Positions 1 through 64,000 of a stretch of 64,000 nucleotides of DNA are shown here, piece by piece. The notes under the pieces are model-generated. The model did no database searches, was not told the origin of the DNA, and worked only from the letters and a program-made list of their open reading frames with translations. Where the stretch lies: assembly GCA_003008705.1 (NCBI GenBank), contig PDUO01000011.1:859956-923955 (forward strand), written 5' to 3'. How positions within the stretch are numbered: position 1 is the first letter of the stretch; each line of letters starts with the position of its first letter. The translations under genes were made by a program, and so were the position numbers. The stretch comes from Pezicula radicicola (Eukaryota; Ascomycota; Leotiomycetes; Helotiales; Dermateaceae).

Positions 1-1097
1 GATTCCAGACTAGGGAGTCCTGGTCTCGAAACTTTGCTCGTACTGTATACTGTCCTTTCCGTACGAGATAAAGATCTTCTATCAACAACAACGCCAACGC
101 CTTTTCCGGAAGGATAACTCCAAGCACCGACAAGGATGAATGCAGTTAAAAACTCAAACCCTAATCGACAGAGGCTCCCTTGATTCTGACTGGGGAGAAA
201 GTATTTAATGTAGGATCTACTGCTGACCGTTTCGTCTTCTCCTTCCAGGCACACCTTGTTGCTGAAGAATGGGTGTCCAAGTGTTTGTGTCAAAATTGAT
301 AGTCCTACTTGAGGGTACAACTACAAACGGCCAATCGCAAAAACCACTGCTCCTTGTTGCAACACGAACATTGTTCTGCAGCAGGAAAACTCTAGCGATC
401 GCTAGATCGTTACAACATCCATCGAAATAATGCCCTACAACAGCTGTGTGAAAAACATGGAGGATTCAAGATGCCAAAACAAATACAAAGGGAAAGGGAA
501 AGGGAAAGGACTGAAAAGATTTGGACACGTCTCGATGGTTCAAATGAAATGTCGGTGCGGGTCACATTTAGGGGCGCACTTTAGGGCCAGCGGGGGGCTT
601 GCCTTGGCAGCATTCGGGCCGTTAACCCCCGCGAAAGCGTAAATGAAGATCATCTTCTTGGATCTTCAGCACAGCCCAGTCCAGGCCAGCAAGATTATTG
701 TCAGCAATGTTTTCTGTTGTTGAGTGAGAAGTTTGTTGAGTACTTACTCCGGAGCTCATGTTATCATCGACCAGAAATTGACTCTTAAAAGAAAGGAATT
801 GATAGTAAGTTCTACAAATAGATGGCAGTGGGTATGAAACGGATGATTATTAAAAGTTGGATATACACTTCCTTCCTTCGCCGAATTAATTAGAAGAATA
901 ACTTGGTCGCTACCTGCAAGTAATACAATACCTGTAGGTACTGACTTTCCCCCCTTCCTTTCCCTACTTCCCTTTTTAAGACGAGATAGACCTTCGCGCG
1001 CATATTGGTATCAACCCGATAATATCCAGCAGATGACCCAACCCTACATTTGTTTCCTCCATTCGTACATGGCGTTATTATTTCGAAGAGATATAGA
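1..1097. other. intergenic, no gene seen
   Basis: I see no supported gene here. A short GGGAAA run (about 489-510) and scattered TACTGTA-type palindromes are the only patterns. Short open frames lack codon structure and family resemblance. Confidence 0.5.
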
Positions 1098-2139
1098 TTA
1101 GACGGTTTCGCGCTCAGTCTTAGCAATGCCTCTGCGCTCGCGTCCTTTGTCTGACCAAGGGAAGTGCGCGACGGGGATAACAAAGAATGAATTTCTGAGA
1201 GAAAATAACCGTTAGTTTTTTATTTTGAAGTAGCAAGTCCCATTCGGATGTGGAGGCAGATACGTACGATGAGTCTGCGATACCAGCTAGTGCATTGTAC
1301 CAAGCCGCAAAAGCAGCAAGTAAACCAAAGACACCTCCAGCCTTGTTCAATCCATCGGCACTGCCTGGCTCGAATTTGGCGATTGCAAGGAACAAGAATG
1401 CCAGGTCAAGGGTGAAAAATAGGAAAAAGAAGGCGACCGTGGAGCGCAGTGTGCAGAGGACCAGAACTGTCGTGAATATCCACCAACCAATCAAGAAAAA
1501 CCCAAGCGCGTTTTCTAAAGCTGCCTCACCACCTGGAATGGTAGATCCATCGGATGCGGTTGTATATGCTGCAACAATATCGAAGCCACCTGGAGTCAAG
1601 ATGATCGCATAGGAGATCCAGAAACCACCGTATGAGGAGAGAGCAGTGGCACCAAAGGTATTTCCAACAGCCATTTCCCTAGGGCGTAATTAGTAACTGT
1701 TTGCCGCGCTCGAATTATGTGCGACTTACCACATGCCAGCAAGCAATTGAACGAGTCCTCCATATCCGAAAGCCAGAGAAACAACGATGTTAGGGGTTGC
1801 AACATGTCGCGTATCCAAGTTGATCAAAGACAACACGAAAGTCGTCAGAGCGAAAGCGCTAAGTCCGAGAGGGGCTGGGTTGGCAATGGATTTCTTTGGT
1901 GGTCTGTAGGTACCTGGCTGGAATTCACCTCCGAAAGCTGGAAACCGAGCAGATTCGTGTGTATCTAGGCGTGCAAGAGGATTCCCTCCATATGGACCGT
2001 AGCCAGGAGCACCGGAACGCTGTTGCGTGTTGTCAACACCATTAGTTCCATTGTTTGCGTGATCATGCGTCGTGGTGTTGGTAGTATTGTCATACTCCTT
2101 GTTCAGAGTTGGGTCTGCACTTCCTGTTGTTGTAGCCAT
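1098..2139 (-). CDS. acetate transporter, AceTr (GPR1/FUN34/YaaH) family
   Basis: Plasma-membrane transporter of the Ato/Ady2 family, which moves acetate (and was also linked to ammonium export). Exons are 2139-1730, 1678-1268 and 1194-1098, giving 305 residues with every phase matching. The family motif NPAPLGL lies at residues 87-93 just before the first membrane helix. Six hydrophobic segments follow, and the short last exon encodes NSFFVIPV and the tail FPWSDKGRE, both typical of fungal members. The N-terminal 80 residues are polar and Asn/Thr-rich, as expected for a cytosolic tail. Length fits the family. The start is the only ATG before the polar tail. The substrate is inferred from the family; the exact paralogue (Ato1/2/3-like) cannot be told. 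Confidence 0.93.
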
Positions 2140-5100
2140 TGTGAAAGTTAGGCAATGTTCGCCTATGTGTTCTGTATTTACAGGAGGAAGATGAAGAGGA
2201 TGTTGACTTTATAAGCCTGCTCTGATGTGTCGTCGTGATTCAATGAGAAGCAGTAGAAAATACGTACGTTCCAGTGAATCAAAGCAGAATGAGGGGAAAG
2301 AAGGTCTTATGTAGGTTGCAGACTGGTACAAGGGCTGATGGAACTACAGAGCCCAGTCCATGTCTGCCAGGATCTGGAGAGCTATCACTTACCAATATTC
2401 GAGTCCGGGTACCATATGGGATGGTGAATCACCAAAGCTGGAGCAACGGAGGTGGAGTCGAGGGGGGTGTGGGTTCAGGATCGGAGGATTGGCACAGAAC
2501 TCCAATGGGGGAAAAGCTGAGACCTCCACGCTTCTGCAGAACTGCGGTGCAAAGGTAAACAATTAACGTGGCGGATGAAATGGGTAGGCTTACCGGCCAC
2601 GCGCTCTCTGTTTGCAGCATATCAAATCATCCTCGTAGCCATGTTCATGGCCATGGGTCCTGGTCGAATATACTTTGCCATAGTGCACCGATCCCTGACG
2701 AAACGAGCGTGCGGTGCGACTTCATTATTAGCAATTTATAATATCCATCTCTCCGCGGTTGGGGACTCCTTTCCAGGTGACCTTTCGCTCCTATCTGAAT
2801 AATGAAGTCTGAATTCTCTCACATATTGCAAAGATCTGGTCAGAGAACACAAACTTCTAAAGGCGCTTTTCCGTCCTCTTCCCAGATTGCTGGTATGACA
2901 GCAGCCGCAGAGGTCGCACTGACTGTAGCGGCCGTGCTGCCATCACAGGACAGTACTGTTGAGTACATACTGTACGCTCAGCAGGAAGTACAGGGCGGCA
3001 TGATTGGACTTAAGCTTCAAGCAAGCTGCACCGATCTTGGGTAGGTGACCGACGGTTCTGGGGAGGGATGCGTGTGCATGGTAGGTAGGTAGGTTGGATA
3101 TTATTATTTGTACTGTTTTGGACGTAAGCTGGCGAGAGTGTAGAAAATGACGAATCGTGTGAGCGATCAACGTTGAGCTAAGCTTCAAATGGGTCTCCCC
3201 TCGGCTCGCTATATATAATTAGGCAATCCTTACCGCTTCTAGGCACCTTCTAGGCTCTTTCCCCTCTCATAGCTATCCAGCGACAAAGTACAAAGTATGA
3301 AAATTTCGTACTTCTCTGCGCAAGGACAATCTGTAACATGAGATAAATGGGAGTTCAACCAGTGTTCTACCAGTGTTCTCTCAAATACAAGTTTACAGTA
3401 CAGTACATACTACTCCGTACTGGACAAGTGTGGGATCAAGCGCAACAAAACATCACGAAAGAACCCACCGAAACTGTCACCGCTAAACAATACGGTAATA
3501 AAGCCGGCACCGTTGCACTGTTTACGGAGCTTCCCTGCGGAGGTGCCCCAGGAGATACTGTGCATCTCACCCTTGGCAAGGAGATGCCCTGTCAACTTGG
3601 CACCTTCCCCGGACATATCCTCGTCATGGACTCTCAAGGTCAAGGAACTGGTGAATAAAGAAAAAGAAGATCTCGAATTTTAAAACACAATTCGCGACTT
3701 CAAATCCAATTTGAGTTCAACCTTCAGACGGAAAGCAACTTAACTCATACCTTACTAATATTTGATTGCTCAGGTGCATGTCTTCTCTGTTGTTTTACAG
3801 GCTGCTGCGGCAGGCAGATGTAACCCTTTCTCACTACCGCGATGGCATGATTTGTACAACCTAAACTGGTGAAATGGCCTGCTTATCTGTTGCTCAATCA
3901 ACTCGAAAACTTTGCACATCAATCAGTACGGTTCTTTCGGCACTAACTGTTCCGGACGTACATCATTTTGCACTATTTTTTAGTCCTTCTGCTTCATAAT
4001 TGTAATTGTACAAGGTGCTAACAGATATTCTTGTACTGTACGGAGATACTGTATGTCAGCCGATCAAAGCGAGATCCTGAGAACTCAAACCACTTCAGCC
4101 ATTGTGAAGCCGCCAACTATGGCATCTCTGGGATCTCTCTCAAATAAACAATAATTCCAAGCTCATTAAACTTGGCGGCGTTGGGTTTGTAATGTTCATT
4201 CTTCGCATCACGACAATAACAATGGAAGCTGTGATGACTCCGCACTTTACCCCATATATTGGCATATTGGCATATTGGCAATTGGGCGGGGAAAATGGAG
4301 CAAGCCTACAATCCTTTGTACTGTACAAATCACCCGACTATCATCAATGGGTTCTCTCGTCTCTCGCAACTACATGACGATTGGATTCCTTCAATTTGAC
4401 TTTCTTCATATTTGAAGAAGCCACAGACATGACAATACGTGACAATTTGTAACTGGTAGTCCTGTCATGCGCAGCCGAAAGAGGAAGTACTCGAGAAGAG
4501 AAGGAATCATCCCATTCAACCGTAGTACGAACGGATTAAAGGAAGACATCTGATTTGACACAAGAAGTTCGAGATATTCCTTGGGAGGTTCATCGAACCA
4601 GAAATCATTGGATTTGGGGAAACACACTACTACTACTTCAGGCTGCGGGGAAAAAGTCGAACCACAAGGATTTATCTGTACAGTATTTTGATGCCAAGTT
4701 CCTTGTACTTTTGTCTGATACCAAAACCAAGGTATGGGTATTTTGGAAACTGCACACACGAAAAATTATTTATTAGCTGTTCTGGTACCTGTATCACCTT
4801 TTTGAAACCCTTCATTCTGTACTCGTACTCTCGTGCTGGGTTGTGTTGGCGACTACGAACCGAGCTCGTATGCAAATCCTCGCTTGCAATATCTGCGGTC
4901 ATCAAATTAATTCTCCGGTCGCTGGTTTTCAATTTTATATGATAGGTGGAAGAGAAGCTTCCGTTTTTCCCGTCCTGGGGAACCTTCTTAAAGCGTACAA
5001 ACTTGCGTGCTGTGATTTTATCGAAGGAACTCTTGATTATCGCCAAGACATATAAAAGACGTGACTACAATCTCGAAGTTTGTTATTCTTCTATCAAAAT

Positions 5101-6514
5101 ATTCGAAACTCTAAGGCTTTTTTTTTTTTTTTTTGCTTGCTAAAAAAAAAAATCCCAGAGACTTCGACTGCCTAGAGAACTGCCGAATTGCTTCAATAAT
5201 GCTGACTGCTGATCCCCGAAGCTAATTAACGCTATCTTTTAACGCGGGTCTGAGCTGCCTGGCATCATGAGATCCAGATAAGGCCAGGAAAACGTATACT
5301 ACTTCGTAAGATGAGTTACAGGCTGTAACAATTCCCCTATCAACAAAAAAAAAGGGAGGAGGCTGGGGGGAACTCCCACCTCTCGAAATATATCACTCAT
5401 TTGAATCACGTGGGAGTTGGATTCTACCTCAGTATTATCTACCATATTTAACAAGCACTTTACAGCATATCGAAACTAGAAACCCAAGTCTCTAGTAAGC
5501 TGCGTCTGACGTAGAAGCAATATAGAAGCAATTGATACCAGAAATAGCCGCTGCAATGCAGTGAAGAGGCAAAGCTCGTCTCGCTAACAGGGCATCCTTC
5601 TTACCTTATTCGACTTCGTAGAACCACTACTAACACCAATCCAGAAAATCTCCCAACCCTAGAATTTTTCATCGCCGCAGCCCTACATCCAACAACAATC
5701 CCTCCCTTCACTATTACCAAGAAAAGAAAAGAAAATCATGCAAGTAAAATAGCCTCATTCTTACACCCTGTCCTATAGCAAGTTAGAGCGCGGGATAAAT
5801 GAGCCCATGTATCAGATATTTTCCATAATCCCCGCCAATAAATTCTAAAGAATAGCCTTGAAACACTTTCTAACTCATCTTTTCGTCTATGGTAAGGATA
5901 GTTATCGAGATGAGTATTACCGAGCGTTTGGTTCTCCCGTTACTACAGTATTCATCTTGGAAGAATCTTATGGTTATCTCCGGTGGATAAAAGATGGTAT
6001 TGGTAGGGCGGCCGGTTAAATGGGATTTTGTTCAAAGGACAATCTATAGGGTATATATATATATATATATTGGATTGTGCTAAAGATTTGTGGCTTGCAT
6101 TTATATTACTTTGTCTAGATACGGAGTTTAAAAGTAAATTGTTTGAGAGTGTATGTTACAACAGATATTAGGAATCAAAATTGTAATAGTAAATATTCAA
6201 ATCAATGAACAACTCTTCCCTGAACCTAAGTTTCAAAAGAGAAATCTAGAATGGTCTCCGTTCTGTTCTTATTGGTATGTGTACTTTTTGTCTGCTAAGA
6301 AAGTCTACTTGTGTTGATCTTCAACATAGAATAATCTCGTAGTACTACTCTCTGAAACTAGAAATTTATTAACTATCACCCGCTACAAAACGAAACAACC
6401 TAAGTACCTAAATACTTACCTATTGAAGATACTAAGCATGTGACTATGCTTGTCCTCGCTTAGCCACTACATAGGTACGGACTGAGCCAAGGATATGCTT
6501 CCACGACGCATACA
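2140..6514. other. long gene-free stretch
   Basis: No convincing gene. It carries several TACTGTAC/TACGGAGTAC-type palindromes (about 2950, 3395, 4018, 4316), a GTAG microsatellite near 3081, a poly-T/poly-A pair near 5120-5150 and an (AT)n run at about 6051-6070. Open frames of 60-124 codons mostly start at non-ATG codons and resemble nothing I know. Confidence 0.5.
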
Positions 6515-7337
6515 TTGCCACGAGCTTCCTCATTGCCCACAGTAATGAGTTGTGTGCCTTATCAGCCTCACAGACACGCTCTCAAGCTCTTACTCATGCT
6601 TGGAGGCGATGTCTTGGCGGATATGGACTCGGCACGACTTAAAGCTGCTGTATGGCACCAGCTTGAGTTCATGCTTTACCAGACCAATGAGGAGTTTAAT
6701 TATGGCTTCAAGCTTACCCGTCATATACTATGGTCGGGCGGAGATTTTCGATTAAGGACTACCATAAAATGGTAAAGGAGTTAGCAAGTATAATAAGCAA
6801 CATACTTAAGTCCAGTCTCCAACATACCGAGGAATATCACAGCTGTCACTCCGATGAAAACTATACTATACTCTTAATAGAAACGGCACGGTTCCTCGAG
6901 TCGCAAAGTGGTAGGTTTCACGTATCTACAGTTTTGGGTTTAGATCTAGCACTTACGAGAAAGATCTCGCGGCTACTCAGACGTGTAACGAAAACGTCTT
7001 TATTATTTGAATCTAAAGTCAATTGTGGTGATAACAACAATAACAACAAAAGTCCGAACCAGAACTACATTCCGGTAAGCAGGCTTAAACCGCACATCCA
7101 CAGCCAAATCACCTCACAGGGGCAGAACTTCTGCGTAACCAAATATCACAGGGTTCGCATACAGTGGAAGGCCACTGGCCGCAAGAAATGTACAATCTTG
7201 TCTGGAAATATGATGACAAGGAGCGTCAGCTCGTGCTCCTAGACAACATCACTACGATATATGAGATGCTAGAGAAGGAACTTGATTCTTTCAGGCCGTA
7301 TGCTGAGCAGATTGGTGATCTAGACTTAGAGGAATAA
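6515..7337 (+). pseudogene. small hypothetical gene or relic
   Basis: The region 6769-7074 joined to 7152-7337 across a good GTAAGC...CACAG intron (77 nt) gives 163 residues. The second exon reads well, with EMYNLVWKYDDKERQLVLLD and an acidic end DLDLEE before TAA. Upstream, 6515-6760 has another coding-like frame (LMLGGDVLADMDSARL) in a different phase, so either an intron was missed or a frameshift near 6750 broke a longer gene. Asn runs (NNNNN) precede the intron. No domain recognised. It is equally possible that only the 3' part is a real gene. Confidence 0.35.
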
Positions 7338-9510
7338 TATGGTGAGCAGTGTGAGTACTCGTTGCATTGGGTGGAATGTGAAATTGGCAGCATGACCTGG
7401 AATTTGAGCGCCATTTAACAAGTATAGTGATTTTGTATCCATCCTAAATTTTGGCGAAGCACGGAGGATACGACTTATTGATCGAGATATGATGCTTCTT
7501 AGGAGAATCGGTAGGGACTTGGGCACTTCCTTCAGAGCACTGGCAGCTACCACGGCCATTTTGGGAAGCACATTAGGGTCCTCCCACCAGCCCGAGGCCA
7601 GGAAGCCCAGAAAAAACACTGGAAAACTAAGAATCTTGGCGTTTCATACCAGGCTTCATTTAATACACTATATAGGCCTGTTGAGCCTGGAACAGTTTTT
7701 AAAAAAAATATCTTAATCATCATGGAGTGAGAGTGGAATGCAGGACAATACATAGTCGTCTATTAGTAGATTTAGTTTCAGCACTCTTTCTAGAGTATTA
7801 TTCTAGCAGTAAATACAAAGGCTAATCGTTTCCCCGTATCTCTCATCCTGTCAATCTTTACGCTTAGAATATCTTCACCCAAGAGCCTAAGACCAATCAT
7901 AAACTGACCAGTCCCCAGGTAACTATGACCTGTAATAAACATTGAGATCAAGATTAAGCAGCCACCCACTTGCAACTACCCGTCTAAATAACATTCAAAG
8001 TCCCACAAGCCCATAGCTAATCTCGCAGTTAACCGAGCAAGAATCTGGCTGCCGTTTTGTGTGAGAACTGCATGTAGATCTGTGGAACTAAGATACTCAA
8101 CCATGTGCATACGGAAATGGGATTGTAACTGTGTTTGGATATACTACCCGTGAGTAGTGATAATAGTAGAATAGGAAAAGCGTTGTTAATATTTAGCGTG
8201 AGATATCAAAATGGACCTCGCCTTTGAGGTAGGAAGCTAGGGCGTTGTAGGTTATAGAATGGTAGTTGAGTTCCAGTGATGGAGTAGTAGGATACCTAAA
8301 ATTGGATCTGCAATACGACACAAAAACTAAGCTTCTCATGGTTGGCACAGTGTGTTCTGCTTGCACGACTGTACTCAATCTATTTTCTGTTCAAAGTCCT
8401 TGTCCAGCTTCCAAGACTCATGATAAGCGACGTAAAGGTTGAGAAGTTTGCAGGTTGAGAAAAGTCACTAATGATTAAATATAACTAAATAACATACAAT
8501 TCTCCTCAGAGGAAATTCTTTCTACGAAATTCACTGATGATGCCCTTCCTATTCCGATTGATTGTTTTCAAAGCTTCAACGCTATGGCCGGCCTCGAAGA
8601 GCTCCAAGAAGAGCTAGTTCTACGCAAAGTACAACGAGCTGGATAGCCTAGAACAAGATTACTTTTTCCGCGAGTTAAGACAGGCAGGCAGCAGTTGTAT
8701 TCTATTCTATTCTTTCAGATAGAGAAAAGCAACAAAGTTGTGAGACAATAAGAAGTTAGTTTTAGCGATAGGAATATTTATTTCTGTGTGACAACAGATC
8801 TTCACAATTTGTGGTATAAAATTCATTGTTGTCATCGTTTAGTCTGTTGTTAGTTTGGCGATTTAGAAGTGAATATTATCAGTCTTAAGGCATGTCTGGT
8901 ATAGGTACTCAGTAAGCATTTACTTGCTCGCTCTCTACATCAATACTAGTTTAATGATTTGGTTTGAATGTAGAATGGAACAAAGATTCTATGGGAGACA
9001 TGGTTGGACTCAGGTAATATCGATTTGACCATTTTCTTTCGTGATCTGCAACCTATGAGAGCCGTTTTCGCTCTTCACAATCACAGTCCGCATGACCTAC
9101 TACCTAGAAATATCAACCAAGCTGAAGATAATGCTGAGCAACATTGTACAAGAAGTCTTAGATTATCGGAAAGATCTTCAGTTGAGGGGTGCAGCTGTAC
9201 AGCAGACCGTTGAGGGTCGCTTTGATCTGCTGAACACCAGATCGCTGCCATATGGTATAACCTTGAGTCTGCATGGCTCAGCGGCTCATTACGTTTATAA
9301 ATTAATTCTCCGTATGAATCTTTTGCAGGTTGATTTTATACCTAATCAAGTTAGAAGGCCAAGAAAATCCAAAAGCGTAGTTTTTGGTGACGGCGATTCG
9401 AAGCCTTAAAATAACGCCTAAACTATAAAGTTGTATTGGTGACAATTTGTACTTGTACAATTCCCTATGTATATATTGTTTGTATGAATAAATTTCTTCC
9501 AAGTTAGCAT
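7338..9510. other. AT-rich intergenic, no gene seen
   Basis: Only short open frames (up to about 105 codons) without recognisable similarity. No RNA gene or clear repeat was found by eye. Confidence 0.45.
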
Positions 9511-10587
9511 TCATTTAAGAAAGCTTCCATTGCTCTTTGCCAGTTGCTCATCATAATAACCCTGGAATGCGAGCCAACCCTTCTCAGGTCCTATATTATC
9601 GTCAGAATCCTCGACAAGGAGTATAAACCATTAAAAGAGCAGGACTTACTGCCGACATTCTCATAAGTGTAAGCTGCCTCTTCATCTGGAATGAACTTCT
9701 TAGGATGTCCACTCCCAGCACTTGCAGCATCAACTAACAACTGCGCATGGCATGTCTTGTCCAGGCTTATGAACCAAAATGCGGCTTCATCTACACTCTG
9801 GCCCACCGTCAATAGCCCATGGTTCTGTAGTATACACGCCTTTCCATCACCCAAATATTTCGCAATTTGCTTCCCTTCCTCACGGTCGAGAACTATACCG
9901 CCGAACTGTGGGTAGACGGAGTGGGATTTATAGAAGCGAAGAGCATCCTGGGTTATCATGTCGAGTTCGCGCCCGAATACAGCAAAAGCTTTCCCGTAGA
10001 CTGAATGCGCATGACAGGCTGCGTGGACATCGGGACGGGCTTTATGAACTATCATAGAGACACGTCAACGATTGAATTGGGATGCTGATTATGGAAAGAC
10101 ATACTCTCGGAATGAATCGCGAACGCTGCAGCATTTATGGGCTCATCTCCCTCAACAACATCGCCATCCTCATTCACAAGAATTAAATCGGATACACAGA
10201 TCTGTGAGAAGTGTTGGGAGAGGGGATTAAGCCAAAAATGGTCAGTAAGGATCGGGTCTCGGACAGAACTATCTCACACAAGATCAGTACCGCACAACAC
10301 ATTTAGAAGAGGGCCAACTCTCACATATGCCCTGCGACTCCTTCATCGAAGCCTCGCTCCTGATGACTCTTAGTATGGTCAATTGAACTGCCGAAGTTTA
10401 TTCATACAGCGAAGATTCGGAATGCAGCAGCGAGATGTTGCTTCCTATATAATCTTTCTTCTTCTAGGGTCTCGAACTTGGGATATGATCTTATCTTCAG
10501 TCTCTTTCCAGAGACTGTCTTTCCCAGGGCACCGAGTTTTGCGTTACCCTCGGACTCGCCAATGAGTTCTGTTGCTGTAGGCGCCAT
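9511..10587 (-). CDS. class II aldolase/adducin N-terminal domain protein
   Basis: Exons 10587-10408, 10359-10325, 10268-10105, 10048-9650 and 9590-9511 give 285 residues, the usual length for fungal class II aldolase/adducin-fold proteins such as fission yeast Mug14. The fold binds a metal through histidines; the sequence shows HAH at residues 139-141 and HGLLTVG with His203, the expected ligands, plus GFDEGVAGHISVRDP near the start of the domain. The real substrate of the fungal group is not established, so enzymatic activity is inference. One acceptor was chosen (48-nt rather than 39-nt intron) because it gives the family spacing before GFDEG. The start is the first ATG; upstream in-frame sequence begins at a TTG only. 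Confidence 0.9.
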
Positions 10588-11084
10588 GATGCTATTGTTT
10601 GTGCTAAACAACTGATGTTCTCGAGGTGATGGAAGTTCTCAAGGTGGGGTAATCTTGCCCCTTCCCCCACTTTGGATTTTGTTACCTTCATGTGGTTTAT
10701 GGATGCCAATTGGATGGATTTAAGCCGCCCAAGATATATTTAAAGTTCCAGTTTGAGCTCCTCGTAGCGATTGAAAGTTTTAGAACCACATGTACTTGTG
10801 GTTATACGTTCCTGAGTTACCACTAGACTACCTCTCCCTATACGTCTTAGCGAGGACGTTATAAGAAGGCTCCATCCCGCCATGTCTTCACATTCCCATC
10901 AACAACTCCTTTCTCAAGGCCATAACGGAATATCTACATAGTACCCTGCTCATCAAGAGTCCTCCCACCGAACCAGCATAATTGAATCTCAGTCACGTCA
11001 CTAGCTTGAGTGGGTTGCACTTGAGCTAAATGAAATTAATGTTTCGCAAGCATCAATTGACCTCTACATGATAGTCAAATCAAC
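10588..11084. other. intergenic between divergent genes
   Basis: Holds the 5' regions of the aldolase-domain gene (-) and the first 2EXR gene (+). I see no distinct element. Confidence 0.4.
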
Positions 11085-12146
11085 ATGGTAACAGCAGATC
11101 TTGAAAAGCTAGGACAGCTAGAACAACTGATACGGAATCTCTCGAGAGAAATACGTGCTTTAAGTACGCAGTCACGCAACCGTGAAGAAGCTGCAATCAA
11201 GCGAGATGATAAGTTGAGGAAGCAAATTCGCAGACTTGAAGCGCGCACCATCTCCAGGTACCCAGTAGAGAAATTCCACCGCTTCTCGAGCCTTTCAGTT
11301 GAGCTTCAGAATCTCATATGGGACTTCGCCATACCAGCTCCGAAGGTTGTGGAGGTTCATCGAAATAAGGGTGCTTCTTACTTGGTTGAATCGCCTGAGG
11401 CTGTTGAGTTTATGGTCATCGACGACGTTGTTGACGCTTTATGGACTTGTGATGTGGGCTTTAACAATTATACAGTTGTTGAGGACACTTCAACTTCAGA
11501 GTTTCTTTCTCTTCTCCATACCTGCCAAAACTCTCGTGCACGTGCTCTTCGTGCGGTTGGGTTTGCCTTCGTTCTGTTCGAGGACACTATAAGGTCGGCC
11601 GTAGTCAAGGGGAAAAAATTCTTCTACGCAGCGGAGCAAAGGGAAATATGCCCTGGCTTTTGTTTTCAACCGGCCCAAGACACTATATTCTTGAACATGG
11701 AGTGGAATAGCTGGCCTGAATGGAATTTTGGGAAGCTCACAAAAGGAGAACCATGGCCTTCCTATAGCACAGCAAGCATCCGGTCTCTTGCAATCACGTT
11801 CTCCAGCCACGAATCCGTCCCAGTGGAGGTGTTTTTAAAAGGAAACGTTTCCGTGGAGGAGAAATATTTCTGTGGCCTCGAGGAATTCATCTGGATCATA
11901 CGCGAAAATGACGATTGTTGGTTGGCAGCGGGAGAAGGGACGAAAGAAATCCGAGAAATCTTTGCGTTCATTCTGGACCGCTTTGATCCTCCAGACGAAG
12001 AATCGCAGCATACGGGTAAACTTGTTATGAAGGTCATGACAAGGATAATGTTGGAAGACTCGAAGACTGGCAGAGTGTATGGTCCGAGTGAGAGACATCC
12101 TCTGACTATATGGAAGAGTCCCATGCTTCGCAAAGTGTTAGGCTAG
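11085..12146 (+). CDS. 2EXR-domain protein (first copy)
   Basis: Intronless 353-residue protein. Residues 1-55 are charged and likely form a coiled coil (LEQLIRNLSREIRAL). The 2EXR signature follows: FHRFSSLSVELQNLIWDFAIPAPKVVEV in two conserved pieces (F..LS.EL..LIW and P.P.VVEV), then LLHTCQNSRARAL matching the 'L..vC.eSR..al' element and an FQPAQDTIFLN strand. 2EXR proteins are greatly expanded in filamentous ascomycetes and have no established function. A second 2EXR gene starts 1.4 kb downstream on the same strand, suggesting old local duplication, though the two are well diverged. The ATG is followed at once by the coiled coil. Confidence 0.85.
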   Translation: MVTADLEKLGQLEQLIRNLSREIRALSTQSRNREEAAIKRDDKLRKQIRRLEARTISRYPVEKFHRFSSLSVELQNLIWDFAIPAPKVVEVHRNKGASYLVESPEAVEFMVIDDVVDALWTCDVGFNNYTVVEDTSTSEFLSLLHTCQNSRARALRAVGFAFVLFEDTIRSAVVKGKKFFYAAEQREICPGFCFQPAQDTIFLNMEWNSWPEWNFGKLTKGEPWPSYSTASIRSLAITFSSHESVPVEVFLKGNVSVEEKYFCGLEEFIWIIRENDDCWLAAGEGTKEIREIFAFILDRFDPPDEESQHTGKLVMKVMTRIMLEDSKTGRVYGPSERHPLTIWKSPMLRKVLG

Positions 12147-12465
12147 TCATTCCTGTTCAAATAAAGTCTGGGCGTTCAAAAGTCTTTTAAAATGGGAACT
12201 GTATGCGTTTACACAGCGTTATCTCAAGGTTGAGATAGCAATTCCATAAATCATTGAACGTTACCCTGGTCAAGCGTGACCACCCAGACTTTGTCGTATT
12301 TTACACTGAAGCCTGGAGATCTTGCCTCATATCATGTCCGGCCTGAAAAAGGTTCACTGCAAACGTACAGCTTCAGTAAGCTGAGGAATATTCAACCTTT
12401 TACTGTAACTATTTCAAGCCCAAAACGCTGATATGCAACAAAACAGACTCGCAAGCACCTAAGAG

Positions 12466-12750
12466 AATTACCTCCATGTTGCACATCTACATCTCTATAA
12501 TAGCTTTAAACGTCACTTATAGAATTGCTAGGGCAATAGATGTGCAACAAAGAAAGATAGTACCTACTATTTATGACTACTAAATCCTTGTACCGGATCT
12601 AGAAAGATATTTGAAAAGGCGATGTGAAACAAAAACGGCTTTACCAAGTACTCGAGACTCGAGATTACCTTCTTGTTGCACATCGGCATCTCTATATGCC
12701 TCCTATATATGAATTTAGAGAACTGCTAGGGCGATAGATGTGCAACAAAG
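12466..12750. repeat. pair of fold-back repeats with TTGCACATC/GATGTGCAA arms
   Basis: Two diverged copies, about 12466-12552 and 12664-12750. Each begins ATTACC(T/C), then GTTGCACATC, and ends TTGCTAGGG or CTGCTAGGG, then ATAGATGTGCAACAAAG. The arms TTGCACATC and GATGTGCAA are inverted repeats of each other, so each copy folds into a hairpin with a 10-14-bp terminal stem. The middle parts are also related but less conserved. They lie between two 2EXR genes. They could be small non-autonomous element copies or hairpin RNA sources. Confidence 0.6.
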
Positions 12751-13278
12751 TTTAGCCTGTGCATACTCTGTCTCAGAATTGCTGGCAGTTAAAGTAATGT
12801 CTTGAATGAATTTTTATAATCGACTACCAAATGGTACTGAATACTCCACAGATCACTTCTCCTAGGATGTACGAAAACATATACACAACGCTTTCTTCTT
12901 CAACACTTCTCCCCTCACAACAACCTCATCCCTCAACCTCTTCAACTTTACAAAATCTTCATCTCTCATAAATCTGAGTTTAATGTGAGCTGGGTGGAAT
13001 CATTCGAGGACTGATCATCCCATCAGACAAAACTCACCTCAAGACTCCCCCCACGTTCTCAACTTCGTACTTGCCTTCCTTGGATTCTCAACAGAAAGCG
13101 TAAAAGGCAACACCAACCTCATCTTTCAATCTCCAACACCACCATTCTCAGCCTGGTGTCAAGTCTTCTGCCATGCCTTCACCTTTCCGCTGACCTCTTT
13201 ATACGGCACGTCTATTCGAGCGAACTCCTCGTTTGATCTTTCCTGTCATCTTCTGTCACCTGGCATCAACCACACTGC

Positions 13279-13287
13279 TATAAAAGG
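13279..13287 (+). promoter_or_regulatory. TATA box candidate of second 2EXR gene
   Basis: TATAAAAGG sits about 305 bp before the ATG at 13592. The sequence between is pyrimidine-rich, as in fungal 5' leaders, so a leader of about 270 nt is plausible. Confidence 0.35.
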
Positions 13288-13591
13288 CGGCAAAGTTAAT
13301 CTCAGCCTTACTTCTTCATACAACGAGTCTGTCAACGACGGTCCTTCGCTCAATCTTCTTCGCCACCTTCTACGGGCTCGCCCCAACTTCAATATCTAAA
13401 CCTTGAAATTCAAATTTAACTTCAACACCCGCATCGCCTCTTCGTACGAGTCAGATTCCTCTGTCGGTGACAAAGTCTCTTGCGGCACTCTCCGCCATCT
13501 TCTACTGGCTTGTGTCAACGTCATTGCCCTATCAGGATCTTCCGGTTCACCTTACCTATTCCAACTCCTGTAGCACGCTTGTTTTACCTCG

Positions 13592-14779
13592 ATGTCTTCT
13601 TTACACGCCCAGATCAACAGCATTGTGTCTCACTTCCATTCCCTGCAACAGCAGATGGTAGCTATGACACAGGAACTGCGCTTGGTTAGGGATGAAAACA
13701 GACAGCTGAAGGAGCTGCTGCACGAGCAAAAGAGAGGCATGAAGGAAGTGATCAAAAACATCACTGAAGTAAATCAAGTCGTCACGAAAGACATCAAAAG
13801 TGTGAAGGATGACATGGCGAGAGTAATAGAAGATATTGAGTCCTTAAAACATAGTAGGGACTACACCAGCAAGCAGATCTACAACCTAAATTCCACAATG
13901 GTCCAAAAGTTTTACGTCCCTACGGAGACCTTCGAGTTCTTCCCAAAATTGCCGCCTGAGATTCGACGCGAGATATGGAAATCTGACGCCTTCGGCCGGG
14001 TTATTGAAGTTCATTCTGAAGAGCATGACTCTCTGTATGTCGATAAACCGGCTTTCCCAGTGCTTTTTCAGATTTGTTCTGAATCCCGCAAGCTGGCTTT
14101 TGCGTTATACACCATCCTCTTGAATGACCAATGGTTGGAGGTTGAGCATTCTAACGATTACACTAAGCATCTCTCTAGTATGTTTCAGCCAGCCATTGAT
14201 ACAATTGTTCTCGGTGTACCAATGTTCGAGTTCTCAACTGTTACCGAATTTAGTTATGAAGGAGATGACGCTGGTTGTTGGTGGAAAGGTCGAAGGTGTC
14301 AGCCATTGGTCGAAATGGACAATGTTCAGTCTCTGGCAATCTCTTTGCATGGCTTTAGTTTCGAGGCATCACCTTGCTATACGCCCGAATTCGACAAAGA
14401 ATTCCCAAATCGTCACAATCATTTATTGCTTCCACAGCTCGCAGCATTGAGAGAAATAATATGGCTGCTACATGAAAACGACGATTGGCCAACCGATGGA
14501 CAAGAACCCCCGGTTCACAAGTGGATAGAATAAGGTATGGGGATGTGGACAACTCCTCGACCTATTTATAAGATCATGACATTGGAAGACTTTTATAATC
14601 CCAATCGAAAGTCAGGCTTCGGGGTCTGGACTCCAGGAAAGCATGCAGATTGCCCTTACTGCAAGCTGCGTGATAATGAAGTTGAAGCTAGACTGGAGGG
14701 CGGAGACTTGAGCACCAGTGCTGGGGAATAAGGTGCCGAGAATATGAGTGCTGGAGATGAAGGGCTGGAAAAACATTGA
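13592..14779 (+). pseudogene. 2EXR-domain protein (second copy), interrupted by in-frame TAA
   Basis: The main frame 13592-14533 gives 313 residues: an N-terminal coiled coil (about 1-105), the 2EXR core FFPKLPPEIRREIWKSD and RVIEVHSEE, and ICSESRKLAFALY. A TAA (14531-14533) interrupts, but the same frame continues for 65 coding-like codons (IYKIMTLEDFYNPNRKSGFG, then CPYCKLR) to a second TAA at 14729-14731, then 15 more codons to TGA at 14777-14779. Both TAA codons lie in GAA-TAA-GGT and could derive from CAA by C-to-T change. The extension could be lost by mutation or reached by readthrough; the 313-residue form could still be functional. No intron signals bridge the stops. Confidence 0.65.
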
Positions 14780-16156
14780 ATGGGGAAGCACAAATGGGAA
14801 ATCCTCAAACACGTAGAGATGCTTACCTTTCACCTGATCGATGCTTCTTTACAAGATGACGACTAGCCGTATGTGTTTTATGATGCTCAGAAGATGGAAT
14901 CTTATACTTGCTAGGTGTAGCTTACAACCAGAGCCAATATGTTTTAAGCTAGTGGTCAAGTATTTATATTGCACAGCAGCTTTGAGCATACAGTAGCCAT
15001 GAATAATTTGCGAGGACAAAACAAGGAGAAGATAATATATTGATTTCATTTTCTTTGCATATTAATTGCTAACATATGTGCTCCTCTAAAACTCCAATCT
15101 TAGAAAAACTGGTGAAGGTGTATCAACTTTTAGTCTCTCACATAACAGTAATTCTACACGATGTTGGTGTTAGTGTTAATATTACATCATTCTCAGACCT
15201 CAACTTCTGCTCTCGCAATGTCTCTTCGTCATCTACGAAATAGGTAATGACAAGTCAACTTAACCCCCTAGGACGAAACTAAGTGTATGTTACAAACCTT
15301 TAAAAGTCTGAATAAGACATAATATAAGGGAAATACAAAGGGTTTTACTCTGTACACAGCGTATTATTCTAGTATAACATCTGCCAGCTATTTTCTAAAT
15401 TGGACCTGCTACTATAATCTGGTATAAACCCGTTATACAAGCGCGGTAGGATAAGTAGTGCCTTACCGTTTGTTTTAAGTTAAGTAGTGTTGGTTTTGTT
15501 GAATATCTACAGGTCTATGCCTTATACCTAAGGTAGGTAGGTATCATAAGGCACTCACTTAAAGAGTTAAAGCTCATCAATGTTAATTTGGGTTTGTAGC
15601 TTCATGGAAGGTTTTGATGTGTATGATACTAGGGATTCTCGGTTGATATTTGGATCATTTTCTACTAGGTAGGTAGGCAGTAGGTTCTATCAAGCAGAAT
15701 ACAGGGAGCCTAACATTAGCCATAGAATGAAGAAGAATTATTGTGTATTATTCCATACATATATGCGTCCTTTACTTTACATAACTAGGTAGCAAAGCTT
15801 CCTCCTCGTAGCTAGTTCTTATTAAATAGATTGAGTTGAAATCCCTACTCATACAAATCTCCATGCGCCTTCCCGACCTGATTCTACGTAGGAATCTATT
15901 TATCCAATCCCATGGTGCCATATAAAACCCAAGGGTATCTTGTACAGTACAAATCCCAAGCCCATTTTCCGCTTCTGACGCCAAAGGATATAAAACAATA
16001 CAAATTGTCGAGAAAACGCCATTTTAAATGAAGAATCTAGAGTGGTGGAGCGGGGCCCTTTTCAATACATTCTGAGGAATGACAAACCAAGTAAAGAAAA
16101 GCACTTCCACGCTCTTACGAGGTGGCAATAATTTCTCGACTACTCGCTCTTCCATA
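14780..16156. other. AT-rich intergenic, no gene seen
   Basis: Contains TAGG microsatellites (about 15530 and 15665) and a TTGTACAGTACAAAT palindrome at about 15940. No coding potential recognised. Confidence 0.45.
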
Positions 16157-18619
16157 TTACCTTTGGCGAACAGGTAAATCCGGAACAGTGCCCCATGGTC
16201 TTGTCTTCTGGTCTATGAGTGACTTGAGTTGTGGCGGATTATACTCCGCGGGTTCAATGTACTCGGCAGGTATAGATAGCTTGGGTTTCGGGGGTTGCGC
16301 AGAGGCAAATCGCTCGTAGGATTTCTGAACTATCGCAGGAGTGGGAGTTGGAGGTATAGGTTGAGGGCGTGGAATTGGTTCGCCTATGTTTTTAGGATAG
16401 AAGGGCAGTTGGCTGCCTCCCTTTAATTGCCCTTTGGAAACAATCATATGTGGATGGTAGTGCGGGTTCTTCCACTCTGTGGTGGGATCTATTGGGTCTC
16501 TCCTCCTGTGGAGAATATCTAAGCATAGGTACAAGACTAATATACATTTCTACAGAGTGGAGAGAACTTACGTCTCTTTCTGAGGTGACGCTTCCTCCTT
16601 GGCTCCTTCGGACGCCTCCTCACGGGTCAAAAAATTGTCCTTCCATTCCTCCTTGTTCTTCTTGTACGCTTCGCGTCTTTCATAGGCTTCTAGTGCCTTT
16701 CGTTTGACCCTCGTCCTTCGCCCCTCCTTTTTCACCTTCCCATATGATGCGCCCTGTTGCAAGGAATCTGTGCCTATAACTGGGGCATCGCTGTCTGACT
16801 CCTTTTGTTGCAAGGCATTGGAACCCATACCCGGATATGTCAATCCTAATTGGGCATATTCCTCATCGCTTACCACCTCGATAATCCTCACATTGTGCTT
16901 CCCTCTTCTAAGAATGAGAAGTTTATCGTCAAGAAGGAAATTTTGAGTCTCTTCCGGCAACCAGAGCTTCACAGCTGTGAAGGTTAATGCGCCCTGGCCC
17001 ATTGGTCCAGGTTCCTTTTTGCCGCCTGGGTGACCTCCAATGTAAGCAGACTGACTTTGAGCAATACGGTGACCGTCCGAGGAAGATGATGCAAGGCCAG
17101 CAGCATAAAGGATACGCCCAATCGATCTTTTTTGAATTAGAGAAAGCGGGAGTTTGACATTGACTTTCGGCGCATTATTGAGAATAATTTGTTCGGGAAC
17201 CAGCGATCCGTCAGCACCGTTAGCCGCGGATGCGTAGGATGAAGCTGGATGTGGCGTGGCGTTTGCATTGGTGAACATCAGTCGATGCTGTACTTCAGCT
17301 GCCTTGGCTTCCTCGGGCCCATGAATGAGCTCGAGGAATTCGCGGGCCAAGAGATGTTGCGCTTTTCGCTGTTTTGGGTTCTCCATGTGCTCTTTCATCA
17401 CGGCATCAATACTTTCAATTGGCAAGAACGTAAAAAGTTTAAGATATCTTCCGACATCCTCATCCGAAGTGCGCATGAAGAAACCGTATAAGTCGAAAGT
17501 GCTCGTCTGTTCTTTGTCCAACCATACAGCATTTCCTGCACTTTTTCCGAATTTCTGACCGGCGGAGGTTGTGAGCAAAGGAACAGTGAAGCCAAAAGGT
17601 TCCGGATGATTTTCTATCTTCTCACGCACAATAGGATCCGGATGAGTCTTCGAGATATACTTGACCGCGTCGATACCGGCCGTTATATTTCCAAACTGAT
17701 CGGAGCCACCGATTTGCATTTGTATACCCTTCGTGTGATACATATGCCACCAATCCCACCCCTGGAGAAGTGGATAAGTGAACTCGGCAAATGACATACC
17801 GTCACCCTTCGCCAACTTGTTTTTCACCCTACAATAACTTTAGCCCTGCTGAGTCTATGAGCCTCTGTTCTGAATAGGTACTTACGTCTCCCGTGCCAAC
17901 ATTGGACCCAGTCGAATGCCAGGGCCTAATATTTGCAATACTTCCATAAGAGTCAACTTGTTCATCCAAGTACTATTGTTCACCAACTCCCTCTTCGACA
18001 CTCCCATCTCAGGGACGAATCCATATTTCCGGCCGTAGCTTTCTGCATTGACCCACAACCTCTTTAATTGATAGTGCATAGCCACCATATTTGCTGTCCT
18101 GATTGAAGAATGCTGATTCTCTCTAGTTATCAAACGATCTGTTGGGTCCCCAATCTTCGCCGTTGCTCCACCGAGAACAGAAACCGTGTGATAACCATGA
18201 ACATACATCCAGAATAATGACATGAGCGGCAGAAGATGGCCAATATGGAGTGAGGAGGCTGTTGGGTCGATTCCGACGTAAGCACCCAGTCGATTGTTCG
18301 TCATGGCAAGATCAACATCATCGCGGTTGCTATAGAGGCCGTCAGCACGAAAGCAGGAGGCATACATCGAATTGACTCACCCAGTGATTGCATGCACCAG
18401 GCCTCTCTCCTCGAGGTGCGTGAGCATGCTCTTCTTCTCGCCAGCCAAAATCATCTTTGCGTTCGCATCCCATTGGCGCTGCGCTTCATTCTTCCTCGCC
18501 AGATATCTCAGATGCAGAGATCTCCGGGCAATTGGTGCTTGGGATGCGCGAAAGGCACATGTTGCACAAACATAGCGATTTGGCCTAGTCTGGCTTCGAA
18601 TTAAGGAGGGTGATGCCAT
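16157..18619 (-). CDS. MSY1: mitochondrial tyrosyl-tRNA synthetase (CYT-18/MSY1 type)
   Basis: Charges mitochondrial tRNA-Tyr. Exons 18619-18381, 18329-17886, 17828-16572 and 16505-16157 give 762 residues with consistent phases. The basic N-terminus (RRSLHLRYLARK) fits a mitochondrial presequence. Class I signatures are clear: HIGH at 108-111 and KFGKS at about 320-324, with GGSDQFGNITAG between, as in bacterial-type TyrRS. A C-terminal S4-like RNA-binding part precedes a Lys/Glu-rich stretch. The last exon adds about 115 residues (DPTTEWKNPHYHPHMIVSKG, then Pro-rich) that I do not recognise from bacterial enzymes. In Neurospora the CYT-18 protein also helps group I introns splice; whether this one does is inference only. 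Confidence 0.93.
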
Positions 18620-19474
18620 TTCGGCAGGGCTTACGGAATTACAAAACCATGGACAAATACAAAATTAACAAGAGATGTGCAAGAAGTGTAGAGTCTACAA
18701 AAACAAAGAATGAAGCTGTTGATACAATAATACCTATCAAGAGATGGGCGCTGAAGGAGCTCTGTTGTACCGAATACCCAAAATCTTCAACTTCGTCGCC
18801 GGCCAAAGGTTTAGCCGCAATCTGCTAATACTAATACGGACGATTGAGGCAGGCCACGTGATATAATGCCTCTTCAAGCTCACCGCTTTGTAAGGTAAAT
18901 TGCCCAGATTAAGTAAGGTAAGTTATTCAAACTAAGGCGCCAGAGGCAGTTACTTGAATTAATAAGATTAATTAAGTTACCTAAATCGAGTAGATTACGT
19001 AAAGTAAGTTGCTCTAGTCAAGTAAGTCACTCAAGTAAGTTACTCAACTTAAGTAGGTTGCTCAAATCAAGTGGGTTAGTTACTCAAGTTGAAAATAAGT
19101 GAGTGAATTACTCTCAAATCAAGTAAGCTACTAAAAAATCACGACTCCGGCAGAATTGGTACAGACACTAGAAAAGTACGGAGTACATGTATCAGGAGAC
19201 GGTAAGTGGATATACCCCTCCCCGCATTGCCTCATTGAGAACGACGTACGTCCGTCTTGTGTTGACCGCCTCAAGCTCCCTGGCTCTGTCCCTCGATGGT
19301 AACACCTGCAACTTCCTTCTCTACTGACTTACTTGTACGTTCTTCCTTTCCTCCTGTACTGTACTGTACTTTCGTCTGCCCCATACTTGTTCATACTCAT
19401 TTTGTATATAAATCACAAGCTTTCTTGCGTGGCCCGTAGTATCGTATAAATTGCATTTACCTGAGTGCATCTCC
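18620..19474. other. intergenic, mostly repeat tract
   Basis: Divergent promoter region of the TyrRS gene (-) and the GH36 gene (+). It is dominated by the degenerate tandem repeat listed separately, and has TACGGAGTAC at about 19178 and a TGTACTGTACTGTACT run near 19354. Confidence 0.5.
18905..19135. repeat. degenerate tandem repeat AAGTAAGTTACTCAA-type, copy 1
   Basis: About a dozen diverged units resembling AAGTAAGTTACTCAAATC lie in a row between the TyrRS and GH36 genes. Related tracts occur near 24140, 49672 and 62721. Confidence 0.7.
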
Positions 19475-22400
19475 ATGGCCGAAGACTCATTCATTGCGGC
19501 CGATGGAACGGATGTATTCCAAGCTAAATACATCCCTCACCAGAAACCACCATCCTCGGAGTCTGCCGACATGAAGGCCTACATATCCTCCTATCCTCCT
19601 CTAGGACAGGTTACTCAAATTGACAAGACCACAAGCATATTTACTGCTTCGTTAGAAGTCGATGAAAGTCGAATTTCGGAGCCATGGCAAGTGTCGTTGT
19701 GGCATTCCGAGGGTGAGCAATGGCATGAGTGTCCCATGGACCCATTAAGAAGCAAATCTGCTCAGCCCGAGTCTTTGCAGTCGAAAGGATCTGCTTCAGA
19801 ACCTGCTTTGGGGCGCTTGTACTTTACGACACCTCTTGCCATTCACCTTCCCACGAGCTTCACTATGAAGTTTCGACAGGGTCCCGATCAGCCGTGGAAA
19901 TGGCTCAAGGATCACCAAGGTTCTCGAGATGGCATTGTCATGCTGAAAACTATCACGGCCCAAGACGAGTTTTCGAGTAGTTTGTCGGACTATGTTGAGA
20001 ATCTTAATCCGGGTTTGGACTCAAAGAACTTCAGAAGCCAGTCGCCAGGCACGACACTGTGGTCTGTTGAAGCTCCCATTGAAGCAGCAGTCGGCGAAGA
20101 ATCAGTCATTAAAGACATAACTTTTGGTTTGCCATGGGGAAAGGGAAAGTTTCTGAGGTAAGACTTGTAGTCTTATGCGTCCTTTACACATCCAAGACCC
20201 CTTATCCTTTTCTAAAATATTTGGGCTGACCCTTCTAAGATGGTTTGCTTTGATCCGAATATGGTCTCCATGGCTTGCTCCCAGACAAGGCAAGACTCAC
20301 TTTGAACTCGACAAGGAAGGGTTACTGTTATCATTTCTCAGTTCTGAAGGTAAACATCTGGTCATGCTAGCAATAAGTGGAGTCGACGACGTTATGACAC
20401 TTTTTACAAGCGACGGTAATGGAAATGTTGTCTTGCGGGTGAGTTCACTCATAGCCAACTTAATTTAATTCAGAAGTAGTCAGCTAATTTTGTAAAAGGT
20501 TCGGAATGATGGTCCTAATAAAGCTGTTTCTAGAGTTCTGGTTGCAATTGGTGACGATTTCGAGTCAGCAAATGCTGCAGTGATGTATCATGCCAGAGGA
20601 GTTGTGATGGCCCAAGAAAAGGCTACCGGTGAGCAACAGGAAGAGATAAAGGCATTAAAGGAAGGCGTTCGGCCCGAGTGGTTGGAAAATTGGTATGATG
20701 GTCTCACATACTGTGAGTGGCTAACTTTCTGACATGACCCCCTTATTCATTCGCTAATCTTTTCGAGGCACGTGGAATGCTCTTGGTCAGCAGCTTACCG
20801 AAGAGAAGGTGTTAAAGGCTGTCGATACCTTGGCAGAGAACAAAATCAATATCACGAATTTGATTATCGACGATAATTGGCAGGACATTGACTACCGTGG
20901 CCATGGGCAGTTTCAGCATGGCTGGAACGGCTTCGAGGCCGAACCAAAAGCTTTCCCTAATGGCCTGAAGCACACTGTTTCTCGCATTCGTGAGAGGCAT
21001 CAAAGTATTCAGCACGTTGCAGTATGGCATGCTATTTTGGGTTATTGGGGTGGAATCTCGCCAGATGGTAAGATTGCTAAGACTTACAAGACCGTCGAGG
21101 TGGTTCGGGAAGATGCGGAAAGGAGAAATCTTCCCCTCGGTGGGAAGTTGACCGTGGTGGCAGCTGAAGATGTGCCCAAGTTCTACGATGACTTCTACCG
21201 CTTTTTGTCATCTTGTGGCATTGACAGTGTCAAGACGGATGCCCAGTTTATGGTAAGTGTCCCTAACAAACTTCTCAGTACGGCTCGGCAACGGATTTAT
21301 GAACGTGTTGGCAAAAGCAAGCATTGATATGATTCTGACTTCTGTTCAGCTTGACACCATCGTCTCGGCTAAGGCCCGAAGAGAGCTAATACCCGCATAT
21401 CTTGATGCCTGGACGATATCTACACTCCGCCATTTCAGCGTCAAAGCCATCTCTTGCATGTCACAAACTCCACAAATCCTCTTCCACTCCCAGTTACCAC
21501 AGAACAAACCCGCGGTTATGGTCCGCAATTCTGACGATTTCTTCCCTGAAATCCCTGCATCACACCCATGGCATATCTTTGTAAACGCACATAACAGTCT
21601 GTTGACCCAGCATCTGAACATTGTGCCTGATTGGGATATGTTCCAGACTGTACACGCCTACTCAGGTTTCCATGCTGCTGCTCGCTGTGTCAGTGGAGGC
21701 CCGATCTATATTACCGATGTTCCTGGCCAGCATGATTTTGACTTAATTAACCAAATGACCGGACCTACGCCACGTGGAAAGACTGTTATTTTCAGACCCA
21801 GTGTCATTGGAAAGAGTCTCGACCAATACAATGGTTATGACGACGACAACCTACTTCTTGTGGGAACATACCATGGTTTGTTTTATGTTTTTTATTAAGA
21901 ATAGCTATAACTAACAATGCAAATAGGTGCAGCAATAACTGGGACCGGCTTAATAGGGGTCTTCAACATCTCCCAAAGACCACTTACAGAACTCATATCT
22001 CTTTCCCGCTTCCCAGGCGTTATCGAAGCCCAGTACTATATTATTCGGGCACATTCTACTGGGAACGTTACAAAGCCTCTTCAAATTGTCGATCCCTTTG
22101 CTCTTATCCCAGTCTCACTTGACGTTCGTGGTTACGAAATCTTCTCTGCATACCCCCTTCGTGGTTTTGTCATCAAGGACGACACAACCTGGATTGCCAA
22201 CTTAGGTCTTGTAGGTAAGATGGCTGGAGCAGCAGCAGTTGTGAATACAAGTATGACAATGCAAGATAATGGGAGGATCACTGTCGATACTAAGCTTAAA
22301 GCCCTTGGTATTCTTGGTACGCTTTTGTCGAATCCTTTTATTCTTGTATACTTGGCTAATCTGGACAGGCTTATACATTTCATCACTCCCCTCATTGTCT

Positions 22401-22580
22401 ATTGACAAGCTCTTGATTACAATTCTTGGAAAAGTAATCCCAGTAGAGACTGTACAAGTCAGCGATGCTAGCCCAAATGTTCTGGAGATAGATATAGAGA
22501 CAGCTTGGAAGGAGCTGGAACTTCGCAGCAATTGGAGCAATGAGGTCGAGGTCAAAACTTTTATCGGTCCTCCACATTAG
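19475..22580 (+). CDS. GH36 / raffinose-synthase-type alpha-galactosidase
   Basis: Likely hydrolyses or transfers alpha-galactosyl residues of raffinose-type sugars. Exons 19475-20157, 20240-20438, 20499-20712, 20768-21252, 21350-21875, 21927-22316 and 22369-22580 give 902 residues. Family landmarks: NWYDGLTYCTWNALGQ, IIDDNWQDID, then the nucleophile motif VKTDAQF with Asp523, then the region PGQHDFDL that carries the likely acid/base. The N-terminal third is a beta-rich domain and the C-terminal part contains LGVYISSLP-like sequence. No signal peptide is visible, so it is probably intracellular. The ATG was preferred to an upstream in-frame TTG. Fungal members are usually annotated as alpha-galactosidase or raffinose synthase; which reaction applies cannot be told from sequence. 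Confidence 0.92.
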
Positions 22581-23151
22581 CTGGTGGTGATTCAAAGTAT
22601 ATATGGTACAAATAATAGTGAGCGTTGAATAAAAACCTTGGCTAGGCCAAAACTATCTACCTTCGTAGATTCTAAGCGCTATATCCGTTTGTCGTTACCG
22701 AGACATTGTGATGCACACATTCACCGCAACTGACGCTGGGAATGAAGCACGACTAACAACTACCTATTGTCTTGCTTCTATTCATAAGTCCTATTGATCG
22801 TCAATATGATTGTAAGCCATTTGTGACCATTTGTGACCGCAACAATAGTAATGGATTCAGATGTACCTATAAAATGAAACAAGCATTCTTCTTGCACATT
22901 GGAAATCCAAACCAACGCACTTTTTCACTTTCCTTGACTGCAGTGGACTTCTTCTCACAGATCGCTCAATAGCAATATATCACTCTTCATCGTCTCTGGG
23001 TTGATGCACCTAGTCATTCACTTCTTGTCCTCCTACATACCCCACAACGAAAGTTTCCAATAACTAAACAAAGTCAATTCCACATACATCTCCTTTGAAG
23101 CAGTACCAACAAGCTACCCACCCGCCTACCGGATAATAATAGAACAGCAAC
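22581..23151. other. intergenic
   Basis: Terminator side of the GH36 gene and promoter of the next. There is a short direct repeat CCATTTGTGA (about 22818-22838); nothing else recognised. Confidence 0.4.
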
Positions 23152-24054
23152 ATGTGTCACCTCTGCACCAGAATTTCAAAGCTCGGCTCCAAAGCCTCAA
23201 CAAAACCACTCTTCACAATCCTTCACAAACTCTATAAACATGTTGAACCACACTTAGGCGATTATTGGTTATGGAGATTGGAGAAAACAGAAAGCTTGAG
23301 GAAGTTACTTGTTAAGATTGGTGCGGATGCTTTGGTTGAGGATGTTGATAGGGAGATTGGGTATATTCGGAAGGAGATGGTTGGGCATTCGCTGAGACTT
23401 AGGGAGGGGATGGTTGAGAGATTGGGAGGTGGGAAGGGGGTTAGTGGGAGAAGGAAGAGGAGGGAGTTTGAGGGTAGGGAAGTTAGGAGAGAAGTTAAGG
23501 CGAAGAGGAGGGAGGCGAGTGTTAGGAAGGTTGAGGTGTGGCTTGTGGCTTGTGAAGTGGCTATGGCTATGGCGAGTGAGAGAATGGACGAGATGGATTC
23601 TGATGAAGGAACTTCTGTGGAACTCCCTCGTGAGGAGATTGTCGATGCGGAGACAGAAGAGAGTGGTTATCTTTCGGAGACTAGTTCTGAGACGTCATCG
23701 TTGGACAGTAGTCGTTCCTCAAAGACTAATATGGGGAGTTTGCTCAATTGGAAGGACGGAAGCGACGATTCAACACTTGATAGTCCTCTTATTCCCGTCA
23801 TACCTGAATTCGCATGTCTTGTTAGGGAGGAACCTGGTGGTGTGGTCAGTCACTATCCTCAGAAGAGTTTGAAGGCGGAGGATAGTGTGGTTTCGAGGAA
23901 GGATTGGACGAGGGAAGAGAAGAGAGATGAAGATGAGGGAGGTGCGAGGGCAAGGAGAAGGAGAAGAGCCGAGAGGGATGGGAAGGCGTTGGCGTTGGGT
24001 GCTGAGAGGTTTAGGGAGGATGAGAGGAGGAAGTTTTGGGTTGCTAGTAGATAG
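23152..24054 (+). CDS. hypothetical basic protein
   Basis: Intronless, 300 residues, not recognised. The first 70 residues look folded (LFTILHKLYKHVEPHLGDYW). A strongly basic region (GRRKRREFEGREVRREVKAK) and an acidic/serine-rich stretch (ESGYLSETSSETSSLDSS) follow, and the end is again Arg/Glu-rich (ARARRRRRAERDGKAL). The composition suggests a nuclear or RNA-associated protein, but that is weak inference. The codon pattern of the 5' part and the clean frame support a real gene; the Arg-rich part could be partly low complexity. Confidence 0.6.
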   Translation: MCHLCTRISKLGSKASTKPLFTILHKLYKHVEPHLGDYWLWRLEKTESLRKLLVKIGADALVEDVDREIGYIRKEMVGHSLRLREGMVERLGGGKGVSGRRKRREFEGREVRREVKAKRREASVRKVEVWLVACEVAMAMASERMDEMDSDEGTSVELPREEIVDAETEESGYLSETSSETSSLDSSRSSKTNMGSLLNWKDGSDDSTLDSPLIPVIPEFACLVREEPGGVVSHYPQKSLKAEDSVVSRKDWTREEKRDEDEGGARARRRRRAERDGKALALGAERFREDERRKFWVASR

Positions 24055-24139
24055 GTGAATTTGAGGTGGTTTTTGAGATGTTGTAGTTGTAGAAATAAGA
24101 GTGTTTTCTATGGTATTCGACTATACTATTTGGTTTCGG

Positions 24140-24230
24140 TGACTGACTTGTTCTGGGCGACTAAGTTAATCTGGGTGGCTAGGTTGATTTAGGTAACTAA
24201 GTTGGTTTGGGTAATCCAATCTACTCCAAC
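24140..24230. repeat. degenerate tandem repeat, copy 2 (inverted orientation)
   Basis: Read on the minus strand the tract gives CTTAGTTACCTAAATC-type units like those near 18977. It is shorter and more diverged than the other copies. Confidence 0.5.
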
Positions 24231-24500
24231 GTGCCCGCATTTCGCACCTTAAATCCCAATCAAAGGGTAGAGGTTTTATAGCTGCTAGTCTCCCACCACT
24301 GTTGATGGATGATATTTATACAGCTGATGGTGGCATCTGTGAGCAAGTCAACTAAATCAATAGGTTAAACTGATGTGATTATTTGAGGAGTGAGCGAGAA
24401 ATAGGGGGCGATGGGAGTGGTTCTTCTTTAGCGAGGGGGCGAGGGAACTAATGCTAAAGTGGACTAGTGCCAGATCTACTTCCCTAGCGCGTGGTCACTT

Positions 24501-24534
24501 TACGCGGGGACGCGACTTGAAATCATGGACGCGT
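24501..24534 (+). promoter_or_regulatory. MCB-type boxes (ACGCG/ACGCGT) upstream of MSH6
   Basis: Two ACGCG cores (TACGCGGGGACGCG) and a full ACGCGT at 24529-24534, about 120 bp before the MSH6 ATG. ACGCGT is the MluI cell-cycle box bound by MBF in yeasts and is common at DNA replication and repair genes. Confidence 0.55.
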
Positions 24535-24654
24535 TGCCCGTTGATTATCCATCTGCACTTCCTTCCTTCTCTTAATATTCGACCTTTTGTTTCTATTATC
24601 TGACCACCATTGTTTGTTTTAATCCCATAGAAGTTCTTGTCAATTCTGTACACC

Positions 24655-27600
24655 ATGGTCAAAAAGGAGAATGTCGAGGCAACTCCAGCCAGACCTCCGA
24701 CGCTGAAGAAAGAGAACTCCAGCGCAAAGAACCAACGCTCAATTCTAGGATTCTTCTCCAAGGCAAGCCCTAATGGCACACCAAACTCGGCAAACGGTAC
24801 ACCGAAAACAAATGGAACGCAGAAGATGGTCAATGGCATGGGAAAGCCTGCTGTCCCAGTCAAAAAGCCCTCTTTCAAAAAGACGATTGCGAAGAACGTC
24901 ACACCAGTTCCAAGTAGTGATATGATCGAACCTTCAAGCTCCCAGGAGAATGAAAATGGTGGAATCCCGAAAGAGGTAGACGACGAAGGTCTATCGCCTT
25001 CGACACCTGCTAAAAGAGTCAAGCAGGAGGTTCCTGGCGTGGCATTTAGTAGTCCTTCCCGAAAGGTATTCATCGCCGAGTAGCACTCCTCGAAATAAGT
25101 TAACAGTGTTCTCGCAGGCAAAAAAGGCAATTAGTTATGCAGAATCGGACAACGACGATGACGATGACATCGTGCTGCCCACCAAATCACAAAGAAAACG
25201 ACTTGTTCAGCGGAAGAACATGGTGGATGATGATGAGGATGAGGATGCCTTCATCGGGGGTATGGATGGAGCTGATGACGATGATGGTAAATAGAACACT
25301 TTCTCTAATTAAATGCCACATATACTGACACAAGACAGAAGATATGGACGATTTCATTGTCGAGGAAGATTCAGATGCACCAGTCTCGAAGAAACGAAAG
25401 CGACCAGCGCCCAAAGCAACTTCTAGAAAGCGTTCAAATATTTCTCCTCCACCTGCATCAGATCATGAAGACGAAGGAGATGATGAGGAAATGGAAATAC
25501 CAGAGCCAGCGTCAGCACAGCAGTGGACATACGACCCCAACAACACCCAACGCCTCAACCCGAAATCGGGGACAACCAAGACCACCGCGAAGAAGGAATA
25601 TAAGGCCGTGAAAGGCAAGGCACATAAGACTGAGCCAGAAACGCGGTACACATGGCTTGCAAATATCCAAGATATGGATCGTAATCCGATTGGAAGCCCA
25701 AATTACGACCCACGAACTTTGTATATTCCTCCCGTGGCTTTTTCGAAGTTCTCAGCCTTTGAAAAACAATACTGGGAGATAAAGCAGAAGTTCTGGGATA
25801 CTGTTGTCTTCTTCAAGAAGGGTAAATTCTATGAACTGTACGAAAAGGATGCAACTATTGGCCACCAACTCTTCGATTTGAAACTCACTGACAGGGTCAA
25901 TATGCGAATGGTCGGTGTCCCTGAATCTTCACTAGACCATTGGGCAAACCAGTTCGTGGCAAAGGGATACAAGATAGCAAGAGTTGACCAGTGCGAGTCA
26001 GCTCTCGGTAAGGAGATGCGTGAACGCGAGGATAGTGAGGGAGCTCCAGGGAAAAATGGAGTAAAGGCAAAGAAGCCAGAGGCCAAGATCATTCGGCGAG
26101 AACTGGCGTGTGTTTTGACTGGCGGTACCTTGGTCGAGGGTAGTATGCTGCAAGACGATATGGCGGTGTACTGTGTGGCTATCAAGGAGGCCATTGTTGA
26201 CGATCTGCCTGCATTTGGCGTCGCATTCGTTGATGCAGCCACTGGCCAGTTCTTCCTCAGCGAATTCGTTGACGATGTCGACTTGACCAAGTTTGAAACT
26301 TTTATTGCTCAAACTAGACCGCAAGAGCTCTTACTTGAAAAGGGCTGTATGTCCACAAAAGCACTCCGGATTCTCAAGAACAATACTACGCCGACGACAA
26401 TCTGGAATCATTTGAAACCGCTCAAGGAGTTCTGGAATGCTGACATTACGAGACGGGAGTTAGATTGTAGTGGTTACTTCCTCTCCGAAAAAGCGCAGGC
26501 TGAAGAAGTCTGGCCAGAGCAGCTCAGCCAAGTTAGAGATAAGGATCTAGTTATGTCTGCGTTTGGTGCTCTGGTCCAATATCTAAGGACGCTTAAATTG
26601 GAGCGAACGCTCTTATCACAAGGAAACTTCTCCAATTATGACCCGATTCAAAAAGCCACGACATTGGTACTCGATGGACAGACGCTCATAAACCTCGAGA
26701 TTTTTGCAAATACCTATGACGGCGGCCAAGAAGGAACATTATTTACGTTACTCAACCGTTGTGTAACACCGTTTGGAAAACGCATGTTTAAACAATGGAT
26801 ATGCCACCCTCTTGCTGATGCCAAGAGAATCAACGAACGCTTGGATGCTGTCGACATGTTGAATGCTGATCCAACCGTACGAGACCAGTTTACATCCTCG
26901 ATGACCAAGATGCCTGACCTGGAGAGGCTTATATCTCGAGTGCACGCTGGTGTATGCAAACCAGAAGACTTTGTCAAGGTTTTGGATGGGTTTGAGCAGA
27001 TCGAGTATACCATGAGTCTCCTCGGTGCCTTTGGTGGAGGTGCGGGCATTGTTGATCGCCTCATTTCTTCGATGCCAGACCTCTCCAAGCCCTTGGAGTG
27101 GTGGAAGACAGCTTTCGATCGGTCAAAGGCTATTGAATTCAAGGTCCTCATTCCAGAACCTGGCGTAGAAGAGGAATTCGACGCAAGCCAGGATCACATC
27201 CAGGAGATTGAAGGCGAATTGCAAGACTTGCTAAAGGCGGCCCAGAAGAAGTTTGACTCCAAGAAGATAGTCTTTAAGGATATCGGAAAGGAAGTCTATC
27301 AATTGGAACTCTCTGATAAGATGAAGGTGCCCTCTGACTGGAAGCTTCTGTCGTCGGCCAAGGGCGTCAAGCGTTACTATTCCCCTCAGCTGAAGGGCCT
27401 GGTTCGAGACCTTCAAGAAGCGCAAGAGACACATAGTCAGGTGGCAAAGCAGGTTGCTAGTCGTCTTTTTGCTCGCTTTGACGACGACTACTCAATATGG
27501 CTACAAGCTGTCAAGGTCATTGCGCAGCTTGATTGTTTGATGAGTCTTGCTGCTGCATCATCATCTTTGGGCGAGCCAAGCTGCAGGCCGACTTTTGTCG

Positions 27601-28492
27601 ACAGTGATCGGAGTGTGATTGAGTTTGAAGAGCTCCGTCACCCCTGCATGCTACCAAACGTCACTACCTTCATTCCCAATGATGTTAAGCTTGGTGGAGC
27701 TGCATCGAATATCAATTTGCTGACTGGTGCAAACGCCGCTGGAAAATCCACAATTTTGCGAATGGTAAGTGCTTTCCGCTCAAAATAATGACCTTCAACT
27801 GACTTGTCCAGACCTGTGTTGCTGTGATCATGGCACAAATCGGCTGTTACGTTCCTTGCATCTCCGCTACTCTCACTCCCGTTGATCGCATTATGTCCCG
27901 TCTCGGCGCCAATGACAACATATTTGCAGCGCAGAGTACCTTCTTCGTCGAACTTTCTGAGACCAAGAAGATCCTCTCAGAAGCAACCCCAAGATCTCTT
28001 GTAATTCTCGATGAGCTTGGACGCGGTACAAGTTCGTACGATGGCGTTGCCGTTGCTCAGGCGGTCCTTCACCACGTTGCGACGCATATTGGCTGCACTG
28101 GGTTCTTTGCAACACATTACCATTCCTTGGCAACTGAATTTGCGGGACATGCTGAGATTGCTCCCAAGCGAATGCAAATTCATGTTGACGATGTCAACCG
28201 CCAAGTAACATTCTTGTACAAACTCGAAGACGGAGTAGCAGAGGGAAGTTTTGGAATGCATTGTGCAGCTATGTGTGGCATCCCAACTAAGGTTATCGAT
28301 CGAGCAGAGATAGCAGCGAGAGACTGGGAACACACGAGTCGATTGAAGGAGAGTTTGGAGAAGGCTAAGAGTGGCTGCTACATTCCACTCGGTTTACAGA
28401 GTGACATTGCTTGGATGCTGAAGGAAGATAGTGAAGAGCCAGTGGAGGACAGAGCTTTGGATGTTTTGATGAAAGCGATTGCTGGTCTATGA
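24655..28492 (+). CDS. msh6: DNA mismatch repair protein MSH6
   Basis: MutS homologue that pairs with Msh2 to recognise base mismatches and small loops in the nucleus. Exons 24655-25065, 25118-25286, 25339-27764 and 27812-28492 give 1228 residues. The N-terminus has a PCNA-binding PIP box QRSILGFF at 27-34, then a disordered acidic/basic linker with a nuclear-localisation-like KKRKRPAPK. The mismatch-reading Phe-x-Glu motif is in GKFYELYEKD (about residue 357). Near residue 990 is the Walker A TGANAAGKST; the last exon carries LVILDELGRGTSSYDG (Walker B) and FATHYHSLA. Length and order are those of fungal Msh6. Introns 1 and 2 fall in the disordered region. ACGCGT promoter boxes suggest G1/S expression. 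Confidence 0.97.
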
Positions 28493-28938
28493 ATATGCTC
28501 AACGGTAGGACGGTTTATTTATCTCTTTTGGTATGCTGGATGAATGTCGGGGTGTAATTATATGGATCGGTGTACATAATGGTTTGGGTTTTTCTACTTC
28601 TTGCTCTGTAGAGGAGCTTTCTAGACTTATTTGCGTCATGGACATGTATTTTAGCAAAAGATGCGGAGCTTTGGTAATGAGAACGCTCCTTATACAATTG
28701 TAGCTGTGATATAATTCTACACGCTAAATAAATAATACAATACTATAGGTCAAATTGCAAGTCCCTCCTTAGTCATCGGATGATCAGCATCCTGGTGATC
28801 CTCGAGGTCAAACGCGACGCGTTAAATTAATTTAAGCGACGTGGCGTAGACAACTTTCATATTCTCTCGGCCAACGACTCTACTGCTGAAGAACTCAATT
28901 GATTCAGTCGCTGTATTACTCCCTATATACCGATCGAG
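28493..28938. other. intergenic with ACGCG boxes
   Basis: Between MSH6 and the next gene; it holds the MCB-type element at 28812-28822. Confidence 0.5.
28812..28822 (+). promoter_or_regulatory. MCB-type box ACGCGACGCGT
   Basis: Overlapping ACGCG and ACGCGT, about 117 bp before the ATG at 28939, mirroring the spacing seen at MSH6. Confidence 0.5.
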
Positions 28939-29889
28939 ATGGTTCAATTGCGCAATGGAAAGCAGCTGAACGAATACGAAGCGCACAGTAACAAGACCGT
29001 TGGTACCAAGAAGCGCATTGCTTCCGCCACGAAACGCAAAGCAAGTGAGATCTCAGAGGTAGATAAGGAAAATGAGGGAGGAACGACGTCCGAAATTATA
29101 CAGTCCTCGAACAGGTCGACAAAGTATGATGTGCTGGTGCCAGCAAAACCTCGAACTCTTACGACGCCGGATTTGGGCATTGATTCTGTAAAGAAGGAAG
29201 AGGCCTCCAATAAAGCGAATATAAATAACGAACGACCACACACTCCCAAACCAAATCAATTACCTGCAAAGGAGGAGAAATGCAAGATTACAAGGAATGA
29301 GAAGACACCAGGACGAATTGGGCCCATAAAGAAGGAAGATTTCTCAATCAAACCGGACATCAAACCTTTCAAAGGACCCCCAGGCAAAAAGGTTCGCAAA
29401 ACACCCGAGGAGAAAGACGAAGAATATACACAATTCATGCGGGATAATAAAGGCCACGTCTTCCACGAGTTACAAATATGCTATGATAAGGGACCCAGTG
29501 GATCACCTACATACGATAGACAAGGCTTCGAACTCGATTGGGAAAAAGTAGCACATTGGAAAGAACCAAGTCGAAAATGGAGACCGAGTAAACGAGAGAA
29601 TGATTATTTCGATCAGAAGAAGTTGGATGAGAAGAGGATGACGGAGATCTTCTTTGAGCCTGGTGCTGTTCCTGAGGATGAATGGAGTTTTCACAATTTT
29701 GGGTTGCATTGGCAGGATAGGGTTTCTAAGGATTTGGGAATTCCGTTTCATAGGATTGGTCTTGTGGAGTTTGAACGCTGGGAAAGTATGGGTTTCCCGA
29801 GGGCGGGGAAGGGTGAGTGGCAGAGTTTTGGGAAGGAGGAACGGAGTAGAGTTATGGGGTTGTTGAGTGGTGCTTCTTTGAGGAAGTAG
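28939..29889 (+). CDS. hypothetical nuclear-looking protein with KEN box
   Basis: Intronless, 316 residues, function unknown. The first 150 residues are basic, Lys/Ser/Pro-rich and look disordered, with possible nuclear-localisation runs (TKRKASE) and a KEN motif at 43-45 (EVDKENEGG), the degron read by the APC/C. Residues about 150-316 look folded and conserved in style: FHELQICYDKGPSG, FELDWEKVAHWKEPS, EWSFHNFGLHWQDRVSKDLG. Together with the ACGCGT box upstream, the pattern suggests a cell-cycle-regulated nuclear protein; this is inference. I cannot assign a family. Confidence 0.75.
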   Translation: MVQLRNGKQLNEYEAHSNKTVGTKKRIASATKRKASEISEVDKENEGGTTSEIIQSSNRSTKYDVLVPAKPRTLTTPDLGIDSVKKEEASNKANINNERPHTPKPNQLPAKEEKCKITRNEKTPGRIGPIKKEDFSIKPDIKPFKGPPGKKVRKTPEEKDEEYTQFMRDNKGHVFHELQICYDKGPSGSPTYDRQGFELDWEKVAHWKEPSRKWRPSKRENDYFDQKKLDEKRMTEIFFEPGAVPEDEWSFHNFGLHWQDRVSKDLGIPFHRIGLVEFERWESMGFPRAGKGEWQSFGKEERSRVMGLLSGASLRK

Positions 29890-30326
29890 GTATTTTTGGG
29901 AGGTTGGAGGGTGGGTTTTATTGTGTATTTATATGTAGAAGTAGGAATTCATGTATTATAATTTCAATTGTAACGGTAGGTTGTTCCTAGACTAGAATGG
30001 TTTACTTCTAGGTTGCTCTCTTTCCTGTGACAATTAGAATCTTTAGCAAGAAGAGGAACACAGTACTACTCTTAGTTTTAGAATAGCTTCAAGAAGTAAA
30101 TTTGCTAGTGTCTAAGTTTTGGTTATCTGCAAGAAAAAGGATCCACAAATATAGTAAAGTTAGTTAGCTATACCCTTTTTAATGCTACTTTCATTTAACT
30201 ACTATTTAACACCATTAGAAATGGCACCACACGTGTTCTCGTGCAGGAGAGGGTTGGTGGCTTTAGACATGGAATGACTTTGGTTTTTAAGCGGGTGGGA
30301 GATTGTCTTATGGTTGAGTTCTGATA
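29890..30326. other. intergenic
   Basis: AT-rich 3' region between the KEN-box gene and the SNF2 fragment; no element recognised. Confidence 0.4.
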
Positions 30327-30770
30327 TCAAAGGAATCGATTGCATTTATTGCAGCAAATATTGGGCATTGCTGTTATGAGTGTGTTTGTTGTCATTTGGT
30401 TTTTTTTATGGGCTCTAGCTGAAATTACACTAGTTAGTATTGGTTCCACGGAGAAATTCTTTGTTAGCGTTCTAAATGGTATTCTTAATGGTGTCCTGCG
30501 CTTGGCCTGGCAACTTGCGTTTGAAAAGGCGATAAGCCTGTGGACATCTGTCCATCGATTGTCCATAAATGACCCGGAGAGGCAGAGACAAGATGAATAG
30601 TGTAGATTCTTAACGGCCGCTTGCTGGACACCAGCAATTTTCTTGATATTTTGCGCCTCGTCAAAAATTAATCGTTTAATGGGCAGTTCCGCCAAATGGG
30701 AGAACGACGAGTCGATGAGGATGGCGCCGTGTAGCCCTAGTTTGAGCGGTGCTTCTTATCGACAACACCA
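30327..30770 (-). pseudogene. fragment of SNF2-family ATPase
   Basis: Minus-strand frame with AILIDSSFSHLAELPIKRLI directly followed by FDEAQNIKK, the DEAQ/DEAH Walker B region of SNF2-type helicases, then LSGSFMDNRWTDVHRLI, matching the next motif (LTGT/S-P-.DN-..D...L). A stop interrupts upstream near 30760 and neither end of a helicase is present, so only a motif II-III piece remains. It is a relic, probably from a degenerate helicase-like gene of the kind often found in accessory DNA. Confidence 0.7.
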
Positions 30771-31408
30771 TGTTTTAGGGTATCTCTGAAGTTTGCTCAA
30801 TATCCTCTCTGTTGTTCATGATGTCGATACTCATATTTTACTGTATTTGAGGGTTCGAATACTCGATACTTTCAATGATGGCGCTTACCTCCAAAAAGAA
30901 TCCTATGACTGTGGACTATGGATGTCATCCGCCGTTCCTCATTAGGCATAAAGGATGTAGAGAAGTGTGTTAGTAGACGACATGACCTATTGCTACTAGA
31001 GAAAAGAGAGCAAGCGAGTAGTATTAGAAAATTATAAGCCTGCTTGCGATGTAAATTCTTTAAGTAGATTTATAACAAAGGCTCTGCCCGTAATACTTGG
31101 CGCATATAAAAAATAAGTAAAGAGCAGCAAACCTACAACGGGAAAACTAAACATGAGCAATAGGCTCCTCTTAAACCACTATTGACTCTCTCTGAGTTAT
31201 CTATGTCTTGTCAAAGATGTGCAATACTCTTCTTATTCATGCTTCTTTTACTGCTAACTATTTTTTCTCTCTCCCTTGCCTTGCAAGTCAGTACAAAAAT
31301 GCAAAACCAATATCACATTATCCATTCTTACATTGATCCTCTTTTCAACTTCACAATTTCCCTCTTTTCCATCACTGCAATCTTTCATAACCATTCAAAC
31401 CCATCACT
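30771..31408. other. intergenic, no gene seen
   Basis: Between the helicase fragment and the CFEM gene. Open frames on the plus strand here and over the CFEM gene are antisense shadows. Confidence 0.4.
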
Positions 31409-32106
31409 TTACAATGCCCACGCCATAACAGCTAAACCAACAACGACACCAAACCCAAAACTGCCAGCTACATCCAAAGTTCTTGGAGCCACACCCTTGA
31501 CCGGCGCCGATGTAGATGTAGATATATCAGTTGAGCTCGGTGTTCCATTGGAAGTCGTACTTGAAGATGAAGTTGAGTTAATTACGACACAGATTTCTTT
31601 TGCGAGAAGTGCAAACTCTATGGTTTCAAAAGACTTTAGTATTTGATCTTCAGATGGTTTTGGCTGATTTCGGGCCTTTGGGGTGGTTCAACGGGGAAAA
31701 CGTACGTGTGAGATCACCAGTTGTACAAGTTGAGTTTTTCTGCAGACATGGCATGATGATGGAAGCCAGTTCGGAACTATGGGTACAGTGGCATGCGAAG
31801 TCAGTTTTGCTACAGCCTACTGCGGCTAGTGCTGGATCATCGCAAGCATCCTGTTCGAATAAAAAAGAGAAAAATTAGATTTGTGATATTTGAGTTGATG
31901 TAAGGGAGGGAAGGAGGGAAGGAGGGAAGGAGGGAAGGAGGGAAGGAGGGAAGGAGGGAAGGAGGGAAGGAGGGAAGACTTACGACACATTGAGGAATTT
32001 GTGCGGCTAGTCCTTCAGCAGTTTCATCATTTTGATTTTGGTTTTGGGCTGTTACTGTGAGGATGCTTGTTATTGCTGAGGTGAGAATGAAGATTGGTGG
32101 ACGCAT
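31409..32106 (-). CDS. CFEM-domain, probably GPI-anchored protein
   Basis: Small secreted fungal surface protein. Exons 32106-31984, 31850-31706 and 31617-31409 give 158 residues. A signal peptide (MRPPIFILTSAITSILTVTA) is followed by an eight-cysteine CFEM domain with Cys at 40, 44, 54, 61, 63, 76, 83 and 99. Asp58 in the TDFACHC segment is at the place of the haem-iron ligand described for yeast CFEM proteins. A Ser/Thr-rich stalk and a hydrophobic tail (GFGVVVGLAVMAWAL) fit a GPI signal. CFEM proteins act in haem/iron uptake or at the host interface; the role here is open. Intron 1 contains a long purine minisatellite. An upstream in-frame ATG exists, but this one starts the signal peptide. 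Confidence 0.88.
31902..31978. repeat. GGAAGGAG minisatellite inside CFEM intron 1
   Basis: About nine to ten head-to-tail 8-bp units of the form AAGGAGGG, near-perfect, starting a few bases from the donor site of the CFEM intron. On the transcript it is a pyrimidine tract. Confidence 0.95.
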
Positions 32107-35100
32107 TTTGAAGGGAATCGAAGGATTAATAGATAGAGGTGTAGAATGCAATCGAAGGATTATGCTTGGATTTAAGAAGCTGAGCAGAGAAAAGAATCAG
32201 CACTTAAAAGCCTTACTTATATACCTTCAATAAAAGAAGGCAGGTAAAAAGGAATACACTAAATAAATACACTTAACAATGCGTAAGCCACTGATCCCCG
32301 GTTACCAAAGACAGATCGTTGTATATTTCAGCCTCAAAGTCCAATGTGGCAAACACGTCAGTGAGCACCAAAAGTGTTGACCTTTTTCATTGAATACGAG
32401 ACGATCAGGAACAAAAGGTACAAAGTAAACTTATTTCATTTGCTTCCGATGCGAACATCTATACTCTATTGTTGTCTAGATCCTCTACCTAGTACAGATG
32501 TGGCGTTGTAAGGACTTGGCTATTGGTCGCTTATTTGGTGGCAGATATTGCGTAGGTGGTTAGACACCCGAGCGTGCAGTACCCATCTGATAGTATGAGA
32601 CAGGATGCGTCCTGAGCTGACAACTGTCAGCTTGGCCTTTTATGTCATTTAATGGCGAAACAGAGAAGCACCATATATCCTGATAATGCAATTGTTGAAT
32701 GCGCATTGGAGCAAATGTTGCGATGGGCAACAAAGTGTCTCGATTCCAGCACGTGATCATTAGGAGATTTAACTTGAGATGACAGATATCTAAATCTCGG
32801 GCAAATGCTCGAGGTTTATTATTAATATGTATTTATAATACCCAAGCTTTTAAAGTCCCAAAGCTACCTACCATCCCAAATGAAGCTCTGAAATGTCACG
32901 TGTAAATCTCGCCAATTTCAGGGGCTAGGTAAACAAACCACAACACTAGCACCAACGCACGCATCGCTATCTACTTTATATTTTATCTTAACCACAACTT
33001 CTTCAACAAACAGAACAGGCGTGCCACAGTGGTAAGTGGTTGAGATCAAATTCTGTTTGAAGAGGAGGAATGAGTAACTAATGGTTCGCCAATCCCCCAT
33101 ACGAATACGAAATCAAAATCCAAAATCGAAATCGAAATCAAGAACGCAAACGAAAAAACACACTTGTTAGCCCCCTAGACGGGTGATTTAAAAATACTGG
33201 GTTTGTTCTCGAATGGCTAACATTCGAGGTTTTTTTGCGCTTTTTTTGCCTTTTTCGCCTTTTTGGTGTTGATTTTTGGAGAGACAGCTAGCTCGGTTGT
33301 GGTGGCCCGTTTTGGTTACCTTGCGTTCTATTTTCCTGGGAGTGCTCGCTAAAGGGAAGAGAAAGCTGAAGCTGAGGTTGAGGTTGGATGTGAATACGAT
33401 ATGATTTCTTAGAAATAAAATAAGCAACTCGTTTGAAAAGATGGTCAGTCGTAAGCTAACTATGATACTTTCAACCTAGATGCGACAGGAAACTGCTGGT
33501 GATGAAGTCCTATAAGAAGACTGTCTCTCAGACTTATGCTTTTGTTTTCATCCTCCATAAGGTTCAAGACACGGTCAGACATTTTATTAGTGGTTATGAC
33601 TTCTCTTCACTTCACGTTTCCTATCTCTCCTGCGTAGTTCTAGCATATCTTTACAGATGGCTCAAGAGCGCACAAAACTCATGGAAAAGACTACGAAGGG
33701 TTAATGAGAACAAGTGCAGGGTAGAGCTATCCCATTCTTTGCGGATAAGAAGGTTAACCAATATATATACTGTTAAGCGTTCGTCACATAATTACTAGGT
33801 CACATAACAGCACTAGGCCTGCTTCACTTGTAGTTTAGCCTCCTCTTTCCTTTCTTTCTTGTACCTGAGAGGATTTTAGTATACCTCAGGTAGTCAATTG
33901 ATTCCTATTTCCTATCTTCGTGCTCGTCATAGTCCAGTACATAGTAGCAACACCCGCACGATAAGTAAGACCTTCGGATCGAACTTCGAATTTCAAGCAC
34001 GCTCTTAAGCCATCGAACAGAACCACCTATACGCCACCACTCTGCACGAATCACCAAAACCTACTCTTCAACGGAAGAAAAGATTGATCACCGCCCTACA
34101 GCTCAGCTCCTCCCTCTGGCTGCGGATTCATTGGCTATAACCCTCTGGTCCTCCCTTCGTGGGCCTGGACCGACTCGTCTCGACGATCAATATGCAATAT
34201 GCAGAGAAGCAAGAGTCGAAAGAACCAATTCGGAATCAACGGCAGATTCGCGAAATTGCCTATCTTCATGGTCTAGTACATATACCAAAGGGAGAACAAT
34301 TCCATTCTTAACCTGTTAGAAGAATGACAACTGCTTGCCAAGTGACAACAAATTTTAAGCATAAGTTAAGGCAAGCAGACCTTTTATTTTCTATCACTGG
34401 ACAAATCACATGGATTTTTAACAGGTAACTTAAAGGCGTTACGTGGCCTGCTATCAGAATCTAAATGTCGAGTTTTTCAACGTTCCATCAACACGCAATC
34501 TATTGGATGCAGCACCGAGATTGTCAAGGATCCTCTCTCCATCGCGCATTAGCTCCTCAATATCAACAATATGTTATACTACCTATGCATCTGCCTGTCC
34601 TCGCAAAACCAGATTGCTAAATTATCAACATTTCTCTCCAGATCGCATATTGCCTATAGTAGTCTTGGTACAGTATGGCGAGTCTAGTGAATGAATCTGA
34701 ACATTAAATAGACCTTCTAATTCTATTTTAAAAGTCGACAGGATCTTGAAAACTAATAAACCAATATAGCAATAAGAAGCTATTCTAAGCATATATATGT
34801 TTGCTTTCGAGAAAACTATCACTTAATAGTTGACTTAAGCGCATGGATTAAAGGTTATAGTTCTTAAGAATAATGAATTTTCGTTTTAAGTATAAGCTTG
34901 CTTCCTATGTATGTAGTGTTAAATCGTGGCGTATACTAGATTGTAAAGAAGGCTATAAAGCTTAAGCAGCCAAGGAAAAGGCTATCTCGTGCTGCAATGG
35001 CTAGATGTTAAGGAAGGAGTACTAACGCTTAATATGTTAGCATCGCAACTTAATTGTATGCGTACTAGCATATAGCTGGAGAGAAAGATTTGTACATCAA

Positions 35101-35360
35101 TAAAAGTTTAGCAAATAACTATCGAACAATAAACCTCTATGAAGCGAAACAATAATGCATTCTATGGCATATACAAACCCTCAAAGTTAGCGCCCCTAAC
35201 TTATTATCGATAATAGTCTCATACTTACGAAGTTACGAATAGGCATATATCTGCAGTTAATGAGCATGAGATTCATCCTAATATAGCACATATCAATTTC
35301 CGTAAAATGCCGAAACGGTACACCCAGCCTCAGAACTCCTCGCTGCCTACAAGAGCCGCA
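32107..35360. other. long gene-poor AT-rich stretch
   Basis: No intact gene. 34950-35250 reads as decayed coding sequence: one frame gives KQPRKRLSRAAMARC and DLYINKSLANNYRTINLYEA interrupted by several TAA codons, which fits C-to-T decay of an old gene or transposon, but I cannot name it. The remaining open frames are short. Confidence 0.35.
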
Positions 35361-37623
35361 CTATCCCACAATGTGATCGATTTTAACACAAGTGGGTTTC
35401 CATAATTCTGTATCATCCTGATTCCACCCAGGACCACCCCCTCGCCCAGGCCTTCCTCTTCCTGGTCCTCCAGGCCCTCCAGGTCCCCCCTTGCCTGGCC
35501 TTCCATTGCCAGGTTCGTCTTCGCCAGGTCTGCCTTCACCAGGTTTATCTTCAGAACCAGGGCCATGTCTCTCCGGTCTGTCCCCACCTTCACCTAGGGG
35601 TGGTCCACGGCCAAACCCCGGATTACGGCGAGCCAACATAGGCCACATTGGTATGAAACATTTCTCCTGTAAGGCAATCAGCAAAAATCCCAGTGATTCT
35701 AAGACAAGGAGCTCACATCATAAGCACATCTCTTCTCGCAACCGACCCATTCTCCAGCCCACCCAAGCCAAGCCATCAACTCCTCCACACCCTCAATCCA
35801 CCTCTCAATTTCCATTTTAATCCCCTTGTTCTCCAGTACCTCTGAATCCTTCAAAGGAGCGCTGAACTTGGATTCCCACATCCCTTCAACGGATAATCCT
35901 ACATCAACTAGAACATCACAGATACCTCCGTGGGTCTCTTCGACGGCCCATTTCAGGGTATTCTCTTCCGGAGAGAGAAGTAATCCTTCTTGTGGATCTA
36001 GTAATCTTGTGTGATGAAACTGACATCGAGCATGCGTATCGTTGAAAAGACGGGATCCTCTAGCCCAGATATCACTTGTGATCTCTTCACCCCTTGAAGC
36101 AGGATATTCAAGGAAAGGCAACAGGAAAGAGTGTGTAAGATCTCTGACCTCGACCATCCATTCCCGAATGGCTGTTTGGTTTTTTATGATCATGATTGGT
36201 ATTTGGTTGTACTTCTGAAGTACCATAAGAAATTCAGCAAGGTCCCCAGCGTTGCGTTGTACGATCTCATTGGTCATGACCGTCCAGTCAATCCCGCTAC
36301 AGTTTGGAGCTGAACTGAGGAGGTCATGCAAGACTCTTTCTGAGTTTTCTTTCATGATGGAAGCTTCGGTTGTGGTGACTGCATCTAATGTGTGAGCCCT
36401 TCGACGGCGGGTCAAATGGGTCAAGCCTTCTGCTCTTGTCCCGTTGCTCCCGGGACCAGTCCAAAGTCCACTACTGGTTAAGTTCAAAGACTTCTGTTCC
36501 TTTTCTGCACGAGCGATAGCTTGATTGCTGAAGATTGGAGAGTAGTAATTAAGAACCCCACATGAAAGAGGTTTAACACGTATCTCTCCCAGTCCAGCCC
36601 CAAGAGCTGAGGAACCGTAATGAGTTGAGGCACTCGTGAACCATCCCCAAGCCTGAGATCGGAGAAACGGTTCTCCTCCCGTTCCACGTCTCCAATTTGG
36701 GGGTCCAGGAGGGTCCGTAGGATTTGTTACCCGATCAGTATTTGTTTGAGAGGGTGGAAGGGGAAAGTATGAAGTCATATCGGCCCTCTTCGCAAGGTCA
36801 ACATCTCTGACATCTTGAACGAACTTGTCTTTGTCTCCGCTATCGTCTTCTGCAAGAAGTGGTGCCGTAATATTGAGATGTGATACCAAGCGTAGTGATG
36901 GGCTGGAAAAATTGCACACAATCATTTCAAAGCCAGCATTCATCCTAACAATTCCCTCGTAACCCCAGCCTGGACCTCCAAATTTCTTATCACGTAACCA
37001 ATCACAAAGGCCAGTCGCACGAGCATATTCATCGTAAAGGCCTCTGAAACCTCGACCATCTTGAACTGGGCCACTCACATTTCCGTAGAGCTGAAGCATT
37101 TGAGTGTCCATTTGGCCAGTGCCCATAAGAGTCGCAGACTCGCCGTCAAAATAGATACATTGCATAGGGCGAGTGGTTTGATATGTGAGCATATGAGAAT
37201 TTCGGGTTGAACCCATAATTCCGTAAGCCATTTCGCTACAGTATTTGAGTATAACAATCTCTAAAGGCACGTCAAACTTGGGACTTACATATCAAAAGAT
37301 ATCCACTCCGGGCTTGGTGGTAATTTTCCATCTCTCCGACCATGATATAACTTCGTGAAAGGAGGTATCTCACATGGAGCTATGCTATGGCCATTTGGGA
37401 AGAAGGTATTTGAAGACTGTTGCAGCAGTCCATAGACTGAAGCAAAGTAATGCGGTGCTGAAGATGAGAAGTTGAAGTTCCAACGACTTGCAGGGCTGGG
37501 TAGTATTTGCTCGCTTTCGCTGTGGCTGATAAGGGGATGTTGATCCGAGGCGCTCAAGGGTTTTATGAGCGAGGAGCAAAGGAAAAAAAGGCGGAGAACA
37601 GTGGAGTCAAAAGAAAGTAACAT
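35361..37623 (-). CDS. large secreted or surface protein of unknown function
   Basis: Exons 37623-37289, 37235-35717 and 35666-35361 give 719 residues. An N-terminal hydrophobic stretch (LRLFFLCSSLIKP) looks like a signal peptide. The central part begins GSTRNSHMLTYQTTRPMQCI and contains LCDWLRDKKFGGPGWGYEG and several Cys and N-glycosylation sites. The frame crosses both introns cleanly. The last exon adds a low-complexity tail rich in Gly, Pro, Glu and Arg (GEGRPGEDEPGNGRPGKGG), collagen-like in spacing. I have the impression of a conserved fungal secreted family, but I know no function. An upstream in-frame GTG was not used. Confidence 0.8.
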
Positions 37624-38125
37624 GATGCAAAGCACGACTGCAACAGCAACCGCGAGGAAATTTTAGTTATCATGTAGAAAGGACATGATGTGAGGTTATA
37701 TTCGAGATGAGTTTCTATGCTGGCGCTGGCCGCGTAAGCTTGATAAGGAAATCTATTACAGGGCAGGTGCAGGACACACCGCAACAGGGTGTGCATTTAG
37801 CGAGATTGGGGCAGTGATTAGATATATACTGTCTTTGCATGAATACAATGTATATTTCCCACCAACAAAAGTAAAGATTTTGCATTGTTCATAGACTAGG
37901 AGAGTAGGAGGCTGAGCAGCGTTCATCTTCTGCCTAACCAGCAGAAATGGCAACAAGCGACAGAAATGACATGAGGCAATGCATCAACCCGAAACCTAGC
38001 ATTGACAGCCCGAGCCCTATCAAGATAGCCAAACTGGGATCGTCTGCTATTCCGGTCTACGGTATATTTGAGCCTCTTTACCATATAAACAAAGCAAGAA
38101 ATTCCTTCTAGCTGCACTAGGAGTA
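37624..38125. other. intergenic
   Basis: Between two minus-strand genes; no element recognised. Confidence 0.4.
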
Positions 38126-38854
38126 TCACCTGCCACTTTTTGCAACCAGTTGTAGACGAATACTGGCATCGCCGTGAACCAAATCGGAACTGTTAGCACC
38201 ATTTTTTGCGACTAGTTGCACATGAACACTAGTATCGTGGAGAATAGAAACCGAATTGTTGATGCCATTTTCCGCGATAACTTGCAGATGAAAGGTGGCA
38301 TCGAGCTGGACTGGATCAGAATTCTTGACACCGTTTCCCTCGGCTGGGTGTAAATGGATAGTGGTATCGTGGAGGACTGAATCGGAATTGGTGACGCCAT
38401 TTCCTGTGATCGGTTGTAAATGCATGGTGGCGTGTGGGAGTATTGGAAGCAGTGGGAGCGCCAGATGTGTCGGCAGGTTAGGGATTGTTTTGTTGCGTCT
38501 TGCTAGTTGATTTTTGTGTATATAGGCACCTGGCCATAATTAGATACTACCTATGTTCATTCAGATGCTCACTTACCTCCTGGATTGGCTGGGTCTGGAA
38601 TCATTCCACGTGCTCTTGTTTTCTCTCTTCGCCTAGCTATGGCCTCCTTGGAGCGTTTGCTGTGAATGAATTAGTAGCAAATTCGCCTCAAGCAAAAGTC
38701 ATCATGGGGTGATGATACTCACCCACGCAGAGGTGGCGATAGGAAGGAATTTAGAACGTAAAGGAAAAGTGTATACATACTTATGTCGCTTTGGGACTTC
38801 ATTCGTGGATATCTCAGGGATACTATTGGGATTGAGCGCAATGACCGGTGCCAT
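38126..38854 (-). CDS. small protein with four-and-a-half 22-residue repeats
   Basis: Exons 38854-38781, 38659-38577 and 38529-38126 join in frame to 186 residues. The N-terminal part is basic (KRHNKRSKEAIARRREKTRA). From residue 88 to the end the protein is made of 22-residue units of the form hHLQxxxxNGxxNSDxxLHDxT (88-109, 110-131, 132-153, 154-175, and a half unit). At DNA level these are 66-bp tandem repeats with moderate divergence, all in frame, so the frame is under some constraint or the array is young. No signal peptide or Kex2-type dibasic sites between repeats. Function unknown. Exon 1 is short and less certain. Confidence 0.6.
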
Positions 38855-40411
38855 AATTGCTAGCACATTGATAATGTGCCCGCTAACCCTTCAAGATAGC
38901 AACGTACTGGCTAGTAAGTACTAGGCAGCCTGACGAAATTTGAGTATCGGTAACAGCGCGGAAGCGGAAAAGGCGAAGAAGCTGAAGTTGGAACTGGAGT
39001 TGAAGGGCAAAGACCAAGAGAGACAGTGACAAACAATCGCTCAATAATGAGGTCCTCCGCTAAGACAACAGTACAATTACCAAAGGCAGTGAGATACCAC
39101 ACCCTGCTCTATCGTTGACTCGGGGAAGTTGGTCGTTGAATGAGGAAGGAAGGCACTGAGTGGAACGAACATACCTAGTCATACTTGTTCATCACATGAC
39201 TATGATCAACACATACCGCGTTCCCATGGAGAAGGCAGCACGAAAGCACAAGACTAGTTTTCGATATCTACAGCAATCAAAGCATTTACAAGGACCCTCC
39301 TTAGGGTGCACATATATATAAATGGTAAGCAGGCTCAACAACCTTACTTTAGCGCCAACAAACTAGAGTTAAAAGTCGGCCAAAAGAATGCCTTCGTGCT
39401 CAAGAGCTTAGTTGACTACTAGGTCAATGTCTAGCTGTTGCTTTATAATTATGTTGTGTAGCTTTGTTGTCAGTATTTAGGGGTGGTCCGGATGGGGTCG
39501 CAAGGCCAACTACTGTTGTGTAGTTAAGGCAGGAGTGCATCTGATCCATAGGTAGGTAGCTAAAGGTAGTCATCTTCTTTGCTCTTCCCTGACCATCACA
39601 GCTGCTCGGAATGCAGAAGACTTTCGGATCAGAGGTTGATCTTAATCCCTTCGCGTCCATCTCGTTTTGTGAAAGTAGGAAAGATACCTGGGTATCGGCT
39701 GATTGCTTCAGCCTTGAAGTAGTTCGAGGACTTGTAGGCCTAGGTAATAACCAGAGCATAGCAAGATTGAAATGGTGCATCTTCGTAGGTAAGTAGATGC
39801 CTTTTGTTCGTTGAGGGAGGAAGAGATGGAGATCTGGCTCCACTCATCGCGAAACGCGGTAACGAGTCATGTGATTCTAATGAACGGGGATGGATGGATC
39901 CATCAAATCACAAATGGGCTCGATGTCTCCGACCTTCCGGCAACAACCTACTTTCAACGTACATATCCAACTTTCTCTCCTCAATGACCATCGCGAGTGC
40001 GTCGTCTTTACCGAATGCCATTGGCAGAATTGAGCGCTGGTGACTGTCTTCAGCTGAGGAAGAAACGAAACAATTGCAAGTTAGTGCTGTCGCAAAGGAT
40101 CAATACGAGTTCAGCAGGCTGGAAATAGAACCAGTCTCGACTAGAGCTCTCCAAACGCCTATTGTTTCTACGCATTTTCTGTGACAGACACAGCCATCAA
40201 TGATCATCCCGAAATTCTGGAAGATCAGATCAAAAGATCGCCAGCTCCCCTTGACTTCTTCTCTCTAAAGTTTTGGCTTGCCAAGATTCTTATTTCAACT
40301 TCATCAAAAGCCGGTCTTTACTTTTAAGTCTTTCGTTATCACGTTATCAGGTTCGCAAGGTCGGCCACATTTGTTCTGTGAACTACTTATCTTGTAATCA
40401 ATTTCTGGAAA
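38855..40411. other. intergenic, GH72 promoter region
   Basis: No supported gene; the 139-codon open frame at 39424-39843 (-) starts at GTG and has no family signal. An ATATATATAAATGG motif is at about 39309. Confidence 0.45.
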
Positions 40412-42229
40412 ATGCGCCAATACAGCATTTTGGGTCTCTTGGCCAGTATTTCTACAATTGTTACTGCCGACGTCACTCCAGTTTCGGTGACTGGCAATGC
40501 CTTCTACGCTGGCAGCGACCGATTTTTCATCCGCGGCGTGGACTATCAGCCAGGTTAGTCTTAATCATCTGCTTCCCGTGGTGTTGTCAGTCTGATAGGA
40601 TTACAGGTGGAGGGACCGGTGTTGTTCAAGACCCTATTGCAGACTCGACAAGTTGCCTACGAGATATTGCACAATTCACAAAGCTAGGCATCAATACGAT
40701 CAGAGTGTAGGTGCTCAATTTCTAGGAACAAAATTACCCCTTTGGGTTCAATTACTTATTTCTCCTGAATCATGTTTAAATTACTCCCAAATTTCTAGAA
40801 CGAGAATACTAACTCCGAGTCAGATACGCCGTAGACAACTCTGCCAATCATGACACCTGCATGAATGCTCTCGCTGCGGCCGGAATCTACCTCGTTCTCG
40901 ATGTCAATACTCCTTTATATTCGATCAACCAAATAGCGCCAGCAACTTCTTATAATTCTGTTTATCTTCAATCTGTGTTTGCAACTATAGATGCCTTCGC
41001 TGGCTATAGTAATACACTTGCATTCTTATCCGGAAACGAAGTCATCAACCAGGCTAGCAATACAGACGCAGCGCCTTATGTGAAGGTATGAAGTGTTGCA
41101 AGCACTTATCTAAGTTCAGAAATTCCAAGACTAACTTTGGGGACTGTTTTAGGCAACAACACGAGATATGAAACAATACATTGGTAGCAGAGGTTACCGG
41201 ACGATTCCAGTGGGCTATGCAGCTGTATGTACTCAAGTCTTTATAGCAATCACCCTTCTAGGAGTGGTCAAGTCACCCCTGAGCTATCTAGAACAAGTAA
41301 ACTAACTGCCGAGTTTTTGACTTAGGCCGATGTCGCGAGCAATCAGCAAGTATTAGCTGAGTATCTGAACTGTGGAACTACTGATCAACGAGCGGACTTT
41401 TACGCCATCAACGACTATTCATGGTGTGATCCATCTTCGTTCACGACCTCCGGATGGGATGTTTTAGTTAAGAACTACACTGGCTATGGAATCCCTCTAT
41501 TGTATGTCTTACCCTCGTTAGACTTGAATTACTTTACTGATCGCTAGCAGTATGAGCGAGTATGGCTGCATTACCAACAACCGTACCTTCCAAGAAGTAG
41601 CTGCTTTGTACTCAACACAAATGACAGATGTTTTCAGTGGTGGACTTGTGTACGAGTACAGTCAGGAAGGAAATGGCTATGGCAAGTGATAATTTAATTT
41701 CTCGTTTTCTGCATTCTTCTAATACATCATAGGTCTCGTTTCGATTTCCGGCCAGACCGTCACAGAAGAACAGGGGTTCACCCTCCTCGAAGCCGCTTTC
41801 AAAAATACTCCTAACCCAAGTGGAACTGGTGGAGCCATGACCACATCTGCGGTCTCAACCTGCCCAACTGCATCCTCCGAATGGCTTGTTCAGAATGACT
41901 CTCTGCCAGCCATCCCATCTGCTGCTGCTAAGTTTATGAGTACTGGAGCGGGTGTGGGTCCAGGTTTGCAGGGCAAGGGGAGTCAGAACTCAGGCGGTGC
42001 TGACACAGGAAGCACTGGGACAGCTACAGCAGGCTCAGGCACAGTCACATCAACGGCCAGTGCGTCAGGAACAAAAGCGACATCGACGTCCAAGTCAACA
42101 TCTACGTCCGGATCGTCTTCGTCGAACTCGACCAGCGGGGCTACGAGACCGCCTACTTCAAATTCAGGGCTGATTGGAACAGTCGCCGTAGCATTGTTGG
42201 GAGTTATGGGTGGCTTTATGGTGCTGTAA
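40412..42229 (+). CDS. GH72 1,3-beta-glucanosyltransferase (Gas/Gel family)
   Basis: GPI-anchored cell-wall enzyme that elongates beta-1,3-glucan. Exons 40412-40553, 40607-40706, 40824-41085, 41153-41224, 41326-41501, 41551-41681 and 41733-42229 give 459 residues. A signal peptide ends near TIVTAD; VTGNAFY...RFFIRGVDYQPGG is the family start. Catalytic acids are in SGNEVIN (Glu153) and MSEYGC (Glu254). There is no Cys-rich X8 module, so it is the short type. A Ser/Thr stalk and hydrophobic tail (GLIGTVAVALLGVMGG) fit GPI anchoring. Two of its six introns (40707-40823 and 41225-41325) belong to the repeated-intron family, and the last (41682-41732) uses a GC donor. Confidence 0.95.
40707..40823 (+). 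mobile_element. introner-like intron 1 (GH72 gene, phase 2)
   Basis: 117-nt intron with blocks TTCAATTACTTATTTCTCCT, GAATCATGTTTAAATTACTC, TCTAGAAC and ATACTAACTCCGAGT that recur in four other introns of the window. Its 3' end is slightly shorter (ends GAGTCAG). Confidence 0.75.
41225..41325 (+). mobile_element. introner-like intron 2 (GH72 gene, phase 0)
   Basis: 101-nt intron whose 3' half (TATCTAGAACAAGTAAACTA then ACTGCCGAGTTTTTGACTTAG) matches the family; the 5' half is diverged, so this looks like an older copy. Confidence 0.65.
41682..41732 (+). other. GC-AG intron
   Basis: The GH72 frame requires a donor GCAAGT after GGC-TAT-G and an acceptor CATCATAG; no GT donor restores the frame. 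GC-AG introns are a known rare class. Confidence 0.8.
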
Positions 42230-42583
42230 TAAATGATATGAAGGTCAACCAGGTGTAGACCAAAAATAGATGTGTATATAAATTACTATTGAAGATTATG
42301 ACCATATCATCTCTGAAGCGTGTTGAAGTGTTCGGAGTATGAAGCCAACTAAGGTTGTGAATGGAAAGCCACTGAAGTGTCCCACGTGATCTCGCAAAGA
42401 CATGCCAAAACAGGAACTATTTGTTATCTCTTCGGGCCTCCTCTTCTCGAGCTCCTCTATCAACCCCACCTTCAAGAGAACTTACAGGCAGCCCAAGGCG
42501 GAAAGTTGGCCAATCTACCTGTATATAGCCATCAATCCATCCTGCCCTTCAATCGTGCAAAATCCCCATTTCCTGTACTCACA
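42230..42583. other. intergenic
   Basis: Spacer between the GH72 and amidase genes; contains a CACGTG at about 42383. No gene. Confidence 0.4.
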
Positions 42584-44585
42584 ATGACGGTAACAACAGC
42601 TTCCGGGGCTTCGTGGGAGGCCGTAGCCAAAGATAGACAGAAGCACCGTGATGCGACCATTGCAGTTGTCGAACCAGCCCTTCCAGATATCTCCGACGTG
42701 CCATTGAATACGATCCCTGTAGCTAAGAAAGTACTAACAGCAGAAGAGATCAAGATTACTGAAACTTCAGTCGAAGTACTTGTGGTCAAGCTTGCAAAAG
42801 CTGAGCTCAGTGCCGTGGAGGTTGCTAAAGCATTTTTACGCAGAGCTGGACTTGCGCAGAAATTAGTATGTAGAGTCTCTACCTCGATCGAATGTAGCTA
42901 ACAGTAATGGAAAATAGACAAACTGTATCACTGAACTCCTCCCTGAACGCGCTCTGAGTCGTGCAGCACAACTCGATAAATACCTTAAGGTGAACGGCAA
43001 GCCCATGGGGCCTCTGCATGGTATTCCTATAAGTGTGAAGGAGCATATGACGATGAAAGGACTTGACATCAATGCTGGATTCATCTCGTGGATTGGGAGA
43101 GTTGGTGAAGATGATGCACATATCTTGAAGATATTATTCTCTGCTGGGTGTATTTTCTACGCGAGGACTACTCAACCCCAGAGTCTGATGCACTTGGAGA
43201 CGAGTAGCAGCATATATGGGTATGGAAATCAAGGATGAATTTGCGGGATATATGCTCATGTAGTACAGCACAACTGTCAACCCATTCAACACTAAGTTAA
43301 CGCCTGGTGGCTCATCCGGAGGCGAGGGAGCTCTGATAGGATTCAGAGGCTCATGTCTAGGAATTGGCACTGACATCGGAGGGTCTATTCGTTCACCTGC
43401 AGCTAATAATGGCGTTTATGGAATGAAACCCACTACACTACGGCTACCGGTTGCAGGCTGGTCGGCCACGATGGCAGGTGCTAATCAAATTATACCCACC
43501 ATTGGACCTTTATCAACAAGTCTCGAAGGATGCAAATTGTTCATCAAAACTCTTATCGATGCTAAGCCATGGTTAAGTGAACCCACGTTGTTACCGTTCG
43601 AATGGAAGGAAGGCGACCCATTTGTTGGCAAGAAGTTAAAGGTAGCAGTTCTATGGGACGATGGGGTTGTAAAGCCTCATCCACCGGTCACGAGAGCACT
43701 GCAACAGGTTGTCGACAAGCTTAAAGCAAAGGCAAATGTAGAAGTGGTTGATTGGACCCCTTACAAGCATGATCTGGTAAGTCCTCGGGCAAATTTGCAC
43801 CTTCTCGGTCCAACTACTTATTCCTAAATTATGTTTGAGTTCCTCACGATAAATATTTAGAATAAGTAAACTAACTCCGAGTTTCTGATTAGGCTTGGAA
43901 TCTTATTGTAGGTTGCCTTTTGTGCCCTGTAGTGGATCATTAGCTGACCAAATCTCAAGGCAAACCTTTACTTCTCTGATGGAGGGACACAAGAATCTGA
44001 CGCTATCGATGCGTCTGGTGAACCTTGGATGCCTCTAAGCAAATATATCATAAAGGAAAACCCACATGTCGAAACGCATACCATATCTTCTCTTTGGGCC
44101 TCACAAGTGCGCCGAGATACATACCAGGCCGAATACGCCGAACAATGGAACAAGACGGCTACGTCAACTGGACCCAATGGAGAACTAGAGGGCATGGTTG
44201 ATGTGATTTTATGCCCAGTAGGACCTGGGTCGGCGCCAAAACTTGAGACTGCGAAATGGTGGGGATACACAAGTCAGTGGAACTTGCTAGATTATCCCGC
44301 ATTGGTATTTCCGGTCGATAAGGTGGACGTGGAGAAGGATGCAGGAAAGGTAGCGTATGAGCCAAGGAATGAGCAGGACGCCTATAACTGGAACCTGTGG
44401 GATGTCGAAGCTTACAAGGATGCGCCCGTTAGCTTGCAACTCGTTGGTCGGAGGTAAGTCACACTACTTATATAGGCGTGGACAATGCTAACGGTTCCTG
44501 GGATAGGTATGAAGACGAGAAGGTCATTCGGGCTCTGGAAATCATAAAGGAGGAGACAGGTTTGCCATTTGTCCAATATGTTTAG
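42584..44585 (+). CDS. amidase (amidase-signature family, acetamidase-like)
   Basis: Hydrolyses amides to acid and ammonia. Exons 42584-42865, 42918-43219, 43269-43776, 43893-43907, 43960-44453 and 44507-44585 give 559 residues in one frame. The catalytic triad is visible: Lys135 in GIPISVKEH, cis-Ser210 in PGGSSGGEG, and nucleophile Ser234 in GTDIGGSIRSPA. The order and length match fungal acetamidases. No signal peptide, so cytosolic. Exon 4 is only 15 nt (AWNLI) and lies between a 116-nt introner-like intron and an ordinary 52-nt intron, which suggests that a single exon was split by intron gain. The preferred amide is not predictable. Confidence 0.94.
43777..43892 (+). mobile_element. introner-like intron 3 (amidase gene, phase 0)
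   Basis: 116 nt. It begins GTAAGTCCTCGGGCAAATTT, carries TGTTTGAGTTCCTCACGATA and ends AAGTAAACTAACTCCGAGTT then TCTGATTAG. It is one of the best-preserved copies. Confidence 0.8.
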
Positions 44586-45034
44586 ATGAATCTACTTGAT
44601 TGAAAGAGAAACTGTACCGTAAAACCTTGCTGTACCTCAGCGAGTCCTGGAGTGGTAAACAAGTTAATGCATTTGTTAGTTTATGCCACGTGACCTCGCT
44701 AACAGACAATAGGAGACAATTGGCATTGAGAGGTGAACAATAGGCTTTCAATGATACACTCTGAATAGTGTCCTATAGAACAAGTCAGTAACAACAATAG
44801 GTAAAATTTGGCATAATGGCAGAGGGAAATCTCAATTGTTCGTTAGTTTTGCTAGGTAGGTACTAAAGAAATTTCTCCAACCCAACTTCTGCTCCTCCTT
44901 TCCTTTCTTTCTTCGAGCCGCCCATATTTCCAACTGGCCCGTAACTTTCTTACCTCCGACATTCTCTTGTAACTTCTTAATTCTCACTTGTCAATAACTC
45001 ACCGCATTTCAAACCAACCTACAAAACCGCCAAG
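44586..45034. other. intergenic
   Basis: Amidase 3' region and promoter of the coiled-coil gene, pyrimidine-rich near 44880-44910. No gene. Confidence 0.4.
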
Positions 45035-45913
45035 ATGGGAGCTACAGCTTCTTTGGTGTTGGACGAGTACCATGCACTCACCGCCGAAATTCACCGAGTT
45101 CGAGCCAGAGATGCGAACAACCAACGCTATATGGACGCCCAGGAGGACCATATACAACAGCTGTATCACCTATTGGCTCAAAAGGATGACGAGTTGGAAG
45201 AACAAGAGGGCCACATCCAGCAACTACATCGCCAGTTGGCCCAGAAGAATGACGAGTTAGATGCAAAGGACGCATTGATCGATGAGCTCAAAGTTCATCT
45301 AAACAAGGTCAGTAAATCCCTGAATTAATTGGTTTAAGTACCTCAGAACTAACCTTGCACAGAAAGAAAAATACAACGATGACAACGAGAAGTACTATGA
45401 CAACGACGCCGATGTAGATATCAGAGCGATGTTGTACCGCGAGGACAACTTTGTCGTAAGTGCAACCTGTGAACTATTAAATTTATCAAAAACTGACTGT
45501 TCAAAGTCACCAGAGGCCGAGGTCAAGAAGGAACCACTCTCTCGCTCTTCTTCTCCCTTACCAACTACTGAGGCCCGTCACACCTCATACGCCTCCTCTC
45601 TCCCCGACCTTGTCACTACTAAACCACCTCCATCACCACCTCATTACTCTCCTACTCCTGCTCCCCGCGACTCTCCCACTCCCTCTTCCTCTTCTCACGC
45701 CTCTCTCACGCCATCTCCTTCGTCGACTTCCTCGCGGAAGAGATGTTCGCCGTCTTCGGACGATCAAAACCAGTTTTTAAAGAGATTGAGAGCTGTAAGT
45801 GCCCCTCTCTTTCCTTTACTGAAATCGAATTTAAATTGACTGTTATTTAGGGCGACAACATCATATACCGAGTCGGCATGGCAACTAGCGGTGTTAATTT
45901 TAACTATGAGTGA
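45035..45913 (+). CDS. coiled-coil protein with possible N-myristoylation signal
   Basis: Exons 45035-45307, 45363-45455, 45507-45794 and 45851-45913 give 238 residues; not recognised. The N-terminus MGATAS fits the M-G-x-x-x-S myristoylation pattern. Residues about 10-95 form a coiled coil with a near-repeated unit (HIQQLYHLLAQKDDELEEQE then HIQQLHRQLAQKNDELDAKD). Then come an acidic stretch (NDDNEKYYDNDADVD), a Ser/Pro-rich region with many SP sites (PPPSPPHYSPTPAPRDSP), and a basic end (FLKRLRA). Three introns split it at phase 0. A membrane-tethered scaffold is a guess. Confidence 0.65.
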
Positions 45914-48146
45914 TTCTCTTCGGGTATGCTTGGCGGTGGTGTCTCCTGATTGGCGGTGTTTTGGAGTTTTATTGATGATTTTTTATGGTTGTTTTTTGCT
46001 TGCTTGCTGATTGGCTTTTGTGCCTTGATTTATGATTGTTTACTTCCGGGTTGGAAGAATGGGATTTGAAATGAAATGAGACTTTGAATTTTCGTCGAAT
46101 CTTTTTATCTTTTTGCTTGGTTGTGATGATTGATCCTTGTGACTTGTGACTTAGTACTTCTCACTTGGCTTCAAGTAGTGTGATGCAAGAACTATTGCTT
46201 CGCTATGGCCTTTTCAGATTATCTCTTTTGTAAGGTAGGCAGCTTGTGGTGACAGGTGCAATGACCACCTTTGGGTAACTTCGAAAAACGGGTCGAGCTA
46301 AGCAGATGATGAGCTCTGCTTTAGAGGTCGTAGGAATTGGTAGGACTCTACGAAGGACAAATTCATAAGTAATGGCCCTGGTCCAAGCGTTTTTACTACA
46401 GAATGTACCGATTTTGGTGAGGAAACGCTTGGACCAGGGCCATTACTTATGAATTTGTCCTTCGTAAAGGAGTTTTATGAATCCGCCGATGTAAAATTTA
46501 AGTGTGGGGTCATAATCTAATGCGATAGGAGAGGATATAATCAATCTTTGAGTTCGTTATACTCCTTTGTGAAAAGTGAAAATTGAAAATATGCCAAGAA
46601 CTGCGGAAAAGCAAAGTATGTACAGCACATCAACTCGGCAGTTCGAATCCGCTATTGCCATCAGACAAGTTCCGACTCGCTCGTGAAATGGATCTCGACT
46701 TACCGAATGCTTTCCCCACGATCAACAGACACTAAATTCTTGAATCGTCCAATATATTTGCAACTCTGAATCTGGGGATCTGGGGAAGAGGATCCTCTTT
46801 GCTCGTTTGTTAGTGAAGGTATTCACATGTTGCCGAGGGCAACGAGCACTCTTTAAAGGGGTTCGGTAAAATGGAGGGGGCTTATCAACGATTGGCAGGT
46901 ACAGGGGTGGACTACTCTATCTCTACCTCATCCTATCTTTGAGTGCACTTTCTCTCTCGTCCTCTCTTTTCCTCCTTCCCGTATCGCGACACCGCAGAAG
47001 GTATCACCAAGGCGTCCTTGACATAAAAAAAAAAGGTTCGCCTGTCATCGACTCAAGAGCATCATCCAGCTTGGCTCCTCCATTGGCTAGAATGCGAAGC
47101 ACAAAAAGAAATGAGGCAAAAGGCTATAGCCAGGGTGTCGCTAAGTACTTCGTAATTACAAGACAGAAATACCGACACCCAACGAAGATCGCTTTCTTGG
47201 ACTCGGCCTTTCCGCCTATCCCGGACAGCTACCCCAGCTACCGTTGCAATTCGCTGCACGAAACGCGGGGATCCTGGGGCGTTTTCAGCGTTGAACAGGG
47301 CCAAGCTTCCTATTTCGATATCAACCCCGGCGGCGCCTCGGTACGTTAGGGATTAGCGCTCCCTTCGCCATCGTCTGATTTGACATCTGATTGCTATGGG
47401 GTCCTCAATTGCTGAAATTTGGAAATTTGGATCCCTGGTCACCAGCAGAGGACACCCCGGCGTGGGGGAGGCGAAGTAGGGAGAACTTTGGAAAAGGAGA
47501 ATACGAAGAGGAGAGAAAAGCTTCGTTCTTTGAATTGAGCTTGAAGGACTCAGAGAGATCTGCGTGGACGATGGATATTTGTTAATAGGTGAGAAGAATC
47601 GCGATGACGATGCACTTTCTTCCATTTTCGGTACCTTTTCTCTGCATGCGCCCAGGTCGATGCGCATCCAGGAACATCGCGCAACCTTCCCTTTCTCGCG
47701 CCTCCTTATCAATCGCTCATTTCGCAAGCTGCACAGCTGCAGTCAAGCTTGTCCTTGTTTTGTGGGTTGTATGGCGTGCAAGGAAAAGAATCACATGTTG
47801 TACTAGCTCGGCGATGTATCCCCAAACGGGGCCTTGGGCGTCATAATGGGAGCTACTCCAGCTTGGTGCCATAACCAGGTAAACTTTCTCTTTTTTTTTC
47901 CCGCGCACACACAAAACTCCTCAATCCTTGATCTTCCCAGACACTTCCCTCCATACATCCTACATCATCCTACATCTCCGCACAACTTTCACTCGTTCTT
48001 TTACCCATCTTCGTTTCTCACCCCGCATTTTGTAAGACAACCCCCCGGCGTGGTGGTTTGCCATAATTATAATATCTCTGTATTCCTTCTAATACTCTTT
48101 TTTGTTTGCTTCCTCACAGTTGTTCTTCAAAGACAATCTCACCAAA
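45914..48146. other. long intergenic with perfect hairpin
   Basis: Contains the 44-bp inverted repeat described separately. The open frames at 46939-47349 (+) and 47353-47727 (-) have no family signal; the first starts at TTG. A 5'-leader intron of the DUF3712 gene (GTAAAC at 47879 to CTCACAG at 48119) is possible. Confidence 0.5.
46349..46466. repeat. perfect 44-bp inverted repeat with 30-nt spacer
   Basis: The left arm 46349-46392 starts TACGAAGGACAAATTCATAA and the right arm 46423-46466 is its exact reverse complement, 44 of 44 bases. The spacer is 46393-46422. No gene overlaps it. Confidence 0.97.
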
Positions 48147-49291
48147 ATGGACTCCTCCTCGGACGACAAGAAGGCGGCCACCACTGCCCAAGTCGAGAGT
48201 GGCTCCTACTCAGAGGCCAAACCCAGCGGCTTTCAGAAGGCAAAGAGACATTGTGCAAGATGGTGGTGGGTTCACCTCATCATCTTCTGTTCCTGCTTCC
48301 TGATCATCTGCCTCTGCCTGTAAGACCCCCTCACTCCTCTCAAAATCGGCATTCTCTAATAGCCTCGCAGCATCTACGTCTACATGCCAAAGAAGGCCCA
48401 GCATGACGTCAACGCCTCATCCCTCAGCTTCACCGATCTGCAGTTCCTAAACCCTACAACAGACGCCATTACCCTGACACAGAAAGGTATCTTGCACAGT
48501 CCCAGCCACTTCACACCAACACTAGACTCCTTCAACGCCTCACTCTGGCTTGTCACAAATGGTGTCTTTGGTGCCGTTCCATTCGTGAACATCGAGATGC
48601 CTAGAATCCACGCACTTCACGGAGACTCAAATGTCTCTGTGATTGGCCAGGTTGTTACTGTCTTGGATCAAAGCCAATTGTCCCAGTACGCTATCCAGGT
48701 GCTTGACCAGCAGAATGTTACTACTGCGCTCACTGGAAAGACGAAGTTGCATCTGGGAGGCTTGCCTAGTACAACAGTCCACTACAACGAATCGAGCACT
48801 TATTCGAGTAAGTTATATTTCTCACCATAATGAAAAATCAAAGAAAGAAACCGGAGGAGAACTGACAGGAATAAACAGCGCTCAACGGTCTGGCTGGCTT
48901 CAACGTAACCGATGCCAAGATCAACCTCACTGCCCTGACTGGTCCCAACTTCTCCGGCAATGCCTATATCCCTAACCCATCCATTATGACCGTCGCATTG
49001 GGTAACGTAACCCTCACCCTCTCGACTGCCATCGCTGGAGTTGTAGGAAACGCAACTATCAACGACTTGACCATCGTACCCGGGGACAACAACTTCCCTA
49101 TGACCGCAACCATCAACCAGACTTTGGTTATCAACAGCATGGACACAACGACGGGAAATGTTGATTTGATGATCACAGGCAACAACGCTGTATACAATGG
49201 CCAGGTTTTGCCATACTACGTTGATGCGTTGAAGAGCAACGTCTTGAACCTCACCATGAACGTGCAACAAATCATCAAGGACAGTCTCTAA
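48147..49291 (+). CDS. DUF3712-type membrane protein
   Basis: Exons 48147-48319, 48371-48807 and 48879-49291 give 340 residues. A polar cytosolic head (1-37) precedes one membrane helix (about 40-62, WWWVHLIIFCSCFLIICLCL), then a long extracellular or luminal part rich in N-glycosylation sites (NVT, NLT, NAT, NQT). The beta-rich pattern (PFVNIEMPRIHALHGDSNVS; LGNVTLTL; NDLTIVPGDNNFPMTATIN) is that of the DUF3712 group, a family of fungal membrane proteins related in style to plant LEA-2 folds. Function unknown; a cell-surface or vacuolar role is inference. Confidence 0.85.
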
Positions 49292-49671
49292 ATCCTACGT
49301 CCTTGAAGGACGTTGAGGGCGATGTATATCAGCATATGGGAGTTGAGAGTCAACTGGCATTGGATATGGATATACGGAGGTATTGCTTGGGGGTGTTTTG
49401 ATTTTATGTTGTTTTCTTGAGAGGTGGAATTTTGATACCCATCTTTATCTGAACTCGTAGAATGGCATTCCTTCAACCTTTTAACTCAACTGACCAGGTT
49501 TTTCCTTGGCGGATATTCCTTTTTAGCATAATTTGGCTTGGTTTTGTGCGAGTTGTTGCGTGCGATGTTACAGCGAATTGAGTTGTACACGTTTTAAAAT
49601 GACTGAAGAATTTGAAATATACTAACCTTAGAATGCTATAGATTAGCTAATATTCTTTGTTTCTCAACTAG

Positions 49672-49725
49672 CTCAAGTCTTAATCCGAGCAACTCACTTA
49701 TTTTAAGCAACTCACTCTACTAAAC
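49672..49725. repeat. degenerate tandem repeat, copy 3 (inverted orientation)
   Basis: On the minus strand: GAGTGAGTTGCTTAAAATAA then GTGAGTTGCTCGG, the same unit type as near 19030. Confidence 0.5.
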
Positions 49726-49877
49726 CTCAAAAGCCTAGATGCAATAATTCTTGTTACCTTCTAACAAAACCATCTACATCAACAGTCTAGCATTTCTAGT
49801 AAGGAAACCAGAGATCAGAGATAAGAGATTTCTCTTCCAGAATAAAACAGAGAGCAAATCTCATTTTGAGGATTTTA

Positions 49878-49930
49878 GGAGACGGCTTTTAGGAGACGGC
49901 TTTTAGGAGACGGCTTTTAGGAGACGGCTT
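49878..49930. repeat. 14-bp minisatellite, four units
   Basis: GGAGACGGCTTTTA repeated three times plus a fourth truncated unit, units identical. It is followed directly by CACGTG. Confidence 0.95.
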
Positions 49931-50841
49931 TAGCACGTGGTGTCGAATATAGACATTGTTTGTTAATATGCTTCTTGTTATCATTTCTTAATTACAGTAG
50001 CTGAATCAATTAACAAACTTAAATGTGAAAAAGTGTCTGTCTCCCACTACTAGGTAGTTTGTCTAGGTCCTCCTCATCTGAGTCATCGTCTGAAATACGG
50101 ATCGGGCTTGTGTAGCCTGTGACAAAGAGTTCATTCAAAGCCGAGTTATCGTAGGTACTCTGATTTTTGAGCTTGTTAAGGTCTGACAACTTCTTCTAGC
50201 TATATTCACCTATCGCTACAGCATAAACTCTCTTCTCTGCCTTCAGCCCTTAGCTCTCTCTACATCCATCTTTTTCTCCTCGCCTATCTCTCCCTCCTCG
50301 TCCTCTATATTAATCTCTTATCCTTCGTGTTGACCTCTTGTTAGAAGGAGTGGTAAGTTTAGCCAGGCTGCAAAGAAGGAGTGTCACTAGTGCGGCCGGT
50401 CTAATTTTATTTACCTTCCATAGATTTATAAAAGCTTACTTGGGCTCCGTAAAGTAGTGTCCTTACAGTACTCCGTAACTTGATTAGCTCCTACAAAGTT
50501 AGGTAAGGTAGGTTAGGTTATATAGAAACTATTCTTACAATACTAGTATTCTATTAAATACTTGATAGATAACAGTAGATTTTGTCAACTAGCTACGGTA
50601 TCCCTTGTTAACTACAAAAGCCTAAGAAAAAAGAAAATGGAGTTTTTAATATTTTAAATAAACATATCTGGAAAACGCGGGAAACACGCCTTGTCACGTG
50701 TTACAATAGTCAACTTCACGAGTTCTCAGGAATGATCTGGCGGACGTGAGAGGAAAGTTTCATATCGCTCTCTCGTTCTCTCAGTACAACCAGGGGTGGG
50801 GGACGCGTAGGGAACTGTATCTTTCTTTATATTGCTATAGT

Positions 50842-52094
50842 CTACAAATCAGCCCTGGCCTCCTCGCCCGCCCAAGCCCTTCGCAACAACTCCTTAATAG
50901 GCCTCTTCTCGATGGCCCTCGGATTCCAATATGGATTCCCAACCGCAATCTCAGCAGCCTTATCAACATCCTCCTCCTTGAACCCAAAATCCTTCAAGCC
51001 CCTTTTAACTTTCAACTGCGTCAACAGCACATTCAGACCTTTGATAGCATCGCCATCACTACCGGGTAAGACCGATGCTAGCTTAGCCATTACTTCAGGG
51101 ATCGCTGGAGCATTGTAAGCAAGGGCGTGAGGAAGGATAATGGTATGGGTTTCGGCGTGTGGCATGTTGAAAGAGCCGCCGAGTGTGTGGCAGAGTTTGT
51201 GGTGAAGCGACATGCCCACGGCGCCTAGACAGGTTCCGCACTAAAATCAGAAACTCGGGGTTAGTTTACTTGTTCTAGACATTACCGGGAGTAACTCAAA
51301 CATTATTCAGGAGCAATGAGTAAATTAACCTAGAAGAGGCAAATTTACTCCGAGAACTTGGAGACTTACTAGCCAAGCACCGTAGAGGGCCGAGGAGCGG
51401 GCGTTAGGGTCCGAGGGATTGTTGATAATTTGAGGTAGGGAGGTCGATAAGGCTTTCGTGCCTTCGAGAGCTAGGAGGTTGATGATTGGGTTTGTGTTGC
51501 GGGCGTATAGAGCCTCGACTGATTGGATTAAGCAGAGTATCAAGAAGTAGAAGAGGAGGACTAACCTGCATGTGCAACGGCATTCACACCACTCGTAGCA
51601 CTCATTGATGCTGGTAAAGTCATTGTCAAGTCCACATCATAGATGACTGTCCCAGGTAAGATCTTAGGATCACTCCTCGTCGTCTTCTTCCCATCCTCCG
51701 TCTCCCCCAGTATAGGTGTCATTTCTGAGCCTGCGTAAGTAGTTGGGATACAGATATGTGGCAAACCGGTCCTGATGCTAATTGCCTTTCCAAGACCAAT
51801 CGTACTTCCACCTCCTATGGATATCACGGAATCTGCTTTAACAGATGTAGCATAGGAAAGTGCTTGGTCGGTAATGTGGGTTGGGGTGTGCATGGTGGCC
51901 TGAGTGAAGATTCCTGCAACTTTGCCATTGAGGAGGCTAGAGAGCTGGTTCACTTGATCGACCTGTTGAGGTGTAGAGAGGAGGAGGGGAGCTGTGAGCT
52001 TCTGTCGTGCTATCTCGTCGGAGAGCTTGGAGAGGGTGCCTGTGCCAAAAATGACCCGGGCTGGGGCTGCGTTGTATTCAAAGGCATCGACCAT
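50842..52094 (-). CDS. iron-containing alcohol dehydrogenase, maleylacetate-reductase type
   Basis: NAD(P)H-dependent reductase of the Fe-ADH superfamily; the closest style is maleylacetate reductase, the last step that feeds aromatic ring-cleavage products into central metabolism. Exons 52094-51566, 51518-51370 and 51240-50842 give 358 residues, the usual length. It shows ISIGGGSTIGLGKA (dinucleotide binding), CIPTTYAGSEMTPI, SGVNAVAHAVEALYA (first metal-site segment), and MSLHHKLCHTLGG with PHAETHTIILPH (metal histidines). Intron 2 (51369-51241) is an introner-like copy inserted at phase 0 just before CGTCLGAVGMSLHH. The substrate is inferred. Confidence 0.92.
51241..51369 (-). mobile_element. 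introner-like intron 4 (Fe-ADH gene, phase 0)
   Basis: 129 nt, read on the minus strand: GTAAGTCTCCAAGTTCTCGG, then TTACTCATTGCTCCTGAATA, ATGTTTGAGTTACTCCCGG, TCTAGAACAAGTAAACTAAC and CCCGAGTTTCTGATTTTAG. Well preserved; it shows that the family inserts on either genomic strand but in sense with the gene. Confidence 0.8.
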
Positions 52095-52542
52095 TGTTCT
52101 TGCTAGAAGGATATTTCCTGGCTTGTCAGTGTTTGCGGATGGGAAGCTTCATAGCAAAGATTAGTATATACGACATTGCTCTATAAGTCTCTTTAATGTG
52201 AGGTGGGGTAAGTGAAGTTGCGCGGGAATACCCCTCGCGGCCTTGTTCGGCATCATCAACCAGGGTAAATTCATACCCGAGACTCCATGAAGGCCTAATA
52301 TTCCCTTGCATTATACACTGATTCTAGCAGTGGCTTTACTTCTATTGACCTTGGACGTAGATTTATTTTTATATGTTATTCATCACATTCTACCCTAGAA
52401 AATACATTATGAAGTTCAAATAAGAGAACACTAGATCGCATTCCTCCTATCATAGGTATCATTTCGGCCGTTAACACCTTACATTTCATCATTTCGCTCA
52501 TAAACTCTCAAGTCCCATTCATACCCTTATTCATCCTCGCAT
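52095..52542. other. intergenic
   Basis: Promoter of the iron-ADH and 3' region of the MARVEL gene; nothing recognised. Confidence 0.4.
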
Positions 52543-53210
52543 CTAGACGTAAGCACGGCGGCGTCCCGAGTGGGAGCTATGGTGGCTGCGATGGCTTCCG
52601 CTTCGTCTGTGCCCATGACGAGAGTAGTGAGTCTCGCGGACGTAGGTCTCCTTCCTACTTGTGTCGCCTCTTCCAACCATTAAGGCTAGTAGCGAGGTGA
52701 TGAAAAAGAATATGCAGTTCATGATTCCAAACGCGTAGCAGGCCTTCAACATGGCGCAGCTCTTTTGAATGTTGACTGAGATACCACTTATGGTAATGCT
52801 ACCCAAGACCCCGGACCAAGTGCTGCCGCTAGTGGTTGTGACATTGGTGCAGTTCGCAGAGCCGATGAATCGCAATTCGTAGACTCCTGCAATGAAAGCG
52901 CCGACGAAGCAGAGATCGAAGAAGAAGACGAAGAGGGCATTTGAGCGCGCGCGGTGGTAGGTGAAGAGGGTTGCGATGGCCCACGCACAGGCTAGGACAG
53001 AGACAATGAAGAGAACGAGGATGTAGTTGGGTGTGAGGAGGTTCTGTGATGCGTAGCCGTGGACAAACCAAGCGAGCATGCCCAACGTTGGGATCTATTA
53101 AGCTGTTATATTAGATCGGTGTAACATGAGAGACGCTGCCAGCGCAAGAAACTCACCAGAGTGATAATCTCGAGGAAACGCCAGAAGGCGAAGAATATAC
53201 CGAAGAGCAT
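52543..53210 (-). CDS. MARVEL-domain four-helix membrane protein
   Basis: Exons 53210-53157 and 53094-52543 give 201 residues. Four hydrophobic helices (FGIFFAFWRFLEIITL; ILVLFIVSVLACAWAIA; FVFFFDLCFVGAFIAGVY; AFGIMNCIFFFITSLLALMV) with a longer polar loop before the fourth, the layout of fungal MARVEL proteins that sit in the plasma membrane or vesicles. The C-terminal tail is His/Arg/Ser-rich (HRRSGSHRSHHSSHSGRRR). Function unknown; related proteins include the Nce102/Sur7 neighbourhood, but I do not claim orthology. Confidence 0.82.
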
Positions 53211-54373
53211 CTTGAGAAAGTGCTTGAATTTGTTGCGAGGCTGAGGTAGTGATGATTACTGAGACTGTGGTATGCGACAACGAGGCCGTTGACACAGGGA
53301 ACTAGTCACGGTTGAAGTTGCAGTGAGACTTGATGAGGCTGGAGCTCAAGTATGTTTAACGATTAGATCAGATCAGATCGGCGCAAAGATGAGGAACAAG
53401 TCTTCCTTATAATGCGCTTGATATGCTGCCAAGGAAGTGTGGATTGGTCGAATTGAACCGTTTTTCCGCCCGGGGAACAATTCTGAACTGCTATTGGCAA
53501 GGATGCTTCCTGGTTTTCGACCTTGACTTGACGACGAGAAACAATTTGGCGACGAACAATGACGTCGATGAGGCTTCGAGGATGTTTGTAGATTTCCAGG
53601 AATTGGATTGTGATTCGAGAACAGGGAGACCGGCGAAGAGAGTGGAAGCAAGATGGCCGGATGGAACCTTCTCACTCTCAAGTCTCGTGGTTGTGATGTT
53701 ACAGTAGGCCTTTTATCTTCGTGTTCCGGTTCGTCGAAGCACCCAAATATTCGCGGGGTTGGGAGCGTTGGATTTTTGCTTGAGGTGGCTGGATTTCAGG
53801 CTTTATACCCCTGGACCTGCACTGTGACAGCATCATACGAAGTGGAATTATCTCCCGGAGAACAACCTCAAAGGGCGATACTTCATCACGGTACAGGAGA
53901 AGGTGAGCTTTTTCATTTGTCGCAATGCGCTGTCTATCTAGCCTCTGATGAGTTGTTCCTTTGTCAGTACGGAGTACCAAGATCTGTTTCGGTGATCCAC
54001 TCCCAAGATCTGTATATACTGTACCATCGCGCAAGTAATGATATAAAACCAGGTTCTTTTGGGAAAACATAGCAGTTGTTTCCGGGTCAGAACTCTGCTG
54101 GCGTTCAGGAATCAGATCTCATCTCATGGGTTGTGAGTCAAGACTCAGCAAGGCCATTCCGCTTGTCCTGTAGCACACAGATCACAACACGGACCGTGCC
54201 TTAAAAAACACAGTGGAGGCTAGACAACATACCGCTAAGAACAAGTCTTTCTTCTTTTTTTTTCTTTTTTGCCATGCCCTGTGTATATGGTAGAAGAAAG
54301 TACAGACAGAAGATGAAAAAGTAAAGCACCCATTTTCCTTGCGCAAGTTTTGTCAAGAAGGGGACATTAGAAA
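53211..54373. other. intergenic
   Basis: Open frames (for example 53653-54072 +) lack family resemblance. There is a TACGGAGTAC at about 53970 and a poly-T run near 54255. Confidence 0.4.
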
Positions 54374-56216
54374 TTAGTAATACAACGCCTGCTGCCACCA
54401 CTCACACCTGCTCGATCCAATATCATCCATCGCCAACGCAATTGATTGAGATTTAAAGTTAACAATTGTGTTCTCGTTGCCATATCTCGGTATTGTTGGG
54501 AGCCCATTTCCAGATGGCACACCATTGATACCAAAGCTCGTCACGTAGTCTTGGAGGGCAGTAGCGATAGTATTGTTGAAGGCGCTCGTTGCTCCGTTCA
54601 TAAAGAGGTAAGGTGTGTCGAGACCGTGTATTACTGGTGGGACGCTGAACCCATCTGAGGGTGTTAGTACATTCTCCAAGAGTAAAAGATAGAGGTAGAG
54701 CCAGACTTACAAGCAAAGGTTTCATTATGATATGCACGGTTAAGGTAAGCAGTATTGCAGATGAAGGGTGAGTTGGCAACGGTTATCACAGCTCTCTGGC
54801 ATTCTGTTGTATATCCATACGTCCCGTTAAAAGTTGGCGGATAAAGTGTTGTCGTAATGTAATTAAGCATATCGGATGAGATACGCGGGAATGACAACTG
54901 AATATATCGTGCATAGGAGCCGACGAGTCGATTTGCGGACTTGTAATAATCAAACCTTCATCCGAGTTATGCGCGACTATCCTGGTCGAAGCGACCTTCG
55001 AGAAGAAGTTGACCAGGAAGTGAGGGTACGAATGTACCATCGACAACAGGCCCGTACGTATTAGTGCCGTAAGTGGAGTTCCATACATGAAGGGCGTTCG
55101 CAGCGATGAGAACTTCCGAGGGAAGTTGGCGGGCTTCTTCAACATCAAGTATGTTTAAAAAAATTTGAAATATAGCCTCTTGGGTATCCAGAGAGGGCTG
55201 AGGGCCAAAAGCCGGGGATTGGACTATGGCTTGGGAAAACGGCACGCTACCTTCTTGGCCCCTAAACGCAGTGATCAGGTGTAGAATGGAGCCGCCCCCG
55301 GCCAACTGACCCATTACAGTCACTCTATCTTTATTATCTCCAAAAAGGTGTATGTTCTCCATCAATTCCAAAGCCAATCTCTGGTCGTAAAGCCCAACGT
55401 TGACAGTGCCATCTTCTTGGAGACTGGGACCCGAAAGCCAGCCAAAGGCCGAGACAATAATTGATAGCAACGTAAACCACACCATCTTCACCGACGTTGA
55501 TTAATCCAGCAGGATCAAATGAAGCCCCAGTTACGCCAGTCGTTGTGCCTGATGTGTACCCACCGCTGAAGATCTATAAAGAATAGTTAGTATGACAATT
55601 CTGTCTCGCTGGGTCCAATCGACGGCTTACCCAGACTAGTACTGGCGCATCACAGACTGGAGATTCGAAGATCTGCTTAGGTATGAAGACATTCAGAAAT
55701 AGACAGTCCTCACTTGTTCTCTGGTCATATGTCGAATCATCAGGCGTTGAAGGCAGGGCTTCTGCTGCGGCTGTGTAGTTGAAAGAGGCAGCTGAGCCTG
55801 TCAAATAGTAAAGGACGAATTCGGTTGCTATTGTTTTCCATGACCCGGCCGCTTGCGGGCATATTTTGGTAATGGAGCCGTTATTGATGACAGAGCTTCG
55901 TCCAGTTTGTGGTAAAGGTTCTGAATCGCAGGTTTCCCATAGGTGGTTAGGCATATCGGATGTTTGAGAAGTTGTAGAAGTTTCCTGTTTGCTAGAAGAA
56001 CTTTATCAGAGGCTAATTAAGAAATTAAGAGACTAACATTGAAGCTGATTGCTTAATGGCGTTCCTGAAAACTGTTAGCCAGGTTTGCGGAGGACTACAG
56101 CATACACATACATATCCAAGGTCGACAATAGGCAGGGTGGAGTTCGAGAACATGGCTTGGACTTGGAAAACAAGAACACAGACAATTGTAAAGGGAAAAG
56201 TGACCATAATGACCAT
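54374..56216 (-). pseudogene. decayed type-B carboxylesterase
   Basis: A secreted type-B carboxylesterase/lipase once. A signal peptide (MVIMVTFPFTIVCVLVFQVQ) and family segments survive in changing frames: NFYNFSNIRYA, EDCLFLNVFIPK, PVLVW, WLSGPSLQEDG, VGLYDQRLALELMENI, AHNSDEGLI, QLSFPRISSDM. Damage: TAA at 56053-56055 and at 55947-55949, frame changes near 55900, 55450, 54978 and 54910. The nucleophile elbow, normally G-E-S-A-G, reads G-Q-L-A-G (55297-55311), so the catalytic Ser is gone. Introns are still recognisable (for example GTAAGC at about 55633). It cannot encode an active esterase. Confidence 0.88.
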
Positions 56217-56799
56217 TGTGATAGAAAGTCAAAGAGATGGTAAAGGAGGGTTGCAAAGAAACTACTGGATCTTTCAGAGTATTTATGGTCTCTGGTACTA
56301 AAGAGGGCCAGCATTGGCAATTCAACCCCTTTGCGCTTCATTTCAATCGAGTGAAGCGACGAGTCACCACTTGATGGACATAGAAGCTTCATCAATAAGC
56401 CGACATTGGTACAAGGAAAGCAGTAAGACATCTCACAATCAACGTGGTAGTAAGGATGGCCTTGAGTTTTGCGGGGTGTGCATTGTGGGGTCGAAGCGAG
56501 CTTCGGATTTTGTCTAAATCAAGTATAGTTTACGACGTCCATCCGTAGACCGCACTGTTTCTGCAGATCATGCTTGAAATACGCGTGCTCGGGGCTGAAT
56601 ATGCTCAATTTACCTATATTATTGTAGAGTGGAGGGCTGAAATGCCCAAGACCGTCGCACCGGTTCGCCGTCTTGTCCACCACGTGTGGGATATTTCCGT
56701 CCTTAACGTTTGACAGGTGTAAAGGGGCCAAGAATGTGAGGATGATCTTCGAAATGAGCAATTCCTCAACCCGCAAATGGACCAAACCTACAAACTGCT

Positions 56800-57800
56800 A
56801 GACGTTTTCAGACCAGCCCACTTGTTGCTTGGAATAGATCAAAAAGCACTGAAACTCAAAGCCGACATTCGCAGCAACGATGCTAACCGTGCTTCGTCCC
56901 CATTCTTTCGCCCACCAGTAATGGCGTATTGTGTGTAGAGTGACAGCCCAGTGTGCCAGGAGAACCAGCGAGCTTGGGTCGTGCTCCCAAGTGTCTTGAT
57001 ATAGGCTGCCGAGACCATGCCCGGCCACATCAGGACAAAGCTGGCAACACTGGGGTGTGCAGCCGAGCGTCGTGATGTTTTAATGAGCTTGGAGATGACC
57101 AGCCTATAAAGAGCTTTTTTCCTTTCATCCTTCAGTCCCGCAATTTTCGATATCTCCAAAATATTCAATGAGGCCTCTGCCTCCTGAGCAGGTATCTCTT
57201 CCAATTGTGAAAGTTCTCCTGGCTTTCGTGACTAGATATCAAAGAGAATGATTAGGAAGTGTATAATGATAGTGTAACATCTCGGAATCGTTATCCGAAT
57301 CAAAAGGAAGATATACAGAAATGGTGGAGCAAGGATCTGGTTGGCTAAAAGGACCAACACAGTCTCTTGGGCGGGAAGACCTTGGGCTAACGATGAACTG
57401 TAGCTGGCGTTGTGGGTGCAATGGTTTCAACTGTATTTCGTGTTGCCTACCCGACTGGGTAGCCAAGTGATTGTATTTACATTGCGACTTGTTACTCTTG
57501 GAGCATCGAGAGCAGCTAAGCTGTATTGACAACAGCCATGACGCGAGTTTGTATGTGATCGGCGGGGGGGGGGGGGGACCTAAAGAGGCTGGAGGCTTTG
57601 AGTTGAGAAGACTTCTGTGGCTAGTAGTAACAAAAGCAGGTAGCTGATGAGATCGGCATTTATGCTGAGACGACGCAAGTTTATCAATCTACGAAAAGGA
57701 GGCGGCAAAGCTCGCTTACTACGAGCCTGGGTTTCAACGACAAAACAAGAAGGACAGGAGGGGTTTTGGTGGGGCATCACTTACCTCAAATGCCCGATAA
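56800..57800 (-). pseudogene. decayed zinc-cluster (Zn2Cys6) transcription factor
   Basis: Pieces of a fungal C6 regulator on the minus strand. 57500 region: SCSRCSKSNKSQCKY, like the second half of a Zn2Cys6 finger. About 57245-57285: DNDSEMLHYHYTLPNHSLFD, like the start of the regulatory domain. About 56840-57000: DPSSLVLLAHWAVTLHTIRH then WWAKEWGR, the conserved C-terminal element. These lie in different frames with stops between (a shift near 57005), and the first finger half is not found. It sits next to the decayed esterase, suggesting that the block lost function together. Confidence 0.6.
57564..57577. repeat. poly-G run (14 G)
   Basis: Uninterrupted G tract; it could be length-variable or a sequencing weak spot. 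Confidence 0.9.
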
Positions 57801-58120
57801 GTCTATTAAGCTCACAAAACGAAGTCTTTTAGGCAACCCTTTCACCTGTGCCATGATATGTGTACAGTAGTAGGCTGAGAAAGCTGGCCGGTAAGGTTGA
57901 ACGTGTTTTGGGGATTGGACGCTCATCCGTTGCCTTATCAAGACTTTGAGCGTGCACTAGCACAGATATACTTCGTAATTCCACCTACATCTTAGCCATA
58001 CTTATGATTCGGTGAACAAACTCGGACTATGTGGTGACAGCGTAAAGTTGACTTGTGTAGTGTGAATCGCGGTTGGCTGTACTTGTTGTAAGAGGTAACG
58101 GTCAAAAAGTACATTGTAGA

Positions 58121-59197
58121 CTATAATTTCTCTGACGACCCATATATGTTCGGATTCCTAGGAGGAAGGACAGATGCACCCACAGGATGTTGTCGTGCCC
58201 AAGCCGCCATCTCTTGATCCTCTCTAAACCTCCGCTCTCTTCTTAGGAAGTCTTGGTCAGAGAGTAGATCTGCTTCTTCCTCGTCTGCAAGCCAGTCTCT
58301 TACTTCGTCGCGTTCGGTAGCCCATCTTGCCCGGGTCCGTCTCATATAACGATGCATTCTGTGAGCCATGGGCCACAGAGTAACGCCGGCCACCACCGTA
58401 ATAAATATCATAAACCGAGTAAAGCCGATTGTTTCACATAGGATACTCCACCGCTTTACCAATAGGTGCCTCAGTGACCCAAGTCTTCCGTACTCGTCGA
58501 AATCCTGCCTCGAAACATATCTGTACCATGGCGGCTGTGCTAAATCAGCACACCGATATGTCCATAATCCGCACTTCCGAGATTTGTAGATAGGTGGCGA
58601 TTCGTCAGAGGGTCGATTCGAAAGCCATATTTTGACAATTTCAAACGAAGACTCTTTCTTATTTCGTGATAGCGGAAATGAGTTCGAGTCTTTGAGCTGT
58701 ATTCCAATGATCTTTTGAGTGCCAGCTCCTAAGATATCAAGTGTCAAAATAGGGTGATAGTTATCGTATTTGACCGAACGATCGTCGCGTGGATAAACCT
58801 CACGATCATAATCAAAGCTGAATGGTGGCAGCTTGCTATTCGGACCAGGCGGAGCAAATTCGTCTGCGGGGACTTGGTAGGCTTCGAGGAGTGGAGGGAT
58901 TGAGTCGTATGCAAAGGGTAAGAATGGTTGACCTTGAATGAGCAATGCGCTGTGGTCGTGTGAGAGTGTAAAATTGATAATAACTGCGCTGGGTTTCTCA
59001 GTAGGTGAGATGGCTTCCTTTCCCTGGTTCCAGACGTAGAGAGGAATATTAGGGGTCTCCAATCGCACGAGGACACTGCGGTCTATGTCAAGCCATTTTA
59101 TATCATCGTTGATATCATTTGGATTCGGAACGCGTGTCGAGTTTACTGAAGCAGCGGAGACGTAGAAGACAAGAAACAACAAAGAAAACAAAATCAT
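58121..59197 (-). CDS. type I membrane protein of unknown function
   Basis: Intronless, 358 residues. A signal peptide (MILFSLLFLVFYVSAAS) is followed by a luminal domain with LETPNIPLYVWNQGKEAI, SLKYDNYHPILTL-like strands and two close Cys (KCGLWTYRCADLA). There is one membrane helix near residues 265-285 (FMIFITVVAGVTLWPMAH), then a charged cytosolic tail (RRTRARWATERDEVRDWLAD). I am reminded of a conserved fungal ER/secretory family (DUF7728-like) but cannot confirm it. Frame, start and both hydrophobic segments are coherent. Function not predictable. Confidence 0.75.
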   Translation of the reverse strand: MILFSLLFLVFYVSAASVNSTRVPNPNDINDDIKWLDIDRSVLVRLETPNIPLYVWNQGKEAISPTEKPSAVIINFTLSHDHSALLIQGQPFLPFAYDSIPPLLEAYQVPADEFAPPGPNSKLPPFSFDYDREVYPRDDRSVKYDNYHPILTLDILGAGTQKIIGIQLKDSNSFPLSRNKKESSFEIVKIWLSNRPSDESPPIYKSRKCGLWTYRCADLAQPPWYRYVSRQDFDEYGRLGSLRHLLVKRWSILCETIGFTRFMIFITVVAGVTLWPMAHRMHRYMRRTRARWATERDEVRDWLADEEEADLLSDQDFLRRERRFREDQEMAAWARQHPVGASVLPPRNPNIYGSSEKL

Positions 59198-60600
59198 CGT
59201 TACTGCAGTGACATTACGAGTATGATCAACAAAATGAATATGAAGAACAGTATTCTAGAGTAGAATGTATGTTAAGAAAGATGCAAGGTATTGAGTGAGC
59301 GTGGCGGGGCAGTTAGGGGAATAGCTTCAAGCACCATGCTACTACTAGGCCCAATTAAGCCTAGCCTTATACTACTCGAGAGTCTTCTTCCTCGAGTAAT
59401 TCCACAGTCAGCAGGCCACCAACTCATTAGCAATAAGCTCTAAGTCTAATAACTACCTAGCAGTCCCAGCTACGAGGAAATTCCTCTGACTAATCTTTTG
59501 GTCCATTAGCTTACTAGGTTACAAGCCCTGTTTGAAAGGTGCCTTCCTGTCTGTTTATGGCGAGGTGGAAAAACATTAGATCAACAGAAGCAAATGCCTT
59601 CTCATTCACTAGCTGTGGCAGCTCCTGAACATACTGAGGATGATTGATGAACATTGGCATAGTTGTCATGTGCCATGCAGTTGTTAAATACCTAATGATC
59701 AGACAAAAGAGAAGCCAGATAATCCAGCAAACAAAGCTACGTACGTCTCCTACTGATATTTTCCCCCTAAACTCTCGTAGGAAGATCTTTCACTTCTGCT
59801 TTATCTAGCAATAAGATGCTAGTTTAACTAGTAATCTCGTTGGGAGCAAAGCATTGTTTCTAGATGCTATTACAATTTAGTTACAGTTGAGATCTTCCGT
59901 CTACTAATAGACGGCGGAAAGGTCCAATCAACATTACCTCATTTCCAGGCATTTCTTCGTTGTGAGCAAAGTAGCCGTGGAGTCATCTGAGCTACGTAGA
60001 TTGAAAAGGCATACTGTCCTAGCAGATTTCTGTCACGTTTTTATAGGAGTGATCAAGTAGCTAATAAATCCTAGAATGTGTTCCCGACCACCTCTAGGTC
60101 TCTAAGGTCTCCTGGCATGATTGCTTCCTTACCATTTGCTCCTATCCATCGCTCATTCAACTACCGGGTACTTCTCTGGGGAGCCCCACCTGCGGCTGAG
60201 AGGTCTTCTATGGTGTCAAAAGCACTCTATTTGCGCTCATGAAATCTAGGATTCAATCTTTCCACTAGGTTCTACTAACGCTTTTCCTATCTCTTTCATC
60301 TAATAATGGTTCCAACGGACGTCTAACGAGCTTTCATTCTGAGGTGGCCCCACCTTGTTGTATAACAAGATACGTTTAATTGACCAACGATTGTAGTAGG
60401 TTTTTTTTCTATTTCTGGAAATTTCGCTCGGAACTCTTTAGTACAAGAGGGTATATTTAATCGCTCCCAAACACCGCTGGATGGTCAGAAACACACTCTG
60501 GACAATTTCTGGAACTAATCAACGCCATGCCAACATCAGAAACGAAAGACGATACCAAGCCCCTGGCATCTCCAACGTCAATTGCCTGGATAGCTCTCGA
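59198..60600. other. AT-rich intergenic, no gene seen
   Basis: No coding frame recognised. The 60457-60654 minus-strand open frame is antisense to the relic downstream. Confidence 0.4.
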
Positions 60601-60639
60601 ACGCGATATTGACACCATTTCGAAATATCCGATTAGCGG

Positions 60640-62520
60640 ATCACGATCATGCACATTTTGGGGATGCTGTCAGCGACAACCACTATAATGGTAAGGATTT
60701 CTAAAATTAAATTATAGGCAAAATGAACTAATTAAAAGATACCCAAGCTGTCACGAATTTGGAACCGCCGCGAAACTGTTTTCTAGTTCCTTTTGAAAGA
60801 GAACAAGACTTCACAGGAAGAGAAGATGTACTCTCGGGTATTCATAAAGAATTCGAAGGGAACCGCACACTTGCTCTCACAGGAATAGGAGGTGTAGGGT
60901 AAGTTTCGAGCCATCTTGTAGGTCTTCGCTTCAGACATAAGACGTTAGAAAGTCTGGCAACTTGGATTTTGATGGGGACATGGCGCTACTATTGGGTTTC
61001 TCTGTCATTGAACAAGAGAACAAATCAACAGTGTACAACATTCACCGACTCGTTCAGGTTGCTGTCAATGCATGGCTAAGTAATGATGAGACCACCCAGT
61101 CGAAGGCTTGTGCTGTAAGAATTGTTGCAGTCAAGTTTGTTGCAGTCAACTTTCAGGACGAATCATCCAACTCATGGGAAATGTGCTCTGCCATTTTACC
61201 ACACGTACAAGCCGTCCTCAATTATGAGCCCGTACTAGGAGAGGCGCCGGAACTATGGGAGCAATACTCTATAACTGTGGATATTTCTACAGGATGAGAA
61301 ATGAAAAAGAAGCTGCCAAAGGAAAGATACTTGCGGCTTTCAATGTCTCTCATGCATTTCAGGGCGAGAACCATCGCTTTACATTACTCTGCGCAAGAAC
61401 TCTGGGTCAATTGGAGTTTGCACTTGGGGAATATGACAACGCTTTAAATTTTGTCATGTGGGCGCTTCAAAGATATGAGCAAACTCTAGCGCCGGATCAC
61501 GAGGAAAGAATCAGCATTCAACGGGAGGTATCTAATGTTCTGTCGGGCATGGGAAGATACGATGAGGCTTCAATATCCATGCAAAAGGTTGTTGACTCGT
61601 ATGAGAAGACCTATGGACCCGACCATTCAAAAACATTAACTGCTTCTGTACGGCTTGGCCTAGGATTTGTGTACCCAGGCTCACCACAACTTGGAAAATC
61701 CGAGACAATATGCAGACTGGCACTTGGAAGTTTTGAGCGCACGCTCAGATCTGGTCACTTTGACACGGTACGGGCTGTTGATGCCCTTGGTCGAGTTCTG
61801 GAAGCTCAAGGGAATACAGAAGAGGCAGAAGAGCTTTTTCGTCGCGCACTAGAAGTGACCGAGAAATCGCTGGGCAGATTACATCCTACCACATTGGATG
61901 CTACCTACACGCTCGCCAAGGCGTTGCACCTAAATTCCAAGGATGGAGAATCTGAACAGGTTCATCGAGCGACGATTAAAAGCAAAGCTACTATCTTTGG
62001 TGCAGAAAATCCCAGCACCTTGTGGAGTGAGTTATTTTTTGCAGCCTTTTTAGTAGATACTGGGCGCACAGATGAAGCCATCCCTCTCTTTGAAAAGTCG
62101 ATTTCTGGCCTGAAGGAAGCAATCGGTAAATCCCCCGGAATTCAACATGTTGGAAAAATCATTGCTCCCTATCGCCAGATACTGATGAGCCATAGCGTCG
62201 CTCTAGAAGACATTCCGAGAGACATCAGAACGGTAGCAGCTCTTTATGACCAAGCCGAAGAGGCAGTAGGGAAGGACAAGAAAGAGAAGGATTCTAAAGC
62301 TTCGGCGCCCACTGAGACTCGACGACCAACCCCGAGCGAATATTGTCAGAACAAACAAAAGTTACCAAAGTTGGAGGCCGACGTACGGGAAAGGGATGCA
62401 GGAAGTGAAAGTGATCGGATTGGAATTTTCAGAAGTCGTGGGTTCACTGAAGAACTATGGGCACAGATAATGGGCAATGGAGATGCATGGTACTCCATTT
62501 GTGGCGGAAGTGAGATTTAG
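60640..62520 (+). pseudogene. NB-ARC/TPR (STAND, NLR-like) gene with NB domain deleted
   Basis: Exon 60739-60898 encodes CFLVPFEREQDFTGREDVL and LALTGIGGVG; after a 50-nt intron (60899-60948) the exon starts KS, completing the P-loop GIGGVGKS, but then jumps straight to LDFDGDMALLLGFSVIEQEN and IHRLVQVAVNAWLS, the winged-helix end of NB-ARC. Walker B and sensor regions, some 200 or more residues, are missing. Near 61250 the frame shifts (ELWEQYS / GAILYNCGYF). After this 421 codons stay open with about five TPR units (EGDKAL-type; SLGRLHPTTLDATYTLAKAL). Upstream, HFGDAVSDNHYN ends at a donor at 60690. STAND proteins trigger fungal non-self responses; this copy cannot bind NTP normally. Confidence 0.75.
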
Positions 62521-63487
62521 CCTATCTTAGACTTGTAAGGTAGATCTATAGTCCTAGAAAGAGAGTGATCCTGTCCAGACACTTAGAGTGAGGGCGAGAT
62601 TGTGCGACACCCCTCGCCCACTAAAATATACCCAATTGAACGACGATCGATCTCTTTACCGACTCCATCAATGCTTAGCTACCGTACGAATTGGTCTATA
62701 AGAGATTATTGTAATCAGGGAAAGTGAGTTACCCAAAGTCAAGTGAGTTACCCAAAGTCAAGTGAGTTACTCAAATCAAGTAAGTTATTCAAATTCATCT
62801 CTTATGTCTGAATGGATAAGTATTGTTGAATTCGGTGAATATATGGGAATAGTCATGAGACAGTCCCCCATAAGTAGGTCCATTCTGGCACTCTAGCTTC
62901 CACACAGAACACAAAACACAATACAGCTACTTTGCCACCACATGTTGCTGCTGTCCAAATAACCTTCCCATTCAACAAGTATTAAAAATAATCTCTTATA
63001 ATCCCAATTCTTACAATACATCTCTTATCATCCAATGCCCGAAGCTTAATGACTTCGTATAATGCAATTCCAAGTATCTGGGACCTAGTGTTTTTGTATC
63101 CACCAAAATTAACTTACATACAAAAGAACTAATTCTTAACGCCAGCCTTTAAATCCATTATTTCTAGTATTATCCTTAAATTCTTTGATCATTAAGTTCA
63201 GCCAACGCCACACCATCATACCATTGGCTAAGCCAACGACGTTGCCGGACTTACTCGGATTTAGTACACAAGGACACCTCAAAACCCACATTATCAGTTC
63301 CCAATAATCTAAAGTCCGCGGCAAGGAGAACATAAACTCCAGTTACAGTTTAAATATTAGACTAAGCAAGAGGTATAAATAACAGACTTGAGAACGTATT
63401 TAATTTCTTAATCATTCTTGAAAATAAAACCGAGAAAGACAAACATTTCAAATCAAAGAAAGCAGTTTTTAAAAAATACACACTAAA
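62521..63487. other. intergenic, SDR promoter region
   Basis: Contains copy 4 of the dispersed tandem repeat (62721-62795). A 65-codon ATG frame at 63136-63333 (-) is open but unassigned. Confidence 0.45.
62721..62795. repeat. tandem repeat, copy 4 (best preserved)
   Basis: Four units of 18-19 bp: AAGTGAGTTACCCAAAGTC twice identically, then AAGTGAGTTACTCAAATC and AAGTAAGTTATTCAAATTC. Confidence 0.85.
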
Positions 63488-64000
63488 ATGGCTCCACAAA
63501 AGACAGTAGTTCTCATCACCGGTAGGTTAACACCCTATCGATATTATAAAAGAGCAGAGATTGATAGCGTATTCTAGGTGCGAATAGTGGAGTGGGATTT
63601 GAATCAGCAGTTGCGATTGCAGCGGATTCTAAAGACTATCACGTTATCGTCGGGTCACGGTCAATCGAAAAAGGCCGAGAAGCAATTGCGGAACTTGGAA
63701 AGAGGAATCTAAAAGGTTCATTCTCGTTGCTTCAGCTTGATGTCACAGACGAGCCCGGCGTTGCGAAAGCCACCGAGACCGTAGAGAAGGAATTCGGCAA
63801 ACTTGATGTCCTCATTAATAATGCTGTAAGTTTCTAGTCCGTCGGAGCAAATTCGTCCTTGCCAGGTTCAATTTACTTATTCCTTCTGAATCATCTTATG
63901 TTACTCTCGATATACCTAGAACACGTAAGCTAAGTCCGAGTTTCTGGCTATAGGGAATTATTGTCAACGGAGACATCGCTCTCAGCGACCAAGTGCGAAA
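63488..64000 (+). CDS. short-chain dehydrogenase/reductase, 5' part
   Basis: Partial at the window end. Exons 63488-63521, 63578-63825 and 63954 onward. The nucleotide-binding TGANSGVG (residues 11-18), then VIVGSRSIEKGREA with Arg suited to NADP(H), LQLDVTD, and LDVLINNAG are classic SDR landmarks. The third exon continues IIVNGDIALSDQVR. The catalytic Tyr-x3-Lys lies beyond the window. The NNAG motif is split exactly between Ala and Gly by the 128-nt introner-like intron. The substrate cannot be told. Confidence 0.92.
63826..63953 (+). mobile_element. introner-like intron 5 (SDR gene, phase 0)
   Basis: 128 nt. Blocks: CGGAGCAAATTCGTCCTTG, TTCAATTTACTTATTCCTTC, TGAATCATCTTATGTTACTC, CTAGAACACGTAAGCTAAGT, CCGAGTTTCTGGCTATAG. 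The best overall match to copies 3 and 4. Confidence 0.8.

Follow-up and report, generated by a model that had tools for sequence, protein, structure and literature searches.

Five related introns in four unrelated genes of Pezicula radicicola are almost certainly introner-like elements. At the level of sequence, the repeated unit is an intron, and copies of it are present in many different genes. Probably, these introner-like elements spread through their spliced RNA. The five introns belong to one family (F1) and lie in a window of 64,000 nucleotides (contig PDUO01000011.1); the positions given below are those of this window.

Related introns in four genes of the window

The host genes and the introns are as follows.

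40412 to 41685, plus strand: GH72 glucanosyltransferase gene, exons to residue 296 (Pfam PF03198, E = 5.5e-120)
40707 to 40823, plus strand: F1 introner-like intron I1, 117 nt, in phase 2 after residue 80 of the GH72 gene; PDB 8pe1 and paralogues L117-L120 run across the junction without a break
41225 to 41325, plus strand: F1 introner-like intron I2, 101 nt, the most diverged, in phase 0 after residue 192 of the same GH72 gene as I1; PDB 8pe1 and paralogues L117-L120 are unbroken here as well
42584 to 44454, plus strand: amidase gene, start and main exons (Pfam PF01425)
43777 to 43892, plus strand: F1 introner-like intron I3, 116 nt, in phase 0 after residue 364 of the amidase gene; gapless junction against PDB 8wv2 and 6kvr
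43893 to 43907, plus strand: 15-nt exon of the amidase gene, between I3 and an ordinary 52-nt intron (43908-43959)
50842 to 52094, minus strand: iron-containing alcohol dehydrogenase (Fe-ADH)/maleylacetate reductase-like gene (Pfam PF00465, PF25137)
51241 to 51369, minus strand: F1 introner-like intron I4, 129 nt, in phase 0 after residue 226 of the Fe-ADH/maleylacetate reductase-like gene; YGAWL/CGT junction unbroken in PDB 3jzd
63488 to 64000, plus strand: short-chain dehydrogenase gene (SDR, adh_short), extending past the window end (Pfam PF00106)
63826 to 63953, plus strand: F1 introner-like intron I5, 128 nt, SDR gene, splitting NNA/GI, phase 0; junction unbroken in PDB 5o98

A preliminary description of the window had listed five introns of 101-129 nt in unrelated hosts. 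All five were at the positions given there, had GT...AG ends and could be aligned with one another, and the spliced proteins matched the GH72, amidase, Fe-ADH and SDR families of Pfam. Excision of each intron gave a protein without a gap at the junction when compared with homologues of solved structure. Besides these four hosts, Pfam domains were assigned to introner hosts in nine of ten pieces.

In the alignment of the five introns, similarity ran from donor to acceptor, beyond the splice signals, as had been claimed; it extended well past the donor, branch and acceptor sites themselves. Pairwise BLAST, the independent measure of similarity for these introns, gave E values of 3e-10 to 2e-21 across the six pairs of I1, I3, I4 and I5. 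I2, the shortest copy, which has a mid-alignment gap, matched I4 and I3 with E values of 7e-7 to 2e-6, I5 with about 1e-4, and I1 only with 0.013-0.016. A profile built from the five scored its members in the window at E values of 6.6e-19 to 7.6e-36, which measure alignability and not independent detection because the five introns were the training set. This profile search found no sixth F1 copy in the window. Of the two further families introduced below, F2 and F3, the window had no clear copy (F2 scored E = 0.048 at best, and F3 gave no score).

The greater length of these introns, also claimed earlier, holds against the ordinary introns of the GH72, amidase and SDR genes, eight of which were modelled (46-67 nt); among these, the final GH72 intron (47 nt) is insecure because the downstream frame did not resolve. 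Recent common descent is borne out for the family, but apart from I4, whose best match elsewhere in the genome is 95% identical, the window copies have diverged, and the five introns are not one another's nearest relatives.

Copies across the genome

A 28-nt F1 core matched 141 sites at three or fewer mismatches in the 61.04 Mb of the strain's own genome, and the reversed control matched none. The genome does carry further copies, the opposite of the outcome that the preliminary description had named as refuting. BLAST with I4 gave at least 41 matches, the best 40 of 153 candidates being scored, with identity up to 95%. The F1 copies were picked by the 3′ core pattern or by similarity and are therefore not a random sample. 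The 28-mer, at three or fewer mismatches, fitted 9 of the 23 F1 matches lying off the centre of fetched stretches, a set that includes window copies and partial ones. These numbers suggest a total of a few hundred F1 copies, an estimate that is rough because the copies cluster. Gene content and intron size fit a filamentous ascomycete, and a search of the genome for 5.8S gave three places, of which two exceeded the family cut-off.

The genome carries at least three families of this kind. F2 had 87 pattern matches (control, 1) and at least 40 matches in a similarity search (40 of 80 candidates scored); F3 had 36 matches, and all 36 candidates were scored. F1 and F3 showed weak similarity in the 3′ half (nhmmer E value 3.2e-5 at best), and the F2 profile had no match among F1 copies. 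Nearest-neighbour identity among F1 copies reached 0.985. In F2, 7 of 26 aligned copies had a 99.2% identical neighbour, which indicates recent copying of this family.

The high density noted earlier, five copies in 23 kb, is part of a wider clustering. In 17 of 52 three-kb loci centred on an F1 copy there was a further introner copy. After two adjacent matches were counted as one split element in each of L011 and L037, the 24 raw matches came to about 22 extra elements (14 F1, 7 F2 and 1 F3), and 21 of them had the same orientation as the copy at the centre.

Could the likeness have come from gene duplication, gene conversion or splice signals shared by ordinary introns? Several copies do share a gene or locus, and a few hosts belong to one protein family, as in L021 and L075. 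However, the strong matches between flanks that we inspected were further introner copies, some of them of F2 or F3, and when the relatives of one copy from each of 12 same-locus pairs were ranked, its partner never came first: it stood between ranks 2 and 61 of 88, and in ten pairs at rank 22 or lower. Shared splice signals are contradicted by a similarity that covers the entire intron. We regard this explanation as having next to no chance of being right, and gene duplication as the source of the family was ruled out by the flank comparison and the same-locus ranks. The host genes in L021 and L075 are related at the protein level, and two L028 flanks share a 54-nt match.

Coding placement, target sites and small exons

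Most copies are placed in exons in the sense direction. Among the 89 F1 copies whose two ends could both be located, sense outscored antisense in 83; of the other six, four were clearly antisense and two were without signal. The reading frame continued over the splice in 76 of 89, and in 58/63, 46/48 and 31/31 with rising demand on the coding signal. The remaining 13 copies were inconsistent in frame. Sense and frame-consistent copies thus made up 65%, 52% and 35% of the 89, compared with 18%, 13% and 9.6% for 3000 points drawn at random from the window. Left unspliced, 75 of the 76 would introduce an in-frame stop. The codon model of this test was trained on long open reading frames (ORFs) from the same loci, and for some of the F1 copies the test has little power. 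For F2, the frame was kept in 20 of 26 copies (17 of 18 strong ones) and sense exceeded antisense in 25 of 26; for F3, the corresponding numbers were 10 of 13 (7 of 8) and 11 of 13. That the elements are spliced in the cell we infer from these reading frames and from the homologues.

For one gene, empty sites were seen. Both introner sites of the GH72 gene were vacant in the sequences of four fetched paralogues from the same genome (L117-L120); three of the four share the ordinary intron near residue 250. The family thus consists of intron units dispersed over coding sites that are unrelated to one another. Most of the units can be shown to lie in sense, and at the two GH72 sites the fetched paralogues lack them, which agrees with its earlier designation as introner-like.

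The ends of the elements bear on the mode of insertion. No target-site duplication was detected in F1 (89 copies) or F2 (26 copies, including 14 with at least 94% identity to the query), and duplications of 3-9 bp, as in DNA-transposon introners, were seen in neither. AG or AGC lay directly upstream of 8 of the 13 F3 copies, and F3 elements themselves end in AG, so that F3 may make a 2-nt AG duplication. In young F2 copies the downstream exon opens with KGG (K = G or T; +1 G or T in 14/14, +2 G in 13/14). F1 insertions were mostly before G, often with T two bases upstream. This difference in target sequence between families is a new feature among elements of this kind.

These sites could be read as the work of non-autonomous DNA transposons, a type common outside ascomycetes, whose ends are chance splice sites, whose duplications are absent or very short, and whose enzyme is coded elsewhere. 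Insertion guided by an enzyme typically has such a family-specific target, the F3 pattern would follow if a 2-nt duplication provided the acceptor, and the halves of young F1 copies show interrupted complementarity in folds. On the other hand, F1 and F2 lack a duplication even in near-identical copies, and copies without a sense coding signal are few. We consider the transposon reading unlikely.

A Hypoxylaceae-type [D1,2] stwintron, in which an internal intron splits the donor (G/GU start) and splicing takes two steps, was also considered and rejected: one-step GT...AG removal keeps the frame, and the base preceding the donor was G in only 28 of 77 copies.

RNAalifold returned zero common pairs for 46 F1 copies, and we therefore do not claim a conserved F1 RNA fold. 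The 19 F1 copies at 120 bits or more folded better than shuffles (mean z, -2.2) and those with lower scores did so less clearly (mean z, -0.8 to -1.0; rho = -0.35, p = 7e-4); four of the five window copies were indistinct from shuffles (z, -1.15 to +0.73).

Very small exons are also predicted. In an M1 aminopeptidase gene (L002), a one-nucleotide exon (T) is predicted, from sequence alone, between one F1 and one F2 element; an exon of this size bounded by introners of two families would be new. A 5-nt exon, GTATG, is predicted in a ferric reductase gene (L058/L074). In L003, a candidate acceptor of a neighbouring ordinary intron would leave a 6-nt exon and keep the frame open; this exon is only likely because the frame also holds when those 6 nt are omitted.

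Mode of spread and known systems

The mechanism of spread is narrowed, not proven. An RNA route appears to us the probable one. The elements are best explained as mobile U2-type introns of about 128 nt with their own donor, branch site and acceptor, which enter protein-coding exons seamlessly in the sense direction. The host protein would be unchanged, because such entry lets splicing take the element out. The spliced intron RNA would be the spreading form. Most simply, it would undergo reverse splicing, either into a transcript or, where a locus is being transcribed, into the coding strand, with reverse transcription or repair as the next step. Inserted copies would later drift from the family sequence and fold.

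Several counterpoints apply. Purifying selection can also give a sense bias, the argument against random DNA insertion is only the scarcity of clear non-coding copies, and reverse splicing makes no obvious prediction of a family-specific target preference. More speculatively, and on balance doubtfully, each family would recognise its own target sequence at insertion (F2 before KGG; F1 mostly before G and frequently with T two bases upstream; F3 often after AG or AGC). The site would then be chosen by the spreading RNA or its carrier, for example through exon pairing within a spliceosome running backwards, ascomycete insertion would be non-random, and side-by-side insertion would carve exons down to a single nucleotide.

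Another route is the capture of intron RNA or its cDNA as filler when double-strand breaks in transcribed genes are repaired, a mechanism put forward for the symmetrical stwintrons of Hypoxylaceae (PMC8469720). It would account for seamless insertion without duplication, for hairpin-like young copies and for clustering at certain loci, but it predicts neither the KGG start after F2 nor the strong sense bias. We judge it improbable and favour spread through spliced intron RNA.

Intron birth by self-copying mobile introns is a known yet poorly understood route, and how ascomycete introners move is an unsolved problem. A genome in which three families differ in age and in target sequence, one of them having 99% identical copies, and in which sites are vacant in paralogues would allow a direct test of the rival mechanisms. 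If RNA confirms the prediction, intron birth can yield one-nucleotide exons that gene annotation easily overlooks.

Fungal introner-like elements are described as families of dispersed intron units at unrelated coding sites (PMC4457414, PMC9860276). The ascomycete families are presented as an outlier with neither target-site duplication nor TIR (PMC9860276); in the reports considered here they lack DNA-transposon marks and are assigned to reverse splicing largely for that reason. The elements here fit this known ascomycete type. Introners of the DNA-transposon type are likewise repeated introns that are non-autonomous, bring their own splice sites and prefer certain insertion sites; they differ in their target-site duplication, which was not detected in F1 or F2 (PMC9860276).

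The proliferating sister stwintrons and cropped sister introns of Hypoxylaceae are also seamless fungal introns without duplication and with complementary halves (PMC8469720). Here, in contrast, a single GT-AG unit keeps the frame and a nested internal intron is unneeded, the complementarity is short and interrupted where theirs spans 45-55 nt, and the flanking exons show a pattern where none is reported for theirs. The single-nucleotide exon of Arabidopsis APC11 is similarly a 1-nt internal exon that the protein needs (PMC4674806); ours is fungal and a prediction, and both flanking introns are introners, of two families.

Closest, going by description, are the introner-like elements of Dothideomycetes (PMC4457414, PMC3443670). 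There too, almost identical introns that exceed ordinary ones in length recur in unrelated genes, form several families per genome, are co-linear with genes and lack transposon hallmarks. Some of those families were recently active, as F2 was here, and their predicted folds and their decay with age are features that the Pezicula elements may share. The Pezicula elements differ in their family-own target preferences and in the predicted one-nucleotide exon between two families.

The window's introns and their family

The preliminary description had reported five related introns in the window. All five were found at the following positions, and their common sequence spans each intron from donor to acceptor.

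I1, 40707-40823: intron in the GH72 gene
I2, 41225-41325: second intron in the GH72 gene
I3, 43777-43892: intron in the amidase gene
I4, 51241-51369, minus strand: intron in the Fe-ADH gene
I5, 63826-63953: intron in the SDR gene

In pairwise BLAST of the window, all six pairs among I1, I3, I4 and I5 matched with E values of 3e-10 to 2e-21. For the diverged I2, E was 7e-7 to 2e-6 with I4 and I3 and about 1e-4 with I5; with I1 it was no better than 0.013-0.016. The hosts, described as unrelated, indeed fall into four different Pfam families, and the five introns were longer, as had been noted: 101-129 nt versus 46-67 nt in eight ordinary introns (from models of the GH72, amidase and SDR genes, with one intron not secure). 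With the introns removed, the GH72 protein aligned gap-free at both junctions to the solved structure 8pe1. Gap-free junctions were likewise seen for Fe-ADH without I4 against 3jzd (YGAWL/CGT), for the SDR protein without I5 against 5o98 (NNA/GI), and for the amidase without I3 against 8wv2 and 6kvr.

A genome-wide search, which the preliminary description had proposed, detected many further copies of this family (F1) in the surrounding genome (61.04 Mb, 152 contigs). I4 as a BLAST query gave at least 41 matches with identity up to 95% (40 of 153 first-look candidates scored). A 28-nt F1 core at the branch site occurred 141 times in the whole genome with at most 3 mismatches (0 for the reversed control), a 33-nt internal pattern 27 times, and a 32-nt pattern from the 5′ part of the youngest subgroup 12 times (control 0 for each). 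A profile of 46 copies found 114 distinct matches, those 46 included, in the window and 116 loci; 83 were near full length. Similarity or a match to the 3′ core was the criterion for choosing these loci, and 47 listed places and 41 of the 141 core matches lie outside the sample. Of the 96 matches starting near the 5′ end, 89 allowed donor and acceptor to be located, and the median length of these 89 was 128 nt. Longer variants of 142-164 nt were also seen, the first with a repeated GAGTTACTCCC block: L037:2483-2624 (minus strand), L043:1846-2009 (minus strand), L057:1395-1538 and L096:321-483 (L numbers denote stretches taken from this genome).

Folding was analyzed in 89 F1 copies of 95-170 nt. 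The 19 copies scoring at least 120 bits folded better than dinucleotide-shuffled sequences (mean z −2.2), and the other score groups had mean z of −0.8 to −1.0 (rho −0.35, p 7e-4). For I1 to I5, z was −0.78, +0.73, −3.03, −1.15 and −0.01. An RNAalifold consensus over 46 copies contained zero pairs. It is plausible that young copies form a hairpin which later decays; we do not claim a conserved structure.

Comparison of the flanks of F1 loci revealed two further families, F2 and F3. F2 elements are about 118 nt long (GTAAGCAACATATTTC...TTTGTTGAAG), with at least 40 matches in the genome (40 of 80 candidates scored); an F2 pattern gave 87 matches (control 1), and seven of the 26 aligned copies had a neighbour at 99.2% identity. 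F3 elements are about 167 nt long, with 36 matches in the genome and donors that are mostly GTTCGT. The 3′ halves of F1 and F3 are weakly similar, with a best E of 3.2e-5.

F2 copies, for example: L125-L144
F3 copies: L121-L124, L145-L152 and L019

A 5.8S rRNA model also hit this genome (G000) at G000:C78:235929-236079 (77.5 bits), C68:327433-327591 (46.7 bits) and, below the cut-off, C140:39835-39889 (41.4 bits). The weaker hits may be degenerate copies.

Host genes, intron gain and target sites

A codon model, trained on 69 long ORFs found in these loci, was run outward from each junction. The sense score exceeded the antisense score in 83 of 89 F1 copies, and the best reading was in a frame continuing across the splice in 76. 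As the coding-signal threshold was raised, the frame continued in 58/63, 46/48 and 31/31 copies, all with sense above antisense; sense, frame-consistent copies made up 65%, 52% and 35% of the 89, versus 18%, 13% and 9.6% of 3000 window positions drawn at random, each on a random strand. The exceptions were 13 frame-inconsistent copies and six without a higher sense score (four clearly antisense); two of the 89 lacked a coding signal. Phases 0, 1 and 2 were represented by 27, 28 and 21 of the 76 frame-consistent copies, and 75 of these 76 are predicted to introduce an in-frame stop if retained in mRNA. The frame was kept in 20 of 26 F2 copies (17 of 18 strong ones) and 10 of 13 F3 copies (7 of 8 strong ones). 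Nine of ten submitted restored host pieces matched Pfam; the restored hosts include a molybdopterin dehydrogenase FAD domain, an MFS transporter, a permease and a helicase, as well as pyruvate carboxylase. In L139 (G000:C61:698880-699297), an F2 element lies within a histone-H3-tail-like sequence (RTK/QTARRSTGGKAPRKQLASKAP); the predicted protein is otherwise unusual.

The preliminary description had suggested comparing orthologues for empty sites. Carried out on paralogues, the comparison covered four of the GH72 paralogues detected in the same genome, 46-71% identical in the alignments, and found both sites uninterrupted in all four. One site reads INT-I/V-RVY or NTIRVY, and the other GY-S/A-A-ADV in three paralogues and GYATNDD in L120. 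An ordinary intron near residue 250 is present in three of the four. At these two sites of one gene, the paralogues suggest that the introners were gained rather than ancestral.

Target-site duplications were sought by comparing bases at the left and right junctions, at equal offsets, with reshuffled pairs. None reached z 3 over 50 offsets in 89 F1 copies (top 2.6) or over 40 offsets in F2 and F3 (tops 1.9 and 1.5). At invariant splice letters, where the shuffle is powerless, raw left/right identity was 0.25-0.63 for F1 and 0.04-0.31 for F2; a fresh duplication would give about 1. The absence in F2 is not due to erosion, because 14 of 26 copies are at least 94% identical to the query. For F3, a 2-nt AG duplication supplying the acceptor is possible.

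The flanking exons carried preferences, counted in 77 F1 copies (12 below 70 bits excluded), 26 F2 and 13 F3. F1 sites had T at −2 in 35/77, G or T at −1 in 57/77 and G at +1 in 47/77 (p 9e-15 versus exonic background). F2 sites had G or T at +1 in 22/26, G at +2 in 20/26 (p 1e-9) and G at +3 in 14/26, with no significant upstream preference among the 26 copies. In young F2 copies (n = 14) these counts were 14, 13 and 10, so that KGG opens the downstream exon in most. AG or AGC lay directly upstream of 8 of 13 F3 copies, which is statistically weak. The +1 base differed between families (F1/F2, p 7.5e-4; F1/F3, p 1.9e-6; F2/F3, p 1.2e-3) by chi-square on small counts, with several positions tested. 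Selection for splicing may account for part of the F1 pattern. That of F2, AAG then TGG, is not a known preference of splicing. At the F2 site of the L131 permease, the tryptophan codon corresponds to a tryptophan in 9eyd; therefore, this target is older than the insertion.

Clustering and very short exons

Among 52 three-kb loci centred on F1, 17 held at least one further copy (24 hits, or about 22 elements after two split ones were joined). All except one shared the strand of the centre copy. An even spread of an assumed 350 copies would give 0.9 extra copies, which gene-only placement would raise somewhat. The same-locus partner was the nearest relative in none of 12 pairs, which suggests that the copies arrived separately.

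L002, G000:C3:195470-198598, gene on the minus strand: F1 element at 196970-197098 and F2 element at about 196847-196968
L058/L074, G000:C64:464700-464960: ferric reductase gene (PF01794) with a pair of F1 elements separated by 5 nt
L003, G000:C66:458409-461537: transporter-like gene with an F1 element followed by a likely 6-nt exon and an ordinary intron of 48 nt

In L002, which holds three more F1 or F2 matches, a single nucleotide separates the two elements within an M1 aminopeptidase gene (Pfam PF01433). The reading HGAMENWGLVTYR, encoded only with the single T kept, aligns gap-free to puromycin-sensitive aminopeptidase 9o5k; as the GAMEN motif needs this T, a 1-nt exon is predicted. The L058/L074 frame is open over 221 codons only if a 5-nt exon, GTATG, is kept. 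In the window's amidase gene, a 15-nt exon lies between I3 and an ordinary intron. The L003 frame is also kept without the 6 nt. As a fungal intron is short and is recognised as one unit, such exons can be joined intron by intron.

Comparison with known introner-like elements

F1-F3 show most of the testable defining features of introner-like elements, and the introner-like reading of the preliminary description is borne out. Such elements are known in Dothideomycetes (PMC4457414), and a survey recorded introners in 175 of 3,325 genomes, with ascomycete families as an outlier without TSDs or terminal inverted repeats (PMC9860276). According to a review (PMC3443670), fungal elements have been found solely co-linear with transcribed DNA, and stable folding is predicted for them. 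Among library papers on introners in Leotiomycetes or Helotiales, or together with microexons, none describes this case as far as titles and abstract openings show; most subscription journals lie outside that library. The assignment of F1-F3 as new introner-like families of the ascomycete type is well supported, and RNA-mediated spread, the likeliest mechanism, is probable.

Two features would surprise specialists: a target sequence specific to the family, and a 1-nt exon predicted between two mobile introns. A single-nucleotide exon is on record in Arabidopsis (PMC4674806). Proliferating stwintrons of Hypoxylaceae have inverted repeats of 45-55 nt and no duplications (PMC8469720); their flanking exons are patternless by the authors' account, whereas the F1 and F2 sites here are patterned.
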